From contig NZ_JADOUF010000001.1 in assembly GCF_015751905.1 (NCBI RefSeq), forward strand, positions 2,542,001 through 2,606,000: DNA of 64,000 nucleotides, given 5' to 3'. Position numbers and translations under genes: made by a program. The stretch's first letter is position 1. Each line of letters begins with the position of its first letter. The DNA comes from Longispora fulva (GTDB lineage: Bacteria; Actinomycetota; Actinomycetes; Mycobacteriales; Micromonosporaceae). The notes under the pieces were generated by a model. It had not been told where the DNA came from. It made no database searches and was given only the letters and a program-made list of their open reading frames with translations. Shown in pieces: positions 1-64,000 of this stretch.

Positions 1-279
1 CGCGGCGATGTACACGAGGGCGGCGACGGACTCGTGCGTGCCCGCCTCGCTGATGACGGCCCCGCCGTAGGAGTGCCCGACGAGGACGGCCGGGCCGTCG
101 AGACCGTCGAGGACGAACCGGGTCGCGGCGACGTCACCTTCCAGGGACAGGGTCGGATTCTGCACGACGGTGACGGTGAACCCGTCGGCGGTCAGCAGCC
201 GGTGCACGGCCTGCCAGCCGGAACCGTCGACGAAACCGCCGTGCACCAACACGATATTGCGGACAGAGGGCGTGGACAT
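1..279 (-). CDS. Alpha/beta hydrolase, 3' end beyond the window
   Basis: The first 93 residues of an alpha/beta-hydrolase run off the left edge of the window. The oxyanion-hole motif HGGFVDGSGW begins at residue 13 and the nucleophile elbow GHSYGG at residues 68-73, with Ser70 as predicted nucleophile. This pattern is typical of soluble esterase-like proteins of the salicylate-esterase/EstC type. The acid and histidine of the triad would lie outside the window. The start is the ATG at 277-279. The substrate cannot be told from the sequence. Confidence 0.85.
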   Translation of the reverse strand, partial: MSTPSVRNIVLVHGGFVDGSGWQAVHRLLTADGFTVTVVQNPTLSLEGDVAATRFVLDGLDGPAVLVGHSYGGAVISEAGTHESVAALVYIAA

Positions 280-445
280 GGAACGCTCCCGGGGCGCCAG
301 GGCGGCCGGCGGGGCGCCGGCCGGGTCGCCTTCCATGCAAGTCGCAGCGCGAGGAGCGGAACAGGCGGAACAGGATGCAGAACTAGTGCCGTGTCCGCGC
401 GGCTGGTGGTCCCCGCCGTGGCGGGGGCGCAGGCGGCGTCAGGCG

Positions 446-967
446 TCAGGCCCGGCGGCGGCGGTGGTAGGCCCAGGTCAGTGCCAGCACCGCCGGACCC
501 CACAGCATGCCGGGGGCGACGCACACCGTCGCCAGGGCCTCCCACCAGCCGTTGGCGAAGCGGACGAGGTCGTAGCCCCCGACGTGCAGCAGGCCCCGCA
601 GAAAGGACCCCCACAACGCCACGGTCAGGACCAGGCCGCCCAGGGCACCGGGCACGATCGCCGCCCACGGCGGCACGCGCCGTGCGCCGAGTACCGGCAC
701 CCAGGCGGGGAAGGTCTCGCCCCAGCCGCGTACAAGGCCCAGCGTCAGCAGCGCGAGTCCCTCCGACAGGACGCTGAGTCCCACGACGTAGACCCCGCCC
801 CACCACGGCATGGCCGGCGCGGCGGGATCGATGGTGCCCATCGTGAAGTCGACGGCGAACGGCAGCCGCCACAGGCACCAGGGCAGTAGCGCCCACGGAA
901 TGGCCCGGGCGGTGAAGGCCGCCCAGCTCGGAACGGGACGCGCCGTGTCGTTGATCATGAAATCCAC
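446..967 (-). CDS. Small polytopic membrane protein, paralogue of 18851-19471
   Basis: This 173-residue hydrophobic protein has about four predicted membrane segments and a basic C-terminus (YHRRRRA). I do not recognise a named family. Its middle matches the product of 18851-19471 closely: a GLSVLSEGLALL-type segment, then WGE, P-W-P, and RVPP-AA motifs in the same order. The two are therefore paralogues 18 kb apart on opposite strands. The start shown is GTG at 967; an ATG at 958 (MINDTARP) is an alternative. A perfect 16-bp palindrome abuts the start codon, which suggests autoregulation or control by a neighbouring repressor. Confidence 0.7.
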   Translation of the reverse strand: MDFMINDTARPVPSWAAFTARAIPWALLPWCLWRLPFAVDFTMGTIDPAAPAMPWWGGVYVVGLSVLSEGLALLTLGLVRGWGETFPAWVPVLGARRVPPWAAIVPGALGGLVLTVALWGSFLRGLLHVGGYDLVRFANGWWEALATVCVAPGMLWGPAVLALTWAYHRRRRA

Positions 968-983
968 TCTGCGCTAGCGCAGA
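968..983. promoter_or_regulatory. Perfect 16-bp palindrome at a start codon
   Basis: TCTGCGCTAGCGCAGA is fully self-complementary and lies directly 5' of the GTG start of the membrane protein at 446-967. Its position suits an operator for a dimeric repressor. No partner regulator is identified; the XRE-type regulator at 1119-3386 is only a neighbour. Confidence 0.4.
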
Positions 984-1118
984 CGGTGGATCATCCCGCC
1001 CGTGAGGGAAGCCTCTCCCCCGGCAGAGGGAGAGACCAACCCGGCAACAGGTTCGCAGCTGCCCGCGCGACGGCCAGTGCCTGCTGCGGATCACTGAGGT
1101 TGCGGTGCGGGGTGGCCA

Positions 1119-3386
1119 TTACGAGCCACCGTCCCCGGAACCGATCGCGGTGGCCGTCTCCCGGCAGCCGGCCGCCTCGTCGGGCTGCCCGATCGAGTCG
1201 TAGATCTCCGCGGCTGCCAGCAGGCTCTCGCGTGCTTTGACGGGGTGGTCGGCGCCGTAGAAGTCCCGGCCGAGGATGCGCAGCCACTTCGCCCGCGACA
1301 GGGCGATGCGCAGCTCACCGAACAGGTCCGTCGCCCGCAGGAGCAGGGGCACGCCCTCGCCGGCGCGGCCGAGGCGACGCAGGGTCAGGGCGGTCTGCCC
1401 CAGCACCTCCGGCAGCGTCGCCGCCGCGATCGACGGGGTCATGCCTGAGGCCGGGTCTTCCACGAGTTGCAGTGCGCGCTGGAAGTCGGCCAATGCCCCG
1501 GTCACGTCCCTGAGTTTCAGCGCGAGGGCGCCGCGGCCCAGCAGGCTCTGGCAGAACGCGTCGATGTCCCCGGCTTGTTCGAACCGATCGGCCGCCGCGC
1601 GCACGGCGTCTGAGGCGGCCTGCCACTCGCCCAGGTTGATGCGGGCGACGGCGGTGAACTGCCACGCCCACGCCTCCTGCCGTACGTCGCCGGCCTCACG
1701 TGCCAGGACCAGTGCCCGCTGCGCATAGCCCAGCCCCTGCCGGCAGTCGCGCCACGGCTGGGTGTGGGCCCACGCCAGATGGTTGAGGAACTCGGCCTGC
1801 CGCGCGGCGTCCCCGAGCGCGACCGCGGAGTCCAGGGCCAGCGTGAAGACGTCGGGCCAGCGGGACCAGTAGTTCCAGCGGTCGGAGAACCAGTGCAGGG
1901 CGCTGGCGGCACGCACGACATCGTGGTGGTCGCCTGCGACCGCGGCGTCGCCGAGCGCCGGGAACCAGTGCTCGGCCTCAACCCGGATCCAGGCCTCCGC
2001 GTCGGCGACCCCGTCGAAGCCGGCATCTCCCGCCTCACCGGCGCCTGGCCCGAACACGCGCCCGGCCGCGGTGACGGTCGTCAGCAGCCAGGTGACCATC
2101 CGCCGCCGGACGGCCGCGACGGCATCGGCGGCGTCCTCCTGCTCGAGCCGCTGGTGGGCATACAGCCGCACCAGGTCGTGGAACCGGTAGCGGCCACCGG
2201 GTGCCGTGTCCATCAACCCCAGGTCGACCAGGTCATCGAGCTCGTCCTCGACAACCGGCACCGACACGTCGGCGACCACCCCCGCCAGCGCGGAGCTGAA
2301 GTCCGCGCCCGGCACCAGCGCCGCGCGGCGGAACACCAGCCGGGTGCTGGCCGGCAGCTGCTCGTAGGACATGCCGAACGCCGCCGCGACCGTCAGGTCC
2401 CCGGCGCTGAGCTGCTGCAACCTCCGCTCGGCGATCGACAACCGGGCAGCCAGGTCAGCGGCGCTCCACCCTGGCCGCGAGATGAGCCGGTTGCCGACGA
2501 TCCTCAGCGCCAGCGGCAGCCCGCCCAGCAGCTCCACCAGCCCCCGCACGTCGTCGGTGTGCGGCACGTCCAGGCGCTCGGTGAGAATCCGGCTCAACAG
2601 ATCGGAAGCGTCGACCGCCGGCATCGGCGCCAACTGCAACCGCCGTACACCCTCCAGCCCGGCCAGCAGCCGCCAGCTCGTGACCAGCAGCAGGCTGTGC
2701 CCGTCACCGGGCAGCACCGGCCGCACCTGCGCCTCGGAGGCCGCGTCATCGATGACCACGAGTACCCGTCGCTCGCGCAGCAGCTGCCGGTACCGGCCTG
2801 CGCGCTCGGCCCCGTCCCGGGGGATCTGCTGATCGCGGACCCCCAGCGCGCGCAGCAGCCGGGCGAGGAGCTCGTCGCTGCCGACCGGCCGTCGGCTCAT
2901 GCCCAGCGCGTCGACGAACAGCACCCCGCCGGGGAAGTGGTCCCGCAGCCGATGCGCGGCGCGGACCACCAGCGTTGTCTTGCCCAGCCCCGCACCACCG
3001 GAGACCACCGCCGCCCCGGACCGGTCGCCGAGCTCCTGCAGGGTGTCGGCCAGCCGGGTCAGCCACGCCAGCTCCGCAGCCCGCCCGGTGAAGTCAGCGA
3101 TCGAGCCGGGCAGCTCGGCCAGGCCCGGCGCGGCCGCGAGGTACGCCTGCCTCGTGCGGCCCGCCTTGGCCAATGCGAAGAGTTCGTCCCGGCCAACACC
3201 CTCGAGCTTCAACGTGTCGGCGATCAGCGCGACCGTCCGCCGCTGCGGGCCCAACGCCCGGCCGCGTTCCATATCGCTCAACGCCCGCACACTCACACCC
3301 GAGCCCTCGGCCAACTCCTCCAACGTCAACCCGGCGGCGCGACGCAGCATCCTCAGCGCGACCGCGAACGAACTCTCCTCACCCAT
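1119..3386 (-). CDS. XRE-family HTH / NB-ARC ATPase / TPR regulator
   Basis: This 755-residue cytoplasmic STAND regulator has an N-terminal XRE helix-turn-helix (about residues 8-70, LTLEELAEGSGVSVRALSDME), then an NB-ARC ATPase. Walker A is GGAGLGKTT at 130-138, Walker B LVVIDDA near 206-212, and the GLPLAL motif near 289. The C-terminal half is helical and reads as TPR repeats. This layout is common in actinomycete pathway-type regulators, where a ligand or partner on the TPR part controls nucleotide-dependent oligomerisation. The start is ATG at 3386. A weak hairpin at 1013-1034 could end its transcript. The target genes are unknown. Confidence 0.85.
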   Translation of the reverse strand: MGEESSFAVALRMLRRAAGLTLEELAEGSGVSVRALSDMERGRALGPQRRTVALIADTLKLEGVGRDELFALAKAGRTRQAYLAAAPGLAELPGSIADFTGRAAELAWLTRLADTLQELGDRSGAAVVSGGAGLGKTTLVVRAAHRLRDHFPGGVLFVDALGMSRRPVGSDELLARLLRALGVRDQQIPRDGAERAGRYRQLLRERRVLVVIDDAASEAQVRPVLPGDGHSLLLVTSWRLLAGLEGVRRLQLAPMPAVDASDLLSRILTERLDVPHTDDVRGLVELLGGLPLALRIVGNRLISRPGWSAADLAARLSIAERRLQQLSAGDLTVAAAFGMSYEQLPASTRLVFRRAALVPGADFSSALAGVVADVSVPVVEDELDDLVDLGLMDTAPGGRYRFHDLVRLYAHQRLEQEDAADAVAAVRRRMVTWLLTTVTAAGRVFGPGAGEAGDAGFDGVADAEAWIRVEAEHWFPALGDAAVAGDHHDVVRAASALHWFSDRWNYWSRWPDVFTLALDSAVALGDAARQAEFLNHLAWAHTQPWRDCRQGLGYAQRALVLAREAGDVRQEAWAWQFTAVARINLGEWQAASDAVRAAADRFEQAGDIDAFCQSLLGRGALALKLRDVTGALADFQRALQLVEDPASGMTPSIAAATLPEVLGQTALTLRRLGRAGEGVPLLLRATDLFGELRIALSRAKWLRILGRDFYGADHPVKARESLLAAAEIYDSIGQPDEAAGCRETATAIGSGDGGS

Positions 3387-3578
3387 CGCATCATCATCGC
3401 TGGTACCTCGGACCGCGCAGCCGGACGGTCAGCGGATTCGGGGTGGAGACGTCGAACCTGGGTGCCGGCTTCTGCCGTGACGGCCTTGACCTGCGGTGCC
3501 CTGCGATCTACTGGCTTCACCGCGTGGCCAAACCCTCACCGCGCCCGCGTGAGCAGGCCCTGACCAGCTAGGCGGTGT

Positions 3579-4540
3579 TCAGCCTCGATTGAAGGTCTTT
3601 GACGCCGCGCCGTCGCAGGGGAGCAGTCGGATCTCCGCGCCGTCCCTGGCCGCGCCCACGCACAGGTCGGCCTGCTTGGAGTGGATGGTGTCCCCGCGCA
3701 GTGCGAACTGCTGCGCCGGGTTGCCGCGGCAGTTCGCGAGCTGCACGATCGTGCCGGGCGCGGTGGCACCCCAGGCCGCGTCGTAGCACAGGCCCAGGGT
3801 GCGGATCGTGCCATCGGCGGCGACGTCCCGCTTCTGGTTCGGGCTGCCGTCGCACGGTGCCAGGATCAGCGGCGTGCCGTCCGAGCCGGCCGATCCGCTC
3901 AGGCACTTTCCGGTGCCGGGATTCAGTAGCGCGCCGTTGGGTACGCCCTGCGTCGGGCGGGGCGACGGCGACGGGGACCGCGTGGTCGTCGGCTTCGTCG
4001 TGTGCGCGGGTGTTGACGAGGCGACTGCGCGGGTCGCGGCCTGGTTCTCGGGCCGAACTCTGGCGGCTGGGGACGGGGAGAAGTCCACCAGGGTGAACGT
4101 CAGGGCAGCGCCCGCCAGACAAGCCACCGCCACGCCCGAGCCGATGATCCGCGCCCGGGTGGCCAGCGGCCAGAATCCCCGGCCGGCCCCCGCAGCGCCA
4201 CTGGAGACGGTGGCGGGCTGATGCTGGACGGGCGGCTGGGATCGGCGAGCCACCGGCCCGTTCAGCAGCCCGGTGTCCACGATCCCGGCGGCGTCGATGG
4301 TGAAGCGCCACCGGTCTCCTCGAGCCGGCCGACCACGACCACCGACCACCGGCCAGCGGGGTCGTCGGCCAGCTGGCGGACCCGGTCGGCGTCGCGGCCA
4401 CCGGGCGCGGCGGCCAACAGCAGTACCCCGCCGGCCTCGTCGGCCAGCGCCGCCTCGGCGTCGGCCAGGTTCTTCGCCTCGACCGTGCCGACGGGATCGG
4501 TCGCTGACCGCGTGCAGCACTGATCCAGCCGGGGAGCGCT
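3579..4540 (-). pseudogene. Frameshifted membrane-anchored ricin-B-lectin protein
   Basis: The 3' part (3579 to about 4310) encodes a membrane segment (IIGSGVAVACLAGAALTFTLV), a Thr/Pro/Ser linker, and a ricin-type beta-trefoil with W/Q-rich repeats (GKCLSG, GLCYDAAWG, ADLCVGA). The 5' part is in another frame: about 4310-4510 reads as a good domain (AKNLADAEAALADEAGGVLL, GRWSVVVVGRLEETG). The frames join at about 4311-4316, where GRLEETG should continue into RWRFTIDAAGIVDTG. I read this as one gene with a single frameshift, or a sequencing error. No convincing start codon is visible. The intact protein would have an N-terminal cytoplasmic domain and an outward-facing carbohydrate-binding lectin. 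Confidence 0.6.
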
Positions 4541-4627
4541 CCACGGCGAGACGGAACAGCCTCAAGCTCGCCACCCTCGCCGAGGCAATGGCGGAGGCCG
4601 GCCCCGAAACACCACGGTTCCGCAAAG

Positions 4628-4771
4628 ATGGATCCACTGACCGAGCCGCTGCTGTTCGCCCGCCCCGTCCTGCAACACCTCGCCGACGCCGCAGCGGCCG
4701 CGACCGGGGAACGCGCCGAGGGGCTACTCGAGGCGTACGAGATCGTCGCCGCGCACGCCCACACCGAATAG
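4628..4771 (+). CDS. Short ORF of doubtful status
   Basis: ATG to TAG encodes 47 protein-like residues (MDPLTEPLLFARPVLQHLAD at the start), with high GC in third positions and no recognisable domain. The sequence just upstream in another frame (LKLATLAEAMAEAG) is also protein-like. The piece may therefore be the tail of a frameshifted plus-strand gene rather than a gene in its own right. No ribosome-binding site is evident. Confidence 0.25.
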   Translation: MDPLTEPLLFARPVLQHLADAAAAATGERAEGLLEAYEIVAAHAHTE

Positions 4772-5041
4772 TCGGGTTAGGATCCACCGCCCGCCCGGAT
4801 TCGCCACCGATCTGCCGCCAGGCGCTTTCGCATCAGACCCAGCGCCCACCCGCCACAGAACCCGCCTGACCCTTTTGACCGCCAGACCAGTGAAGCTGTT
4901 CTCCACCAGCGGGCGGCTCCACCCCGCCGCCAGCCCGACCCCGTGGCGAACACTGTGCTGTTGCGGCATCAGCTGCGAGCGTGATGTCCCCGGTCGGCTC
5001 GGAGCCCGGTAGATTCGCGGTCGAACGACGAGGAGGACCGC

Positions 5042-5629
5042 GTGCTCAAAGGCTGGCACGGCTGGCTCGGCACTTTCACAGGCGTCGCGCTCCTCACGGT
5101 GGCGGTGCTGCCGTTGGCCGCGCTGGCAGTGTGGGTCCTGGCACGCCGGCACCGGGTCACCGGCATCACCCCGGCACGGCGCACGGCGCTGGCCGAGGTC
5201 GCCATCGTGTACGGGACGGTGCCATGGGTGTGGATGATCCTGTTGCCGGGACCCGGCGCCGGTTCCGTCCCCGGTCGGGTGAGCCTGGTACCAGTGCACG
5301 ATCTGCTGACGATCATCGCCGCCGGTCCGCTGAGGGCGACCGTCCAGATCGTCGGCAACCTGCTGGTGTTCGCAACCCTGGGCTTCTTCGCCCCGATACG
5401 GTTCGCCCCGCTGGCGTCGGTACCACGGATCCTGGCACTGGCGGCCGGCTGCTCGATCCTCGTCGAAGTGGCACAATACGTCCTACGCCTAGACTGGGTG
5501 TCCTCCGTAGATGACGTCCTACTCAACGCCGCCGGCGCCGGACTGGCCGCCCTGGCGTCACGCCGCTGGTGGCGGGCCACGGCCACGGCGCCGTCACGCC
5601 GACCCCGGGCTGCGGTACCGCGAGGCTGA
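5042..5629 (+). CDS. VanZ-family membrane protein
   Basis: This 195-residue integral membrane protein has about five hydrophobic segments. VanZ-family signatures are visible: LVPVHDLL near the middle, then GNLLVFATLGFFAPI, a membrane segment containing LVEVAQYV, and the acidic S-x-DDVLLNAAGAGLA motif near the C-terminus. VanZ-like proteins are linked to teicoplanin tolerance in enterococci. In actinomycetes they are abundant and mostly unassigned, so resistance should not be assumed. The start used is GTG at 5042, preceded by GAGGA at about 5032. It stands alone. Confidence 0.8.
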   Translation: MLKGWHGWLGTFTGVALLTVAVLPLAALAVWVLARRHRVTGITPARRTALAEVAIVYGTVPWVWMILLPGPGAGSVPGRVSLVPVHDLLTIIAAGPLRATVQIVGNLLVFATLGFFAPIRFAPLASVPRILALAAGCSILVEVAQYVLRLDWVSSVDDVLLNAAGAGLAALASRRWWRATATAPSRRPRAAVPRG

Positions 5630-5691
5630 GTGAACCGGCCCCGGGTCAACAGGGGGCTGGCAGATGAAGTCGGTGGGACCATGGACCGCCG

Positions 5692-6281
5692 ATGAGTTCT
5701 ACGACAACCCTGCCATGGACACAGACCGTGGTAATTGCCGTTCACTCGCCGGGCCTCCCCGCCGCCGGCCGTGCGCACGTGTCTCCGGCCGGCGGTGTCC
5801 GGGCTCGCGGCGTGGGGCAAGGCCGTCGACCTGGCCGGCACGCGCCGGTCACGGACCAGGCCCTCCGCCTGATCGACAGCATCGGTCGTGGCTGGCCGAT
5901 CGGCACCCTCATCGTGTACGGGCCGTACCCGGAGGAAGGCCTGGTCCTCGACGGACGCCACCGCCTGACGACCATCGCTGACTCCCTGCACGCGCCACTG
6001 GCCGGCGACCCGCGCCCTGACTCCGGGTCCGAGATGTACTGGGACCTCACCGACACCACCGGCCAGGCCACCCGACACTCCCCCACGATCGACGGCCGGC
6101 CGTCGTCGTGGTGGCTCGTGCGGACCCTGACGAGCACCCTGGCCCTCCTCACCCACGGTCGCACCTCGCCGCCGACGACCAGCACCTCGTCGAGCAGGCT
6201 CAGCACCTCGGCGGCGTGGCTCTGGACACGCGGGTGCCGGTCCTTCACCTGCCGACCCGAAGGGCGGCAGACACGGTGACC
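5692..6281 (+). pseudogene. Chimeric, decayed DUF262 (GmrSD/ParB-like) gene
   Basis: From about 5850 the reading frame encodes a DUF262 N-terminal core: LRLIDSIGRGWPIGTLIVYG followed by LVLDGRHRLTTI, the ParB-like nucleotide-handling motif of GmrS-type proteins. It then drops out of frame near 6110. Continuing homology-like text (DDQHLVEQAQHLGG, DTRVPVLHLP) lies in a neighbouring frame. The first ~150 bp are not DUF262. They match the region upstream of and inside the MauE-thioredoxin gene at 22 kb, so this locus is a recombination chimera. It is non-functional as it stands. Confidence 0.6.
5704..5850 (+). repeat. Decayed copy of 22163-22455 (5' region of the MauE gene)
   Basis: Two blocks match in order and orientation. 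5704-5755 matches 22163-22216 (both contain GTGGTAATTGCCGTTC), and 5801-5850 matches 22406-22455 (both contain GTCGACCTGGCCGGCAC). A shorter match, CACGTGTCTCCGGCCGGCG, lies between them. The copy has lost about 145 bp internally relative to the 22-kb locus. Confidence 0.75.
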
Positions 6282-6568
6282 GGCATCGCCAGCCGGCTGG
6301 CCGGGCGCCCAGTCGTCATCACGGCCGGAAGCCGCCCTGGGGCCTGACGCGAGCGACGGCCCCAGGGACACGGCATCCACTGGCCGTCAGATGCTGGGAT
6401 AGCCGCCGTCGACCAGAGGTGGCCAGTGTGCGGTGGCGAACGTCAAGCGTCGGGTTGTCGACGAGGTAGACGCGGCTCTCCACGCGCCGGAACCGGCTGC
6501 CGAGCCAGCGGGTGAGGCGTCCGTTGCCGCATGGGCCGCGCTCGCACCCGCCGCCACACATCGTCAGA

Positions 6569-7210
6569 TCATGACTCGTGGGTGAAGCTGGTGATCCTTG
6601 CGCGCAGTTGCCAGCCGAGACCCTCGTAGAGCGCACGTCCTTCCTCCGTCGCGTGGAGCACGGCGGTCACACCCCCTTGGTCCATGGCGGCGACGGTGAG
6701 TGCGTTCATCACCGCCGTGCCCAAGCCACGGCGCTGATGTGCGGGCTCGGTGGCGACGCGATCCACGACGGCGACACCGTCCACCACAGCGATGTACCCC
6801 GCCGCGGCGACCTCGCCCTCAGACTGAACGCGCACGTTGATCACGCCCGCGTCGATCGTGGTGCTGAGGTCATAGCCGGCGGGCACGCTCGGCGCGACCC
6901 GCCGCAGCGTGGTCGTCATGAGCGGCTCCGGCGGCGTGCCCTGCCAGGCCTGCCCCAGCAGGGCTGCCGCCGCGTCCTCAGCGGCGACGACGATGATCAC
7001 ACCGTGCGGAACGGTCGCCTCCTTCGACGCGCCGCGCACCGCGTCGAGGTCGTCGCCAAACACCAGACAACGGGAACGAGTCTTCGGCCGGACCTCGTCG
7101 ATCCGCAGACCCCAGGCGGTCTCGACAGGCACGGAGTTGCGCCTGACGGCGGCCAAACCCTTCGCCCAGCTACGGAGTACGTCTGTTACCTCAGGCAAGA
7201 TCATCCGCAC
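6569..7210 (-). CDS. GNAT-family N-acetyltransferase
   Basis: The C-terminal half of this 213-residue protein is a GNAT fold. The acetyl-CoA-binding motif is RVATEPAHQRRGLGTAVM at about 150-167, following beta strands AAGYIAVVDGVAVVD. The C-terminal YEGLGWQ is typical of the last GNAT helix-strand. The N-terminal half is less conserved and may set the substrate, which is unknown. The start is ATG at 7210 (MRMILPEV). It is monocistronic. Confidence 0.85.
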   Translation of the reverse strand: MRMILPEVTDVLRSWAKGLAAVRRNSVPVETAWGLRIDEVRPKTRSRCLVFGDDLDAVRGASKEATVPHGVIIVVAAEDAAAALLGQAWQGTPPEPLMTTTLRRVAPSVPAGYDLSTTIDAGVINVRVQSEGEVAAAGYIAVVDGVAVVDRVATEPAHQRRGLGTAVMNALTVAAMDQGGVTAVLHATEEGRALYEGLGWQLRARITSFTHES

Positions 7211-7420
7211 GAGAGTACTAGGTCAGAGCGCCACCGCCAGGCCAACTACACAAACAGGGATAGGCGCAACCAGGACGGTGACCCCGATCCTGGTTGTCCG
7301 GTCCCGTTCAACCTTGCGGTGTCCGAGTTGAGTTTGCGGGTGATCTTGCGGCGTCCAGGGGGCGCGCCGAAGTACGCCAGACACCCGCCACAAAGTGGAT
7401 CTCGGGTATCCCGCGTCGGC

Positions 7421-7446
7421 CGGGACCGGCCCCGGGGCCGGTCCCG
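7421..7446 (-). terminator. Perfect GC-rich palindrome after the protease gene
   Basis: A 26-bp perfect palindrome (arm CGGGACCGGCCCC) lies 9 bp beyond the stop codon of the protease at 7456-8811. There is no T-run, as is usual for actinomycete terminators. Confidence 0.6.
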
Positions 7447-7455
7447 GCCGTCGGG

Positions 7456-8811
7456 TCAGCTGGTCTTGACGTACATTCCGCTGGCGGCCCACGGGCCGAT
7501 CGCGCTGACGACGTCGGTGAACCAGACGGCGGTGGAGCAGGTGTTCGGCTGGTTGAACACCGGGTCGTTGCCGCACGGGATGTCCGCCCAGCCGTCGGGC
7601 CGGCTGGAGATGAGGCCCCGGGCGTCGGCGGAACTGTTCGGCTGGTCGAAACCGTTGATGGGCGTCCACACCGGCCCGCCGCTGTCGCCGTGTCCCGCGA
7701 TCAACTGGTTCGCGACCGTGGTGATCCCGCCCTCGACGTTGAAGCAGTTGCCCAGGCCGACGGCGGCCACCCATGCCCGGCAGTCCTGGGTCGGACCGGA
7801 GGCCCGGATGTAGCAGTGCCAGCCGGTGGCCGCTCCGCCCGTGCAGAGGCTGTCACCGACGTGGGTGTGCGAGGCGCGGGTCACCGGCATGCTGCCCTGG
7901 CCGGCGGCATAGGCGCGCGGGCCGGTGTAGATGCGGCCCGCCGTGCCGCTCGCGGTGCGGATGAACATCAGGTCGTAGCCGGTACCTCCGGGGGTGCCAG
8001 GGCCCATGGTCGAGGTGAAGTTGCCGTTGGAGTACGTCTGCCAGACGCCCCCGCAGTGCGCCGCGGTCGTCATGTAGTCGTTGCCGTCCTGGGGCCAGTG
8101 CACCGCGAACCCGCTGCTGCAGTAGGAGTCCGCTGAGTACCGCACCAGGGCCCCGCCCCAGTACGCGGGGGTGTCGGACTCGCGAGACAGCCCCGGTGCC
8201 CGGTCGTTGGAGCCGATGGTGATCGTCAGCTCGACGTCCCTCCCGGCCGCCTGCACGTGCGCGAGGCTGCTGCCCAGCGGAGCGCCGGTCCGCGCGGAGG
8301 GTGCCTGGGCGGGCGCGACGCCGACCTCAATCCCGCTCCCGTCGGGCCGCTTCGTGATGTGCGTGACCCGCTCGGCGCCACCGGCGGTGGCGTCCAGCGC
8401 GATCTGCGCGACCTGGCGGTCGAGGTCCAACTTCGAGTACCGGGCCGGAACCAGCGTGACCGTGGTCCCCTGGTGCCGGACGTGGTCCAAGACCGCCTGC
8501 TCCGCCTTTGACGGCGTGCCGTGCCAGAAGACTGTCAACGTCCCCTTGGCCGCATCGACGGTGACGCTGGTGAACCCGGATCCCGGGTGCGCGGAAGCGG
8601 CGTCCTCGACCCGGGTCGCGGCCTCGTCGAGGGGCCGCTGCGCGTCGAAGAGCTGCGCCCACGAGGCGAACCCGGCGGGCAGGCCCAGCCGGCTCGGTTC
8701 GCCGGCCGCGGAACTGGCCGGTCCCGGCTGCGCCGAGGCGGACTGCGGCACCAGACTGATCGCGACAGCCGTCACCAACAGGACGACTCGCATATATCCA
8801 TGTCGATTCAT
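7456..8811 (-). CDS. Secreted trypsin-like (S1) serine protease with propeptide
   Basis: This 451-residue exported protease starts with a signal peptide (MNRHGYMRVVLLVTAVAISL, cleavage after SASA). A long propeptide-like region follows, containing a repeated strand pattern (LTVFWHGTPSKAEQAV) like that of streptogrisin prodomains. The C-terminal chymotrypsin fold carries His252 in TTAAHC, Asp280 in GYDLMFI and Ser376 in GDSGGP. Several paired cysteines suit an extracellular enzyme. The start is ATG 8811; ATG 8793 (MRVVLLV) is a plausible alternative. An in-frame extension to 9009 is disfavoured because it would bury the signal peptide. It has the same architecture as the protease at 20394-21695. 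Confidence 0.88.
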   Translation of the reverse strand: MNRHGYMRVVLLVTAVAISLVPQSASAQPGPASSAAGEPSRLGLPAGFASWAQLFDAQRPLDEAATRVEDAASAHPGSGFTSVTVDAAKGTLTVFWHGTPSKAEQAVLDHVRHQGTTVTLVPARYSKLDLDRQVAQIALDATAGGAERVTHITKRPDGSGIEVGVAPAQAPSARTGAPLGSSLAHVQAAGRDVELTITIGSNDRAPGLSRESDTPAYWGGALVRYSADSYCSSGFAVHWPQDGNDYMTTAAHCGGVWQTYSNGNFTSTMGPGTPGGTGYDLMFIRTASGTAGRIYTGPRAYAAGQGSMPVTRASHTHVGDSLCTGGAATGWHCYIRASGPTQDCRAWVAAVGLGNCFNVEGGITTVANQLIAGHGDSGGPVWTPINGFDQPNSSADARGLISSRPDGWADIPCGNDPVFNQPNTCSTAVWFTDVVSAIGPWAASGMYVKTS

Positions 8812-9449
8812 GAATGGAAGTTTGCCAGGGGCGGCGGTGTCCCGCTGTCCCGTACAGCCCCAACCGCCTGTCCGGAATAAGGCAGCGTGGTCAGCGGCGA
8901 CACTGACGCCGTCGAGACAGTCGTCGTAGCTCGGGGCGGCGGCGATGTCGTCGTCGGAGTCGTTCAGGCCGAACCGTTTGATCCGCTCGGTCAGACACCG
9001 GACCGGCAACCAATGCGTCCCAGGTCCTCAAGCACCTCGGCGTCGAGGTAACCGAGCAGCTGCTCGGCTGGCTCTACATCGGCACCCCCAGACGACTGCC
9101 CGCCCCGGGACCGGCCACCTGTCGACGCCTCATCCCGGATCAGCTGGTCACCCCAACCTGATCGATCAATGCCGTCGCGCTCGACCATCGGCTGTACGGA
9201 TCAAGCCCCGGGACCACCTGAACACTGGCAGCTGCCCGTCAGCCATCGGGACACGACTGCGACGCGCCCGAGCGCGCCGCCACGTTCGCGTGGGACGAAG
9301 CCTATCCACCCGCATGTTCGCTGTCGCTACACCGCGATCTGAGCAGGTAGGACAGGCGTCTGGTATTCGACCGTGCCTCGGCTACCTCTTGACGTCCCGA
9401 TGGGATTCAATGTCGATGAGTGCTTAGGTGGTGCGTGAAGGGCGGCTCG
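8812..9449. other. Intergenic region between protease and NACHT genes
   Basis: Divergent promoters of the protease (minus) and the NACHT protein (plus) must lie here. Apart from the nitroreductase-like relic I see no gene. GC content falls toward the right end, foreshadowing the less GC-rich NACHT gene. Confidence 0.5.
8991..9161 (+). pseudogene. C-terminal fragment resembling a nitroreductase
   Basis: In one frame the sequence reads TGPATNASQVLKHLGV and then EQLLGWLYIGTP before a stop at 9159-9161. This matches the C-terminal pattern of nitroreductase-family flavoproteins (EQLLGWLYVGTP). Nothing upstream continues the family, so only a tail remains. The call rests on about 40 residues. Confidence 0.4.
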
Positions 9450-12134
9450 GTGTCAGCTGATCGACGATCGTGGGTCGGGCCCGCCTTCCTGACTGCGATC
9501 TTGACCGTGACCGCGAATCTCGCGGCCGTCGCCATCAACGTTGCGACATCTTCGAGCGGCGTGTGGCCGATGCCGTTCGAGTTGATCCATCGCTACCCAT
9601 TCTGGTGTTCGGGCGCGCTCACGCTGGCAGCAGTTCTGCTCGGCGTCGGCCTTGTGTGGGTGCAGCGGTCAACCGACGCGGGCAACGTGGGTAGCGACGC
9701 TGCTGGGCCTGTCGTCCGCGGCGACGGTGGGGCGATTGACTATTTTGGACCCCATGCGGAACGCTCCCATCGCACACCGCTCGAACAGGTACGCCGGCTA
9801 CCTCCAGCCGCCCGTGATTTCATCGGCCGTGACGCCGTCATCGCCGAGGTCCAGGACCTGTTGCGGAACCATGCCATGGTCAACATTTACGGCCTGCCTG
9901 GGACGGGCAAGACCACTTTGGCAGTGGAGATTGCTTCACGTCTCGGCGCTGAGCGACACGATTGCCAGATCTACTTCGACATGTCTCGAAGTGACATCGA
10001 GGCTTGCCTCGGCAACGCGTTGACATGGCTGGGAGTGCAGCAGTCTGAACTTCCTCCCGGCGTGATCGCCAGGGCGGACGACTACCGGATGCTGCTGGGA
10101 AAGTACCGCCCCCTCGTGCTGATCGACAACGCTACGCCGAGTCCGGACCTCCCGTTTCTGCTGCCATCACAGCCCGACGCGGTGGTGATCATCACCAGCT
10201 GGGCACCGATGACCGGCCTACCGGGACTACGCATCGTCGGGCTGACACAGATGAACGCCGACGAATCCGTGGAACTCCTTGCTCGGGTCGCCGGGCGCCG
10301 CGACACACCCGATGACCCCGCCATCCGGGCGGTAGCGGACCTGAACGGACACCTTCCGTTGGCCCTCCGGATAAGCGCCGGCATGATCAGCGAACGGCCA
10401 GACTGGTCCTGGTCTGACATCGCGAGGAAGCTGACAGATGAGTCAGGAGGGGTACGCACGGAAGTGCTGACTTCGGGACTCGAGTCGGTTCACCGTACGT
10501 TCCATGCGGCCTATCGAAGCCTTGAGCCGACCGACGCCGCAACATTCAGACTGATGGCACTGACTCCTGCCCCTACCTCCAGTATGGGCTTGGTGTTAGC
10601 CGCACTTTCCGCTGACCAGCGCGCAGCCGAGGACGCGTTCGACCGCTTGGCGGCGCGGCACCTCGTCCGGAAGGACGGCGATAGGTGCCACATGCACGCG
10701 CTGCTGTGGTCTTGGGTCCGAGAACTACAACCCAAAACCAACGATCCGCAGCTCGGCTTGGCGCGAAAGCGAATTACCTCCTGGGCCCTCCATACACTCA
10801 ACACAACCTATGTGACCTGGCTGAAGCAGACATCAAGCCGAGTGCCGCTCCTCGGACACCTAGATCATCTCGACCTTGTCCTTAAAGACCTGTACATCGA
10901 GAACCGAATTGCTGTCGCTGGCGACACGACCGATCCTCGAGATCTCTTCTCGGGAAGGCAGAAGACACTCATCGTCGGTCCTGGTGGAAGCGGAAAGACC
11001 ACCATCGTCAATCATCTGTGCCTCACTGCTGCGATCGCGCGCGGGGTCGACCCTCAGGCGATTCTTCCGCTGGTGTTGTTCGCCCGCGACATCCGGCCCG
11101 GAGATCAGGTGGAAAACATACAGACGCTGCTCCTGCGGGGACTACGCGAGCGTGCTGACATCGACATCCCTAACGACGCACTGGACATCGCCCTGAAGAA
11201 AGGCAACGTCGGGTTGGCCATCGATGGCCTCGATGAGATTGGCTTGGACGAACTTCGCTTTGCATTCCTGCGCCAACTGCATCAGTTCACTGCCGATCAT
11301 CCAGATATTGCCGTTCTCATTACATCGCGGCCCCACGCAAAGTTGAAAGCCCTGCTGCCGGATTTCACTTATGCCGAAGTCCCGTCGTGGAGCCAGGTGC
11401 AGTGCAGCGAGTACATGGACCGGTTGGCCCGAACCACGCCGATGAGCACACACAGGATAATTGCTTCCCAGGACGTACGCTTTCTGCCGGGCTTACGCGA
11501 AATGATCGGTGATCCGCTGGCACTTCAACTGGCAGGAGTGCATCTCGGCCCCCTCGAGTCTCTCGCAGGAATGATGGAAAGCTTCGTCAACTCTGTCTTA
11601 ATCCAGCGCGAGGCGGGTCGACAGCGTCGCGGCTCTGGCTCCCGGGAGGACATTCGTCGCGCTCTCGAAGTTGTCGCTTTCACTATGCAATCAAGCACGA
11701 CGGAACGGACGTCCCTCAGCGCATCCAGGCTGCTCGACATTATCTATCCGGTTATGATGGTGAGGGGTGATCGAGCGGAGACGGCTTCAATTTTTCGCCT
11801 TTTCAGTGAACGTTCGGGTCTTTTTGGGGAAGTTGGCGGTGATGGCTTAGATGCTCGGTTCGCCTTCACTCACACGGCGTTTCGCGAGTATCTTGCGGCG
11901 TCCTATCTGTCCGGGCGGTACTTGCAGGGTCACGGCGACGCCTCCTCGATCGTGAGGATCTTCGCCCAACACGCGGATGATCCGAGTTGGCTGTCGGTGT
12001 TGACCGCGACGTGCGACCTGGGGATGACGCGCTATGGCCCGAACTTCACCGCCAGACTTCTTGAGGCTGCGCACGAGCTTGCTGAACCCGACGTCGTCGT
12101 CGCGATTCACAATGCCCAACGCGCACGCGCGTAA
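9450..12134 (+). CDS. Membrane STAND protein with NB-ARC and NACHT modules
   Basis: This 894-residue protein has two membrane segments near the N-terminus (about 12-32 and 48-72) and then a complete NB-ARC unit: Walker A GLPGTGKTT at 148-156, Walker B LVLIDNA at 222-228, and HLPLALRI near 302. A helical/winged-helix stretch follows. A second P-loop unit of NACHT type has Walker A GPGGSGKTT at 510-518 and the acidic Walker B LAIDGLDE at about 589-596. The C-terminus is helical with no clear repeats or effector. STAND proteins are ATP-dependent switches, and bacterial NACHT proteins include known anti-phage factors. The role here is inferred. I prefer GTG 9450 because GAAGGGCGG precedes it; GTG 9420 would add ten residues. 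Codon use is less GC-rich than that of its neighbours, suggesting transfer. Confidence 0.85.
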   Translation: MSADRRSWVGPAFLTAILTVTANLAAVAINVATSSSGVWPMPFELIHRYPFWCSGALTLAAVLLGVGLVWVQRSTDAGNVGSDAAGPVVRGDGGAIDYFGPHAERSHRTPLEQVRRLPPAARDFIGRDAVIAEVQDLLRNHAMVNIYGLPGTGKTTLAVEIASRLGAERHDCQIYFDMSRSDIEACLGNALTWLGVQQSELPPGVIARADDYRMLLGKYRPLVLIDNATPSPDLPFLLPSQPDAVVIITSWAPMTGLPGLRIVGLTQMNADESVELLARVAGRRDTPDDPAIRAVADLNGHLPLALRISAGMISERPDWSWSDIARKLTDESGGVRTEVLTSGLESVHRTFHAAYRSLEPTDAATFRLMALTPAPTSSMGLVLAALSADQRAAEDAFDRLAARHLVRKDGDRCHMHALLWSWVRELQPKTNDPQLGLARKRITSWALHTLNTTYVTWLKQTSSRVPLLGHLDHLDLVLKDLYIENRIAVAGDTTDPRDLFSGRQKTLIVGPGGSGKTTIVNHLCLTAAIARGVDPQAILPLVLFARDIRPGDQVENIQTLLLRGLRERADIDIPNDALDIALKKGNVGLAIDGLDEIGLDELRFAFLRQLHQFTADHPDIAVLITSRPHAKLKALLPDFTYAEVPSWSQVQCSEYMDRLARTTPMSTHRIIASQDVRFLPGLREMIGDPLALQLAGVHLGPLESLAGMMESFVNSVLIQREAGRQRRGSGSREDIRRALEVVAFTMQSSTTERTSLSASRLLDIIYPVMMVRGDRAETASIFRLFSERSGLFGEVGGDGLDARFAFTHTAFREYLAASYLSGRYLQGHGDASSIVRIFAQHADDPSWLSVLTATCDLGMTRYGPNFTARLLEAAHELAEPDVVVAIHNAQRARA

Positions 12135-12209
12135 GCCTCGATCTTGCGGACCTCCTCCCAACGGAAGCGGCTTAAGCCCACGTCACCTCCGACTGCCTCA
12201 AGACAGCGC

Positions 12210-12240
12210 ATCCCGGGGTTGCAACTCCCCGGGATCCTCT
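12210..12240 (+). terminator. Rho-independent-like terminator
   Basis: A 9-bp perfect stem (ATCCCGGGG / CCCCGGGAT) with an 8-nt loop is followed by CCTCTTTC, 75 bp after the NACHT gene stop. It is the best candidate end for that transcript. Confidence 0.65.
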
Positions 12241-12361
12241 TTCGGGGGCGTAGGGCGGCCGTCCCGTCCCGATCCCCCTTCCGCAGGGCGCAGGCTCCAC
12301 GTCGGGGAAGGCACGTTTCGCCAGATCAGCGAGATACTCTGCACCCACCGGCGGTCCGGAC

Positions 12362-12844
12362 TTGAACTCGACAGAGCAAGACGACCTGCCGGTCACCGCA
12401 GCCGAGTCAGCTGTCCGTCCGAGCCTGAATGAGATCGGCGAGTATCACCTCACCCTTCCCCGCTTTCCCAAGACCTTCACCTACGCCAGCCCGAACCGCG
12501 CTGACGGGCTCGTCAGCCTGCACTACAACTGGCGGGCAGACCCTCCGATGCCCGACACGCCGCCGATCCTGCTCACCGTCCGCCACGGCATCGGCACGCT
12601 CCCGGAGAGGTTCACCTTTACCCAGTCGGGTCGGCCGTCCGAGCCAGAACCATGCAGGATGACGATTGACCCAGCCGACGGACACACCATGCGGGCTGCG
12701 GGTCAGGGCATCTGGTTTGGTACGGCAGGCGGTTCAAGTTCACTTCGGGCTGCCATCCATCGGCGGTGGAACTCGCTGCTGCTGACGGACGTCATGGTGG
12801 CGAGGGCCTCGGCCGGATACGGCGTTTCGGGCACCACGCCGTAG
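12362..12844 (+). CDS. Hypothetical protein
   Basis: A 160-residue unrecognised soluble protein starts at TTG 12362 (MNSTEQDDLP). Codon bias is convincing for the first two-thirds (for example LTLPRFPKTFTYASPNRADG and PPILLTVRHGIGTLPERF). The last 47 residues overlap the 3' end of the minus-strand gene at 12703-13263 and look less natural. The original C-terminus may have been lost by a rearrangement near 12700. No domain is assigned. Confidence 0.5.
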   Translation: MNSTEQDDLPVTAAESAVRPSLNEIGEYHLTLPRFPKTFTYASPNRADGLVSLHYNWRADPPMPDTPPILLTVRHGIGTLPERFTFTQSGRPSEPEPCRMTIDPADGHTMRAAGQGIWFGTAGGSSSLRAAIHRRWNSLLLTDVMVARASAGYGVSGTTP

Positions 12845-13263
12845 GTCAGCTCGTAGACGCGGACCGCGTTGACTCCTCCGGTGTCGAGGGCTGCGATCGC
12901 CTCGTCCAGGGACCCGGCGGCCGTGTACTTCTGATCGCTTGTGGTGGCCTCGATGTGGCGGACGGCTTGGCCGGTCGAGTCGATCTCGTCCCAGACGGTC
13001 AGGCCTTCGTCCTCCCAGCGCCACATCACATGCCTGCACGCGACCGCGGTGAGCACCGTCCAGGCATCTCCGGAGGGCTCCCACCGCTCGACGACGGTCC
13101 TGTCCTCGTACCAGGCGACCCCCGAACCCCAGCGTTCGGTGTCCGCACGGCTATCGCCCGTAGCGTCGTGTTCGATATCGATCAGGTCGCCGCCACGGTA
13201 CAGGCGCAGCTCTTTGACGCCGTGTCGCTCAATGCGGTACGGCTTCAGGTCTGCCTCAGACAC
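12703..13263 (-). CDS. Hypothetical protein
   Basis: This 186-residue soluble, acidic and tryptophan-rich protein has strand-rich text such as KELRLYRGGDLIDIEHDA and HVMWRWEDEGLTVWDEID. I recognise no family. The start is at 13263 (MSEADLKPYR), close to an AG-rich stretch. Its 3' end overlaps an opposing gene by 142 bp. It lies next to the frameshifted gene at 13352-13807 on the same strand and may once have shared an operon with it. Confidence 0.65.
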   Translation of the reverse strand: MSEADLKPYRIERHGVKELRLYRGGDLIDIEHDATGDSRADTERWGSGVAWYEDRTVVERWEPSGDAWTVLTAVACRHVMWRWEDEGLTVWDEIDSTGQAVRHIEATTSDQKYTAAGSLDEAIAALDTGGVNAVRVYELTYGVVPETPYPAEALATMTSVSSSEFHRRWMAARSELEPPAVPNQMP

Positions 13264-13351
13264 ACAGCGCTCCTAGCATGTGGTGGTCATCCGACCGGCG
13301 AGTGACGGCGGTAGGCCGCCTGCGGCCGAGTGAACCTGAGTCCATTCTCGT

Positions 13352-13807
13352 CTACGGCTTGACGATCGTCATCTGACCGCTCGGGAAGGTGAGGTGGATG
13401 TCGATCGAGTCGATCGCGTGCCCGTCGATGATCCATTCCAGCAGCTCGACCTGCTGGACGATCTGTCCTCGCAGTGCGACCCAGTTCAGGTGGGGTGTCA
13501 CGGCGCCACGAGAGCTGGAAGTTGTCGCGGGTTCCCCAATCGATGGGAGGTGCGAGGTCGATGGTGTTCCAGGTGATCGACAGATCGCTGTCTTTCTGGT
13601 GGTTGACCTCGAGTTGTTCGCCGCCGAAGTCCAGCACCATCGGCCCGTCGGCCAACCATGCGTCGTCCTCGCGGTCCCACATCAGGCGCGCGTTGTTCAG
13701 GCGCCGCCGCGCCAGCTCGCTCAGTCGTCGCCCATGGCGGCCCGGATGGCAGGCAGGTCGGTGAGCCAGTTCGGCTCGTGGCCACTGACACCGAAGTTGA
13801 ACACCAC
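13352..13807 (-). pseudogene. Hypothetical gene broken by two frameshifts
   Basis: Three consecutive frames join into one plausible protein: NFGVSGHEPNWLTDLPAI, then RRRLNNARLMWDREDDAWLA through FQLSWRRDT, then HLNWVALRGQIVQQVELLEW ending in MTIVKP. Breaks fall near 13728 and 13493. The three parts together would give about 150 residues. No family is recognised. The sequence begins 8 bp downstream of the STAND gene stop, which suggests it was co-transcribed with that gene. Confidence 0.55.
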
Positions 13808-13814
13808 CTGCTGA

Positions 13815-16691
13815 TTATGTCGTGATGGCGAGGTCTGGGCAGGCCGGAACTGAGCCGTCGGCGCTGAGCCCGCACCTTCGTAGGATTTCAGCGGTCGCCG
13901 CTTGGTCGTGTCGGTCGAGGTAGCCGATGAGCGCCGCGCCGGCAGCGAAGGTGCCAGCGAATACTTCTTGCCAAAGTTGGTCTACGAGACTGTTGCGGAT
14001 GAGTAGCTTGATCAGCTGTCGTGCTGCTCCGATATCGCCGTCGTCGGCCGCGCGCCGCAGGGCTGACAGGGCTTCATCGATGTCGGGGCCTCCAGCGACG
14101 AGTTCGGCAAGCATATCGTTGGCGTCAATTCCTACACCGTACTCGTCGAACGTCCCGAAGCCTCCGAGCGGACGTTGTTCGACGTGTTCGCGCAGACCCT
14201 CGATGTCTCCGGCAGCGAACAAGGTTCGCGCGAGGATCGTGCGGGCAATGGTGTCGATCGGATGAGCTGCCCGCTTACGCAGCTCTTCGATCATGTTGTG
14301 ATCGGCGAGCACTTGGGCGAGGTGCTCACGCATGTGTCCGTTCATCGGGATCGCGTGTGGTGTGAACACGGCGATCGCCTCGTGTACCCTTCCGTCGGCG
14401 ATGAGTGCGTCACCGAGATCCCAGGCGATACGCCAGTCGTCAGCGAATGCTCGTAGCGTCGCGATGGCGGCGTCGTGCTCGCCATTTGCGTTGAGGAGGT
14501 CGACGAGTTGGCGAGTGACGCGCCAGTTACCTCGGTCTGCGCCAGCAAACGGGCGCAGGCTTTCGACCGCTTCGTCTATGGAGCCGTCCGCGGCCAACAG
14601 GGTCGCATAGTGGCTGGCCGCCCACATGTCTCCGGCAGCCGCATAGTTCCGCAGCGCGACGAGATCATGTTGCGCAGCTAGATGATCGAGGTAGATCCTT
14701 CTTATGTCGGGGTCTCCAGTTTCGGCGCGGTGGCGGATTTCGTCGGGCGAAGCGGAAGCAACGTAGAGTTCTGCCAACGCATGGGCCGCCGAGTAGTCGC
14801 CATCGGCGGCCAGCCGCTGCAGTTCCTCGGTGTCGTTGAGCTGCTTCAACGCTGTGATATAGCTAAACTTCAAGCTGCCGTGGGCGGGCACGAACGGGTA
14901 CAGGATGTCGGCTGCGTCTTGCGGGCGTCCTTGGCTGATGAGGACGTCGGCCAGCCGGTGGGCGGCGCGTGAATCAACATCGGCCCAGGTCCACATCTCG
15001 GCGGAGTCCGGCGGGAGCAATTCGATGAGGCGTTGCTGGATGCCGTCGTCTTTGTCCGCGAGTTGCCGGAGCTTGTCCAGGGCTTCCATAGTGGCGCCTT
15101 TGCGTAGGACCAGGTCCGGGTAGCGCCAGGTGGCCGGCTGTGCGGGGCCGAATGTCGTGATGTGGCGCTCGTACAGTGTCGACGCGAAGTCGTACAGGAG
15201 CCGGCGTTCTGCGCTACCGGCGAGGCGCAGGAGTGGCGCGGAGTCCCAGGTATTGTCCATCAGGGCCCGCCAGGTGACGGCGGGGAGGCATTCGCTCCGA
15301 CGTGCGCGACTCAACTGCTGGGTCAGGTAGTCAGACACCGTATAGCCGACGATCGTGCGACGATCGCGGTCGAGGACCTCCAGCACGGGCGCGGTGGCCC
15401 GGTCGGCTCGCCGGTCCCGGCTGGTGACCGAATCGAGTGCCCGACGAAACCAGGAGCCGTCGCCCGTCGCACGTGTCAGATAACCGCGGGCAGCCTCGCG
15501 CAGTAGTGTGGCCGGGACCGAGGATTCGATTCCGACTCGGCGCATGTCGATGATCGCATGGATGAGCGCTCGTTGTTCGCTGGTACCTTGCCGGTAGCGA
15601 CTCATAAGCTCACGGACGCCAGCGAGGGCCTCGGTCACGTTGTAGTCGCGGTCGGCCAGCGCTACGGCCACGCGCGGGTCATAGGTGGCGACGTCCCGAG
15701 CTGCGGTTCGCTCGGCTGACGAGAATGTTTGCAGAGCGTAGTCGGCGTCAACGAGATCCAGTACGTCCACCGCGAGCTGATGAATCGGTCGGTCGACACC
15801 CGACGCAGGGTCGTGGTCGCTGGCCTGGAGCCGGTCACGGTGCTCGGGCCTCATTGTGGCGACGAACACCACGGCAGTTTCGGCGTTGAGCAGCCGCTCG
15901 ATGGCTTTAGCGGTGACCGGACGGAAGTCGCCGTCGGGATCTGGGACGAAGTAGGGACCCTGTAAATACCTCTGTAGTTCGTCGAGCCACACGACCAGCC
16001 CATCGGACGGCAGCCGCCCTGGAGCGGACGCAAGTTTGTTGATGACATCGCCGTCGCCGCGGGTTGGGGCCAGCACGTGGAAGTCTCCCAGCACCGCGCG
16101 AGCCGCCTCGAAGATCAGGCGGGTCTTGCCCACGCAGGAATCACCGACGATGAGCAGGAACCCTCCGTCCGAGCCTGCGGTGCGCATCCATTCGACCACG
16201 TCGCCGCCAAGATCCCGGTCCACGAATGTGGGCAGATCCCGGTCAAGTGACCTGAATTCCGGACGGGAGCCGCGTCGCCGTGTGGCTCGCGCCCAAAGCC
16301 CGCGTACACGTTCGGGTTGCCTGGTGTCCTGGCCCGCAGGAAGGCCGATGGCTCGGTGTACGCGCAGCGCTAGTCCCTTGGTGCGGGAGTCGGACATCCG
16401 TGGCAACGTGCCGCTACGGCCCTCATAGTCGCGCATCCTCTTCGAGGCGGCCGCATCTGCGGATGGTCCACCTTCCCGTCGAATCTCACGGATCGATATG
16501 ATCAAAGACACCAGGCCGACCATGAACGACAACACGCTGGCGGACTGATCGAACGTGGACAGGCGAGGCGAAACCGCCCTGAGGAGCGCTGGAGCCCACC
16601 AGAACCCAGTCAGTAGCGCTAGACCGGCGCCCGTCCAGATAAGCCATTGCCATCGTGGCAGCCGAGACACTACTCGCAAGGAGAAGTACAT
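13815..16691 (-). CDS. Membrane-anchored STAND-like P-loop protein with helical repeats
   Basis: This 958-residue protein opens with two membrane segments (about 15-38 and 50-68). A P-loop NTPase follows, with Walker A GDSCVGKT at 183-190 and Walker B LVVWLDEL at 232-239; the aspartate is followed by glutamate, as in STAND/AAA-like ATPases. FVATMRPEH near 275 resembles a sensor strand. From about residue 500 the chain is a long series of helical-hairpin repeats rich in A, L and paired acidic residues (ADVLISQGRPQDAADILYPF and similar), reading as TPR/Sel1-like repeats. This layout suits a membrane-tethered sensor with the repeats as ligand-binding surface. The effector is unknown. The start is ATG 16691. 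Genes 13352-13807 and 12703-13263 follow on the same strand. Confidence 0.78.
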   Translation of the reverse strand: MYFSLRVVSRLPRWQWLIWTGAGLALLTGFWWAPALLRAVSPRLSTFDQSASVLSFMVGLVSLIISIREIRREGGPSADAAASKRMRDYEGRSGTLPRMSDSRTKGLALRVHRAIGLPAGQDTRQPERVRGLWARATRRRGSRPEFRSLDRDLPTFVDRDLGGDVVEWMRTAGSDGGFLLIVGDSCVGKTRLIFEAARAVLGDFHVLAPTRGDGDVINKLASAPGRLPSDGLVVWLDELQRYLQGPYFVPDPDGDFRPVTAKAIERLLNAETAVVFVATMRPEHRDRLQASDHDPASGVDRPIHQLAVDVLDLVDADYALQTFSSAERTAARDVATYDPRVAVALADRDYNVTEALAGVRELMSRYRQGTSEQRALIHAIIDMRRVGIESSVPATLLREAARGYLTRATGDGSWFRRALDSVTSRDRRADRATAPVLEVLDRDRRTIVGYTVSDYLTQQLSRARRSECLPAVTWRALMDNTWDSAPLLRLAGSAERRLLYDFASTLYERHITTFGPAQPATWRYPDLVLRKGATMEALDKLRQLADKDDGIQQRLIELLPPDSAEMWTWADVDSRAAHRLADVLISQGRPQDAADILYPFVPAHGSLKFSYITALKQLNDTEELQRLAADGDYSAAHALAELYVASASPDEIRHRAETGDPDIRRIYLDHLAAQHDLVALRNYAAAGDMWAASHYATLLAADGSIDEAVESLRPFAGADRGNWRVTRQLVDLLNANGEHDAAIATLRAFADDWRIAWDLGDALIADGRVHEAIAVFTPHAIPMNGHMREHLAQVLADHNMIEELRKRAAHPIDTIARTILARTLFAAGDIEGLREHVEQRPLGGFGTFDEYGVGIDANDMLAELVAGGPDIDEALSALRRAADDGDIGAARQLIKLLIRNSLVDQLWQEVFAGTFAAGAALIGYLDRHDQAATAEILRRCGLSADGSVPACPDLAITT

Positions 16692-16861
16692 CTTGGTTGG
16701 CCTGTCCCGAGAGTGAACACGCGCCTGAGTTATCGATTGAGGTCGATCATCTCAATGGTCGAGCGGATTCACCAGAGCCAAACGGTCCGGAATTCCCTGG
16801 ACACCGGGTGCCATGTCGTAGATCATCACGTGCGCTGAACACGCGCCGCAGAAAGGACCTC

Positions 16862-18382
16862 ATGACGGCTGAGCAGCCCCTCGATGTACTTCGCCTCCTG
16901 CACGCCGGCCTTCGCCAGCGCCGCACGCCCCAGGACGTCGCCGCCGAGCTGCTGCGGCTGGACATCCTCACGTCCCTGGACGCCGCCGGCGCCCGCCAAC
17001 TGCACGCGGTCGCCCGCGCTGCCCGGCCCGCCTCCCCGTTCGACTGTGGCGTCGGGACGTCGATGTCGACCCGCTGGCGCCGCCACCCGGGCCTGGCCCG
17101 AGCCCACCAGGCCGCGGCCACGGCGATGGCCCCCGTGTGGCTGGCGGCCGGCGCGCCCTCCGAACCTGACGCCAGCGATCCCGCGTCGCTGGGACGGTGG
17201 GTCACAGCCGCCCTGCTGCGCCTCGGCCTGCCGTCCGACGAGCCATGCCCGGCGCGGCGCACCAAACCGACCGGCACGGTCACCCTCACGTACGGGTCGT
17301 TCTCCTACACCCGTCGACGGACCCCGAACGGCCGCCGGGGCGACACCGGCGGGCATGCCGACATCCGGGCCCGCCTGGAAGCCCCGGCGCGACGTGAGCG
17401 GCTTGCGGGGGTGTCGGTGCGCGCGTACCGGAAGGCCGTACGGGCGGTCGCGCACCTGCAGCAGCGCACGGCCGTCCTGGCGCGTGAACGCGACCGTGAG
17501 GCTGCGGTCGCGTTCGGCAAGTCCCGCTTGGCGCACTTGATCGACGAGGCTGACTTCATCGAGTGCCGTTTCACCGCCGCGTTCGTCGCCTACTTCGTCG
17601 CGCGGCTGGGTCTGCGGACTCAGTTCACCAACGGACAGCAGGCCCGGCCGATGGACACCCTCGCCGAGCAGCTGCTGCGCCTGGCCCTGGCCTCCCCCTC
17701 CTGCCGCCCGGAGGTCCTGGCTGCCGTCACGGTCCGCCGGCGGGTCCTCGACAGGCTCACCGACACCCAGTGCGGCCACCTGCTTGGCCTGTACTACGAG
17801 CAGCTGGCCGCCTGCGCCCGGGTGCTGCGCGCCGCCGATGACCCGCATCGCGACCCGACGCACATGGTCGTGCGCCGCGGCGATGACTCCTCCAGCTGGA
17901 ACGCCGCGTCACGCGCGTTCAACCAGGCCCGCACCGGGTGGTTGGCGCTGACCGACGCGCTCGGCTACGACGACGTCGTGGAGGCGGCGTGCCCCGGCAA
18001 GGTGCCGGCGCTGGTGGCCTCCGACGTCGCGCACTGGCACACCGTGTCCGGCGGCGACCAGCACACCGACGTGCTGATCGCCGCGGACCTGCCGGTGCCG
18101 TGGGATGTGGTGTTGGGCGATGACGACTGCCCGGCAGACCTGGTGCGGCAGGTGTGCCGCCAGCACGGCGTCGAACCGGAGACCACGGGCTGGACGTCCC
18201 CGTATCGTCAGGACCACCTCGAGCGCCCCGCCCCGGCACCGGACCTGGTGCACGGCGTGCAGGTGTCCTCTCCGCTGCTGGCCGGGCTGCTGCGCGACTT
18301 GGGCGTGTTCTCAGGACAAGCGCCGTCTGCCGCGCAGGTCCGTATGGTCGACACTCTTATCACCGCCGCGGACCGCGGCTAG
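16862..18382 (+). CDS. Hypothetical 506-residue protein
   Basis: This large soluble protein is not assigned to a family. It is alanine- and arginine-rich and mostly helical, with a central basic segment (YTRRRTPNGRRGDTGGHADI) and a charged helix (AVRAVAHLQQRTAVLARERD). The start is ATG 16862 with AGAAAGGAC just upstream; the frame is open further 5' but without a ribosome-binding site. It is divergent from the STAND gene at 13815-16691, from which it is separated by 170 bp, so the two may share a control region. Confidence 0.75.
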   Translation: MTAEQPLDVLRLLHAGLRQRRTPQDVAAELLRLDILTSLDAAGARQLHAVARAARPASPFDCGVGTSMSTRWRRHPGLARAHQAAATAMAPVWLAAGAPSEPDASDPASLGRWVTAALLRLGLPSDEPCPARRTKPTGTVTLTYGSFSYTRRRTPNGRRGDTGGHADIRARLEAPARRERLAGVSVRAYRKAVRAVAHLQQRTAVLARERDREAAVAFGKSRLAHLIDEADFIECRFTAAFVAYFVARLGLRTQFTNGQQARPMDTLAEQLLRLALASPSCRPEVLAAVTVRRRVLDRLTDTQCGHLLGLYYEQLAACARVLRAADDPHRDPTHMVVRRGDDSSSWNAASRAFNQARTGWLALTDALGYDDVVEAACPGKVPALVASDVAHWHTVSGGDQHTDVLIAADLPVPWDVVLGDDDCPADLVRQVCRQHGVEPETTGWTSPYRQDHLERPAPAPDLVHGVQVSSPLLAGLLRDLGVFSGQAPSAAQVRMVDTLITAADRG

Positions 18383-18850
18383 AAACCCGCTCGCGTCCCT
18401 CGCCTCGCGATGCGATCCTTAAGGCCGCACGGTGTTAGCTCAAAGAGCCCGGGGAGACCTGGGCCTGGCAGAGCGGGCGGCTCACCGAATCTTCCGCCCC
18501 GATCCCGTTTCGACCACGGGACACCGTGCACGACCACGTTCCGCCCCTGTCGCGCTTCGTGCGGCGGGGCGGAACTGTTTCTCCGCCGAAGGGTGTGGGC
18601 GCGGGGGTAGTCATTTTGGGCCCTGGATGTTCGAGGTGGCCACGGCGCGCCGGTCGGGCACGGGCTGCACGCCCGTGGTGGGGCGGTTCTGGCCGCCGCG
18701 CCGGGTCAGCTCGGCCTCGATGGCGTCAAGCTCTACGTTCCCTCGCAGGGGTGACTCGACCCCACCCGGGGAGGGAGGTGCGAGGCACCGGATAGCTGCG
18801 ATCTTGAGGTAGTCGCGGACGGGTACGGCCCGCCGAACCGGAGGACACAG
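18383..18850. other. Intergenic region without a recognisable gene
   Basis: I see no convincing coding stretch here. One isolated TGGCAGAG octamer is present at about 18477, without the 11-bp repetition seen in the conjugative region. The right end holds GGAGG for the following gene. Confidence 0.45.
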
Positions 18851-19471
18851 ATGACCACGCGCACCGCTCAGGCGTCGCAACGACCAGGACAGCCGGAGAC
18901 CCGCTCCCTTTTGACCCGGATGCACGGCCGTACGGCGGCGGGCGTGCCGGGCTGGGCGGTGTTGGCCGCGTTCGTCATCACCCTGAGCGTGCTGCCGTCG
19001 AGCATATGGCGGATCGCCGCGATGGTCTTCAACGCGCCGCTGCTGGAACACCCTTCCGAGCCCCCGATCGGGCACGGGCCGGAGTTGATCGCCGACAGTC
19101 CCGGCTACATCATCGGCCTCAGCGTGGTCAGCGAGGCGTTGGCGTTCCTCGCCTTCGGGCTCGTCTGCCGATGGGGCGAGGTATGGCCACGGTGGATCCC
19201 CGGGCTGGGCGGGCACCGGGTGCCGCCGCTTGCCGCCGTCATCCCCGCCGGCCTCGGCGCGGCGGTTCTCATGATCTTCCCGTGGTCGCTGACGATGATC
19301 GCCACAGGCCGGATGGTCACCGGGCACAAGGGCGGCGGGCTCGTCGTCCACGGCTGGCAGTCGGTCGCGTTCTGGGCCGCGTACCTGCCACTGGCCCTCT
19401 GGGGGCCGCTGCTCGCCCTGCTGACCGTGCACTACCAACGGCGGCGCCGGTCACGAACTGGGAACGCCTGA
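18851..19471 (+). CDS. Polytopic membrane protein, paralogue of 446-967
   Basis: This 206-residue membrane protein has about five hydrophobic segments and a basic C-terminus (YQRRRRSRTGNA). It shares GLSVVSEALAFLAFGLV, WGE, W-P-R-W and HRVPPLAA motifs in order with the smaller protein at 446-967, plus a longer N-terminus. No family name is known to me. The start ATG 18851 follows CCGGAGGACACAG, a good ribosome-binding site. Confidence 0.75.
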   Translation: MTTRTAQASQRPGQPETRSLLTRMHGRTAAGVPGWAVLAAFVITLSVLPSSIWRIAAMVFNAPLLEHPSEPPIGHGPELIADSPGYIIGLSVVSEALAFLAFGLVCRWGEVWPRWIPGLGGHRVPPLAAVIPAGLGAAVLMIFPWSLTMIATGRMVTGHKGGGLVVHGWQSVAFWAAYLPLALWGPLLALLTVHYQRRRRSRTGNA

Positions 19472-19591
19472 ACGGCCCCGCGCTCCGGTCCCGGATCTCG
19501 CAGCGATCTCCAACCTCATCACGGCGTGGCGCGAATAGCCGCCCACACGTCGCTGGCAGGGCCGATGTGGTCTCGGCCAGCGGCGCGTGGG

Positions 19592-19870
19592 TCACGGCTG
19601 GTCCGGGTCGCCGGTGGTGATGTGGTGGGCGAGTTCGGTTCGGGAGCGTACGCCGCGTTTGCGGTTGATGCGGGTGAGGTTGGACTCCACGGTCTTGGCG
19701 GACACGAACAGCGCGTCGGCGGTCTCCTGGTTGGAACGCCCCGAGCCGACGAGTTCGGCGATCCGCCGCTCCGACTCGGTGAGGGTGCCGGAGGCGGCAT
19801 GCAGCCCGACGCGGCCGGCCTCATCCCGGGCGCGCAGAGGTGCGCGGGCCCCGGTCGTCGGGCTTCGCAC
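19592..19870 (-). pseudogene. LuxR-type HTH fragment
   Basis: The 92-residue frame contains a LuxR-family DNA-binding domain: LTESERRIAELVGSGRSNQE, then VSAKTVESNLTRINRK and the final helix SRTELAHHI. The sensor or ATPase part expected upstream is absent: an in-frame stop sits directly 5' of the GTG. A neighbouring frame carries text (YLIKRAKPDDRGP) that may belong to the missing part. It is a truncated and probably dead regulator. Confidence 0.7.
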
Positions 19871-20393
19871 GCTTGATCAGGTAGGCGCCGTGCCCGCGGT
19901 CCCGGGCCTGGCCCGGCAGCCTCAACGACACCGGCCGAGCCCGCTCCACAGCGCCTGGCAGGACCCGCAGGCGCACCACGGTTCCCTCGATCCTTCTTCT
20001 AGTGGAGGGCGGGCGGTAGCGGGCACCGGAGGACTGCCGATATGTGCGTCAGCCTCTCCTCGGGTCGCACGCCTCCAGTTGAAGGAGGCACCACACCAGT
20101 ATCGACGCCGCCAAATCCGGATCCGGAGGGCTCCCCCTGCCCTCGACGGCCAGATCATCATCGAGCCGGGTTGCCTGCCCCACGCCGCGTTTCGCATCCT
20201 AGGCAGCTAGTCCGAAATGGATTCCGCAGCATGAGTGCGTCGGCCTGCGGCGGGCGTCCACCCGCCCGCGCGTAGTGCTGGTGCGGCAGCGCCTCGGCTG
20301 TTCTCCGAGCCGTCAAACCGACACCATGGAGTCCGTTGTGGACGTACGTAGCGGTTAAAATCGACGCCAGTCACTCAATATGGGGGTTGTCAC
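19871..20393. other. Intergenic region upstream of the second protease
   Basis: I see no supported gene. The last part must hold the promoter of the protease gene, and ATGGGGGTTGTCAC supplies its ribosome-binding site. The remainder may contain decayed LuxR coding sequence. Confidence 0.4.
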
Positions 20394-21695
20394 GTGAGAA
20401 GACGTGTTCTTGCGGCCGGAGTCTCGGCCATCGCCCTGCTCGCTCTGGCCGCGCCGGCTGCGGCCACCACGCCCAGCCCGGCGCCCACAGCCGGCAAGTC
20501 CCAACCCGATCGGATCATAGGTGCCGAAAGCCTGTCTGTCGACGAGCAGGCCCGGCAGCGCGTCCAGGAGCCGCTGCTGACTCTCAACAACCGGTTGCAC
20601 GACCTGGCCGGGAAGGCCTATGAGGCGCAGTTCGCCGGCTCTCTGGTCGAGACCAGGACAAACACCCTCACGGTGTACTGGGCCGGCCCGGTCCCGGCCG
20701 AACTGGCCCGGCTGGGTGGATCGGCGCTGCTGATCAAGCCGGCGAGGTTCTCCCGCCAACAGCTGATGGCTGCCGCTCAGCAGGTCATGCCGGATACCGC
20801 GCTGACCGGCACCGCCGCAGCGGCCGGTGAGGTCGAACTGGCCGTGGACGGCTCGGGCATCACCGTCTCAACCGGCGACCTCGCCAGCGCCGCCCGCGGT
20901 GCCAGGCCCGCCACGGCTCCGGAGACGGCCCTGCTCAACCGCGTCGCCGCCACCCGCGCCCGCACCGGCATCCCGATCAATATCGGGTCCGCCACCCCCG
21001 GCACGCCCGGCGTCGACGACACCCGGCACGCCGACAACTCGCCCTACTGGGCGGGAGCCGAGATCGACCTGCTCGGAGGCAGCTGCACCAGCGGCTTCAG
21101 CATGTATGCCACCGGCGCGCCGTCGACCCGGTTCACGCTCACCGCCGCGCACTGCCCCGGCTACTCCGACGGCGTCTCCGTCACCAACGGTGCCGGCTCA
21201 CCGATGGGCACCAGCGACTTCGTCCACATCCTCAACGGCTCGGGCACCCCCTATGACCTGGGTGTCGTCCGGCTCAGCTCCGGAAAGTCCAACGCGCCGT
21301 ACATCTACATCTACGAGGATTCCGCCTCGGGCGGCATCCCCGTTACCGGCTACGCCACCGCGGGCATCCCGTCCGGGGGCAACTACTGCGTGCACGGCAT
21401 GACCGGCGTGAACTGCAATCTGCTCTCCGGGGGCCAGTTGTGGCACTGCGAACCCGGACACTGCTTCTGGACCATCGCCATGAACGCACTGAACTCCAAC
21501 TCGATGACCTGGTGCCGTGGCGACAGCGGCGGGCCAATCTACTACTGGACCGGCGGCACCGTCGTCGCCTCGGGCGTGGTGAGCTGGAGCAACCATGAAC
21601 TGGGCGACTGTTCCCTGACCGGCGGCGCCTCGGTCGTCGCCACGGCGGTCGGCATGGTGCCGGGCCTGGCGGTCGTCACCACATCGGCCCCATAG
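20394..21695 (+). CDS. Secreted trypsin-like (S1) serine protease with propeptide
   Basis: This 433-residue protein has a clear signal peptide (MRRRVLAAGVSAIALLALAA, cleavage near PAAA), a propeptide of about 180 residues (LTVYWAGPVPAEL strand motif) and a C-terminal S1 domain. The triad is His253 in LTAAHC, Asp288 in PYDLGV and Ser378 in CRGDSGGP. At least six cysteines in the catalytic domain suit an extracellular enzyme. The start is GTG 20394 with GGGGG 9 nt upstream. It is organised like the protease at 7456-8811 but is clearly diverged from it. It is monocistronic, with a strong terminator. Confidence 0.9.
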   Translation: MRRRVLAAGVSAIALLALAAPAAATTPSPAPTAGKSQPDRIIGAESLSVDEQARQRVQEPLLTLNNRLHDLAGKAYEAQFAGSLVETRTNTLTVYWAGPVPAELARLGGSALLIKPARFSRQQLMAAAQQVMPDTALTGTAAAAGEVELAVDGSGITVSTGDLASAARGARPATAPETALLNRVAATRARTGIPINIGSATPGTPGVDDTRHADNSPYWAGAEIDLLGGSCTSGFSMYATGAPSTRFTLTAAHCPGYSDGVSVTNGAGSPMGTSDFVHILNGSGTPYDLGVVRLSSGKSNAPYIYIYEDSASGGIPVTGYATAGIPSGGNYCVHGMTGVNCNLLSGGQLWHCEPGHCFWTIAMNALNSNSMTWCRGDSGGPIYYWTGGTVVASGVVSWSNHELGDCSLTGGASVVATAVGMVPGLAVVTTSAP

Positions 21696-21702
21696 TGCGA
21701 CT

Positions 21703-21733
21703 GTGGGGGCCCGATGTCGTTCGGGGCCCCCAC
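21703..21733 (+). terminator. Terminator of the second protease gene
   Basis: GTGGGGGCCCG and CGGGGCCCCCAC form a near-perfect 11-12-bp stem 7 bp after the stop codon. Confidence 0.7.
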
Positions 21734-21904
21734 CTAGTTCGTGCCGCGACACACTCCTCACCGACCGGTCGATGACCTTGTATTTACGAACCCGCAGAAG
21801 CCGCCGATATAGAAATATTGTGGTGTTTTGACTGGAATTGATCCATATTTGTCTGTTCTGGATGTGGCGCCCGTCGATCCAGCCGTTGCCACTTCCCGGT
21901 GTTT

Positions 21905-22175
21905 CACGACTGCGGCTTCAGTCTGAACAGCAACGGTTGAGGCATGACTCGTGCGCGGCCAGCAGATGACGCAGCGCCCGACCTTGAGGAAGGCTTCGTG
22001 TATGCCGTCGCGGATCTCCCACCGGATCCATAGGCAACGAAACCAGTGCCCGTGGGCGAACACGCTCCACAACCCAGCGTTAAGTGCCGAATCCGGAACC
22101 GTGTTCGGCGCCCCGGCGGGCGATCAGCGGCTTCACGCCGAGTTCTCGGGAGACACGGCAGTACAACCCTGCCAT
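21905..22175 (-). pseudogene. IS5-family transposase C-terminal relic
   Basis: Read on the minus strand, the sequence gives RELGVKPLIARRGAEHGSGF, then a stop, then RWVVERVFAHGHWFRCLWIR and IRDGIHEAFLKVGRCVICW. This is the characteristic C-terminus of IS5-type (DDE) transposases (IARRG..HRWVVERTFAW..RIRYE.R.DIH.AFL.L.C.LICW), including the catalytic glutamate in VVER. The gene is truncated, contains a stop codon and is out of frame. Confidence 0.65.
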
Positions 22176-22455
22176 GGACACGCAGGCCGTGGTAATTGCC
22201 GTTCCTCGCCGGCCTGCCCACCGCCGGCCGCACACCCGGCACCGCGCACGCACGTGCCTCCGGCCGGCGAACGTCGAGGTTCCGGGTCGCCGGGCACACG
22301 TGACCCGAGAGTGGGTGATCGTCCTATCGTCGACTGTGGCATCGTGCTGTCGTGCTGATGGGATATGTCGACTGGGTCGCGCGCCTGGCGGTGGCCGCGG
22401 TATTCGGGCTCGCGATGTGGGGCAAGGTTGTCGACCTGGCCGGCACACGCCGGTC
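22163..22455 (+). repeat. Source copy of the sequence duplicated at 5704-5850
   Basis: Blocks 22163-22216 and 22406-22455 recur near 5.7 kb in the same order. The second block is the first part of the MauE-thioredoxin coding sequence, so this is the intact donor-like locus. Confidence 0.7.
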
Positions 22456-23341
22456 GTTGGCGGAGTTCGGGGTTCCCGGCCGGTGGGTGAGGCCGGCGGC
22501 CTTCGCGTTGCCGGCGGCCGAGGCCGCAGTCGCCCTGGGGGTGCTGCTGGCTTGGTCGGCCGGCTGGGCGGCCGGGGTGGCGGGGTTTCTCCTGCTGGTG
22601 TTCAGCGCGGTCGTCGGCGGCCTGCTCTCGCGGGGCCGGCGGCCGCGCTGCGCCTGCTTCGGGGCGGCCGCCGGCACGCCGATCAGTGCGTGGGTGGTCG
22701 CGCGGAACGCGGTGATCGCCGTGCCGGTCGGCATCGCGCTGTGGGGGTCGTGGACCCGGGAGGCGGTTCCTGGCGTGCCGGTCGACCACGCGGTGGGCCT
22801 GGCGGCGCTGGCCGTCGTCGCCGCGACGCTGGTGTGGCAGGGCGCGGTGGTGCGGTCACTGCGCCTTCAGCTCGACGAGAAGGTGCGCCGGGAGTTGGGA
22901 CCGGAGGGGCTGCCCGTCGACGCGGTGGCGCCGGAGTTCGACCTGCCGGCCACCGGCGGCGGGCGGGGCACGCTCGACGGCGCGCTGGCGGCCGGCCTGC
23001 CGGTCGCGGTGGTCTTCGTCCATCCGGGTTGTCGCCCGTGTGAGGACCTGGCCGGGGAGCTGCCCCGCTGGCGGCAGCGCCGGGCCGGGGCGGTAACGAT
23101 GCTGGTGATCGGCAGCGGCGCGGTGGACGCGAACGCGGCGTGGGCCGCGAAGCACGGGGTCGGGGACATCCTCGTGCAGGACGGCAACGAGATCGCGGCC
23201 CGGTACCGGGTCCGGGGCGCCCCCAGCGCCGTGCTCGTCACCGCCGACGGCCGGATCGGCGCCCCGGTGGCCGGCGGCCCACTCGCGATCCGCGATCTGC
23301 TCGCCACCCGGGCCGGAGCCCGATCGCGGCCAACGGGTTGA
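22352..23341 (+). CDS. MauE-like membrane domain fused to a thioredoxin-fold domain
   Basis: This 329-residue protein has four membrane helices of the MauE/DoxX type (residues 8-135; motifs FGLAMWGKVVDLAGTRRSL and RPRCACFGAA), a linker helix, and an AhpC/TSA-like thioredoxin domain from about 195 (VAPEFDLPATGG). The redox site is CRPC in FVHPGCRPCEDL. MauE proteins help form disulfides in methylamine dehydrogenase; MauE-Trx fusions are thought to handle disulfide relay at the membrane, which is inferred here. The start is GTG 22352, or ATG 22358. The small cysteine-rich protein at 23406 follows by 64 bp and is a possible substrate. Confidence 0.82.
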   Translation: MLMGYVDWVARLAVAAVFGLAMWGKVVDLAGTRRSLAEFGVPGRWVRPAAFALPAAEAAVALGVLLAWSAGWAAGVAGFLLLVFSAVVGGLLSRGRRPRCACFGAAAGTPISAWVVARNAVIAVPVGIALWGSWTREAVPGVPVDHAVGLAALAVVAATLVWQGAVVRSLRLQLDEKVRRELGPEGLPVDAVAPEFDLPATGGGRGTLDGALAAGLPVAVVFVHPGCRPCEDLAGELPRWRQRRAGAVTMLVIGSGAVDANAAWAAKHGVGDILVQDGNEIAARYRVRGAPSAVLVTADGRIGAPVAGGPLAIRDLLATRAGARSRPTG

Positions 23342-23405
23342 CACCAGGGCCCGGGCGCGTGATCTGATGTCCCGGCCCTTGGACGAACTTCCCTAAAGGA
23401 CACAC

Positions 23406-23603
23406 GTGAGCGACTACGACTGCACCGGACACGCCGACGGCAACTACGTGCACCCCGACGACTGCACGAAGTTCATCTCCTGCGTCGCCGAGAAATACGC
23501 CTACGAGATGGACTGCCCGGCGGGCCTGCACTACCACCACCCGACGGACCGCTGCGAGTGGCCGGAGATCGCCGGCTGCGTCACCGGCCAGCCGGCCGGG
23601 TAG
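23406..23603 (+). CDS. Small peritrophin-A-like chitin-binding protein
   Basis: This 65-residue protein has six cysteines in the CBM14/peritrophin-A pattern: YDCTGHADGNYVHPDDCTKF, then SCVAEKYAYEMDCPAGL, then DRCEWPEIAGC. CBM14 domains are common in arthropod proteins and rare in bacteria. There is no signal peptide, although the six cysteines suggest disulfides. The start is GTG 23406 after AAAGGACACAC. Its neighbour upstream is the MauE-thioredoxin fusion. It may be exported by a non-Sec route or be intracellular; the sequence does not decide. Confidence 0.75.
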   Translation: MSDYDCTGHADGNYVHPDDCTKFISCVAEKYAYEMDCPAGLHYHHPTDRCEWPEIAGCVTGQPAG

Positions 23604-24069
23604 CCCGGCGCTCGCGGGGCGGGTGGCCCGTCGTCACCGGACCGGGCGGCGGGCCTCGATCAGGAACGGGTCGAGTGCGCGGCGAACGGACACCCCAACC
23701 AAATCCTTCTCATGCCGGAGGCGGAGGAAGGCACTCTCGAGGAGATAGAGGAAGCGGAACACTTCGCCTCGACATTTTCCGGAGTACCACTGCGGACGAC
23801 GTGGAGTCAATTCCCGCCGACAATCCCCGACCCATCCAACGAGGTGGTATCCCCAAGATTGAACGTGGCGGCCCGTTTCAGTGGAAACGTGCCCCCCAGT
23901 TCAGAATTGCGAATAGGGAACTCGTCATCGATCGCCCACTCGAATACCTGCTCGCAACAATCAACCTTTTGGTCGCGGCACCGTCGGGTCCGACGCGGGT
24001 GCAGGTGGCGTCGCGGTTGGCGTCGCGGGCTCGGCAGCACGGCAGCGGATCGACGGTCAGAGGGCGCTG
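23604..24069. other. Intergenic region with lower GC content
   Basis: No supported gene is present. Several short frames are open on both strands, but none has codon bias or a start with a ribosome-binding site. The lower GC content suggests foreign or decayed DNA. Confidence 0.4.
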
Positions 24070-25128
24070 TCATCGCCAGTCGGCTCGGTCCGGGTAGAGC
24101 GTGAGCCCCTTGAACACCGCTGCGGCTGTTCCTTCCGGTGGGATCTTGTCGGGCTCCCGACCGGTCACGACGACCATGACGGTTAGGCCCTGCACATCGA
24201 ACACGGTCAGCTGATCTTGGCCGATGGAGTTGAGGACGGAGCGACTCCCGCTCGTCGGATGCCCGTCGACCGTGGTGTTCACCGTGGCGCCGCCGCGGTC
24301 GGTTCCCGGCTTGACCGTGATGCTGGTGAAGTCCGTTCCAGGGGGTCCGATCCGACGGTATGCGATCGTGGCCTGCCACGAGTCGGCGGTGTCGAGTTGC
24401 ACGGACATGATCTTCTTGTCGGAGAGGTCCGGGGTCACGGGCAGTCGAATCGGGTCGGTGGTGCCGAACCGCGCGCCCTCGGCGACCCGATGGACGATTG
24501 CCTTCGGGTCCCCGTCACTGCTGGCGAGTTGGACCTCCACCTGGGCCCAGGCGTGTGGTGCGTACTGCCAACGCAACCGCAGCACGTCGGCGCTGTCGGC
24601 TGGCCGGGTGATCCAGATCGCGGTCGCCCCGTGCACGGCGGGCGCCGGGGTAGTAGTGGGCTCGCGCGCCACGGCGTCCTGGGGGTCGCCGACTCCGGCT
24701 GCGTACGCGGTGAACGCGAACCGTCCGGCCGGATCGTAGCCGGTGGACCCGCCGCCGCAGGGAGGGGGCATCGTGCACGCCATTGCCCGGGAGGCGAGGC
24801 GGAGGCTGTTCGGGCCCGCGCTCAGGTAGCGGACCTGCAGGCCCTCCGGGAGCCAGTCGAGCTGGGCGAACTGGACCCGGGGATCGAACTCGACGGGCGC
24901 CTCTCGGAGGTGGTGCCCGCCGGCAACCGACGGCTCGGGCCCCGGAGGGTGGGGCGACTGCCATACCGCGACGGTGGCTGCGACGACCAGGCACAGAGAG
25001 GCCGCGATGGTGGCTAGGACGCGTCGGGTTCGTCTCGTGTGGCGGGCGTCGTTGACGGCGCGGTCGAGGTCCACGGCGGAAGGTGGCAGGTCGGCCAGTC
25101 GGGCCGCGAAGATCTCTCGGATGTCCAT
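24070..25128 (-). CDS. Membrane protein coupled to a SigE-type sigma factor (possible anti-sigma)
   Basis: This 352-residue protein has a short cytoplasmic N-terminus (MDIREIFAARLADLPPSAVD), one membrane helix (about 38-58) and a large extracytoplasmic beta-rich domain. Its start ATG directly follows the TGA of the sigma factor gene with no gap, so the two are translationally coupled. In actinomycetes a SigE-family factor is often followed by such a single-pass protein, which can restrain it. An anti-sigma zinc motif is not visible, so the role is inferred from context. Confidence 0.7.
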   Translation of the reverse strand: MDIREIFAARLADLPPSAVDLDRAVNDARHTRRTRRVLATIAASLCLVVAATVAVWQSPHPPGPEPSVAGGHHLREAPVEFDPRVQFAQLDWLPEGLQVRYLSAGPNSLRLASRAMACTMPPPCGGGSTGYDPAGRFAFTAYAAGVGDPQDAVAREPTTTPAPAVHGATAIWITRPADSADVLRLRWQYAPHAWAQVEVQLASSDGDPKAIVHRVAEGARFGTTDPIRLPVTPDLSDKKIMSVQLDTADSWQATIAYRRIGPPGTDFTSITVKPGTDRGGATVNTTVDGHPTSGSRSVLNSIGQDQLTVFDVQGLTVMVVVTGREPDKIPPEGTAAAVFKGLTLYPDRADWR

Positions 25129-25608
25129 TCAGCTCTCCTGGTGGGTCAGATGTGCGCGCAAGGTGGCCAGACCGCGGGCGGTCTGACTCTTGACGGTCCC
25201 TTCCGAGCAGCGCAGGGCGTCGGCGGTCTCCGCGACGGACAGGTCCAGGTAGTACCGCAGGACCAGGGTCGCCCGCTGCCGCGCGGGCACCGCGGCCAGC
25301 GCCGTGCGGACCGCCACCCCCGTGGTGGGGTCCGCCTCCCCGACCATCTCCGGCGCATCCGCCACGAGCAGGACCCGTTTACGCCACCGGGCCCGGCGCT
25401 CGCCCAAAAACACCCGCAACATGATCGTGCGGACATAGGCGTCCACGCTGTCGGCCTGCCGCGCCCGCCGCCAGTACAGGTACAACCGGGTGATCGTCAC
25501 CTGCACCAGATCATCGGCGTCGTGCCAGTCCGGACACAACAGATGAGCCACCCTCCGCAGCCAGTCCATCCGCTCCCGGACATAGCCCACATACTCCGCG
25601 TCACTCAC
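25129..25608 (-). CDS. SigE-family ECF RNA polymerase sigma factor
   Basis: This 159-residue ECF factor has region 2 (LRRVAHLLCPDWHDADDLVQ, residues 17-36) and region 4 (ALAAVPARQRATLVLRYYLD followed by SVAETADALRCSEGTVKSQT). It matches the actinobacterial SigE-family (ECF group with the WHDADDLVQ signature). The start is GTG 25608. The partner membrane protein begins immediately after its stop codon. The target promoters are unknown. Confidence 0.9.
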   Translation of the reverse strand: MSDAEYVGYVRERMDWLRRVAHLLCPDWHDADDLVQVTITRLYLYWRRARQADSVDAYVRTIMLRVFLGERRARWRKRVLLVADAPEMVGEADPTTGVAVRTALAAVPARQRATLVLRYYLDLSVAETADALRCSEGTVKSQTARGLATLRAHLTHQES

Positions 25609-25887
25609 CGAATCCCCGCCTCTACGCTGCCTCTACTCACCCTGATGGACACGGACCAGGCCCCGGTTGCACCGTGATCGCCAGGAATTCGCAAGCCCGG
25701 CCGCACATAGCACAAGGCGGCGCAGACCTCGGAGGTCGCGACGGCGGCACCCAGCCCCTCGATACCGGACCCGGCGGCCGTGGCAACCCCGATCTTCGCC
25801 GCAGCCGGCATGAATACCGGCCGCACCCATCTGCTGACGCTGACCGGCGGCATCGACCCACACGTGCCTGCCCGTTGCGGATCCGCC

Positions 25888-26088
25888 GTGTTTCCGGCTC
25901 CTCGGGCCGTTGGAGATCGCTCGTTAACCTCAAGGCGCCCAGGCTCAGGGCGCTGCTGGCCGTACTGCTGATGCGCCGCAACGAGCCGGTGCCGGTGCCG
26001 GTGACCCGCCTCGCAGGTGCCTGTGGGGCCTTCACCTGCGGCCAACGTCCGCCGGGCGGTGCAGGCCTATGTCACCCGGCTGCGTTAG
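25888..26088 (+). pseudogene. SARP/BTAD regulator N-terminal relic
   Basis: Three frames together spell the start of a SARP-type regulator: FRLLGPLEIA (first frame), LKAPRLRALLAVLLMRRNEP (second), and ANVRRAVQAYVTRLR (third) followed by TAG. This is the OmpR-like winged helix that opens SARP and AfsR-type proteins. The bacterial-transcriptional-activation domain is absent. It is non-functional. Confidence 0.65.
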
Positions 26089-27442
26089 GCCCCCGGCCCG
26101 GCCGGGGCGAGGATCGAGACCATGCCCGGCTGCGGAGTCGCCGGACGAGTAGCCAACCGCTGGCGAGCAATGTGAGGACGCAAGCGACGATGGTGGGCGC
26201 AAGCCAGTAGGGCTGAGGTTGGGCGTCCGCCGGTGGCCCGGCCCTGGCGCCCATGACCGGCACGAGGTTGCCTGCGAGTTGGATGTCCGTGGTGTGTGCC
26301 CACCCGGCCGGACCAGGGCCGAGCGCAGCCAACTGCTCGGGGGCACCGCCCGCGGTGTGGACTTGGACGATGCGGGCGGCGTTCGGGGCCGTGTTATAGG
26401 AGTCTCGGGCATGGGCGGAAGTGAGGACAAGAAAGGTGCCCGGGTCCTTCCAGCCCAACACGGGACTGGACCAGACGAACCCGACGTGGACCGGGGCGGG
26501 CACGGCGGCACCGGTGCCGGTCGCGTCGAGGAACGAGATGCGTGGGCTCATCGCAGCATCGAACCCGGCACCTTCGAACGTGGTGAGCGCCAATAGGGAG
26601 CCGTCCGGGCTCCAGGCCTGCGCCCCGGCCAGCTGCTGTCCGGGTGGCAGGTCGAGTTCGCGGATCGGGCGGCCTTCGAGGTCCATGATGGTCAACTGAG
26701 CCTCAGTCTGCACCGCAAGCCGCCCACCGTCGGGGGAGAACGCGACCAGGGTGGGTTCGTCGGTGCGGGGCGTCTTCTCGGCCGCGAGCTCGTGGTACCG
26801 GCCGGTCTCGGTGTCCATCAACCACAACGGGCCGGCCAGGAACGGAATGTTGCACATGGCGTGCGCATAGGTGGTGACCACGAGATACCGGCCGTCGGGT
26901 GACCAGGCCCGGGGGGTGGTGACGGATTCCGGTTCCAGGTGGAAGGTCCGCCGCTGGTCGGTGGCCAGGTCGACCAGTGTGACGACCGGGTTACTGCCGG
27001 AGCAGTCGCCGAGCGCGAGCCGAGTGCCGTCGGGGGACAGACGGGCACCGACGTCCGCCTCGATGCCGAGCCGTCGGAAGCCGTCCGTCGTCGCCCCGGC
27101 CACGTACGCCTCGCTCCGGTAGAAGTTCTTCGGGTTCGTGGTCTGGCGGTAGAACGCGATCGCCGGGCCGGTCGGTTTGTCGGCCAGCAGTGGAATCCTG
27201 GTCGAGTGTGCAGGGAACTGTCGGGGCAGGGTGATGCCGCCGTTTGCCGGCCGGGGCGGTGGCGGTGCGTCGGGCAGCGCGACCACCGGGGTCAGCACGG
27301 CCAGCACCGCGGCGGCGGCCACCGCGGGTGCCAGCCAGGCCCGGCGGGGCCGGCGCGGGGCCGGCGCGGCGGCCATGTTCGGGTGTACCGGCACGAGTTC
27401 GGCGAACCCGGGTAGCCCGTCGGGTACACGCTGGTCAGTCAT
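26072..27442 (-). CDS. Membrane-bound beta-propeller (TolB/WD40-like) protein
   Basis: This 456-residue protein has an N-terminal membrane helix (about 34-55), a large propeller-like region and a C-terminal membrane helix (WLAPTIVACVLTLLASGWLL) with a basic tail. Propeller repeats are marked by ARLSPDGTRLALG, RAWSPDGRYLVVT, VAFSPDGGRLAVQ and QAWSPDGSLLALT. The start is ATG 27442 with GGGAG upstream. It is a tandem duplicate of 27584-28927 on the same strand. It may act in surface sensing or protein interaction; no enzyme motif is visible. Confidence 0.75.
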   Translation of the reverse strand: MTDQRVPDGLPGFAELVPVHPNMAAAPAPRRPRRAWLAPAVAAAAVLAVLTPVVALPDAPPPPRPANGGITLPRQFPAHSTRIPLLADKPTGPAIAFYRQTTNPKNFYRSEAYVAGATTDGFRRLGIEADVGARLSPDGTRLALGDCSGSNPVVTLVDLATDQRRTFHLEPESVTTPRAWSPDGRYLVVTTYAHAMCNIPFLAGPLWLMDTETGRYHELAAEKTPRTDEPTLVAFSPDGGRLAVQTEAQLTIMDLEGRPIRELDLPPGQQLAGAQAWSPDGSLLALTTFEGAGFDAAMSPRISFLDATGTGAAVPAPVHVGFVWSSPVLGWKDPGTFLVLTSAHARDSYNTAPNAARIVQVHTAGGAPEQLAALGPGPAGWAHTTDIQLAGNLVPVMGARAGPPADAQPQPYWLAPTIVACVLTLLASGWLLVRRLRSRAWSRSSPRPGRGPNAAG

Positions 27443-27583
27443 CGAGATGCTCCCGGAGTACGGCGAGGCCACGGTGCGGGGGCGATGGGACGGTCGCTCT
27501 GTGGGCTTCGGGTCGCAACTCTTGCAAATGACTTCTCCGACCGCACCGCCGGGAAGTGTGCCGCCTCGTCTGGGTCCATCGGT

Positions 27584-28927
27584 CTACCGTGCCCATCCGG
27601 TCCGAGCGCGGCGTCTGCGGTAGGCAGCCCAACCGCCGACTGCGATCGCCAGCAGGCCGGCCGCGCCGCCGGTGACGGGCAGGATGGACGCCCGCAGCCG
27701 CAGCCATTCTGTTTCCGGCCCGATGTCCGGTTGTTCACCGGAACGGCTGCCCATGGCGGGAAGTAGATCGGTCGCCACCTGGACGTCCATTCCGTGGCGC
27801 CACCCGCCCTGTCCCCGGCGCAGAGTCGCCAGGACCTGCGAGGACTCCCCCGTGGTGTGGACCTGCAGGATCAGAGAGCCGGTGGCCGCGAACTTCTGTG
27901 AACGGTAGTCGACGGGGACATCGTCGACCTGCACGAGGAGGGTGGTGTTGTCCCTCCAGCCGAGCACCGAGTCGTCCGTTCCGGGCACCGGGTAGCGGGC
28001 TCGAACCGGGCTGGGCACGGGGCGCCCGGTGCCGGTGGCGTCAAGGAAGTGCAGGTACTCACTCGTTCCCTCGGAGCCCACGGTCGGATCCGCGGCGGAC
28101 GTGACCGCGAGGAGCATGCCGTCTGGGCTCCACGCGTGCTGGCCCCCGATGTATTGTCCCGGTGCGAGATCCTGTGTCCGTTCCACCCGACCGTCGAGGT
28201 CTCTGATGGTGAGCCGGGTGTCGATCTGCGCGGCGATGTGTTTGCCGTCCGGGGCGAACGCGACGACGGTGGGTCGGTTTCCTCCGATGGTCTGGGCTTC
28301 CACGATCTTGTGGTACTCGCCCGTCTCAGTGTCCAGCAGCCATTGCGGACCGAACAACATCGGTCTCACCAACCCGTAGCCGTCGATGGTGGCGACCACC
28401 AGATACCGGCCGTCGGGCGACCACGTCCGAGGGTACGCGTTCCGCCCGACACCCAAGGACATGCTTCGTCGCTGCTGGGTGGCCAGGTCGACCAGGGTCA
28501 CGATCGACTGATCCGCGGAGCCGACCGCGATCCGGGTGCCGTCCGGGGACAGTTGGGCCGAGTCCGGTCCGCCGAGACCGAGCCGGCGAACACTATTCGA
28601 CAACGCGCCGGCAACGAAGAACTCGCAGGCCTCGTAGTCGGTCGGGTCCGTGGTCTGCCGGTAAAGCATGATCGCGGGGCTGATCGGCGCGTCCGCCAGC
28701 AGGCTGATCGATGGGGAGTACACCGGGAACACCCGGGGCATGGTGGGCGTATCAGACCGGGGTTCGGCCACCGGGGCCCGGTGATCGATCGCCAGCACCA
28801 CCATGACAGCGAGCACCCCGAGCACCGCCGCGGCGGCCAGCGCAGGTCGCCGCCAGCGTCGGTTGGGATGTCGTGGAGGGGGCGTCCGCACCGCCGGCAC
28901 ATCGGGGTGCCCCGGATTCATGTCCAC
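27584..28927 (-). CDS. Membrane-bound beta-propeller protein, tandem paralogue
   Basis: This 447-residue protein has the same plan as its neighbour: a membrane helix at about 27-46, propeller repeats (AQLSPDGTRIAVG, RTWSPDGRYLVVA, VAFAPDGKHIAAQ, HAWSPDGMLLAVT) and a C-terminal membrane helix with a basic tail. Shared phrases such as LLWLMDTETGRYHE versus WLLDTETGEYHK and FLDATGTG show a recent duplication. The 141-bp gap to the next gene allows an operon. The start is near 28927, with an internal ATG at 28921. Confidence 0.75.
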   Translation of the reverse strand: MDMNPGHPDVPAVRTPPPRHPNRRWRRPALAAAAVLGVLAVMVVLAIDHRAPVAEPRSDTPTMPRVFPVYSPSISLLADAPISPAIMLYRQTTDPTDYEACEFFVAGALSNSVRRLGLGGPDSAQLSPDGTRIAVGSADQSIVTLVDLATQQRRSMSLGVGRNAYPRTWSPDGRYLVVATIDGYGLVRPMLFGPQWLLDTETGEYHKIVEAQTIGGNRPTVVAFAPDGKHIAAQIDTRLTIRDLDGRVERTQDLAPGQYIGGQHAWSPDGMLLAVTSAADPTVGSEGTSEYLHFLDATGTGRPVPSPVRARYPVPGTDDSVLGWRDNTTLLVQVDDVPVDYRSQKFAATGSLILQVHTTGESSQVLATLRRGQGGWRHGMDVQVATDLLPAMGSRSGEQPDIGPETEWLRLRASILPVTGGAAGLLAIAVGGWAAYRRRRARTGWAR

Positions 28928-29413
28928 GACACCACCCGGACCGAAATGCGTGGCCAGGCCAGGCTAGGCACGAAAGGCAGCACCGAAGTATGGGTGGAAT
29001 CCTCGAATGTGTCGGTCAACGGGGCAGCTCCTGGGTAGATGGCCAGCGTTTGGCCACAGCTTGTTGCCTTGCAGCTACGGCACGATTGGTGGGGGTGACC
29101 GCCCGGGCTCGGCCCGGCGGCTCGCTGGAATCCTGACATGCGCCCGCCTTCAGATCGCCTTCACGTCGCCTGGCCGGAAGGCCCCCGCCCCGAAGTCACC
29201 GCCCCGGGCTGGCCAGCGGGGTCAGCGGTAGCGTGTTGGGTGTCCGGTACGCAGTTCTCGGTTCCCTCCTCGTCATGCGCGACGGCCGACCGGTTCGGTG
29301 CTCGCCTCGCTCGCCGCGGCGCGTCACAGCAGCTGCCGTGGCGACAATCGTCGAACCCGTTCGTGGCGCGACTTGACGTGCCGGCGAAGTCGAGCGTTCA
29401 TCACCGTCGTGAG
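28928..29413. other. Intergenic region at the left side of the conjugative element
   Basis: No gene, tRNA or clear attachment repeat can be supported here. An open frame runs into the HTH gene from 29138, but its residues are not protein-like before about 29414. Confidence 0.4.
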
Positions 29414-30349
29414 ATGTATCGAAGCGACACCCACGCGGCCCGCCGGCGCGCTCTGGCTCGGCAACCCAAGCCAGTGCCCAACCTCAGGGTCGTGGGCAGG
29501 TGCGTGCCGGTGAGCGCCCATCGCTGGTTCCTCGACCGCTACCGCGACGCGGTGTGGGAGTCAGAGGATCTGACCGCCGACCACAAAGCCGTCGCCGAGT
29601 CCTACGCCCGCCACGCCCGCGACCCCCACGGCAACAAGACGGCCACCGCGGATCTGTCCTGGCTCACTTACGACCGGCTGCAAACCGCGGCCGGCATCCG
29701 CAGGCGCGCGAAGGTGACAAAAATCCTCGCCGAACTCGAACAGCACGGATGGCTGGTGGCCGTCCAACGCGTCCACCGCAGACCCACGATCTACCGCCTG
29801 ACCATCCCCCACAACGGCTCAAACGACACTACCGATGCCCGCCAGGGAACCACCGTAGTTCCACCACCAGTTCCACACCGACACCACCGTAGTTCCCACC
29901 ACCCCCACCACACCCCGCCCCGTAGTACCGACGTCGGAACTCCACCACTAGAAGATCCACCATCAAACACATCACCATCATCATCAGCCCGCCCCGCCGA
30001 CCGACGCCGCATCGCCGACGCCGCCGGTGCCACCGACGCTGAGGTCAACGCCATCATCGACAAGATCACCCGAGAGAACGCCATCCGACGCCCCTTCAGC
30101 GTCTACCTCCGAGCCATCCCCGACACGGACCTCCGCGCGCACCTCGTCGCCCTGCGAACACCCACGCCCAGCCAGCAGAGCGCTGCGTTCGAACTCCTTC
30201 GCCACGCAGCGCCCGACTGCATCCACGGCACCCCCGCCGGAGCGCTCATCCGCCCCACGACCAACACCGCGCTATGCCCGCTGTGCCAGCGCGGGCTACC
30301 CGCGATACCCGGCAATCAAGGACGACCCGGTGCGCCGCCAGCAGGTTGA
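29414..30349 (+). CDS. Winged-helix protein of conjugative elements, initiator-like
   Basis: This 311-residue protein has an N-terminal DNA-binding part (about 30-120). It includes a helix-turn-helix DLSWLTYDRLQTAAGIRRRA followed by the wing ILAELEQHGWLVAVQRVHRR and PTIYRLTIP. A low-complexity His/Pro/Ser/Thr linker comes next, then a C-terminal helical domain ending in a CxxC-like pair (CIHGTPAG...CPLC) that could bind zinc. Such proteins in actinobacterial plasmids and integrative elements are often called replication-initiator or transfer regulators. The start ATG 29414 is chosen because residues become protein-like there; its ribosome-binding site is weak. Confidence 0.6.
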   Translation: MYRSDTHAARRRALARQPKPVPNLRVVGRCVPVSAHRWFLDRYRDAVWESEDLTADHKAVAESYARHARDPHGNKTATADLSWLTYDRLQTAAGIRRRAKVTKILAELEQHGWLVAVQRVHRRPTIYRLTIPHNGSNDTTDARQGTTVVPPPVPHRHHRSSHHPHHTPPRSTDVGTPPLEDPPSNTSPSSSARPADRRRIADAAGATDAEVNAIIDKITRENAIRRPFSVYLRAIPDTDLRAHLVALRTPTPSQQSAAFELLRHAAPDCIHGTPAGALIRPTTNTALCPLCQRGLPAIPGNQGRPGAPPAG

Positions 30350-30758
30350 GGATCACGGGGCCACGACGCCAGAGGCGGAAGGTTTCCGCCCTCAGATCCC
30401 CGGTTCCCTGCGCCACGCAGCGATCCGGGGCGCCCAAAAGACCGCCAAGGGCCGGGCCGGTGACAGCGTCGAATCCGGTGAGAAGGCGGACGCCTTGATG
30501 ACAGATCTCCACCACCACAACGTGCCCCGACAGCGACAGGGCGGAGGGCACGGCCTGCCAGGCCGTGCCCGCAGGAGCACGGCGACGAGTGACGCCGTCA
30601 GCGTCACTCGCCTTCGTCTCGGTCAGCTTTTCGCCGAGCTGCGCCCACATGTCGGGGGCCCAGATGCGCGCACCGGGAGTACCCCTGGCTCACCTGTCAC
30701 GAACGGATCTTTAGCTGCCCGCCCCGGGCGGGTGCGCAAGGTTCGTACACGAGTCGAG
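30350..30758. other. Convergent intergenic region with strong hairpins
   Basis: This gap lies between the plus-strand HTH gene and the minus-strand methyltransferase operon. It holds a 22-bp inverted repeat near 30371-30392 (GAGGCGGAAGG core) and the twin hairpins listed separately. A minus-strand open frame spans much of it but overlaps the HTH gene and has no family resemblance, so it is not called. Confidence 0.5.
30546..30609. terminator. Two adjacent strong hairpins between convergent genes
   Basis: The first hairpin, 30546-30570, has 12-bp perfect arms (GGGCACGGCCTG) around a single base. The second, 30587-30609, has 9-bp arms (GAGTGACGC / GCGTCACTC) and a 5-nt loop. They lie between convergent operons and most simply form a bidirectional terminator. 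Paired hairpins could also belong to a transfer origin, but no relaxase or nick motif supports this. Confidence 0.5.
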
Positions 30759-31241
30759 TCACGGCCCGGCCCCGGCCTCCTCGCCGTCGGGGAGGGGACT
30801 CTGCCGCAGGCGGCGGACGATCTCCCGTCCGCCGCGCGCCGCGCCGGGCCGGATGTCGTGGCGACCGGATACCCGACGTCGCCGTGGTCGTTCTGTGAGC
30901 TGGACCTGTCCGGTGTCGTTGGTGGTGATGAGACGCCGGTAGCCCATCGCCGTCGCCGTGCGCCACGCGGCGGTCAGCAGCGTGGTCCGCAGTCCGGTGA
31001 TGCCGTCGAGGTAAACGGTCGTCGCCTCGGCCATGTGACCGTCGTCGAGGTGCGTGTCCGCTGGCCGGCCGACCATGACGACACCGACGAGCGTCGCGTA
31101 AGCGTCGGTCACGCCGATGCTGAATCGGTGCGCCGGGACTGATCGGGGATGAAGGTCGTGGTCGGTGGCGAAGGTGCGTGCACGTGCGGCGGTCACGGGC
31201 GTGACGATGAGACGGCGCCGGATCTGCGATCGCTTGACCAT
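30759..31241 (-). CDS. XF1762-family protein
   Basis: This 160-residue protein matches the XF1762-like family found on phages and mobile elements: VTPVTAARARTFATDHDLHP, then HRFSIGVTDAYATLVGVVMV, GRPADTHLDDG, and LLTAAWRTATAMGYRRLIT. These proteins have a GNAT-like look, but no reaction is known. The C-terminal 50 residues deviate from the family and may follow a frameshift. Its ATG overlaps the TGA of the methyltransferase gene (TGATG), so it is the third gene of that operon. Confidence 0.7.
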   Translation of the reverse strand: MVKRSQIRRRLIVTPVTAARARTFATDHDLHPRSVPAHRFSIGVTDAYATLVGVVMVGRPADTHLDDGHMAEATTVYLDGITGLRTTLLTAAWRTATAMGYRRLITTNDTGQVQLTERPRRRRVSGRHDIRPGAARGGREIVRRLRQSPLPDGEEAGAGP

Positions 31242-32146
31242 CACCCCTCCCCCACCTCCGGGTGCCCGGGCCGTCCATCGTGGGGTCGGCGGAGCACGAG
31301 TACGTCCTCGTGGCTGATGAGGTGCAGTGGGATTCCGCCGGCGCGGGCTTTGCGCACGGTCTGGAGTTGGAAGAACGACGGCCGGGCGATGATCTTGCCG
31401 GCGCGAACCCCCGCCAACAGCGCCACGCACCGCTCGACCGGCTCCAGACCCGCGGCGAGGCCTGCGGCGATGACCGCCGACGGAAGGTCGATGAGTTCAC
31501 CGCGCTTGCGGTACGGCCGGGCCGTGACGACCACGACGCCGCCGGGGCGCAGCACCACCCGGCAGCCGCGGAGGATGTGGGTGAACGCGTCCACGAGCCC
31601 GTTCTGCGTCTGGTGCGCCAGGTTTCCGCGCTCGTCGTCGCGGTCCCCGTACGTGGCCGCGGTCTTGGTGACCCCGTCCGGTCCGGCCGTGATGTGACCG
31701 TGTACCGCCGGCCCGTACGGGGGGCTGGTGACGACGAGCGCGACCTGGCCGTGCAGGTGCGCGGGCAGGATGGCGGTCAGTCGGGTGCCGTCGCCGCGGG
31801 TGATCATGCCGCGTCCGGTCGCACCGGCGGTTTGGGTGTGGCGGACGTTGAGGTCGGCGACGGCGGCCCACTGCGCCTCGTACTCGACGCCGATGCCGTC
31901 GCGGCCGGCGTGCATGGCCTCGACGATGGTGGTGCCGATCCCGCACATCGGGTCAAGCACGATGTCGCCCGGGCGGGTGTAGGTGGCGATGGCGTGGGCG
32001 GCGATGGCAGGCAGCATGCGTGCGGGGTGCGCGGTGGACTCGGGCACGTAGCGGCCCTTGCGTTGCGCGGGTCCGGTCTGCTGGGCCGTCGCCCACACCG
32101 ACATGCGGTTTGCCGCAGGGTCGGGGGTGCCGGCCTGCTCAGGCAT
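31241..32146 (-). CDS. DNA amino-methyltransferase (TSPPY type)
   Basis: This 301-residue SAM-dependent methyltransferase has motif X/I as HPARMLPAIAAHAIA then DPMCGIGTT (residues 65-73), an acidic GVEYE strand end, and the catalytic TSPPYGP at 140-146. The TSPPY form is typical of N4-cytosine or N6-adenine methylases. A later strand VLRPGGVVVVTARP closes the fold. No restriction enzyme is nearby, so it looks like an orphan methylase that could mark or protect the element during transfer. The start ATG 32146 overlaps the upstream gene by 8 bp (ATGCCTGA), indicating translational coupling. Confidence 0.85.
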   Translation of the reverse strand: MPEQAGTPDPAANRMSVWATAQQTGPAQRKGRYVPESTAHPARMLPAIAAHAIATYTRPGDIVLDPMCGIGTTIVEAMHAGRDGIGVEYEAQWAAVADLNVRHTQTAGATGRGMITRGDGTRLTAILPAHLHGQVALVVTSPPYGPAVHGHITAGPDGVTKTAATYGDRDDERGNLAHQTQNGLVDAFTHILRGCRVVLRPGGVVVVTARPYRKRGELIDLPSAVIAAGLAAGLEPVERCVALLAGVRAGKIIARPSFFQLQTVRKARAGGIPLHLISHEDVLVLRRPHDGRPGHPEVGEG

Positions 32147-32891
32147 TCTCGCCCCCGGCACGCAGGAACACGAACAGGTCCGCGTGCACTCTCAGGTGCA
32201 CCGTCGCCGCAGGTGCCTCGTCGTTGAGGGCATGCGGTCCTTCGTCGTCGACGGCCTCGTCGAGGAAGTAAACGAACTCGTCAGAGACGACCGGGGCCGC
32301 GACGGCGACGATGTGCTGCAGGTATCCGAGGGAGACGTTCCTGGCCGCGGCGACGACCGGCGTGAAGTCCTCAGGTACCGGTCGTTGCCGGGGTGCGCTG
32401 GCCGCGATGAGGACCAGACAGCCACCGGGGCGCAGCAGTTTGCTGGCCGTTGCCATCAGCCACGAGCGGCGCAGTTCGCCATCTGCGGGGTCCGCGCTCA
32501 GCGGCCAGGCGGCGACCATGAGCGCGGCCGTCGCCGTGCCGATGACGCTGGGCGGCGTGCCGCGGGGGCGGTCAACGGGTGACATGGTCGCGTGCGGTGC
32601 GATCGTCAGGTAGGACGTGTCGGTGAACCACGCGCGGTGGTGACAGCGCCCGCCGGCCGTGGCGTGCGCGCCGAGTAGGTGTCCGGGGGTCAGGTCGATG
32701 ATCTGGTCGCCCGCGGTCGAGTAGGCGTCGATCAGCCGGGCTGCCAGGCGGTCCGGGATCACCGCAGTGGGGTCCTCACCCGAGCGCGGGGTGCGCCACA
32801 CGGTGAGAGGCACGGGCGGTACTCCGGGCACGAGGTCGATGTCGGGGGTGCGGGTGTTGTCCGCGTGGTCGGGGTCGGTCGGTTCGTTCAT
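32139..32891 (-). CDS. Degenerate methyltransferase-like partner
   Basis: This 250-residue protein keeps the outline of a Rossmann methyltransferase: DQIIDLTPGHLLGAHATAG in place of motif I, a GTATAALMVAAWPLS strand where the TSPPY loop should be, and LLRPGGCLVLIAASAP as a late strand. The catalytic tetrapeptide is lost. Together with the coupled TSPPY enzyme downstream it may form a heterodimer, with this chain as scaffold or target-recognition subunit; that is inference. The start ATG 32891 (MNEPTDPDHA) is chosen because the longer frame runs through the repeat region upstream. Confidence 0.65.
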   Translation of the reverse strand: MNEPTDPDHADNTRTPDIDLVPGVPPVPLTVWRTPRSGEDPTAVIPDRLAARLIDAYSTAGDQIIDLTPGHLLGAHATAGGRCHHRAWFTDTSYLTIAPHATMSPVDRPRGTPPSVIGTATAALMVAAWPLSADPADGELRRSWLMATASKLLRPGGCLVLIAASAPRQRPVPEDFTPVVAAARNVSLGYLQHIVAVAAPVVSDEFVYFLDEAVDDEGPHALNDEAPAATVHLRVHADLFVFLRAGGENA

Positions 32892-32935
32892 GGGCGTGTG
32901 TCGGCTCTCGACGCACGTGGTGATGCGCTGACGTC

Positions 32936-33222
32936 TACCAAACGGGTTTTGGCAGAGCTGACGCACGCCCCCGGCGCTGCCATGCTCTGCCACGCCTCTG
33001 CCACGGAGGCGGCGGCAACGCTGTCCTGGCGCGACGATAGGTGATTTCAGAACTTTGTCCCTATCGCGGTCCTGCGGTAGCCGGCTGAGCGCGACGCCGG
33101 GGCCCTTTCCCGCCCGGCCCAGGGTCGAGAAGGAGGGCGGCCTGTCGTCACCCGATTGGCAGCCGAGCGCATTCACTCAGGGCAATGGCCTACTGATCGT
33201 GGTCGACCTCGGTGTGGCAGAG
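32936..33222 (+). repeat. Imperfect ~300-bp direct repeat, copy 1
   Basis: It aligns with 34436-34748 in the same orientation. Shared landmarks, in order, are AAACGG(G/A)TTTTGGCAGAGC, CTCTGCCACGCCTCTGCCA, GGCAACG(C/T)TGTCC, GTCGAG(A/G)A(A/G)GG and TGATCGTGGTCG followed by GTGTGGCAGAGATGTG. The first 30 bp are nearly identical. Divergence is greatest in the middle. Confidence 0.75.
32949..33003. promoter_or_regulatory. Phased TGGCAGAG cluster A
   Basis: A forward TTGGCAGAG lies at 32949-32957. Two inverted copies, CTCTGCCA, lie at 32985-32992 and 32996-33003, exactly 11 bp apart. The cluster sits about 60-110 bp upstream of the methyltransferase operon start. It is probably a protein-binding array on one face of the helix. 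Confidence 0.65.
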
Positions 33223-33338
33223 ATGTGTGAGAGCGCGTGATCATGGCACCAGAGCGGCGTTGTTGGCAGCGGCGGCTGCGGCACTTGGCAACTGTCGGAC
33301 TCCATTGATCATGGTTGAGCGCCGCAGAGTATCGGTGC

Positions 33339-34394
33339 TTACGCCTCGATCCGGAGCCACACATCACCGGTTCGCAACCACAAGAAACCTTCACGTCCCT
33401 GGCCGCACCGCATGACAACGCGGCCGGGTACCGCGACCGTGTGTCGTTCCGTGACGATCCAGGAATCGTCGATCAACTCGGCGCGGAACAGTTCTGTGGA
33501 TGGCATGTTGTGGTGTCGTCGGGTCAGGACCGCACGGTTGCCGCGTATTGCCAGACCGTCCGGCGACGGTACGGGGCTGCGCCAGCTGGTCACTTCACCC
33601 GTCAGCGGCGTAACCCGCGTCAGGAAAGTGTCGTCCTTGGACGCGCTGGAGTACCACGCCAACCACACCTGATTGTTCTCGGTCGCGCCGGCGTGACCAG
33701 CTAGCGGCCATGCAGGCAACCTGCCATTCGGGGTCCAGAGGACCTGTCCATGTTCGTTCCAGCCCGCAAGTCCCGCCGCTGATTGCGGATGGCCTCCGTA
33801 GATGCCCTCGTCTCCGTAGGCGATCCAGATCGCTCCGCCATGGTCGGTCAGTAAGACGTCGATGTCGTCGCCGATGCAGAAGGCGGCCTGTCGCTCGCCC
33901 TCTGGGGAGAGGATCGAGGCGTTCGGTGTCCACGTGCCCGTTGGACCTCGCCGGGCGCGACTTTCTGCGATCAAGAGCCGAGTGTCCGGCAGGAGCGCGA
34001 TGTAGCTGGTGTGCATCGGGAGTTCCCGGATGATCCGGCGCTCCACCGATTCGTCAGGGTGGCGAATGACAAGTACGCCCCCGAACGGGGCCGTTGGGAC
34101 CGAGCCGATCCAGCCTTTGATATAGGGCGACTGCGTGAGGTAGCGACGATCGACGAGCAAGACTGCAAGGGCTCCCGACGAGCTGACGGTCCACCATAAT
34201 GGGCATCGTCCCGCAGCAAGATCCGCCGTCGGCGGCTGCCATACCTTCTGTACTGCGACGGCCGCCGTCACCCGCGTCCTCCTCACTCCACCGAGAAACC
34301 CCCAGCAGCCCGAGGACGCCGCTGTGTATGACACCTGCGGAGCCAGTGTCTCAAACCACCTGTCGTGCCGTTGTCCGGTCGGGACGTGGCCCAT
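33339..34394 (-). CDS. Hypothetical propeller-like protein flanked by direct repeats
   Basis: This 351-residue soluble protein is rich in beta strands and tryptophan. Motifs such as GAIWIAYGDEGIYGG and AGWNEHGQVLWTPNG recur in uncharacterised actinomycete proteins. I assign no function. The start ATG 34394 is 8-12 nt after AAGGGTC. GC content is lower than in the neighbours. The gene lies exactly between the two ~300-bp direct repeats, so it has the geometry of an exchangeable cassette. Confidence 0.7.
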   Translation of the reverse strand: MGHVPTGQRHDRWFETLAPQVSYTAASSGCWGFLGGVRRTRVTAAVAVQKVWQPPTADLAAGRCPLWWTVSSSGALAVLLVDRRYLTQSPYIKGWIGSVPTAPFGGVLVIRHPDESVERRIIRELPMHTSYIALLPDTRLLIAESRARRGPTGTWTPNASILSPEGERQAAFCIGDDIDVLLTDHGGAIWIAYGDEGIYGGHPQSAAGLAGWNEHGQVLWTPNGRLPAWPLAGHAGATENNQVWLAWYSSASKDDTFLTRVTPLTGEVTSWRSPVPSPDGLAIRGNRAVLTRRHHNMPSTELFRAELIDDSWIVTERHTVAVPGRVVMRCGQGREGFLWLRTGDVWLRIEA

Positions 34395-34450
34395 TCGCCA
34401 TGACCCTTGAAGTCCGACAGCAACACTGCGCTTCTACCGGCAAACGGATT

Positions 34451-34515
34451 TTGGCAGAGCTGACGCACGCCCCCGGCGCCGCCAGCTCTGCCACGCCTCT
34501 GCCACACGTCTGCCA
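34451..34515. promoter_or_regulatory. Phased TGGCAGAG cluster C
   Basis: A forward TTGGCAGAG lies at 34451-34459. Three inverted copies begin at 34486, 34497 and 34508 (the last as GTCTGCCA), each exactly 11 bp from the next. The cluster is placed 60-120 bp upstream of the gene that starts at 34394. Confidence 0.65.
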
Positions 34516-34729
34516 GGGCGTCAGTGGCAACGTTGTCCGGGCGTGGCGATAGGGGATTTCGGAGGTTTGCCCCTGATCGCGGGCCCGCGGCGACCCGCTG
34601 AGTGCGACGCTGTGGCCCTTTCCTAGCCGACCGAGGGGTCGAGGAAGGCGGGGCGCTCGCCACCACCCCGGAGGCCACGGAGCACGTTTATACAGGTCAA
34701 AGGCTTGATGATCGTGGTCGGCCCCGGTG

Positions 34730-34748
34730 TGGCAGAGATGTGGCAGAG
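34730..34748. promoter_or_regulatory. Phased TGGCAGAG cluster D
   Basis: Two direct TGGCAGAG copies lie at 34730-34737 and 34741-34748, 11 bp apart, with a further copy at 34808-34815. The pair is about 140 bp upstream of the sigma-like gene at 34885. The corresponding site in repeat copy 1 (33215-33233) has one intact and one degenerate octamer. Confidence 0.6.
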
Positions 34749-34787
34749 CTCGGCGCAGGGCGGCGGTCAGCCGTGCGATCAGCCGGC

Positions 34788-34805
34788 GACCTGCACTGTT
34801 AGAGC
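34788..34805 (+). repeat. 18-bp motif shared, inverted, with 58108-58125
   Basis: GACCTGCACTGTTAGAGC occurs here and as its exact reverse complement at 58108-58125. Both copies lie within 75 bp of a TGGCAGAG cluster. It could be a promoter element or the core of a recombination or transfer site. Confidence 0.6.
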
Positions 34806-34884
34806 ACTGGCAGAGCCGTGTGCGGCAATGGGCTCCCACGGGCATCCCGGCCTTGGGACGCGCCCACATTCACAGGAGTCCGCC

Positions 34885-35769
34885 ATGCTCACCGAACCGA
34901 CCACCACTGTCCCCCACGCCTCAGCCTTCGGCGCCATCGATACGGCCTGGAGGCTGCTGACCCGCGAGCCGCAAGCCGCGCTGTCGTTGGACTGCGACGA
35001 CCTCACCCTCCGACTGCGTCTGCCCGCCGGCTCGTTGCCGGCCGGGACCCGGTCCATGCAGTACCTGCGGGACTGGATGCTCGACAATCCCGCCGCGGCC
35101 CTGGCCCGCGACGTCATCTGGCGCGAGACCGCGAGCCGGGCCCACTCCAACGAGCCGGGCTGGGTGATCGCCGCCCTGGGGTTGGCCATGCCGGCGCTGG
35201 TGCGCTGCGCCGGGATCCTGTCGGCCGGATACCGTGGCGACGCGGCCGACATCGACGGGGAACTGGTCGCCGGGTTCCTGACCGCACTACGCGGAGACGA
35301 TCTCGACCTGTCGCGCCCGGTGGTGTACGCGAGGCTGTGCTGGGCCGGCTGGCGTGCCGCCAGGGACCTGCGCCTGGCCGATGAGGCCGAGGTTCCGCTG
35401 CCGGATTTCGACTCCGTGGCCGACTCACGCCCTCCCGAGGTTCCCTGGCGGCACGTGGACCTGCTCGTACAGCGGGCCTGCGACCTGGGACTCCTCTCGG
35501 CACAGGACATCCGGTCATGGATCGACATACGCCTCGGCGGCAAGACGCTGGCCCTGATCGCCCAGAGCCAGGGTCTTGAACCCAACGCGTTGCGGATGCG
35601 CCTGGCCCGCGCCGATCGGCGCATCGCCAGGGCGCTGGCCGACGGGATCCTCACCGGCTACGCCTCCCACCAGGCGGCCGCCCACCTGGCCACGGCCGCG
35701 GCCAGCAGCACGGACGCGGTCGACCATGGCGAAACAGTGGGCGAGGGGATCGTCGCACTCGCGGCCTGA
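34885..35769 (+). CDS. Sigma-like helix-turn-helix regulator
   Basis: This 294-residue soluble helical protein has a C-terminal region-4-like HTH at about 211-260: LLSAQDIRSWIDIRLGGKTL, IAQSQGLEPNALRMRLARAD and RRIARALADGIL. A recognisable sigma region 2 is not seen, so it may be an adapter-type regulator rather than a complete sigma factor. The start ATG 34885 follows ACAGGAGTCCGCC, a strong ribosome-binding site. Its upstream region carries cluster D and the 18-bp motif, so it may read or control that array. Confidence 0.6.
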   Translation: MLTEPTTTVPHASAFGAIDTAWRLLTREPQAALSLDCDDLTLRLRLPAGSLPAGTRSMQYLRDWMLDNPAAALARDVIWRETASRAHSNEPGWVIAALGLAMPALVRCAGILSAGYRGDAADIDGELVAGFLTALRGDDLDLSRPVVYARLCWAGWRAARDLRLADEAEVPLPDFDSVADSRPPEVPWRHVDLLVQRACDLGLLSAQDIRSWIDIRLGGKTLALIAQSQGLEPNALRMRLARADRRIARALADGILTGYASHQAAAHLATAAASSTDAVDHGETVGEGIVALAA

Positions 35770-35794
35770 GAAAGCGGCTGGACCACAACGTTCA

Positions 35795-35920
35795 CAGACC
35801 CGCGCCTCTGCGCCGCAGATCGTCGACCGGCTCACCTTCAACGGCACGATCATCGAAACCGGCACCGGCTCCTACCGCCTCGCCCAAACCCGAGCTCAGC
35901 AAGCCGGCAAGGCCCGGTAG
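35795..35920 (+). pseudogene. IS21-type IstB C-terminal relic
   Basis: The frame encodes IVDRLTFNGTIIETGTGSYR followed by LAQTRAQ. This is the end of IstB-family helper ATPases and nearly matches the relic at 48.8 kb (IVDGLTFGGNIIQTGTESYR). Nothing else of the element remains. Confidence 0.6.
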
Positions 35921-35940
35921 TTGGTCCCCCGAGGCTGCCC

Positions 35941-36351
35941 TTAGCTGCCTGGCCAGGTCAGACCGTTGAACGCGAAGACCGCCTTGCCCTGCGTCATGAT
36001 ATCCACGACCGAACCGGCGGGCGCTGGCGCGAAGATGTCCACCGTCTCCAGAACCTCACCCCGCCGCTCAGGATCAAGAACATACGCCTCGCGACCATTG
36101 GCGAACTGTCGCAACATGCCCGAAGGCCACACATCCGGCCGGGCGCCCTGGCAACACAGCAGCAACCCGCGTTCCTCAAGATGCCGCCGAACCAAGATCA
36201 AGCAGTCCAGATAGTCACCATCAGCGGCCTCGAACACGCCGTCAGGCTCCACCAACTCAACCCGCGCCACCGACGGCTCACCGATACGAAGTTCGACCTC
36301 CCGAGCCGAGCCCTCCGCGTCGACAACCTCCAGGACGAACACCTGCGCCAC
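35941..36351 (-). CDS. Hypothetical protein
   Basis: This 136-residue soluble acidic protein has alternating strands (MAQVFVLEVVDAEGSAREVE, then RVELVEPDGVFEAADGDYLD) and two cysteines in LLLCCQGARPDVWP. No family is recognised. It resembles small immunity or accessory proteins in size and composition only. The start is ATG 36351. Confidence 0.6.
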   Translation of the reverse strand: MAQVFVLEVVDAEGSAREVELRIGEPSVARVELVEPDGVFEAADGDYLDCLILVRRHLEERGLLLCCQGARPDVWPSGMLRQFANGREAYVLDPERRGEVLETVDIFAPAPAGSVVDIMTQGKAVFAFNGLTWPGS

Positions 36352-36477
36352 TCGACCTCCTCGTCGCTGGAATCTTACGACGAACCGGCGTTAGCCCTCG
36401 ATCAACAAGGCATCAGAGTGGGGCCAGAACCCAAACCTCCCAACCGGTCCCGCAACTCGTTGTCCACGCCAGTCGTG

Positions 36478-36558
36478 CTCTGCCGGATCTCTGCCATGCG
36501 GGTTGGCAGAGGCGCGACAGAGCTGTGGCAGAGGTCGGCGCGTGCGTCAGCTCTGCCA
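36478..36558. promoter_or_regulatory. Phased TGGCAGAG cluster E upstream of conjugation genes
   Basis: This is the richest cluster. Two inverted octamers begin at 36478 and 36489 and three direct octamers begin at 36504, 36515 (CGACAGAG) and 36526, all at 11-bp steps within their groups. An inverted CTCTGCCA lies at 36551-36558. The run GCGTCAGCTCTGCCAAAACC is the reverse complement of the same landmark in clusters A and C, so each copy faces its own downstream gene. Confidence 0.7.
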
Positions 36559-36777
36559 AAACCCGTTTGGTAGGTGAGGGGCAATCGGACGGGCCGTCAG
36601 GCCGCCGAGGCCCCTCCCGCCGCAGGGGGCGCACCGTGACGACGCCGGGTCCCCGGGTGTAGCGCACGCGATGCGCTGACACCACATCGCACACCACCTT
36701 CTGATGGGAGGACCGGCTCTCGCCCGGTCCCGGTGCTGCACGTTCGCGCCCTGCGGCGGTCCTTACCCACTCATCAG

Positions 36778-36792
36778 CCCCGCGACGCGGGG
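36778..36792 (+). promoter_or_regulatory. Hairpin directly before a Shine-Dalgarno sequence
   Basis: CCCCGC-GAC-GCGGGG ends one base before CGGGAGGA, the ribosome-binding site of the pilin-like gene at 36807. It may stabilise the transcript end or modulate initiation. Confidence 0.4.
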
Positions 36793-36806
36793 CGGGAGGA
36801 CCTGTC

Positions 36807-37169
36807 ATGTCACCTGCATTGCGTACCCGTCTGCGCCGCGCCACCTCGTGGGCGGCCGTCCTTTCCACCGCCCTGGCGGTGCTGGCCGTCCCGGCGGCCG
36901 CCCTGGCCGACCCCGGCGGCCCGGCCGTCCTGGCAGCCACCGACCTGCCCGGGGTCATCTCCAACATCCAGGCCTGGCTGTTGGGGATCCTCAGCGCGAT
37001 CGTCACCCTCTACCTGATCTACGGCGGCGTCTTGTGGGCGACCGCCGGCGGTGACCCGTCGCAGGTCGAACGCGCCAAGGCGGCGTTCAAAAGCGCCCTG
37101 GTCGGTTTCGCTCTGGCGATCCTCGCCCCGGTGTTCCTGCAGATCGTCAAAGGGTTCGTCGGAAGCTGA
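36807..37169 (+). CDS. VirB2-like conjugative pilin / small type IV secretion membrane protein
   Basis: This 120-residue protein has a signal-peptide-like N-terminus (basic RTRLRRATSW, hydrophobic core, cleavage near ALA at about 35) and two membrane helices (about 55-77 and 95-115) around a short loop with GGDPSQVERAK. The size and layout match the VirB2/TrbC-like small subunits that open actinobacterial type IV secretion operons. The start ATG 36807 follows GGGAGGACCTGTC. Its TGA overlaps the ATG of the next gene (TGATG). Confidence 0.75.
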   Translation: MSPALRTRLRRATSWAAVLSTALAVLAVPAAALADPGGPAVLAATDLPGVISNIQAWLLGILSAIVTLYLIYGGVLWATAGGDPSQVERAKAAFKSALVGFALAILAPVFLQIVKGFVGS

Positions 37170-38086
37170 TGGCGATGGGCTTCCTGTTCGACGGCCTCCT
37201 CGAATGGCTCACCGGGATGGTTCTCGGAGCCTTCGACGGACTCATCACGATGATCACGGGGAGCCTTCTGGTCAGTCCCGACGTCACCGGACTCCCCCAG
37301 GTCGTGGCCCTGTCCGGGCGGTCGGTGTGGATCGTCGACACCGTCTTCGTCCTCGCGTTCCTCGCCGCCGGAGTCCTCACCGTCGTCTCCGGCGGCACCG
37401 AACGCTCCCGCTACCACGTCAAAGACCTCGGCCCGCGCCTGGTCGTCGGGTTCATCGCCGCGCACTTCTCGCAGCTGCTGTGTTCGCGACTCGTCGAGGT
37501 CGCCAACGCTTTCACCGCCGCGTTCGCCCAGCAGCCGCTGAGCAAAAACGCGACGGCGGCGATGCGCTCGCACATCGTCGCGGCGAGCAAGGACGCGACG
37601 ACGGCGCTGCTGGCGGTCATCATCGCCTGCGTCATCGTGATGCTGTTGGCGAGCACAGCCTTCCAGATGATCATGCGGTTCTCGGCGCTGCTGGTGCTCG
37701 CCATCCTCGCCCCCGTGGCGATGGCCTGTCACGCCCTTCCGGCCACGGACTCCCTCGCCCGGCTGTGGTGGCGGTCGTTCTCCGGCTGCCTGATCATCCC
37801 CGCGCTGCAGGCACTCACCCTCACCGCCGGGCAGTGGATGCTCGAGGACCCCGGCAATGTGCTGGCCGCCTACGCCCTCCCGGGCGGCGACCTGACCGTG
37901 CTGTTCATCGTCATGGTCGTGCTGTGGACGACCGTGCGCATCCCCGGCCTGGTGGGCAAACTCGTCGGCCAACCGAACGGCGGCAGGTCCAATCCCATCG
38001 TCGCCGTCCTCAAGATCGCGACCGTGGACCAGGTCACCCGCCTGGTTCCCGGCTCGGGAAAAGTCCTCAAGGCGGTACGGCCATGA
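37169..38086 (+). CDS. VirB6/TrbL-like polytopic type IV secretion protein
   Basis: This 305-residue inner-membrane protein has about six helices: an amphipathic start (LFDGLLEWLTGMVLGAFDGL), FVLAFLAAGVLTVVS, a central long helix pair (LLAVIIACVIVMLLAS and FSALLVLAILAPVAMACHAL) and VLFIVMVVLWTTVRIPGLV. The WW-x-SFSGCLIIPALQ region is typical of TrbL/VirB6-like channel proteins of actinobacterial conjugative elements. It is translationally coupled to the pilin gene before it. Its own stop overlaps the ATG of a truncated PrgI-like stub. Confidence 0.78.
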   Translation: MAMGFLFDGLLEWLTGMVLGAFDGLITMITGSLLVSPDVTGLPQVVALSGRSVWIVDTVFVLAFLAAGVLTVVSGGTERSRYHVKDLGPRLVVGFIAAHFSQLLCSRLVEVANAFTAAFAQQPLSKNATAAMRSHIVAASKDATTALLAVIIACVIVMLLASTAFQMIMRFSALLVLAILAPVAMACHALPATDSLARLWWRSFSGCLIIPALQALTLTAGQWMLEDPGNVLAAYALPGGDLTVLFIVMVVLWTTVRIPGLVGKLVGQPNGGRSNPIVAVLKIATVDQVTRLVPGSGKVLKAVRP

Positions 38087-38217
38087 GAGGCGAGGACAGC
38101 GCGGTGCGGGCCAAAGTCCCGACGGGCGCTTCATACTGCCTGTCCGATGACTGTTGCTGGGTTGATGGGCGCGGGTCACATGCTGATCGGGTTCTCGCGC
38201 CGACGTCGGCGGAGTAA
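38083..38217 (+). pseudogene. Stub of a PrgI-like conjugation gene
   Basis: An ATG overlapping the VirB6-like stop (ATGA) opens a frame starting MRGEDSAVRAKVPT. This resembles the first residues of the PrgI-like protein at 40022 (GPYRARIPADVDAPDK). After about 15 residues the sequence becomes unrelated and ends at 38217. It is probably the original 5' end of the third operon gene, cut off by the insertion that fills 38.1-40.0 kb. Confidence 0.5.
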
Positions 38218-38361
38218 TCCGGCCGCCGTCGAGCCGTGCGAAGCTGACCTGTGTGCTTCAACGATCGAGGCGCGACAGACGCCCGCTCCGACCGTCCGCG
38301 ATGACGGTTGGAGCCGGTGGCGTGTATCGGTGAGTGGCAGGCATTGAGTAGGCTGCCCATC

Positions 38362-38991
38362 ATGGCGAGGAAGATCGCGTATCGAGTGATCGATGCCGCC
38401 GAGGCCGAACAGCGGTTCTCGCTGGCCGGGCAGGTCGGTTTTCCCTACTTCGGCGGGAAACGCAGGCAGGAAATCCGCCTGTACGAGGACGGCTGGCACG
38501 TCCCCGGCGATCTCGTATCGGACTTCGACTACGAAGGCCTGCCCTACCACATCATCGTCGACGGTGATCTCACCGTCGGTGGTGACCTGGGCTGGACCAC
38601 GTTCGAGCATGCAGCCTTCCTGCTGGTCGTCGGTGACCTGCGCGCCCGGGTCGTCGTGCTCGACGGAATGCCGTCGGCGCCGGAACTCGTCGTGGGCGGC
38701 GACCTCGTCGTGGAGTACGGCGTGCTCGGCGACATGAGCGGCCCCCGGGGTGGACGCCTCATCGTGGGCGGCGCGACACGTACCCCGGTAGTGGTGGCGA
38801 TCGAGGACTTCACCATGGACTTTCGTCGCGCGCCCGAGGCACTCGTCATCGGCGACGCGGGCAACTTCACCGGCCCGTTCGAGGTGGCCGCGTTCCACGA
38901 CGTCCTTCACCCGCAACTCCTCGATGGCGATGAGCCCTATCGCACAAGGATCCGCGACGGGCTGACCGAGGGCACGTCAATCCTGCGCTAG
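38362..38991 (+). CDS. Hypothetical beta-helix-like protein
   Basis: This 209-residue protein has successive short strands that repeat every 18-22 residues: IIVDGDLTVGGDLGW, FLLVVGDLRARVVVLDG, ELVVGGDLVVEYGVLGD and RLIVGGATRTPVVV. This pattern suggests a small right-handed beta-helix, seen in uncharacterised proteins sometimes associated with toxin-immunity loci. No toxin partner is visible. The start ATG 38362 (MARKIAYRV) is chosen over an upstream in-frame ATG that lacks a ribosome-binding site. It lies inside the insertion that splits the conjugation operon. Confidence 0.65.
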   Translation: MARKIAYRVIDAAEAEQRFSLAGQVGFPYFGGKRRQEIRLYEDGWHVPGDLVSDFDYEGLPYHIIVDGDLTVGGDLGWTTFEHAAFLLVVGDLRARVVVLDGMPSAPELVVGGDLVVEYGVLGDMSGPRGGRLIVGGATRTPVVVAIEDFTMDFRRAPEALVIGDAGNFTGPFEVAAFHDVLHPQLLDGDEPYRTRIRDGLTEGTSILR

Positions 38992-38999
38992 CCGGATCG

Positions 39000-39784
39000 T
39001 GATCCTCTCCGCACGATGGAGGTTCCCCTAGCGGTCGCTCGCCGCGGGAGGGGTCGGCTTGAGCCGGAAGAGCTGGCGACCTTCTGCCGGTAGACCTCCT
39101 GGGTCTGGGTGTCCCAGGGGACGCACCAGCGGCCCGCGCCGGTGTTGGCGGGGACTTGGCCCAGGCGCAGCCAGTTGTAGATCGCGTCAGCGGGGATGCC
39201 GAGCAGCTGGGCTGCCTGTTTGCCGCCGATCTCCCCGTCCTGCACGGCCACGTTTCGGGGCGTGAGGATCTGGTAGACGCCGCGCACCGCGGCGACGTGC
39301 CGCGCGGTGAAGCGCAGGTTCTTGCCGGTGCGCAGGCCGGCGTCGTTGAGCATCGTCGAGATCTGAACATTGCTGTGGGGGGTGCCGTGCTCGCGCACCC
39401 ACCGCGTTTCGAGGGACTGCGCCGCGCGGCGAGCTTGGCCTCGGTGGTGAGGTACTCGGCCCAGGCCACGTGTCCCTCGTGGTGGTCTTCGATGAGGACC
39501 GTCCACTCCTTGAGGGCCCGGCGCCGGCGGGTGGAGCGCACCGTGCCATCGGGCAGCACCCGGCGCACCTCGCGGGTCTTGCCGAATGTGTACACCCCGG
39601 CATAGGTGGGATTCTTCAACACTTGCGCCACCCGGGCGTGGGTGAGCCTGCCCCACTTGATCGTCCCCGCCCACGCTCCGGCCCACGCCCGTTGCGGGAA
39701 CAACCTGCCCGCCTCGTGGAACGCCCGGACCCTCGCTCGGGCTACCACCGTCCACCTCAGCGTCAGGAGCCAGTTCATGGGAAT
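39000..39784 (-). pseudogene. Large serine recombinase, 5'-truncated and frameshifted
   Basis: Two frames carry the C-terminal parts of a large serine recombinase. The recombinase domain reads HARVAQVLKNPTYAGVYTFG then EWTVLIEDHHEGHVAWAEYL. The distal part reads NDAGLRTGKNLRFTARHVAA and AAQLLGIPADAIYNWLRLGQ, a helix-turn-helix close to the end. The frames break near 39420. The N-terminal resolvase catalytic domain is missing, so it cannot catalyse strand exchange. Confidence 0.7.
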
Positions 39785-40064
39785 CCGCCACCGCCAACAC
39801 TGGATCGATCTTGTCGATCAGCACCCGCGCCGCCGACAAGCCCTCCACCGCCAGCCGATCCGACGACGCCGCGACACCCCGGTCGGTCCAGTCCTGCGCC
39901 ACCCTGATGCGCCGCCTCCCCTCGACCTCACACACGAAAGACAGACCATGCCGCTCGCGCTGCGTGAACAGCACAACCAAGCTCTGCCCCTTCAACGGAT
40001 GGAACGGATGAGTGATCACCAATGAGTCCGAAGTACGACGAGACTGACGGGCCGTATAGGGCAC
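39785..40064 (-). pseudogene. DUF5372-type gene fused into the recombinase relic
   Basis: The frame opens near 40064 and encodes SLVITHPFHPLKGQSLVVLF, then FVCEVEGRRRIRVAQDWTDR. These match DUF5372, a small protein usually encoded beside serine recombinases of mobile elements. The frame runs on into recombinase sequence, so the stop codon or junction has been lost. It overlaps the 5' end of the PrgI-like gene on the other strand. Confidence 0.55.
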
Positions 40065-40969
40065 GGATTCCCGCCGACGTCGACGCGCCGGACAAGATCC
40101 TCTACGGGTTCACGTTTCGCCAGATGGCTATCCTCGCCGTCGCCGGCACCGGCCTCTACCTCGGCTGGCAGGCACTGCACACCGTCGCACCCGTGCCGGT
40201 CCTGCTCGCCGCAGCGGTGATCATCGGCGGGGCCGCGCTCGGTCTGGCGGTCGGCCGCCGCGACGGACTGCCCCTGGACGTGTGGCTCCTCGGCGCGATC
40301 TGCCACACCCGCGCGCCGCACTCCCTGGCCGCCGCAGGTGCTGGCAGCGGCGACGGCGTGCCCGACTGGGTGGACGTCGGCCACACGAGGATCACCCTCC
40401 CGGCACCGCTGCGACTCCCGGCCGACGCGATCGACGACGACGGGCAGATCCGCCTCGGCGGCACCGCGTCGGCGATCGTCGCCGCGACGAGCGTCAACCT
40501 GGGGCTGCGCAGCCCCGGCGAACAGCACACCACCGTCGAGGCATTCGGCCGGTGGCTCAACTCCCTCAACGCGCCCGTGCAGATCACCGTCTCCGCCCAG
40601 CCTGTCGACCTGGCCAGCCACGCGACGGCCCTCGCCGAACGCGCCGACGATCTGCCCCACCCTGCACTGGCCGCGGCGTGCGCCGACCACGCACGGTTCC
40701 TCGCCGAGCTGGCCGCGCGCCGTGACCCGCTGCGCCGCCAGGTCCTCATCACGTGCCGCACCGGCGGCGAGGCCGGCGAGCACGCCGCCCGCCGCCGGGC
40801 CGATGACGTGGCACGCGCACTGGGGGCGCTGGGCGTCACCGCCCGGGTCCTCGACGGTGCCGGCGCCACGTCGGCCCTGGCCGCGGCAGCCGACCCCTAC
40901 CGGCCGGCCCGCCACGGCGGCCTCGCGGCACCCGGACACACGATCACCGGAAGGACCCACCCGTCATGA
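40022..40969 (+). CDS. PrgI-like type IV secretion membrane protein
   Basis: This 315-residue protein begins with the PrgI-family signature (RARIPADVDAPDKILYGFTF) followed by two membrane helices (MAILAVAGTGLYLGWQAL and VPVLLAAAVIIGGAALGLAV). A long soluble C-terminal domain rich in Ala/Arg follows. PrgI-like proteins occupy the VirB3 position next to VirB4 in Gram-positive conjugation machines. Its stop overlaps an ATG (ATGA at 40966), which couples it to the VirB4 gene. The insertion upstream has separated it from the VirB6-like gene, and no good ribosome-binding site precedes ATG 40022, so expression may be impaired. Confidence 0.75.
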   Translation: MSPKYDETDGPYRARIPADVDAPDKILYGFTFRQMAILAVAGTGLYLGWQALHTVAPVPVLLAAAVIIGGAALGLAVGRRDGLPLDVWLLGAICHTRAPHSLAAAGAGSGDGVPDWVDVGHTRITLPAPLRLPADAIDDDGQIRLGGTASAIVAATSVNLGLRSPGEQHTTVEAFGRWLNSLNAPVQITVSAQPVDLASHATALAERADDLPHPALAAACADHARFLAELAARRDPLRRQVLITCRTGGEAGEHAARRRADDVARALGALGVTARVLDGAGATSALAAAADPYRPARHGGLAAPGHTITGRTHPS

Positions 40970-41054
40970 ACAACATCCCTAACGCCGCTGAGCGCCGCGG
41001 CACCGACGTCCTGAGAGCCCGCGCGGGCGGCGGATCGACCCTGACTCCGCAGCC

Positions 41055-42905
41055 GTGCACGCCCCGCCCCGGCGCCGCCGGCCAAGGGCACCGGTGGCCG
41101 CAGTGTTGAGCCGGGTGCTCCGCCGCGGGCCGCGAGTCGCGACCGCCGACGGCGGGGACCTCGCGGCCGCCGTCGCGCCGGCGGCGGTGGAGGTCGGCCC
41201 GAGGTGGTTGCGACTCGGCGACGGATACGCCGCCACCCTGATCGTGACCGGCTACCCGGCCGAGGTCGGCGCGGCGTGGCTCGAACCGCTCCTCGCCTGG
41301 CCCGGACGCCTGGACCTGGCGCTGCACATCGACCCCGTCCCGGTGCCCGTGGCCGCGGCCCGGCTGCGCACGCAACGGGCGAAGCTGGAGTCCAGCCGGC
41401 GGGCGGACAACAACGCCGGCAAACTCGCCGACCCCTACGTCGAAGCCGCCGCCGACGACGCGGGCGAACTCGCCGGACGCCTCGCACGCGGGGAGGCGAA
41501 ACTGTTCAAGGTGGGCCTGTACCTGACGGTGCACGCCGCGTCCGAACCGGAACTGGTGGTCGCGTGCGCGCAGGTGAAGGCGGCGGCAGCCTCCACGCTT
41601 CTTGATCTGCAGCCGGCGACGTGGCGGCAACTGCAAGGCTGGACCACGACCCTGCCCCTCGGCGTGGACAACCTGGGCATGACCCGGACGTTGGACACCG
41701 CCGCCCTCGCCGCCAGCTTCCCCCTCGCCGGCCCCGACCTGCCCGCGCCGCTGCCGGGTGAGCCGGCACGGACAGGTGGGGTGCTCTACGGCGTCAACCC
41801 CGATTCCCAGGGCGTCATCTGGTGGGACCGGTGGGCGTGCGAGAACCACAACTCCGTCGTCCTCGCACGCTCCGGGGCCGGCAAGTCGTACTTCGTGAAG
41901 ACGGAGATCCTGCGGTCCCTCTACCAAGGGGTGCACATCGCCGTCATCGACCCGGAGGACGAGTACCTGCGATTGGCCGGCGCGGTCGGCGGGACCGTCG
42001 TGCGCCTCGGCGCCGCCGGGGTGAAGGTCAACCCGTTCGACCTGCCCTCCGGCGACACGCGCGCCGACGTGCTCACGCGGCGGGGCTTGTTCCTGCACAC
42101 GCTCATCAGCGTCCTGGCCGCGACCAACCTCCCGCCCGGCGAGCGCGCCGCGTTGGACCGGGCGATCCTCGCCGTGTACCGGGCGGCGGGCATCACCGCG
42201 GACCCGGCCACCCATCACCGCCGGGCGCCGCTGCTCGCCGATCTCGCCGCCGCCCTCGACGCCGATGCCGATCCCGCCGCCCGGGTTCTGGCCGCGCGGC
42301 TCGCGCCGTGGGTGGTGGGCTCGTTCAAGGACATGTTCGACGGGCACAGCACCCACCGGCCCGACGGGCACCTGGTGGTGTGGTCACTGCGGCATCTGCC
42401 CGACGAGGTACGCGGCGTCGGCACCCTCGTGGCCCTCGACCACATCTGGCGCACCGTCGACCGACCCCAGCACCCAACCGGCACCTCCTCGCAGGCCCGG
42501 CGTCTCGTCGTGGTCGACGAGGCATGGCTGCTGATGCGCCAGGACGCCGGTGCCGCGTTCCTGTACCGGATGGCCAAGGCGTCACGGAAACGCGGAGCCG
42601 GACTGTGCGTCATCACCCAGGACGCCGCCGACATGCTCTGCACCGAACTCGGCGAAGCCGTCATCGCCAACGCCGCGACCCAGATCCTGCTACGCCAGGC
42701 CGACTCGGCCATCGACGCCGTCGGCCGAGCGTTCGGCCTGACCGGCGGCGAGAAACGACTCCTGCTGTCCGCCGAGCGCGGGCAGGGACTGCTGCTGTCG
42801 GGCGCTCACCGCACCCGGTTCGAATCCGTCGCATCGCCGGCGGAGCACGCGCTCGCCACCACTTCCCCAGGGCGTGTTTTGAAAGTTGATCAAGGTCTGG
42901 AATGA
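41055..42905 (+). CDS. VirB4-family conjugation ATPase, ends altered
   Basis: This 616-residue ATPase has the VirB4 N-terminal domain (WLRLGDGYAATLIVTGYPAE) and the C-terminal RecA-like domain. Walker A is ARSGAGKSYF at 271-280, an IDPEDEY motif lies near 299, Walker B is LVVVDEAWLL at 484-493, and ITQDAADM is a sensor-like motif. It would power substrate transfer and pilus assembly at the inner membrane. The C-terminus is cut by an IS end: the last residues (GRVLKVDQGLE) are encoded by IS sequence. The 5' end is uncertain: ATG 40966 overlaps the PrgI-like stop but lies in another frame and meets a stop at about 41106, so GTG 41055 is used. A frameshift there is possible. Confidence 0.8.
   Translation: MHAPPRRRRPRAPVAAVLSRVLRRGPRVATADGGDLAAAVAPAAVEVGPRWLRLGDGYAATLIVTGYPAEVGAAWLEPLLAWPGRLDLALHIDPVPVPVAAARLRTQRAKLESSRRADNNAGKLADPYVEAAADDAGELAGRLARGEAKLFKVGLYLTVHAASEPELVVACAQVKAAAASTLLDLQPATWRQLQGWTTTLPLGVDNLGMTRTLDTAALAASFPLAGPDLPAPLPGEPARTGGVLYGVNPDSQGVIWWDRWACENHNSVVLARSGAGKSYFVKTEILRSLYQGVHIAVIDPEDEYLRLAGAVGGTVVRLGAAGVKVNPFDLPSGDTRADVLTRRGLFLHTLISVLAATNLPPGERAALDRAILAVYRAAGITADPATHHRRAPLLADLAAALDADADPAARVLAARLAPWVVGSFKDMFDGHSTHRPDGHLVVWSLRHLPDEVRGVGTLVALDHIWRTVDRPQHPTGTSSQARRLVVVDEAWLLMRQDAGAAFLYRMAKASRKRGAGLCVITQDAADMLCTELGEAVIANAATQILLRQADSAIDAVGRAFGLTGGEKRLLLSAERGQGLLLSGAHRTRFESVASPAEHALATTSPGRVLKVDQGLE
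42871..42900 (+). repeat. IS end fragment, matches 44355-44384
   Basis: GTGTTTTGAAAGTTGATCAA occurs here and, with one change, at 44358-44377, in the same orientation. At 44.4 kb it forms the outer end beside an IS5-type transposase; here it stands alone and supplies the last codons of the VirB4 gene. Confidence 0.7.
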
Positions 42906-42956
42906 TCTTGGTACGTGGGGCCGTGGGTTCGACCGCGATGGAGATGGGTGGCGGGG

Positions 42957-44354
42957 ATGGTTGAGACGTCTGAGATGGGCTTGTTGGATTTCGTCGCGCT
43001 CGCTGCGGACAAGCTCGCGGTTCCCGGGGTGGCGGTCGGTGTGTGGGCCGGCGGTCAGGAGACGTTCGCCTGTCACGGCGTGACCAGCATCGCCAATCCG
43101 TTGCCGGTCGACCCGGACACGATGTTCGTCCTCGGCTCGGTCGCCAAGTCCTACACCGCGACGGCGTTGGTGTGTCTGGCCGAGCAGGGACGCGTTGATC
43201 TGGATGCGCCGGTGCGCCGTTATGTCCCGGAGTTGGCGTTCCCGGACGGGATGGCGGCTGTCGAGATCACTGTGGCGCAGTTGCTCAACCACACCGCCGG
43301 GCTGGACTGGCGGCTGGGCGTCGACACCGGCGAGGGCGACGACGCGCTGGCGGCCTTCGTGGCGCAGATGGCTGAACTCGACCTGATCGCGGCGCCCGGC
43401 GCGCGTGCCTCCTACAGCCAGGTCGGGTTCAACCTGGCGGGGCGGATCGTCGAGAAGGTGACCGGGCTGACCTTCGAGCGAGCCGTCGCGGAGCTCCTGC
43501 TTGCGCCGCTCGGCCTCGCGCACACCGGCTTTTTCCTCAACGACGCCATCACCAAGCGGTTCGCGGTGGGCCACAACGCCGACCCGGAGGGCACGCTGAC
43601 CGTTGTCCGCCAGTGGAAGGACACTCGAGCCAACAACCCCGGCGGAGGTGTCGTTTCCTCTGCGGCCGACCTGCTCGCCTGGGCACGGTTCCACCTCGGC
43701 GACGGCTCCGGTGTCCTGCCCGACGCGGCACTGCGCCGGATGCGGGAGCCGACGGTCGAGCTGAAAGGCAGTACCCTCGGCGACGCGGTCGGGATCTGCT
43801 GGTTCATCCGGGACGTCGTCGCCGTCGACGACTCCGCCGCGACGGTCCGCACCGTCGGACACGGTGGCTCGGGCAATGGCCAGTTCGCCGAGCTGCTCCT
43901 GGTGCCGGAGCGGGACTTCGCCGTCGTGGTGATGTCGAACGCGGGCCCGGAGCATGGCATCGCCCTGAACCAGGCGGTAGTGAAGTGGGCGCTCGAGTAC
44001 TATCTCGGCGTCGTCGAGCGCGTTCCGGAGCCGTTGGCGTTCGACGCGAAGCGGGCCGGGGAGGTCGTCGGCCGATACGACAACGACCTGATGACGATCG
44101 CCGTCGTGCTGGCCGCCGCCGGAGACGGCATGACGATCGAGTGCCGGATCAAGCCGGAGATCCGTACCGCCTCCGAGAGCGAACTGCCCCCGGACCTCCC
44201 GCCGGCTTCCTTCGGTCTCCTGCCCGGCGACGGCGACGGGTACATCGTCACCAGCGGCGGGCTCAACGGGCAGCGCGGTTTCTTCACGCGTGACGACAGC
44301 GGCTCGATCGTCGGCGCGGACCTGGCGGGACGCTTCTTCGGCCGGGTCGCTTAG
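42957..44354 (+). CDS. Beta-lactamase-family (class C-like) serine hydrolase
   Basis: This 465-residue protein belongs to the penicillin-binding/class C beta-lactamase-like family. The nucleophile motif is SVAK in FVLGSVAKSYTATALV, the second motif is Y-S-Q in RASYSQVGFNLAG, and HGGSGNG replaces KTG. There is no signal peptide, so it acts in the cytoplasm and is more likely an esterase or peptidase than a resistance enzyme. The start ATG 42957 follows GGAGATGGGTGGCGGGG. It is bracketed by two same-direction IS ends and interrupts the conjugation region. Confidence 0.82.
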   Translation: MVETSEMGLLDFVALAADKLAVPGVAVGVWAGGQETFACHGVTSIANPLPVDPDTMFVLGSVAKSYTATALVCLAEQGRVDLDAPVRRYVPELAFPDGMAAVEITVAQLLNHTAGLDWRLGVDTGEGDDALAAFVAQMAELDLIAAPGARASYSQVGFNLAGRIVEKVTGLTFERAVAELLLAPLGLAHTGFFLNDAITKRFAVGHNADPEGTLTVVRQWKDTRANNPGGGVVSSAADLLAWARFHLGDGSGVLPDAALRRMREPTVELKGSTLGDAVGICWFIRDVVAVDDSAATVRTVGHGGSGNGQFAELLLVPERDFAVVVMSNAGPEHGIALNQAVVKWALEYYLGVVERVPEPLAFDAKRAGEVVGRYDNDLMTIAVVLAAAGDGMTIECRIKPEIRTASESELPPDLPPASFGLLPGDGDGYIVTSGGLNGQRGFFTRDDSGSIVGADLAGRFFGRVA

Positions 44355-44384
44355 GGAGTGTTTTGAAGGTTGATCAAGGTCTGG
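44355..44384 (+). repeat. IS end, matches 42871-42900
   Basis: This is the outer terminus of the IS5-type relic, with the shared core TTGATCAAGGTCTGG. Together with the copy at 42.87 kb it frames the serine hydrolase gene. Confidence 0.65.
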
Positions 44385-44790
44385 GTAGCCATTCGTTGAT
44401 CACCGCGATCAGGACCGTGGCCTCATAGCGGACAGCCAACTTGTCGTACCGGGTGGCCACGGACCTGCTTCTTTCAGCCTGTTGATCCCGCACTCGACCG
44501 CGTGTCTTACGCGGTAAGCAGCCTTGTCGAACGTCGGAGGCCGTCCGCCCTTCGGGCCCTTGTTCTTGCGGTTGAGGGCCTGGTCGGCCTTGTCGGGGAT
44601 GGTGGCCCTGACGCCGCGGCGGCGCAGGTAGTCGCGGTTGGCCTTCGATGCGTACGCCTTGTCGGCGAGGACCCGGTCCGGGGTGGTCCTGGGCCGGCCA
44701 CGCCGGCGGGGCACCCGGATCGCGGCCAGGACCGGCACGAACTGCGGACTGTCGCCCCGTCACCTTCTTTGGGCGCCACCACCGGCCACC
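44374..44790 (-). pseudogene. IS5-family transposase, C-terminal part only
   Basis: The sequence encodes RPRTTPDRVLADKAYASKAN, YLRRRGVRATIPDKADQALN, VECGINRLK and, in a shifted frame, VATRYDKLAVRYEATVLIAV. This is the IS427/IS5-group C-terminus, including the D in LADKAY and the E in VECGINRLK. The N-terminus is missing and the frame breaks near 44470, so it is inactive. Confidence 0.75.
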
Positions 44791-44818
44791 CAGGGGGATG
44801 GTCCGTAGTGCACGGCGC

Positions 44819-45259
44819 TCAGCCCCGGAGATCGTCTGTGGCCTCCTGGTAGGCGTCGGCGGCCCGGGTGAAGTAGTCGAAGAGGGTCGCGAGTTGCTCG
44901 GGTGGGTAGGTCCGCAGAAGTTCGCCGAGTTTGCGCCGGGCCGGGGCCATCGCCTCGTCCAGGCCGGCGGGTTTGCCGACCAGCTCGACGCTCACCTTGC
45001 GACGGTCATCGACGTGCGGCACGCGGCGCACGTAGCCGGCCTCTTCGAGCCGGTCGATCAGCCGGGTGGTCGGCCCGGTGGTAAGACCCGTGCGGGCGCC
45101 CAGTTCGCCGGGGGTCAGTGGCCCGGAGAGTTCCAGGGTGTTCAGCGCGTACAGGTCTGTGGGGCCCAGGTCGCAGGCCCGCGCGCTGGCCTGGCCGTGC
45201 TGCATGACCGCGCTCAGGTAGCGCCTGTACACCGCGCTGGCGTTCTCGGGTGTTGACAT
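44819..45259 (-). CDS. MarR-family transcriptional regulator
   Basis: This 146-residue winged-helix repressor-type protein has the recognition region LTPGELGARTGLTTGPTTRL and the wing GYVRRVPHVDDRRKVSVEL, which is diagnostic for MarR. Helices at both ends would dimerise. The start is ATG 45259. It is divergent from the NTF2-like gene at 45349 with a palindromic operator between them, so it probably represses both genes until a ligand binds. Confidence 0.88.
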   Translation of the reverse strand: MSTPENASAVYRRYLSAVMQHGQASARACDLGPTDLYALNTLELSGPLTPGELGARTGLTTGPTTRLIDRLEEAGYVRRVPHVDDRRKVSVELVGKPAGLDEAMAPARRKLGELLRTYPPEQLATLFDYFTRAADAYQEATDDLRG

Positions 45260-45313
45260 CGTCCAGCCCTTCTCATAATATCTTCCTCAACGAAGAGACT
45301 TCTTCAAAGCATT

Positions 45314-45331
45314 AACTTCTTAATTGAAGTT
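45314..45331. promoter_or_regulatory. Candidate MarR operator
   Basis: AACTTC-N6-GAAGTT (AACTTCTTAATTGAAGTT) lies 18 bp before the NTF2-like gene start, in an AT-rich island. Further GAAG/CTTC half-sites lie at 45290-45307. This suits binding of a MarR dimer. Confidence 0.6.
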
Positions 45332-45348
45332 ACCATGAAGGGAACGTC

Positions 45349-45798
45349 ATGAACATCCAGACCGACACCGCAACCATCCACGCCCTCCTCGACCAGCTGC
45401 TCGACGCCTGGAAGCGCGCCGACGGCACCGCCTACGGCGCACTGTTCACCGACGACGCCAGCTACGTCACCATCCTCGGCACCCACTACCGTGGCGCCCG
45501 CGAGATCGGCGCCGCACACCAGGTGCTGTTCGACACCTGGCTCAAGGGCACCCAGCTGTCCTGCGAGGTGCTCGACCTGCGGTTCCTCGGCGCCGACGCC
45601 GCGACCGTCGTGACCCGGGGCGACACCTACAAGGGCACGCCCGGTAAGCCGGGCAAAATCCAGACCTACGCGTTGGTACGGGGAGCCGACGGCGCATGGA
45701 AGTTCGCGGCCTTCCACAACACACAGCGCAAGGCGCTGATGGAAGCGGTGTCCTTCAAGTTCCAGCCCGCGACACGGCCCGCCGCCCAGCTGATCTAG
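45349..45798 (+). CDS. NTF2-like (SgcJ/EcaC, SnoaL-type) protein
   Basis: This 149-residue protein has the cone-shaped NTF2-like pattern: a first helix (LLDQLLDAWKRADGTAYGAL), FTDDASYVTILGTHYRGARE, and late strands (VTRGDTYKGTPGKPGKIQTY and WKFAAFHNTQRK). SgcJ/EcaC-family members occur in natural-product and stress loci, mostly without known catalysis. It is controlled by the divergent MarR gene. The start ATG 45349 is preceded by AAGGGAACGTC. Confidence 0.82.
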   Translation: MNIQTDTATIHALLDQLLDAWKRADGTAYGALFTDDASYVTILGTHYRGAREIGAAHQVLFDTWLKGTQLSCEVLDLRFLGADAATVVTRGDTYKGTPGKPGKIQTYALVRGADGAWKFAAFHNTQRKALMEAVSFKFQPATRPAAQLI

Positions 45799-45824
45799 TC
45801 GCAGCGCAGTTCAGTTGGCCGATG

Positions 45825-46150
45825 TCCGGTGACAGCAATGCTGATCATGCCGCAGCACATGCGGCGTGAGCCTCTCCGCCCACTCGGGAAGCCACCGGTC
45901 CACCTCGGCCGTCAGCCAGTCGCACAGCACCTGGTCCCGGTCCGCCGGCACAGGTCGGTCCGCTCGTCGAACCGTCGCTCCGAGGGAAGCAGAGGAACGT
46001 CGGTGCGTGTGACATCCTCGCCGAACTGGTGGCGCACATCTACCATCCACCAGTCGAGCAACGCCCCGGTCGAGTTGATCGCCGGCACCAGCATCGACTT
46101 CGACCCCCGGCCCCTGCCGCCCTTGCCGAACCGCACCTGCGGAATGCCGT
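45825..46150 (-). pseudogene. Tyrosine recombinase (XerD-like) C-terminal relic
   Basis: Across frames the sequence reads RFGKGGRGRGSKSMLVPAIN, then LLDWWMVDVRHQFGEDVTRT, PLLPSERRFDE, DWLTAEVDRWLPEWAERLTP and HVLRH. This is the catalytic C-terminus of a phage-integrase-type recombinase, including the HxxR box. The final catalytic tyrosine and the N-terminus are absent, and several frameshifts are present. Confidence 0.65.
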
Positions 46151-46276
46151 ACTCGCCCCGATCTAGGGCGTGTTGATTAGGGCAGTGGTCAATGGGTTCT
46201 GGTCCACCAAGCGTGATCGAACTTGCTCGAGTTGTCCGTTGTTCGACTTGGTCAATGGCGTCGGTAGGGTTCGGGC

Positions 46277-46696
46277 ATGGGTGTCGAAGGCGCGGAGACG
46301 TGGAACAAGTCCGCCGTTGTCGCGATCGGGCTGGAGGTCTTGCGAGAGCCGGGCGTCGGGCTCGGCGTCGTGGAAGCTATCGGAATGCTGATCGCGGTGG
46401 ACGCCCGGCTAAACCTCTGGGTCCTGGAGACAGCCAAGGGGCCGGGCGCAATCAATGACGTGTCTTTCGCGGCTGATGAAGCGACAGCTTGCCAGGCGTT
46501 GATCAAGGCGGCCTGGGCGCGATTCCTCGAGCATGATGTCGCTGGTCACCTCGAACGATACAAGGCAACGCCGGCAGTGGATCGGGCTCGGACCGGAGTC
46601 CGCGATGCAATGGACAGGCTCCTTGACGCGGCGAACGAGGAGTTAGCTGCTGACCTGCGCCTGATTCATGATCGTCTTGCCCGTTCCATGGGCTGA
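46277..46696 (+). CDS. Hypothetical passenger gene in the ISL3 element
   Basis: This 139-residue soluble helical protein (VVAIGLEVLREPGVGLGVVE, AVDRARTGVRDAMDRLLDAA) is unrecognised. It lies inside the inverted repeats and converges on the transposase gene with 7 bp between stops. This makes it cargo of the IS rather than a chromosomal gene. The start is ATG 46277. Confidence 0.6.
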   Translation: MGVEGAETWNKSAVVAIGLEVLREPGVGLGVVEAIGMLIAVDARLNLWVLETAKGPGAINDVSFAADEATACQALIKAAWARFLEHDVAGHLERYKATPAVDRARTGVRDAMDRLLDAANEELAADLRLIHDRLARSMG

Positions 46697-46703
46697 GATG
46701 GCG

Positions 46704-48260
46704 TCAGGCGAGGAGGACTCGCTTGCGGAGCAGGTCGAATCCTGCCCTTCCGTACATCTGCCTCTTGAGCATTTTGATGCGGTTCACGTTGCCTTCGACG
46801 GGGCCTGAGTTCCAGGGTTGGGTGAGGCCGGCGGTGACGGCGTCGAGGTCGAGGGTGAGGCCTTTGGCGAAGGCGGTCATGGTGGCCAGTCCTGAGGTGC
46901 TGGCTGTGGTGATCCAGCTGGTCAGGTGCTTGCTGCCGGTGCGGCCGGTGAGCATGGCGGCGAAGGAGCGGACCAGGTCGAAGGTGGCGTCGAGTTCGGG
47001 GCAGCGGGCCAGGATCGTCTTGAGGCGTAGGGTGTCGCGTTCGGGCAGGTTGTCGGGGTGCCGGCAGATCCAGCCGGCTACCCGCCGCACTGATGGTGGC
47101 GCCGGTGGCGGGGCCGGCTGGTCGGGGGCGGTGAGAGTGCGCAGAAAATCGCGGACGGTGGAGTAGCTTCCCCCGAAGCCTTGGGCAGCGACCTGCTGGT
47201 AGAGGTCACAGATGGCGCCTCGCCGGGCGGTCCAGTGCTCTCGGAGGAATTTCTTGAACGGGTCGAGGCTGCTGGGCAGCTGTCGGCGGCGGCCGACGAC
47301 CAGCTGCTGCCAGGTCGCCGCCCGGGCGTAGCGCTGAACGGTGTGCCGCCCCCAGCCCAGGTACCGGGCGATCTCGCGGATCCCCATCCCTCGAGCCAGC
47401 AGCCCATGGACCAGGGCATGGTGTTCGCGGCGCCGCTCAGCCATCGGACCGGTCGGGTCGACCGGCTCGACACGGTCCGACGCGGTCGGGCCGTCCGGTG
47501 GTGCGGCGACGGGGTCGGCCAGACATGCCTTGTGGCCGGCGACGCAGCGTTCGACGGCGACGGCCAGGTTCTGCCAGAGATGAAACCTGTCGGCGACCTG
47601 CAACGCTCCGGGGGCACCCGTCCGGGCACCGTCGGCGTAGGCGCCGGACCGGTCCCGGCAGATCACCTCCGGCGCGGGATGCCCGGCAAGCCACTCCGCA
47701 AGAGGGGTGGCATCGCGGCCGGGCAGCAAGTCGATCACCTTGCGGGTCTGGCAGTCGATGAGAACCGTGCCGTAGACGTGACCGCGTTTGAGCGCGAAGT
47801 CATCCACCCCGAGAACCTTCACCGGCCCGACCGGCGGGTCCGGTAACGCTTTAACCATCCGGATCAGACTGTTGCGGCTGGTGCGCAGCCCGAGTGCTGC
47901 GGCCAGCCGGGCGCCGGCCCGACCGGCCAGGGCCAGCCCGATCGCCGTGAGCGTCCGGCGCAGCAGCTCGCTGATCCGACACCGCCTTCGAGTCAGGCCC
48001 GCAACCTGCTCGACGAACGTCTTCGCCGCGCAGGCGAGGTTGTCGCAGAAGAAACGCCTGACCAGCAGCCACAACTCGGCTGGCCGGTCGCCAACCGCTA
48101 CATCGGCCAGCCGCCGCCGATACCGCGAGTGCACCCTGCCGGACACGCCACCGCAAGCCGCGCAGTCAGCAGTTTCGGCCCGGACCACCGCGTGAAGACG
48201 AACACCGCCGTCAACCCGCTCGATCCACTGCACCGCCACACCGTCCAGGTGCGGCAACAA
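46704..48260 (-). CDS. ISL3-family transposase
   Basis: This 518-residue, apparently intact DDE transposase has an N-terminal zinc-ribbon-like motif (CAACGG..HSRYRR..C) and an HTH (REIARYLGWGRHTVQRYARA). Catalytic acids fall in LGVDDFALKRGHVYGT, ICRDRSGAYADGA and GPVEGNVNRIKMLKRQMYGR, the ISL3 hallmark. The start is ATG 48260. Because it is full length, the element could still move. Confidence 0.93.
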   Translation of the reverse strand: MLPHLDGVAVQWIERVDGGVRLHAVVRAETADCAACGGVSGRVHSRYRRRLADVAVGDRPAELWLLVRRFFCDNLACAAKTFVEQVAGLTRRRCRISELLRRTLTAIGLALAGRAGARLAAALGLRTSRNSLIRMVKALPDPPVGPVKVLGVDDFALKRGHVYGTVLIDCQTRKVIDLLPGRDATPLAEWLAGHPAPEVICRDRSGAYADGARTGAPGALQVADRFHLWQNLAVAVERCVAGHKACLADPVAAPPDGPTASDRVEPVDPTGPMAERRREHHALVHGLLARGMGIREIARYLGWGRHTVQRYARAATWQQLVVGRRRQLPSSLDPFKKFLREHWTARRGAICDLYQQVAAQGFGGSYSTVRDFLRTLTAPDQPAPPPAPPSVRRVAGWICRHPDNLPERDTLRLKTILARCPELDATFDLVRSFAAMLTGRTGSKHLTSWITTASTSGLATMTAFAKGLTLDLDAVTAGLTQPWNSGPVEGNVNRIKMLKRQMYGRAGFDLLRKRVLLA

Positions 48261-48345
48261 TTCACGAAGAACCTCACACCCAAGTACAACGACCCATCAG
48301 CCAGCATCGATCACGCTTCGTGGGCCAGAACCGGTCAATGCCCCC

Positions 48346-48795
48346 GGCATGACGGGTTTGAGTGGCCCCGGGGCGTGGGTTATTGGTGGGTAGCGGCATG
48401 GGTCGTGACGGATCTATTCGGCCCCACCTTTGAGTTGGGCCAGTCGATCGTTCTGACGAGGCTATTTGGCCCCACTTGGCGCAGGTTTGCCATCGGTTGG
48501 GACCTGCCATGCCGGACCTGTGATCTTGACTCACTCCGGGTGCCGGGAACCTGGCGATCATTCTAGGCGTCTAGAACATAGACGACTTCGCATTGGAGAT
48601 GCTCATGCTCGAGCTACTGCTCAATTTTCTTGTGGGGCTGTTCACGTCGGACCAGGGCGCGGGCGGCAGCGGTGGCGCCCTGGAAGCTGAGGATTATGAA
48701 CGTTTGACCCGCTGAGCTGGGCAGGTGATGGATGGCCCGTGTTGGAAGCCGTACGCTGAAGGCTCCGGCGGAGCCTTCAGCGTCGTTGGGGTGAG
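48346..48795. other. Intergenic region between IS elements
   Basis: No gene is supported. Two short similar stretches, TATTCGGCCCCACCTTTG and TATTTGGCCCCACTTGGC, lie at about 48416 and 48463. They are probably IS debris. Confidence 0.4.
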
Positions 48796-49720
48796 TCAGG
48801 CAGCGGCTGCGAGTTGGGCGCGGGTGTGGGCGAGGCGGTAGGACTCGGTGCCGGTCTGGATGATGTTGCCTCCGAAGGTGAGCCCGTCGACGATCGCGGC
48901 GCAGAGGCGGAGGTCGGTGAACGTCTTCGTCCAGCCCGAGAACGACTCGTTGCTCGCGATCGCGACGCTCGCGTTCTCCTCCCGCTCTGTGGGCACCAAA
49001 CACGTCCGCCGGCAGCGGCGCGAGAGCCGACTGCTCGACGGCGAAGTCCTGGCCAACCGCGCGGACCCGGGTCTGGATGCGCCGGGCGTCATCTGACCGG
49101 TCGGCTGCGGCGACCACGGCGTTGAGGTCGTCGAGGGTGTCGACGACCGGAACCGGGGACAGGTGCGTGCGCCGGAACCGGCCGACGTCGCCTTCGACTC
49201 CGCCTTTCTCGTGGGCTCCTTCGATGCTGGGCCGGCAGTAGAAGGCGCCGAAGCCCATGTGCGAGCGAAACGCCCCCCAGTGATCGGGACTCGGTGCGGT
49301 TGCGGCCCAGCAGTACGCGTGAGACGGCGGACTTCAGGTTGTCGTAGCCGATCTTGTCGGTGGGGACGCCGCCGATGGTGTCGAACGCGTGCAGGTGTCC
49401 CTCGATGAACGCCTCCTGCCCTTGGGAGGCGAAGATCTTGTGCACGGCCTTGCCGGAGAACGACAGGCGGAACGCGAACAGGAAGCACTTCGTCAACTCG
49501 CCCGCGAGTTCGACCCACACGTCTCCGAAGCCGACCTCGGCCTCTGCGCCCGGCACGTGGTTCTGCAGGATGAACGCGGTCTCCGGGGCCCGGCCCGCGT
49601 CGGCGGCGATCTGAGGACGGCGTTTGCGGACGTAGTCGCGCACCGTCGAGTACGACAACCCGTCCGCGGCATGCTCGTCGAGGAGGCGGGCGTGGATGCG
49701 GGTCGCAGTGTGACGCTGTC
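48796..49720 (-). pseudogene. IS21-family IstA/IstB remnant
   Basis: The 5' part encodes an IstA integrase fragment (YSTVRDYVRKRRPQIAADAG, HVPGAEAEVGFGDVWVEL, FDTIGGVPTDKIGYDNLKSA), continued in another frame (GFGAFYCRPSIEGAHEKGGV). It then joins, after a deletion, to the last part of IstB (SVAIASNESFSGWTKTFTD, IVDGLTFGGNIIQTGTESYR). The internal deletion and frameshifts make it inactive. Confidence 0.75.
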
Positions 49721-49726
49721 ACCGGG

Positions 49727-50581
49727 TCACGCCAACAACCACTGGTCGGCTTCGCCGAGGACCCGCATGCCGGCCGCTCGGTACACGCCCGGCGCTCCGG
49801 TCTCGTTGGCGCTGTCCACATCGACGCCGACCGTCCGGTGGCCCCGGCGGGCGAGTTCGGCGAACGCGGTCAGCAGTAGCGCCCGGCCCAGGCCACGGCC
49901 CCGGTACGGTTCGCGGGTACCGAACCAGCCGATCCACGCCCGCCCGGGCGCGCCGCGCGCGATGAGCGCGGCGGCGGGGCGGCCGTCGACCTCGGCGAGC
50001 CACCAGAGCGTCGGGTCGTGGCCGTCGATACCCCGCTGGTCGCGCCAGAAATCGGCGAAGTCGCGCGGTCGGTGCTGCCAGTGGCCGGCGACGGCGTCCT
50101 CGATCACCGCGTGCACGGTCGCAGGTTCGCCGGCGGCGAGGATGCGTACCCCGGCGGCCGCGTCGGCGGGCGCCGGCAGCTCGGTGGTCAGGTCGGCGGT
50201 GAGGCGGGTGTAGCGACGTACCGGTTTCCAGCCGCGTCCCCGCAGTGCCGGCACGGTCGTGGCGCCGGGCAGCTGGAACAGGGTGACCTTCGCCCCGCCG
50301 GCCCACCCGGCGATCCGGTCCAGCAGCGGGTCGGCGGGCTCGCCGGGTGCGGTGGCCAGGTGGGCGCGCAGGTGCCCGACGTGCGCTGCGGCGTGCAGGG
50401 CGGCGAAACCGACGATGGCGCCGTCGCGGTCGGCGACGGCGCTGCGCAGGTCGGGCGCGTCGAGGATGGCCCGGAGTTCCGGCGCGGTGGTCCCGGCACG
50501 GCCGGCCGCGGCCAGTTCGGCGGCGCGGAACAGCGCGGTCAGGGCGGGTTCGTCGGCGGCGGTCGCGGCGCGGAAAGGCAT
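49727..50581 (-). CDS. Tandem GNAT acetyltransferase
   Basis: This 284-residue protein has two GNAT-like halves. The first is degenerate (IVGFAALHAAAHVGHLRAHL). The second carries the acetyl-CoA motif IGWFGTREPYRGRGLGRALL at about 225-244, with VDSANETGAPGVYRAAGM downstream. The layout resembles mycothiol-synthase-like double GNAT proteins, but identity is not shown. The start ATG 50581 (MPFRAATAADEPAL) is preferred over a longer frame that lacks a ribosome-binding site. Confidence 0.8.
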   Translation of the reverse strand: MPFRAATAADEPALTALFRAAELAAAGRAGTTAPELRAILDAPDLRSAVADRDGAIVGFAALHAAAHVGHLRAHLATAPGEPADPLLDRIAGWAGGAKVTLFQLPGATTVPALRGRGWKPVRRYTRLTADLTTELPAPADAAAGVRILAAGEPATVHAVIEDAVAGHWQHRPRDFADFWRDQRGIDGHDPTLWWLAEVDGRPAAALIARGAPGRAWIGWFGTREPYRGRGLGRALLLTAFAELARRGHRTVGVDVDSANETGAPGVYRAAGMRVLGEADQWLLA

Positions 50582-50898
50582 GGCGGACACCCTATGCGGG
50601 TCGCCGCGCGGCCGGTATCCGAGGAGGCGTGTCCGCCTGGACTGATCCACCAGCTCCTTCCCGAAACGGCCAACTCTTCCGCCGTGCGCGGGCCCACAGG
50701 AGCGCAGCGACCGCACCACCGCCAGCCCCATCTTCCACCCCGGATCGCCCAGGACGACAGACCATCAATCGCGCCACATCCGCCGATCATCCAGAACCAG
50801 CCATGACACCCAGTTGTGGCCGCAGCGCCGGACCCGACTGAACGTCAGGGACTTCCGGTAACCAATCCCGCTGACCTCATCTACTCCGAGGACGACCT
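50582..50898. other. Intergenic region upstream of the coupling ATPase
   Basis: No gene or recognisable IS sequence is present. It should hold divergent promoters for the GNAT gene and the coupling ATPase. No TGGCAGAG cluster is seen here. Confidence 0.4.
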
Positions 50899-53475
50899 GT
50901 GACACCACCGACAACCACACCGCTGACGGCTCCCCCGCCCTCACCGAACCCGACGCCCCCGGCCAGATGGCCGGGGGCGTCACTGTTCGCCCACCTCGAC
51001 CAGGCCGCCGTGTGGGCGGCGCACCGGCCATGGCTGGCCATCGTCGCCGTCGCCACGCTCCTGGCCGCGGTCGCCGCCCGCAACCTCACCGCCAGCAGAC
51101 GACATCGACACCACGCCGCGGGCGCCAGGCTGATCACGATCGCCCCGCCGCCGGAGGTCCATCCGGCGGGGGCACGATCGCTGTGGGCCAACCTCGCCGG
51201 CGTCCTGACGCCGCCGCGACTCAAGCGCCTCCTGTACGGCACCCCGCACGTGGTGTGGCAGTACGCGTGGGCGGGCCGGCAGTTGACCATCTCGCTGTGG
51301 GTGCCCGGCACCGTGCCGCCCGGCACGGTCGAGTCCGCCGTGCGCGCCGCCTGGCCCAGCGCCGCGTGCACCACCAGCCCGGCGGCGCGGCCCATACCCC
51401 TGGCCGCACCGGCGACGGGTGGGCACCTGTCGCCCCACGCGGGCGAATGGCTGCCCCTGCGCAGCGATCACGATGTCGACCCGCTGCGGGCGCTGATCGC
51501 CGCCGGGTCCGTTCTCCATGACGGCGAGCACGCGGTCGTGCAGATCCTCGCCCGCCCCGCCCGGCCCCGCCGGATCCGCCGCGCCCGTCAGGCCGCGGGC
51601 CGGCTACGGGCGGGCAAGGCGGCCGAGGCGCACTTCAATCCGCTCACGCCGCTCCGCTGGCTTATGGAAGCGGTGACACCCGCGCGGCGGCCCGCGCCAC
51701 AAGCGGGGGCGGCGGCAGGCCGGTCGGATCCGTTCCTGCAACGCGACGTCAAAGCGGTCATCGACAAGGTGTCGGCGGTCCCGCTGTGGGAGGCAGCCGT
51801 GCGCTACGCCGTGGCAGCCGACCCCGCACGTGCGGGCAAACGCACCCGTGGCCGGCTACGCGGGATCAGCGACGGCCTGGCCTCGGCGTTCGCCGTCTAC
51901 GCCGGACGCAACAGCCTCGGCCGCAGGACCAGGATGCACGCCGCCGCGGCGACCGTCGGCGCCCGGCGCATGGGCGCCGGATTCCTCGCCAGCACCCCCG
52001 AGCTCGCGGCACTCGCCGGCATGCCCCAGGACCTCGCCGTCGCGGGCCTCAGCAGAGCCCGAGCCAAGTCGGCACCGGCGCCCACCGCGGTGACCGGCGG
52101 CGGACGCGACCGAAAAGCCCTCGGCAGAGCCGAGGTCGACGGCCGCGCCGTGGCCATGACGGCAGCCGACGCACGCTTCCACGTACACATGGTCGGAACG
52201 ACCGGGTCCGGCAAGTCGACACTGCTGGCGAACATGATCCTCGACGACATCGCAGCCGGGCGCGGCACCGTCGTCATCGACCCGCACGGCGACCTCGCCC
52301 TCGACGTCCTCAACCGCATCCCCGCCGCACACGCCGACCGGGTCGTCCTCTTCGACCCGCTCCAAGACGTCGAGGACGCCGACCCGTCAAAAACCCTCAA
52401 CCCGCCGACGCTCAACCCGCTGCAGATGCGGCCGGGCAGCGACGCCGACCTCATCGTCGACAACCTCGTGTCGATCTGCGCGGCGATCTTCACCAAGGCG
52501 TGGGGGCCACGGATGGACGACATCATGCGCGTGGCGTGCCTGACGCTGCTACGCCACAAGGACGTGTCCCTGCAACTGATCCCGCCGCTGCTCAACAACA
52601 AACAGCTGCGCTCGGAGATGACCGCGGACCTGCATGACTCCGCGGGCCTCGGCGGGTTCTGGACCTGGTATGACGAGATGCCCATCGCGTTGCGTTCGCA
52701 GATGATCGGCCCCGTCCTGGCCCGCCTCCGCGCGTTCCTGCTGCGCGACTTCGTCCGCAAGACCATGAGCTACCCGAAGTCGTCGTTTGACATGGGCACC
52801 ATCCTCGACGGCGGGATCCTCATCGTCCGCATCCCCAAGGGCACCCTCGGGGTCGACACGTCCAGGCTGTTGGGGTCACTCATCCTCGCCCAGGTGTGGC
52901 AGGCGGCCACGGCACGCGCGGACCTGCGCCCCGAGGACCGCAAGGACTGCTCGGTGTACCTGGACGAGGCACAAAACTTCCTCACCCTGGCCACCGGCAT
53001 CGGCGACATGCTCGCCGAAGCCCGCAAATACCGCCTCAGCATGGTGCTCGCGCACCAGGACCTGGCCCAGTTCCCCAAAGAGCTGCTCTCCGCGGTGAGC
53101 GCGAACGCCCGCAACAAGATCTACTTCACGGTCGCGCCTGAGGACGCCAAAGTCCTTGGACCCCATGTCGAACCCGAACTCGACAGCCACGACCTGGCCC
53201 ACCTGGACGCCTACACCGCCGTGGCGCGCCTGGTCGTCGACGGCCGTCAGGAACCGGCCTTCACCCTCAAGACGAATCCACCGAAGCCGGTGGAGGGCAA
53301 CACCGACGCGATCCGCCGGATCGCCAGCGCCAAAGTCCCCCAGCAGAACATGGGGCGCTGGCAGCTGCGCGCCGACGAACTGTTCGCCGCCAGCAACGCC
53401 GAGGAGGCCGCCAAACAGCGCTACCTGGAGCCGGGTGAACCGATCGCTGACCGAGCCGAACGGCCCCGCCGTTGA
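50899..53475 (+). CDS. VirD4/TraM-like type IV coupling ATPase
   Basis: This 858-residue protein has a proline-rich N-terminus, one or two membrane helices (about 35-60), a middle domain, and a C-terminal HerA/VirD4-type ATPase. Walker A is GTTGSGKST at 432-440, VIDPHGDLAL lies near 458, Walker B is SVYLDEAQNF at about 684, and AHQDLAQ is a sensor-like motif. It would deliver the DNA-protein complex to the secretion channel at the membrane. The start is GTG 50899. In related elements this gene follows VirB4 closely; here the two are 8 kb apart because of IS insertions. Confidence 0.85.
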   Translation: MTPPTTTPLTAPPPSPNPTPPARWPGASLFAHLDQAAVWAAHRPWLAIVAVATLLAAVAARNLTASRRHRHHAAGARLITIAPPPEVHPAGARSLWANLAGVLTPPRLKRLLYGTPHVVWQYAWAGRQLTISLWVPGTVPPGTVESAVRAAWPSAACTTSPAARPIPLAAPATGGHLSPHAGEWLPLRSDHDVDPLRALIAAGSVLHDGEHAVVQILARPARPRRIRRARQAAGRLRAGKAAEAHFNPLTPLRWLMEAVTPARRPAPQAGAAAGRSDPFLQRDVKAVIDKVSAVPLWEAAVRYAVAADPARAGKRTRGRLRGISDGLASAFAVYAGRNSLGRRTRMHAAAATVGARRMGAGFLASTPELAALAGMPQDLAVAGLSRARAKSAPAPTAVTGGGRDRKALGRAEVDGRAVAMTAADARFHVHMVGTTGSGKSTLLANMILDDIAAGRGTVVIDPHGDLALDVLNRIPAAHADRVVLFDPLQDVEDADPSKTLNPPTLNPLQMRPGSDADLIVDNLVSICAAIFTKAWGPRMDDIMRVACLTLLRHKDVSLQLIPPLLNNKQLRSEMTADLHDSAGLGGFWTWYDEMPIALRSQMIGPVLARLRAFLLRDFVRKTMSYPKSSFDMGTILDGGILIVRIPKGTLGVDTSRLLGSLILAQVWQAATARADLRPEDRKDCSVYLDEAQNFLTLATGIGDMLAEARKYRLSMVLAHQDLAQFPKELLSAVSANARNKIYFTVAPEDAKVLGPHVEPELDSHDLAHLDAYTAVARLVVDGRQEPAFTLKTNPPKPVEGNTDAIRRIASAKVPQQNMGRWQLRADELFAASNAEEAAKQRYLEPGEPIADRAERPRR

Positions 53476-53617
53476 CCCCAACGTCGCCCCCCGCGTCCAC
53501 CCCCACGTCACGCCGCGCGAGGAGGCCTGCCCGCCTCGCGGGCGGGCCGCGTTCGTGCAGCACACGGCCCTGACCGAGACCACCGACATCCAGCCGTTTT
53601 CAGACACCCTCCGATAG
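53435..53617 (+). CDS. Possible small protein overlapping the coupling ATPase gene
   Basis: GTG 53435 with GGAG upstream opens a 60-residue frame (VNRSLTEPNGPAVDPNVAPR through IQPFSDTLR). It continues 140 bp beyond the ATPase stop into otherwise empty sequence. No family is recognised. The frame could be translated by coupling, or be chance. Confidence 0.3.
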   Translation: MNRSLTEPNGPAVDPNVAPRVHPHVTPREEACPPRGRAAFVQHTALTETTDIQPFSDTLR

Positions 53618-53646
53618 GAGGGACCCTTCCGCATGGAGCTTCGCAC

Positions 53647-54507
53647 ATGTCTACTCGTCAAAACCCTTACAACCGGTATTCGATCTTCGACAACACCCGG
53701 CACATCACCCCCCGCGACCAGCACCTTCTGGACCTGCTCGCAGAACACCACGTGCTGTCCACCCGCCAGATCGCGGCACTGTTCTACCCCAGCCTCCGCC
53801 GCGCCCAGGACCGCCTCGTCGTCCTGCACCGCGCCGAAGTGCTCTCCCGACACACGTGGGGCACGGCCACCGGCGGTGCCACCGACTACCTTTACTCGCT
53901 TGGACCCCTCGGCGCACGGCTGCGCCCCAACGCGTCCTACGACCTGGATCGGCCCCGGCGGGTCTCGCCCCGCAACCACATGGAGCGCATGAGCCGACTG
54001 GTGTCCAGCCCCAGCCTCAACCACACGGTCGGGGTGAACCAGTTCTTCGTCGACCTCTCGGCGCGCGCCCGCACCGACGCCAGGTGCGCGCTGGTGCGGT
54101 GGTGGTCAGAAAGGCGCGCCACAGCTGTGTATGACCGGTCGGGCATTCACCCCGACGGCCACGGCATCTGGCGCTGCGGCGAAAAGACCGTCGGGTTCTT
54201 CCTGGAGCACGACAACGGCACAGAGAACCACGCCCGGGTCGTGTCGAAGTTCGCCGCCTACCGCGAACTCGCCGCGCACGGCCCCACCTATCCGGTGCTC
54301 CTGTGGGTGCCCAGCCGGGGCCGGCGCGACAACCTGCTGGCCAGCCTCACCGGTGTCGGAGTTCCGGCCGCCGTCGCCATACAGGGCGCCGATCCTGCCG
54401 CACGCGTGTGGTACCTGGCCGGATTCGGCGGCCCCTATCACCTGCACGACCTTCCCAGCGACCACGGTCCCGACAGCGCCATCAACCCTGGACGCTTTCA
54501 CCCCTGA
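53647..54507 (+). CDS. Replication-relaxation family protein
   Basis: This 286-residue protein has the N-terminal winged helix of the Replic_Relax family (HITPRDQHLLDLLAEHHVLS, STRQIAALFYPSLRRAQDRL) and a C-terminal nuclease-like fold (GIHPDGHGIWRCGEKTVGFF with LEHDNGTE). Such proteins accompany transfer genes in actinobacteria and are suspected relaxosome or replication accessories. The start ATG 53647 has GGAG 9 nt upstream. A nearby hairpin (CCCTCC-GATA-GGAGGG) would hide another Shine-Dalgarno-like run. It is a paralogue of 55584-56501. Confidence 0.82.
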   Translation: MSTRQNPYNRYSIFDNTRHITPRDQHLLDLLAEHHVLSTRQIAALFYPSLRRAQDRLVVLHRAEVLSRHTWGTATGGATDYLYSLGPLGARLRPNASYDLDRPRRVSPRNHMERMSRLVSSPSLNHTVGVNQFFVDLSARARTDARCALVRWWSERRATAVYDRSGIHPDGHGIWRCGEKTVGFFLEHDNGTENHARVVSKFAAYRELAAHGPTYPVLLWVPSRGRRDNLLASLTGVGVPAAVAIQGADPAARVWYLAGFGGPYHLHDLPSDHGPDSAINPGRFHP

Positions 54508-54667
54508 CCGCTCCCGGGCCACGGGCCCGGCTCTGACACAGCTCGGCCAGGCACCTCGTCCTGGTGATGGAAGCTGTCGATAAAACACTCCCAGCCCGTC
54601 AGATTCGCAGCTCAGGCCAGGAATCCTCTGATCAGGCCGGTCCATTGCTCGGGCTGTTCGAACATCC

Positions 54668-55390
54668 CTAGCGACTGGGCGGCTGCCGGCGGAGCCAGCG
54701 ACGATCTCCGGCGACCAGGCAGAGGGCGTACGAGCCCGCGTAGGCGCCGATGGCGAGAGACAGGTACAAGCGGCTGAGGGGATGGTCCACCTCGGCGGCA
54801 TCAGCGTGCCCCGCAAGTCCGACCGGGTCTAGATAGATCTCCACCCGTCCCTCGCGCACGTCCTCCTGCCGGTAGCCGCGCTTGGTCCCGCCCTCGAGCA
54901 GCCGGCCGTCCGGCAGCATCAGCGGATAGTTGCACACCTGGTAAGTGTTCCAGGTATTGGACTTGGCGGCCTTCGACCGGGCGAGCCTGCATTGCGGGTC
55001 GCCGACGACGGCGTTCACCCGGTCGCCATGCCAGCCCAGGTAGTCCACGCGAAACTCGGCGACGCCGAGGCCGACCAGGGCGCAACTGACGGCTACCCCG
55101 TAGGCGAAGAGCCAGAACGTGTCGGCCCCCTCCCATGCCGCGGTCAGCACGAAGGCCAGCACGGCGACGGTGGCCAGGAGGAGGAACCCTAAGCCAACAT
55201 TGACCGGGGTGCCGTGGTGACCGCCAAATGTGAGGCCGACGACGGCGATCGCGATGAACGCGAACATGAGGATGCCGACGACCCGCAGGACGATAGACCA
55301 GGCCAACGTGCGGCTCCTGTTCGGCCTCCGCCTGGGCTCGCGGGCAGACCGCGACGGCGGTTCGCCCGCACGGGCCGAATGAGTGGTCAT
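54668..55390 (-). CDS. Membrane protein of unknown function
   Basis: This 240-residue protein has three N-terminal membrane helices (about 30-115), an extracytoplasmic domain with paired cysteines (PQCRLARSKAAKSNTW, QVCNYPLMLPDGRLLEGG) and a final membrane helix (SLAIGAYAGSYALCLVA). The domain with YQVCNYPL looks DUF3592-like, which is uncertain. It is transcribed against the surrounding transfer genes. ATG 55390 is used; a TTG at 55402 would add four residues. Confidence 0.6.
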   Translation of the reverse strand: MTTHSARAGEPPSRSAREPRRRPNRSRTLAWSIVLRVVGILMFAFIAIAVVGLTFGGHHGTPVNVGLGFLLLATVAVLAFVLTAAWEGADTFWLFAYGVAVSCALVGLGVAEFRVDYLGWHGDRVNAVVGDPQCRLARSKAAKSNTWNTYQVCNYPLMLPDGRLLEGGTKRGYRQEDVREGRVEIYLDPVGLAGHADAAEVDHPLSRLYLSLAIGAYAGSYALCLVAGDRRWLRRQPPSR

Positions 55391-55583
55391 CAGGGCACCC
55401 AAGCACCTTCACCCGACCAAGCGCAAGGTCCACTCGCCCCCTGGCAGAACCATCGACTGACATCGCCTGAGAGGTGGGGCCATACCCCCATCATGACCCG
55501 CCCCGGAACCCAACGGCACCACTGCCCTTCCACCGCAGCGGCCCTTCGACGAGGAGGGCCGCATTCTCCTTTGGAGCCCCACG

Positions 55584-56501
55584 ATGACCACGACTTTCAC
55601 CCCTCCGACGACCACGGCTCATCCTCGGGCCCCGCACCACGTGACCCCGCGCGATCTGGCGGTCCTGGAACTTCTCTCCGAACACGAGGTGTTGTCCACC
55701 CGGCACATCGCCGCCGTCTTCTTCCCTTCGGTGCGTGCGGCACAAAACCGGCTCGCGATCCTGCACCACATGGACGTGGTGTCCCGTCACGCGTGGGGGC
55801 ATCCCCGCGGGGGCCAGGCCGAGTACCTCTACTCCCTCGGGCCACTGAGGGCCCTGGTGCGCCCCTACGCCGCCAACCGGGCCGACCTGGCCGTGGTGGC
55901 GGCCGCGCACCACGACGAGCGGATGTGGCGCCTTGTCGCCAACCCGGGGCTGCGGTCCACGCTGGCCGCCAACGGGCTGTTTACCGCCCTCATCGCCCAC
56001 AGCCGCAACCATCCCGCGACGCGGCTGGCCCGCTGGTGGTCAGGGCCACGCACTGCGGCCGCGTTCGCCCGGTACCGGATTCGTCCCGACGGGCACGGGG
56101 TGTGGCAGGCCCACGGCCGCACCGTCGGCTTCTTCCTCGAAGGCGACACCGGCGACGACCAGTCACTGCTCGCCAGACTCGCCGGCTACCGGCACCTGCC
56201 CGCGGCAGGTCCGCGCTACCCCGTCCTGCTGTGGACCGCGGACCCCGACCGCCGTGACCAGGTCCGTACCCTGCTCGCCCGCGAGCACGGGCCCACGGTC
56301 GCCGTCGCCGCGGCCGCCGATGAGCCGGCCGGGCGGATCTGGTACCGGCCGGGCCGCCGTTTCCTACTCGGACAGCGCCGCCCGTGCCAGTTGCACGAAC
56401 TGCCGTCAGACCACGGCCCGGACACGGCCGCCAACCAGGCCCGGTATCCCCCGTCCGCCTGGTGGCCGACAGGGCGGCTCCCACAGCGCGGGTCACCGTA
56501 A
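55584..56501 (+). CDS. Replication-relaxation family protein, paralogue
   Basis: This 305-residue protein has the same plan as its neighbour: HVTPRDLAVLELLSEHEVLS, STRHIAAVFFPSVRAAQNRL, then RIRPDGHGVWQAHGRTVGFF and LPSDHGPDTAANQARY. The second core motif reads LEGDTGDD where the paralogue has LEHDNGTE, so the two may differ in activity. The start is ATG 55584. Two diverged copies around one membrane gene suggest local duplication. Confidence 0.82.
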   Translation: MTTTFTPPTTTAHPRAPHHVTPRDLAVLELLSEHEVLSTRHIAAVFFPSVRAAQNRLAILHHMDVVSRHAWGHPRGGQAEYLYSLGPLRALVRPYAANRADLAVVAAAHHDERMWRLVANPGLRSTLAANGLFTALIAHSRNHPATRLARWWSGPRTAAAFARYRIRPDGHGVWQAHGRTVGFFLEGDTGDDQSLLARLAGYRHLPAAGPRYPVLLWTADPDRRDQVRTLLAREHGPTVAVAAAADEPAGRIWYRPGRRFLLGQRRPCQLHELPSDHGPDTAANQARYPPSAWWPTGRLPQRGSP

Positions 56502-56758
56502 CCCAGCTGGCAACTGTCACCGAGGTACTTGCCAGGGCTGGGTCTTTGCGACGCCAGCCCGGGACAGCCGTTAGGACCCCTTTCAATGTTGATCATCGAC
56601 GAGTCTGGCCCGGGAATTGCCAACCCCGCAATCGGTTGATGGGGCGCGGCGGCACTCGAGGGACTACAAGGTGGCGACATTCGCGGTCTGACAGGGGCCC
56701 CCGACGTGCTCTAGTCTCGGCCATGCCGGCCGTGCGGCCGAGGAAACGAAGGGTGACC

Positions 56759-57106
56759 ATGGCCGACGACACACAACGCCGTAAACCGCGCCGGCGGCGG
56801 ATCATATTGTGGGTCGCGCTGCCCGCGGTGGTGGTGCTCGGCGCTGTCGCGTCCTGGGGCATCTGGCATAAGTACCAGAGTTCCAGCTCATTCCATGTCG
56901 GCACCTGCTTTGAGGTGATCGAAGAAACCTACATTAAGCCAGCCGGCGGCCTGCGCGAGATCGGCGGCCGGGCGAGGGTTGTCAGCTGCGATGCCCCGCA
57001 CGGCGCCAAGATCACCCGGACCGCAGGGCACGCGTCGGACTGCGCTGCGGAGGGCGCGTGGTTGAACAGCCGCCAGCAGACCTACTGCGTTACCTTGTCG
57101 AGTTAG
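56759..57106 (+). CDS. Small single-pass membrane protein
   Basis: This 115-residue protein has a basic N-terminus (RRKPRRRRI), one membrane helix (ILWVALPAVVVLGAVASWGI) and a short outer domain with four cysteines (HVGTCFEVIEE, ARVVSCDAPHGAKITR, HASDCAAEGAW, YCVTLSS). The C-D-x-PHG..K pattern is like LppU-type actinobacterial envelope proteins. The start ATG 56759 follows GAAGGGTGACC. Its partner is unknown. Confidence 0.68.
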   Translation: MADDTQRRKPRRRRIILWVALPAVVVLGAVASWGIWHKYQSSSSFHVGTCFEVIEETYIKPAGGLREIGGRARVVSCDAPHGAKITRTAGHASDCAAEGAWLNSRQQTYCVTLSS

Positions 57107-57358
57107 TACGGCAGCGGCATGTAGTGGCTATGCACTGGTAGTGGGCCCGTGGCGACGTTTGTAGTGGCTGCGTGTGGCGATGGCTTGATGGCGTCGTCGC
57201 CAGCGTGAGCATGCTTGCGCCAGGTCTGCGGGAACGGTCGTATGTATGGCGGTATTTGATCTGCCAGGCGGTCCCGTGGGCACCCGTCCCGAATCCTGAA
57301 CGTCGCTCCGCCATGTGATCATCGGCAGGTCACACCACCGCCTACGCAGGAGGAGAGC

Positions 57359-57910
57359 ATGGGGGCATCGAGCTGGACTTCGAGGGTGCCGTATCAGCCG
57401 GACGTCGAAGCCGCGCTAGAGCTGGCCCGCCGGGACGCCTACGACCGGGGCTACTACTACCGAGCGACGCCGAACACGCAGGCCCGGACGATGAGCGAGG
57501 AGGAGTACGTCGCCTGGGAGATGGCTGAGCTGCGCCTTAGCCTGGCTGAGGCGTTCGGCGATGACGACATGGAATGCGACGACACGATGGCCCGGGACAG
57601 CTGGCGGGCCGCTCAGGTGGAGGTGACCGGCCCGGACAGCCTGCTGGCCGCGCAGATCTACTCGGGCGCCCACTCGGTCATCGACATGACCGGTGTCGCG
57701 CCATCTCCCGAGCCGGAAATGGTCGCGCCCGTGCCAGAAGATGTCCTGGAAGAGGTGTTCGGCACGCGGCGGCCGACTGCCGACGCGATCGCCGGGGCCA
57801 TCGCCGCAGGGCGCCTGGAGGACTTCGGCCGCTGGTACGGCGCATACGCCGTGGCCTACGACGGGGAGCACCCGGAGTCGATCGTCTTCTTCGGGCACAG
57901 CGGCGACTGA
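57359..57910 (+). CDS. Hypothetical acidic protein
   Basis: This 183-residue soluble acidic protein starts MGASSWTSRVPYQPDVEAAL after a strong AGGAGGAGAGC ribosome-binding site. Related N-termini (MGASSW..RVPY) occur in uncharacterised actinomycete proteins. No catalytic motif is visible. It is followed directly by a short IS5 relic. Confidence 0.68.
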   Translation: MGASSWTSRVPYQPDVEAALELARRDAYDRGYYYRATPNTQARTMSEEEYVAWEMAELRLSLAEAFGDDDMECDDTMARDSWRAAQVEVTGPDSLLAAQIYSGAHSVIDMTGVAPSPEPEMVAPVPEDVLEEVFGTRRPTADAIAGAIAAGRLEDFGRWYGAYAVAYDGEHPESIVFFGHSGD

Positions 57911-57934
57911 CAAGAGGGCCGCCTCCTGCGCTGA

Positions 57935-57985
57935 TGACGGCGATGAGGACCGTGGCTTCCAAGCGGACGGCGAGTGAGTCACGGG
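57935..57985 (-). pseudogene. IS5-type transposase tail relic
   Basis: Minus-strand text DSLAVRLEATVLIAVI matches the last residues of the IS5-type transposase at 44.4 kb (DKLAVRYEATVLIAVI). Only about 50 bp remain. Confidence 0.5.
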
Positions 57986-58010
57986 CACTGCTCCCGTTGT
58001 GACGGCCGAC

Positions 58011-58063
58011 CTGCGCCACAGCTCTGCCAGACCCGGTCGCCGTTTGGCAGAGCTGTGGCAGAG
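58011..58063. promoter_or_regulatory. Phased TGGCAGAG cluster F
   Basis: Inverted sites begin at 58011 (CTGCGCCA, degenerate) and 58022 (CTCTGCCA), 11 bp apart. Direct TGGCAGAG sites begin at 58045 and 58056, again 11 bp apart. The cluster lies 400 bp upstream of the first gene of the 58-63 kb set. Confidence 0.65.
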
Positions 58064-58107
58064 CAACCCAAAAGCGGCCCCCTGACACCGAAAATCAGGC
58101 CACCTGA

Positions 58108-58125
58108 GCTCTAACAGTGCAGGTC
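58108..58125 (-). repeat. Inverted copy of the 18-bp motif at 34788-34805
   Basis: GCTCTAACAGTGCAGGTC is the exact reverse complement of the motif near the sigma-like gene. It lies 45 bp right of cluster F. Confidence 0.6.
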
Positions 58126-58462
58126 ACAGGCACTATTGCGCCCCGCGCCAATGAAATTGCGCCCACAGAGCGCCACGCTATGGTTTGACAAACGACGCAA
58201 CACCGCCACACCGGTCGGCACCACTTGCCGGACCTCACCGCATCAGCTGCCCGTCAGCCCACCCGCCGAAAGGCCGGTCGGCCCGCGCCGCGCGGTGACC
58301 TCCCAAGTCACGCCCACCGTGCACCACCACGATCCATGTTCCCGGTGGATCTCCTCCCGCAGCCCAGGCTGCACCTCCGGCACCGCCTCCCTGCGACCCC
58401 CATGACCCGGTGGGCCGCTCCCTTCCGCCTGCCCGCAGGCGACCTGCGTGAAGGAGACCCTC

Positions 58463-59158
58463 ATGATCGGTTCCACCAGAACCTTCGACGGCAAGGCCCA
58501 GATCACCACGGTGATCGTCGTCGTGCCCGACGAACTGCCCACCGCGGTCCTCGCCGACGGTCAGGCCCTGCAGCGAGACCTCAAGCTCAACGGCGCGCCA
58601 ACGCCGAGGTTCTGGACCCAGGGACTGCGTCCCTGGCACCGCCGCCACATGGTCGACCTGCGCCGCCAACGCGGCCAGTCCTATACGGCCGGAGGTCCGA
58701 TCAAACTCCTCAACCTGGCCGGCATGCGCCACGCCGCCTCGCTCTGGGCCGGCGCGCGCCATCACCAGTGGAGCCAGATCGTGCGCGGGCTGCCGCAGGC
58801 CACCCCGTGGCATGTGCAGTTGCGGCGACACGAGCAGGATCCGAAAAAGGTGTCCCTCGAGTGGGCGCGCGCCGAGTTCATGGCGCAGCCCCGGGTCCTG
58901 GCGATGGCCACGTACAACACGGCCTTCGGCGACGCGTTCGACCTCGACGATGTCGAGGCGATGCAGGCCGGGGCGCACGCCTACCAGGCGTACCGCGGCA
59001 TGCAGGCCGTGTGCGGGGACGCTCTCATCACCGGCGAGGGCGAGTACCTGCAACCCGACAGCGCCAGCATGGCCGACTGGCTGACGTATCTGGCCGCGGC
59101 GAGCCGCCACCTCGGGTCCCTCGACCGTGACCAGCGCATCATCGCACTGAAGCTCTAA
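58463..59158 (+). CDS. Hypothetical protein of the conjugative element
   Basis: This 231-residue protein begins MIGSTRTFDGKAQITTVIVV. It has no recognised domain; the central part is basic (PWHRRHMVDLRRQRGQSY) and the C-terminal half is acidic and helical. ATG 58463 is chosen because GAAGGAGACC lies 5 nt upstream, whereas GTG 58448 lies within that site. It heads a series of same-strand genes and is followed by strong hairpins. Confidence 0.72.
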   Translation: MIGSTRTFDGKAQITTVIVVVPDELPTAVLADGQALQRDLKLNGAPTPRFWTQGLRPWHRRHMVDLRRQRGQSYTAGGPIKLLNLAGMRHAASLWAGARHHQWSQIVRGLPQATPWHVQLRRHEQDPKKVSLEWARAEFMAQPRVLAMATYNTAFGDAFDLDDVEAMQAGAHAYQAYRGMQAVCGDALITGEGEYLQPDSASMADWLTYLAAASRHLGSLDRDQRIIALKL

Positions 59159-59166
59159 CCGGCCCA

Positions 59167-59197
59167 GGAGGGTGCGCCGCTCGGCGGCGCACCCTCC
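59167..59197 (+). terminator. Strong hairpin after 58463-59158
   Basis: 13-bp perfect arms (GGAGGGTGCGCCG / CGGCGCACCCTCC) flank a 5-nt loop 8 bp after the stop codon. Confidence 0.65.
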
Positions 59198-59225
59198 GGT
59201 ACTCGCGTCCGCGTCGCCGGCCGCC

Positions 59226-59355
59226 CCGTGCGGGGGCAGCAAGCACCCGCACGGCCAGCAGATGGCCGCCTTATACCTCTTCGTGGCGCAGACGGACCCA
59301 CGGTGGCCCTGAGATTCGCGCCCAGCCCCGATCCATGTGTGGTCGGGGCTTCTTT
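59226..59355 (+). promoter_or_regulatory. Attenuator-like leader with short ORF and terminator
   Basis: A hairpin (59226-59254, CCGTGCGGG arms) is followed by a 16-codon frame (59262-59312, MAALYLFVAQTDPRWP). A textbook terminator follows at 59324-59355: AGCCCCGA/TCGGGGCT stem, then TCTTT. The next gene starts at 59424. The arrangement resembles a transcription attenuator or a regulated leader; it is not proof of one. Confidence 0.45.
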
Positions 59356-59372
59356 GCGTCCTGCACACCTCC

Positions 59373-59399
59373 GCCGGCCCGTCCGAGCGGCGGGCCGGC
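59373..59399 (+). promoter_or_regulatory. Hairpin before the Shine-Dalgarno of 59424
   Basis: 9-bp arms GCCGGCCCG / CGGGCCGGC end about ten bases before AAAAAAGGGAG, the ribosome-binding site. Confidence 0.4.
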
Positions 59400-59423
59400 A
59401 TGCCGCAAAAAAGGGAGTAAGTC

Positions 59424-59816
59424 ATGTCCACAAACACCAACATGTTGCGGGAACCGACCTGCGAAGGGGTTCTCGCCGACCTGCAAGTGCTGCTCGGCGA
59501 CGACAACGGCTTCGGTCCCGACCTGGCCCAGGTGGCCGCCGCCGCCTTGACCGTGTGCGCCGAACACCTGTCGGAGAGCATGCGCCACGCCCGCCCCGTG
59601 GTCTTCCCCACCGACGGCGACCTCACCGCCCTGGCCGCCGACTGCAACACCACGCTGCTGCACCTGTTCGAAGGGTTCAGCGCCCTGCTGTCGCACGTCG
59701 GGACCGCCGACCCGGCCACGACCGGGGCCGCCTGGTCGAAAGCGACCGCGGCGCTGGGGCACGCGGCCGTGGCGATGGCCGCCGCCCACGCCTGCGTCGC
59801 CGAGGCCACGGCATGA
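59424..59816 (+). CDS. Hypothetical small helical protein
   Basis: This 130-residue alanine-rich, all-helical soluble protein (GVLADLQVLLGDDNGFGPDL, AVAMAAAHACVAEATA) has no recognised family. The start ATG 59424 follows AAAAAAGGGAGTAAGTC. Its stop overlaps the next start (ATGA at 59813), so the two genes are translated together. Confidence 0.7.
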   Translation: MSTNTNMLREPTCEGVLADLQVLLGDDNGFGPDLAQVAAAALTVCAEHLSESMRHARPVVFPTDGDLTALAADCNTTLLHLFEGFSALLSHVGTADPATTGAAWSKATAALGHAAVAMAAAHACVAEATA

Positions 59817-60604
59817 GCGGCCTGCGGGTCGGCGACACGGTGATCGTGTCAGGGGATTGGCTCAAACACCTCGACCACGCCGGATACCGGACCGGGTACA
59901 CCGGGCAGCTCGTCGAAACCCGGTCAGGGTACGTGGTGTTCGACTGCACCCGCACCGTGGTGGAGGCGATGTGCGCCGATCAGGAACGCCTCCGCGACCG
60001 GGTCCGCCAACACGCCGTGGCATTCGGCATCAGCGGTGTCGCACTCGACCGGCAGGTCGACGCCGCCTTTGAGAGCCTGCACCTCGACGGTGACGTCCTC
60101 GTCTACGGCGGCGGAACCGGGCTCGGCGGATCCGGCTACCAAAGGCGCATCGGACCGCAGGCCACGGGCCGCTACCGCATCGACCTCGGCTGGCCGTTCC
60201 TGGTGGTCGACCCCACCGACTGCGACGCCATCGTCAGCGATCCGGCCCGCCCGCCGGACACCGCCGGGCCCACGCCGTTCGTCCGCGAGGATCCCGAGTC
60301 CGGCGACCGTCTGATCATCAACACCCCGGACAAGAACGACGGCTGGACCGCGGTGCTTCGCATGCTCGCCTGGGTCGAGACGCGGTACGGATTCCAGCCC
60401 GCCGGCGCCGACCGGGCACTGATCGCCGACTACACCGACGCCCGCCACCGGGGCGACGACGCGCACCGCGGGTACCTCGACGCGCTCATGTCGCTCGAGG
60501 AGCGGGCCCTGGCACACGTGCACGAACGCGAGCCCGGCTGGCGGCTCTTCTGGGCGGACGCCTGCCTGTGGGCGACCCCCGCGACGACCATCCCCCAGCG
60601 CTGA
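59813..60604 (+). CDS. Hypothetical protein with GDW-GYTGQL domain
   Basis: This 263-residue protein has an N-terminal domain (VGDTVIVSGDWLKHLDHAGY, RTGYTGQLVE, then a helix and DGDVLVYGGG) that recurs in the product of 60656-61306. This marks a family specific to this gene set. The C-terminal half is helical with several tryptophans. No motif for catalysis is visible. It is coupled by a 4-bp overlap to the gene upstream. Confidence 0.72.
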   Translation: MSGLRVGDTVIVSGDWLKHLDHAGYRTGYTGQLVETRSGYVVFDCTRTVVEAMCADQERLRDRVRQHAVAFGISGVALDRQVDAAFESLHLDGDVLVYGGGTGLGGSGYQRRIGPQATGRYRIDLGWPFLVVDPTDCDAIVSDPARPPDTAGPTPFVREDPESGDRLIINTPDKNDGWTAVLRMLAWVETRYGFQPAGADRALIADYTDARHRGDDAHRGYLDALMSLEERALAHVHEREPGWRLFWADACLWATPATTIPQR

Positions 60605-60615
60605 ACACCGTCACC

Positions 60616-60635
60616 GGGGCGGTCCCGGCCGCCCC
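60616..60635 (+). promoter_or_regulatory. Hairpin before the Shine-Dalgarno of 60656
   Basis: GGGGCGG-TCCCGG-CCGCCCC lies just before ATAAGGAGAT, the ribosome-binding site. Confidence 0.35.
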
Positions 60636-60655
60636 CGTTCATAAGGAGATTCCCA

Positions 60656-61306
60656 ATGACACCGCACCGCCTGGGCTACACGACGCTGGGCTCCCAACGG
60701 CAACGTCCGGCGTCTGCCGGCACTCACCGGTCCCCGACCATCCGCGCGCAGGCCGAGGCCTCCACGGGCGTTGACCTCTACGAGCGCGACGCCGACGGAC
60801 GGATCGTCGACTACCGCCCCGAGGTCCACGCCTACGGCCGACCCGCAGTCATCGGCGACTGGTACGTGTTCGCCGGCGACTGGCTGACGCGCCACGACGA
60901 CGAACACGGCGTCGGCCGCGCACGTGTCGGCTACACCGGCCAGCTCACCAGCCTGTTCGACGGCTGGGCGGCATTTCACGCCACCGGCGATGTCGTGGCG
61001 GTCCTCGTCGCCGACCACGACGCCGACCGGGCCCGGTTCCGCAACCGCTACACGCGAGATGGCCTGACTCCGGCACGGGTGGAAGCCGAGGTCGACCTGT
61101 TCCGCTGCCGTTTGACGTTCGACGGACAGGTACTGGTCTGGGATGACCGGGCCGGAGCAGCCGACGACACGTGCATCGCCGAGATCAGGCCCAGCCGCGA
61201 CGGGCTGTATGACCTCACGGCACTGGACTGGTGCTGGGAGCCGTGCCACCCGGCGATCTGCGACCGCGTCGTCGGCGACCCGCCGCCCGCCGTCGACCTG
61301 ATGTAG
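60656..61306 (+). CDS. Hypothetical protein, paralogous domain to 59813-60604
   Basis: In this 216-residue protein, residues about 60-165 match the neighbour: IGDWYVFAGDWLTRHDDEHG, VGYTGQLTSLFDGW, the helix DADRARFRNRYTRDGLTPAR and FDGQVLVWDD. The beta-rich domain followed by a charged helix suggests a shared binding role. The start ATG 60656 has AAGGAG 8 nt upstream. Confidence 0.72.
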   Translation: MTPHRLGYTTLGSQRQRPASAGTHRSPTIRAQAEASTGVDLYERDADGRIVDYRPEVHAYGRPAVIGDWYVFAGDWLTRHDDEHGVGRARVGYTGQLTSLFDGWAAFHATGDVVAVLVADHDADRARFRNRYTRDGLTPARVEAEVDLFRCRLTFDGQVLVWDDRAGAADDTCIAEIRPSRDGLYDLTALDWCWEPCHPAICDRVVGDPPPAVDLM

Positions 61307-61386
61307 CACCGCCCCTTCACGCCCGCACCCGCGCAGCGGACCGGCGGACCCGCACTTTCACCCGTTTCGTTGGCCACGCCCCGAAT

Positions 61387-61416
61387 GGCGGCTGGCCGGC
61401 ACATCGGCCAGCCGCC
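61387..61416 (+). promoter_or_regulatory. Hairpin before the Shine-Dalgarno of 61433
   Basis: 12-bp perfect arms GGCGGCTGGCCG / CGGCCAGCCGCC with a 6-nt loop end five bases before AACAGGAGGC. Confidence 0.45.
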
Positions 61417-61432
61417 CCGAACAGGAGGCGAC

Positions 61433-61675
61433 ATGCGCACGCCGACCGATCCCCCTTCCCGCCCCCACCGGGCCCCACGCCGCCCAGGTCGATCACCAGT
61501 TCCCCGATTCCCCTTTCGTGGCCCTGCGGTTGTCGACGGCGACCCGCCCAGCCCGCGGGACCCCGTCACCGCCCCGGTTGACGCCCACCACAGGCGGCAC
61601 CGCACGCCGGTCCCCGCGCCCACGTTCACCCCTTACGGCAGGCCGAAGGTCGACGGCGGCGAGGTGACGACTTGA
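61433..61675 (+). CDS. Small Pro/Arg-rich hypothetical protein
   Basis: This 80-residue protein is very rich in Pro, Arg and His (MRTPTDPPSRPHRAPRRPGR at the start) and probably disordered. The start ATG 61433 follows ACAGGAGGCGAC, a near-perfect ribosome-binding site, which is the main support. The stop TGA overlaps a possible TTG start at 61672. Confidence 0.5.
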   Translation: MRTPTDPPSRPHRAPRRPGRSPVPRFPFRGPAVVDGDPPSPRDPVTAPVDAHHRRHRTPVPAPTFTPYGRPKVDGGEVTT

Positions 61676-61713
61676 CGAACCGGCGAAGTGGAGCGCAGAT
61701 CGACCCGCCCACC

Positions 61714-61733
61714 TGCCCGCCACCCGGCGGGCA
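61714..61733 (+). promoter_or_regulatory. Hairpin upstream of 61786
   Basis: TGCCCGCC-ACCC-GGCGGGCA lies about 40 bp before the ribosome-binding site of the next gene. Confidence 0.3.
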
Positions 61734-61785
61734 CCAGCCCACCCGGCCGGCGGCGGGCACGGGACAACTCACCGGAGGGAACGCC

Positions 61786-62217
61786 ATGCCATCCAGCCCT
61801 GACGATCCGAACCACATCGACCATGTCCTCCTGGCGCGGCTCGCGGTCCCCGTGACCGCCGCCCACCCACCGGACCCCGACTGCCCATGGCGGTGCGCCA
61901 ACCTGCGCTGCCGGGGGCAGGTGTATCCGTGCCCGCCCGCGCGTGCCGCACGGCGCGCGCGGCACCTCGCCGGAGTCGATGCACTGCAGCCGGATCGTCT
62001 CGATCCGCCAGTCGTCGCCGACCGTGCTGTCGGCCGCGCCACCGTCACCTGCGCACCCGACGCGGCGGCGGCCGGCTACTGGGCGCCCACGCCGGCGCAC
62101 GACCCGGACCCGTCAGGTTGGCTCGGCGACCGCTACCGAGGCCGGCACCGTCCGCCGCGACACTCCCCCGCCGGTCCCGTCGAGGACCGCTGGGCGGCCC
62201 TCCAGAAAGCCGCCTGA
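61786..62217 (+). CDS. Hypothetical protein with cysteine pair
   Basis: This 143-residue protein (MPSSPDDPNHIDHVLLARLA) contains CPWRCANLRCRGQVYPCPPA, a cluster of four cysteines that could bind zinc. ATG 61786 follows CCGGAGGGAACGCC. A TTG at 61672 would extend it by 38 Pro-rich residues. No family is recognised. Confidence 0.58.
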   Translation: MPSSPDDPNHIDHVLLARLAVPVTAAHPPDPDCPWRCANLRCRGQVYPCPPARAARRARHLAGVDALQPDRLDPPVVADRAVGRATVTCAPDAAAAGYWAPTPAHDPDPSGWLGDRYRGRHRPPRHSPAGPVEDRWAALQKAA

Positions 62218-62280
62218 GGCCGTCGACCTCACGCGCTGACTTCACTCCCGTACCGCGCCGGACCCGGCGCGGTCCTCACC

Positions 62281-62303
62281 GTGCCCGTTCGGTGAGCGGG
62301 CAC
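62281..62303 (+). promoter_or_regulatory. Hairpin before the Shine-Dalgarno of 62328
   Basis: GTGCCCG and CGGGCAC arms lie nine bases before GAAGGAG. Confidence 0.4.
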
Positions 62304-62327
62304 GGGCACACCAGAAGGAGAAGAAAG

Positions 62328-63089
62328 TTGACGATTCGCATGTGGTGGCGGTTGCAGGACGCCGCCGCCCTCGCAGAGCACGCGATGGGCTCACCCGGCC
62401 ACCGGCTCATCCGCAAGCGGCCCGAACCGGCCCTGATCTGGGAACGCCTGGGTGACGCCGACGTGCTGACGTCCAGCGGCCTGCCCGGCTGGCACGACCC
62501 GCGTGGGGCATTGCATCACGTCGAGTCCAGGACCTGGACGCACACCGCCACAGGACTGCGCGGCGTGCCCGACCTCATTCCCCGCCAGGGGGTGCTGGCC
62601 CTGCACAAGTACCTCAACCTGCGCTGCAAGTTCATCGAACAGATCCGCTCCAGCATCGGCCGCTACCCGTGGCTGGCGGTCACCGCCCTGGACTCCAAGC
62701 CGTGGTTTCGCGTCCAGGTCTGCCGGTACCGCGACGAGATCGCGCCGGCTGAGGCGCTGTGGGTCCCGGCGGCCGTGACGGCACGGGGCCTGGGTGCCGA
62801 CTATCCGGCGCTGATCGCCGACGGGTACACCTGGCAGGGCGGAGTCCTGGCCAGGTTCACCCGCGGCGTCGCCACCCAGATCGCCGCCGACCTCAACCAG
62901 ACCAATTCCGGGGCACCTGGCCGCTTCAGCGCCCGGTTCCACGACCGTGCGGTGTGCCTGGACTACGACTACCCCGGCGCGCACGGCACCGTCACCCGCG
63001 AACTCGACCGGACCTACCCCGACGCCGACGGGCTCTACGCTCTCGGCGCCTACCAGTGGCCGTGGCTCCAGACGAAGGCCGGCCGATGA
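62328..63089 (+). CDS. Hypothetical protein
   Basis: This 253-residue protein (IRMWWRLQDAAALAEHAMGS) has no recognised domain. A central segment WLAVTALDSKPWFRVQVCRY and the acidic C-terminal LDYDYPGAHGTVTRELDRTY are strand-rich. TTG 62328 is used as start because GAAGGAG lies 8 nt upstream; ATG 62340 is an alternative. The stop overlaps the excisionase-like gene (ATGA). Confidence 0.7.
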   Translation: MTIRMWWRLQDAAALAEHAMGSPGHRLIRKRPEPALIWERLGDADVLTSSGLPGWHDPRGALHHVESRTWTHTATGLRGVPDLIPRQGVLALHKYLNLRCKFIEQIRSSIGRYPWLAVTALDSKPWFRVQVCRYRDEIAPAEALWVPAAVTARGLGADYPALIADGYTWQGGVLARFTRGVATQIAADLNQTNSGAPGRFSARFHDRAVCLDYDYPGAHGTVTRELDRTYPDADGLYALGAYQWPWLQTKAGR

Positions 63090-63310
63090 ACGACCACCGC
63101 CGCGACGATCACGACTACCTCACGGCCAAAGAGGTCGCCGCGATGTTCCGCGTCGCGCCGCGCGCGGCGAACCGGTGGGCCCGTGGCGGCCTTCTGGGTG
63201 CCGTTCGCCCCGCCGGGCGGCAGTGGCTGTTCCCCCGAAGCGCCGTCGAAGCCGCACTGGCCACGCCCCCAACGGTGGACACGTCCGACACCGGACCCGC
63301 CGCGACGTAG
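63086..63310 (+). CDS. Excisionase / MerR-like DNA-binding protein
   Basis: This 74-residue protein has a winged-helix excisionase domain: YLTAKEVAAMFRVAPRAANR, then WARGGLLGAVRPAGRQWLFP. Helix-turn-helix proteins of this type direct excision of integrative elements or act as local regulators. No integrase gene adjoins it in the window, so its partner is outside or lost. Its ATG overlaps the upstream stop (ATGA). Confidence 0.8.
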   Translation: MNDHRRDDHDYLTAKEVAAMFRVAPRAANRWARGGLLGAVRPAGRQWLFPRSAVEAALATPPTVDTSDTGPAAT

Positions 63311-63436
63311 GCGTCGCGAGCCGCGTGTCCGGCGAGGTCGACGGATGGCGACCACGTCGCCCGGCCGGCCCAGCCGACAACGCCGACGGTTCCGCGCCTA
63401 CGCCGATGTGGCGTTCGGAGCGACCCGTGTCATAGC

Positions 63437-63477
63437 CCGGGGTGGACGCTCGGCGACTAACTTCGCGCCCACCCCGG
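63437..63477 (+). promoter_or_regulatory. Hairpin before the Shine-Dalgarno of the GGDEF gene
   Basis: CCGGGGTGG and CCACCCCGG, 9-bp perfect arms, end 15 bases before ACAAGGAG. Confidence 0.4.
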
Positions 63478-63506
63478 TCCTCCTTCACGAACAAGGAGTT
63501 CCGCCA

Positions 63507-64000
63507 GTGTCTCAAATCTTTCTCGCAGTGTTCCTCATGGTCGTGTTGCCCGGGGCCGCGCTGCTCATGGCGTACCGCGAACACGTCCACAACGGCCGCA
63601 TCCACACCCTGCAACACCAGCTCCACCTCGCCCTGTGGGCCGCCTCCCACGACGCGCTCACCAAACTGCTCAACCGGCGCGGCGGCCTCCAGCAGCTCAC
63701 CCACGCCCTGTCGGGGGAACAGCGCGTGTCCGTCGTCATGCTCGACCTCGACAAATTCAAGGCAGTCAACGACAACCTCGGCCACCACGGTGGCGACAAA
63801 CTGCTCGTCCAGGTCGCCACACGCCTCGAAGCGCTCGGCGGGCGGGTCGCCGACGTCGCCCGACTCGGCGGCGACGAGTTCTTCCTCATCGTCAACGGGA
63901 TCGGCGACGAGGCCCGCATCGCAGCCCACGCCGCCTGGCGGGCCATCGCCGACGAACCGTTCCTCATCGACGGTCACAAGCTGCGGGTCACCGCCAGCAT
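63507..64000 (+). CDS. GGDEF diguanylate cyclase, C-terminus beyond the window
   Basis: The first 164 residues are visible. One N-terminal membrane helix (FLAVFLMVVLPGAALLMAY) is followed by a short helical linker and a GGDEF domain (ALTKLLNRRGG, MLDLDKFKAVNDNLGHHGGD, RLGGDEFFLI). The active-site GGDEF is intact at 121-125 and the metal-binding Asp80/Asp82 region is conserved, so it should make cyclic di-GMP from GTP. The RxxD-like RVAD lies one residue closer than a canonical inhibitory site. GTG 63507 follows ACAAGGAG. A membrane cyclase carried by a conjugative element may tie transfer or host development to c-di-GMP. Confidence 0.9.
   Translation, partial: MSQIFLAVFLMVVLPGAALLMAYREHVHNGRIHTLQHQLHLALWAASHDALTKLLNRRGGLQQLTHALSGEQRVSVVMLDLDKFKAVNDNLGHHGGDKLLVQVATRLEALGGRVADVARLGGDEFFLIVNGIGDEARIAAHAAWRAIADEPFLIDGHKLRVTAS

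Follow-up and report, generated by a model that had tools for sequence, protein, structure and literature searches.

The analyzed window (64,000 nucleotides of the Longispora fulva contig NZ_JADOUF010000001.1) contains an element that encodes T4SS ATPases, a coupling protein and a relaxase, the gene complement by which an ICE is recognized; no match to the integrase profile PF00589, used alone for this purpose, was detected inside the window. The features considered here, numbered from the first nucleotide of the window, are the following:

31241-32161, minus strand: N6/N4 DNA methylase (PF01555), encoded second in the methyltransferase operon
32139-32891, minus strand: first gene of the methyltransferase operon, its ATG 40 bp after the core of module A
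32932-32971, minus strand: core of module A, TGCGTC-N16-GTTTGG, with an inverted word at 32950-32957 in the spacer
32975-33003, minus strand: direct repeats of module A, TGGCAGAG at 32996-33003 and 32985-32992, and degenerate TGGCAGCG at 32975-32982
33215-33233, plus strand: cluster B, coreless auxiliary repeats (TGGCAGAG and TGTGAGAG)
34434-34473, minus strand: core of module C, before the propeller-like gene (33339-34394)
34477-34515, minus strand: direct repeats of module C at 34508, 34497 and 34486, and a degenerate one at 34477
34730-34748, plus strand: cluster D, an auxiliary direct pair
34788-34815, plus strand: GACCTGCACTGTTAGAGC and TGGCAGAG, located 69 bp ahead of the sigma-like gene
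34885-35769, plus strand: sigma-like protein P3 (294 aa), of a divergent ECF-sigma-like family
36478-36533: repeats of module E, at 36504, 36515 (degenerate) and 36526 on the plus strand and at 36489 and 36478 (degenerate) on the minus strand
36537-36576, plus strand: core of module E, its spacer holding an inverted word at 36551-36558
36807-37169, plus strand: T4SS pilin (PF18895), opening the transfer operon at 231 bp downstream of module E
53647-54507, plus strand: Replic_Relax (PF13814) protein, candidate relaxase
55584-56501, plus strand: second Replic_Relax (PF13814) protein
58011-58063: cluster F, arrays that face each other in the interval from the second relaxase gene to the gene at 58448
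58108-58125, minus strand: second exact copy of GACCTGCACTGTTAGAGC, adjoining cluster F

Intact copies of TGGCAGAG on both strands of the window amounted to 18, against 2.15 ± 1.49 expected, and none of 100 shuffles reached that number, which confirmed the octamer array reported in a preliminary description of this DNA. Pairs at an 11-bp step (up to three mismatches) numbered 12 vs. 0.65 expected. The clusters had been described as copies of TGGCAGAG at 11 bp; this was accurate for four exact pairs (32985, 34486, 34730 and 58045), while the remaining members were degenerate copies, such as TGTGAGAG at 33226, CGACAGAG at 36515 and TGGCGCAG at 58011. An isolated octamer that had been placed at 18477 lies at 18466, and the site at 34797-34815 (TGTTAGAG and TGGCAGAG) had been overlooked. 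The longer string AAACGG(G/A)TTTTGGCAGAGC was indeed present in clusters A, C and E, each copy facing the gene it precedes.

When the whole genome (8.68 Mb) was scanned with up to two mismatches, 11-bp pairs were found at 24 places, vs. 7 with the reversed control pattern. All 11 exact pairs of the genome fell within 171.9, 694.2-694.9, 2574.98-2600.06 (the window) and 4961.3-4961.4 kb; exact pairs were absent from the 100 relatives searched, and the reversed pattern gave none across all 101 genomes. Being confined to four loci, exact pairs are not a chromosome-wide feature, as the preliminary description had anticipated; they are, however, common to those loci and not unique to this element, three further loci of the genome also having them. 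Within the window, the stretches A-B and C-D represent a diverged duplication (74% identity over 204 bp between the clusters), whose intervening sequence had no match in the compared loci except weak pieces and its own duplicate.

Clusters A, C and E proved to be directional modules, in which direct repeats are followed by a promoter-like core with an inverted word inside the core spacer. The core consensus was T[TG]CGYC-N16-G(G)TTT, and the recognizable module spans approximately 40 bp. Model R1 matched module A at 32934-32970 (E 2.8e-8), module C (E 3.4e-6) and module E (E 1.9e-8), all three being among the sequences from which it was built. At E < 0.01, a module profile recovered 69 copies, distributed over 37 of the 88 loci, and none in reversed sequence. 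Eighty regions had been hand-picked among the best PF13814 matches listed, so that the sample favours well-conserved relaxases, and 21 of the 32 module loci within these regions came from one genus. The majority of modules (58 of 69) preceded PF13814 relaxase genes (19), methyltransferase operons (17), pilin/T4SS genes (14) or xis/integrase genes (HTH_17 or integrase, 8); among the other 11, five preceded members of one ORF family, which ICE-like loci have at their pilin end, five preceded miscellaneous genes and one, at a locus edge, had no gene. An opposite-strand ORF lay between module and downstream gene in 5 of the 69 cases, and the modules were divergent in 27 of 28 two-module loci and convergent in none. 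In 13 other loci, too, a module was followed by a gene of the PF18895 pilin family, the N6/N4 DNA methylase family occurred in 16 of 23 P3-bearing loci (window included), and the first gene of the methyltransferase operon was 43% identical to a gene of locus L161 that starts 42 bp after a module. A motif similar to that at 34788-34815 preceded the P3 homologues, or coincided with their called start, in L130, L135, L138, L159, L171 and L209. The modules are conserved across genera, mostly face conserved operons and flank the P3 gene. The objection foreseen in the preliminary description, that the clusters might not be kept before the same genes in related elements, did not hold, since modules were found upstream of homologous operons.

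Modules were thinned at 85% identity to 50 sequences for the spacing and covariation counts. The 50 cores could be aligned without gaps, and the two-part motif at the target genes had a spacer of 16 bp in 49 of 50, within the 16-17 bp looked for in ECF promoters, and of 15 bp in one; this constancy is to be read with the fact that cores were found with a profile that itself favours constant spacing. The words varied among elements (TGTGAG, TGTCAG and TGGCAG). Direct and inverted words of the same class occurred together more often than expected (89 vs. 43, permutation p ≤ 1e-4; 73 vs. 47 in relatives only), in a test that takes no account of relatedness; the inverted word of 14 among the 32 TGTGAG-class modules was only TGTGTG or TGTGCG. 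Judged from these sequences, direct and inverted copies change together across elements; a variable word beside a nearly invariant core provides a natural data set for change in operator specificity. The step between neighbouring words was 11 bp in 8 of 10 cases in the modules of the window genome, so that the "exactly 11 bp" proposed earlier applied there, but not in the relatives, where 10 bp was commonest in the TGTGAG class (13 of 24) and 21 bp was found in 5 of 10 cases in the TGTCAG class.

Outside this set of loci, a search of plasmids with the DNA of 32.9-36.7 kb gave no match to the arrays among the best 20 of 214 records; the top six, from Streptomyces plasmids, aligned with the propeller-like gene (64-69%), and the 14 others with an IS21 fragment near 35.8 kb. 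Homologues of P3, of the second relaxase and of P0001, the family of the HTH protein at 29414, were not detected in plasmids at the limits used. The exact core letters of the window genome had nine matches in named genomes from various taxa, including an actinobacterial MAG (Microbacteriaceae), and these were taken as chance. The modules and the P3 family were undescribed in the literature searched on such elements (open-licence papers, one search being loose), which is weak evidence of absence.

The gene located between the divergent modules encodes P3, which the preliminary description had named, together with the HTH protein at 29414, as a candidate regulator; of the two, P3 was favoured by its position and its co-occurrence with modules. 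P3 was present in 25 of 88 loci, 23 of which have modules, while modules were found in 14 of the 63 loci lacking P3 (Fisher p = 1.3e-9, the loci not being independent and the test ignoring relatedness); in L150 and L153, P3 was present without this module. Among 16 loci retrieved by P3 similarity, the eight with P3 at least 46% identical all had modules (positives L174, L180 and L184 lie outside the 88 loci), and the eight at 29-40% had none within flanks of approximately 1.5 kb. A profile of 37 P3 sequences was aligned by hhalign with ECF sigma factors of the same genome at 86% (E 5e-6, 159 columns), covering sigma70 region 2 and then region 4 in order, vs. 0.4% or less for eight control families; with 25 sequences the value was just 35%. 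P3 fell below threshold in Pfam (Sigma70_r2 matched two of 25 members, with E 0.0066 at best), NCBIfam gave no match for the window P3 or its L138 homologue, the P3 profile found chance-level matches in PDB, none of them a sigma factor, and the predicted structure had a pLDDT of 41, too low to use. We infer that P3 is a divergent ECF-like sigma factor. The motifs of the module core differ from the usual ECF promoter consensus.

Taken together, the architecture supports operator- or promoter-like control sites of an element-encoded regulator, which retains the operator half of the earlier suggestion, "iterons or operators", and discards the iterons, unfit for a directional, gene-facing layout. 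In the account we hold moderately likely, the arrays would be the upstream part of transcription-control modules in the transfer regulon of a T4SS-type ICE family, with the core predicted to be controlled by P3 and the words by a second protein. P3 would read the core as -35 and -10 elements and switch on the T4SS pilin, methyltransferase, relaxase and xis/integrase operons together, and the modules probably answer to the divergent sigma factor, which some but not all elements encode. Recognition by a sigma factor would be expected at the core and not at the octamers, so that P3 does not account for an octamer-binding protein; a second, putative protein may bind the words, whose steps of about one or two helical turns would place it on one face of the DNA, and adjust P3-driven expression. 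If this is right, a regulator gene and a 40-bp module predict from sequence the transfer operons of T4SS-type actinobacterial elements.

Small elements with modules and without P3 would respond, under the same scheme, to P3 from a co-resident ICE, and such satellites may borrow the sigma factor. The stronger form, in which the element sigma runs the conjugation regulon and sigma-less small elements with the same modules fire solely with a conjugative helper (sigma-factor piracy), is offered tentatively, as the less probable case. Of the eight genomes tested that have module loci lacking P3, two encode P3 of the type that accompanies modules, G190 (46%) and G311 (51%), while G188, G387 and G347 encode divergent P3 only (40%, 39% and 29%, in loci where no module was seen) and G342, G189 and G186 gave no match in the P3 search; trans use of P3 outside the window genome is weakly supported by these counts. 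Satellites possibly dependent on such elements would also become predictable, with a simple test of helper dependence. Under the piracy reading, the small elements of the window genome share, besides the modules, the same lineage-specific word.

The words could instead be operators of a winged-helix regulator of the OmpR/PhoB/SARP type, encoded by the host or by the element and working alongside P3 or independently of it, a possibility of some substance that we nevertheless rate well short of even. SARP heptamer repeats resemble these arrays. In M. tuberculosis, direct repeats of TCACAGC separated by 4 bp, an 11-bp step, are bound by PhoP, and the 4-bp spacer is described as strictly needed (PMC4832192). 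The word GCTGTGA of the relatives is the complement of that repeat, but 10 bp is the commonest step in their TGTGAG class. Moreover, Trans_reg_C had no match among the window proteins scanned (part of the ORFs), and a conserved host regulator is hard to square with words that differ between elements.

That the Replic_Relax relaxase (MOBC-like) binds the repeats, and that the module is an origin of transfer, appears unlikely. PF13814, a family linked to MOBC relaxases, is represented by two window genes, and all four PF13814 genes of the genome fall in three of its four array loci. The MOBC relaxase TraX of pAD1, a winged HTH protein, is described in a review as binding five direct repeats 70-120 bp from nic (PMC12857230). 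On the other hand, most elements carry two or three gene-facing modules, which are placed before xis/integrase, pilin and methyltransferase genes as well; no module was matched in 48 regions centred on relaxases, and A160 has a module and no PF13814. The relaxase was rejected as reader of the variable word positions, given that the N-terminal segments of L121 (TGTGAG) and L146 (TGTCAG) agree at 40 of 45 residues despite their different words. Cluster F, conserved in that its position is also word-rich in relatives, adjoins the relaxase genes and is a possible oriT.

Binding of the arrays by the HTH protein 29414 is very improbable: P0001 homologues are encoded close to arrays, at 172.5 kb and at 4964.3 kb, but this reader was rejected because a paralogue at 3099 kb (81-84% identical) had no module in the 60 kb fetched around it and the 80 regions of relatives yielded no homologue; a paralogue at 795 kb likewise had none in 20 kb. 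Iterons for replication or partition, which phased clusters and the 11-bp repeats used by ParR of plasmid R1 might recall, are scarcely credible and were rejected, given directional, gene-facing cores of constant geometry before different operons; the window proteins scanned matched no family of replication or partition except PF13814 (Pfam title replication-relaxation).

Among known systems, OmpR/PhoB operators, as represented by PhoP (PMC4832192), resemble the modules of the window genome in having 7-8-bp words in one direction at 11 bp, the step of most but not all of its neighbouring words, while the present relatives commonly have 10- and 21-bp steps, and an inverted copy lies in the promoter spacer. 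The MOBC oriT of pAD1 (PMC12857230) is similar in combining a relaxase, here the candidate PF13814 proteins, with direct-repeat sites, and differs in that the present sites are multi-copy, gene-facing and promoter-like. Seventeen putative T4SS-type ICEs have been reported in Actinobacteria, likewise integrated and conjugative and with ATPases of the VirB4-like and coupling types; MOBF (TrwC) relaxases only were sought in that survey (PMC3218068), whereas the present elements have PF13814. With ECF sigma factors, P3 shares the ordered alignment to regions 2 and 4 and the sites a constant 16-bp core spacer; the sub-threshold Pfam scores, the extra repeats and the inverted word in the spacer set them apart. 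AcaCD is an FlhDC-like activator and not a sigma factor. In its regulon in IncA/C plasmids and SGI1, the activator of a conjugative element also controls an integrated satellite (PMC4605294 and others), which resembles the control in trans that is predicted here; the sites differ, those of the present family consisting of a sigma-type core with phased repeats.

The octamer TGGCAGAG was present in 18 copies in the 64-kb window (2.15 expected), and pairs at an 11-bp step with up to three mismatches numbered 12 (0.65 expected), so that the clusters reported in the preliminary description are genuine; several of their members are degenerate copies. The isolated octamer placed at 18477 lies at 18466, and an additional word site was found at 34797-34815. 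Across the L. fulva genome (8,676,660 bases) the 11 exact pairs were confined to the window and three other places, at approximately 171.9, 694 and 4961 kb, and none was found in 100 other relatives searched; a longer stretch of shared sequence (up to three mismatches) gave six matches in 354 family genomes, all of them in L. fulva. The pairs are thus not chromosome-wide, yet they belong to four loci of this genome and not to the window element alone.

Three of the word clusters (A, C and E) shared a common layout, here called a module, which runs gene-ward from direct words through GCGTGCGTCAG and an inverted word CTCTGCCA to AAACCCGTTTGG or close variants; this layout recurred in the three other array loci of the genome. 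The stretches joining A and C to their auxiliary clusters (A-B and C-D) were 74% identical over 204 bp, and A and C are, judged by sequence, copies arisen by duplication. The propeller-like gene (33339-34394), situated between both copies of this diverged control-region duplication, did not cluster with other genes downstream of modules, showed 64-69% DNA matches in Streptomyces plasmids, and looks like an inserted cargo gene.

The candidate relaxase family PF13814 occurred four times in L. fulva, each time in an array locus, and 247 of the family's 354 genomes carried it (E ≤ 1e-10). Relatives were sampled as 80 regions around PF13814 genes from 79 genomes, plus the flanks of 19 and one same-genus locus obtained through the sigma-like protein P3 (gene 34885-35769, + strand); this sample is biased to strong PF13814 matches and one genus, and related loci are not independent. 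A blind scan of the 80 regions for phased eight-letter repeats yielded 84 merged pairs at 10 bp, distributed over 46 regions, against 25-55 at the remaining spacings not divisible by three (47 at 11 bp), and the 10-bp excess consisted mostly of CTGTGAG words arranged in the module layout. The module profile, seeded with 16 examples and then iterated, detected 69 copies of the module, distributed over 37 of the 88 loci (the 80 regions, the same-genus locus and seven loci of L. fulva), whereas reversed sequence gave no match. Weak matches (E ≤ 0.5) were absent from 50 module-free loci. Module loci spanned seven genera by genus labels, with 21 of the 32 positive regions in a single genus. Fifty non-redundant cores aligned without gaps, with 16 bp separating T[TG]CGYC from GTT/GAT in 49 and 15 bp in one.

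Modules preceded homologous operons in relatives, as had been anticipated for the clusters. The methyltransferase operon lay downstream of 17 of the 69 modules, at 39-42 bp where ATG was called directly and at about equal distance in the remaining family members if they are taken to start at an internal MSEH. For the gene directly following module A, missed in gene calling, alignment places the start at 32891, 40 bp past the core. T4SS pilin followed 14 modules, its called ORF start lying 138-286 bp away, and PF13814 followed 19, mostly 278-686 bp off in small elements and closer in loci L130, L135 and L138. An HTH_17 gene was found after five modules and an integrase after three (families assigned from examples), one uncharacterised ORF family after five, other genes after five and no gene after one. 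Loci with exactly two modules had them divergent in 27 of 28 cases and convergent in none. Were the words binding sites of the PF13814 relaxase, the company this family keeps with modules would be accounted for, but modules before xis/integrase, pilin and methyltransferase genes would be left unexplained.

Members of the P3 family were present in 25 of the 88 loci, 23 of which had modules, flanking the P3 gene on both sides in 22 and adjoining it in L209, where a weak second module is visible in the overlapping L177. Among 16 loci from 13 genomes searched by P3 similarity, modules accompanied all eight with at least 46% identity, and none was found within about 1.5 kb in the eight with 29-40%. 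Divergent P3 relatives in L150 and L153 showed, by eye, their own word and a different yet similar core (10-bp repeats of their own, GACAGGTC in L153 at merged coordinates 14711-15529 plus flanks, and a core GTTCGATCGG..CTGACAG..CCCGGATCTGGG); this clade may represent another specificity within one system. Compared with same-genome ECF sigma factors, 37 P3 sequences matched over regions 2 and 4 with 86% probability (E 5e-6), eight other families used as controls reaching at most 0.4%. Since the value was 35% with only 25 sequences, all Pfam matches fell below threshold and a structure model was uninformative, P3 is likely, but not securely, a sigma factor. The earlier nomination of the 34885 product as a candidate regulator is supported by its position between modules and its co-occurrence with them. 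A sigma70 region 2 match also occurs at 25381-25581 (- strand), with an equal-scoring second match at genome position 2177250-2177450.

We propose that the core would act as a -35/-10 pair for P3, and that the words would be sites of a second protein, bound upstream and inside the spacer. The approximately 40 bp between core and start codon in module A fit a transcription start directly after GTTTG. The inverted spacer word predicted the direct word over the TGTGAG, TGTCAG and TGGCAG classes, the last that of the window, with 89 own-class matches against 43 permuted, and 73 against 47 without L. fulva (p ≤ 1e-4 in both), in a test that disregards relatedness of loci. An imperfect inverted word (TGTGTG, TGTGCG) occurred in 14 of 32 TGTGAG-class modules, and mixed words were present within some loci. 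The step between neighbouring words differed by class: it was 11 bp for 8 of 10 TGGCAG-class neighbours, 10 bp for 13 of 24 TGTGAG-class neighbours and 21 bp for 5 of 10 TGTCAG-class neighbours. The phasing at exactly 11 bp initially described is therefore a local feature, the general pattern being a step of about one or two helical turns.

Modules lacked a P3 gene in the fetched stretch at 14 loci, 11 in relatives plus the 172-, 694- and 4961-kb loci of L. fulva, whose whole genome carried the gene in the window only, plus a fragment at 4961 kb. The four L. fulva loci share the word TGGCAGAG, paired in no other searched genome, which would fit either control in trans by the window element or a common local ancestor. 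Among eight tested genomes with P3-less module loci, P3 of the module-bearing type was found in two (G190, G311), the divergent type only in three (G188, G387, G347) and no P3 in three (G342, G189, G186); such loci also occur in G108, G149 and G110, outside this count. The case that P3 may act in trans outside L. fulva is thin.

The 600 bp upstream of 58448-family genes contained on average 4.4 words in 18 elements, the window included (none in L098, one in L110), against 1.35 in random, mostly coding, stretches of the same loci, and cluster F is conserved. Flanked by the relaxase gene on one side and the 58448 gene on the other (58011-58125, and the equivalent place in relatives), it holds a reversed copy of GACCTGCACTGTTAGAGC without the module core, and is a possible oriT. 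Elsewhere in the window, a large NACHT/STAND-type NTPase gene, of a kind met in defence or signalling, is found at 9420-12134, and two genes delimit a stretch of the transfer region:

41055, VirB4-like gene, left bound of the apparently interrupted stretch
50899, coupling-protein gene, right bound of the apparently interrupted stretch

Between them, at 42915-50731, are genes for a PF00144 serine hydrolase, a MarR-type regulator, an ISL3 transposase, an IS21 helper piece and a GNAT protein; they give the transfer region an interrupted look, and the element may be defective.

As to which protein reads the words, the HTH protein at 29414, proposed earlier alongside P3, was not supported. Its family matched in 3 of 60 relatives, and of its other L. 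fulva copies two are near arrays and two at array-free loci. This family (P0001; window 29138-30349, loci L021, L025, L037 and L039) has five long copies in L. fulva, one of them with two internal stops. A regulator of the OmpR/PhoB type would be a good candidate, a precedent being PhoP, itself of this type, whose sites are TCACAGC words separated by a 4-bp spacer (PMC4832192).
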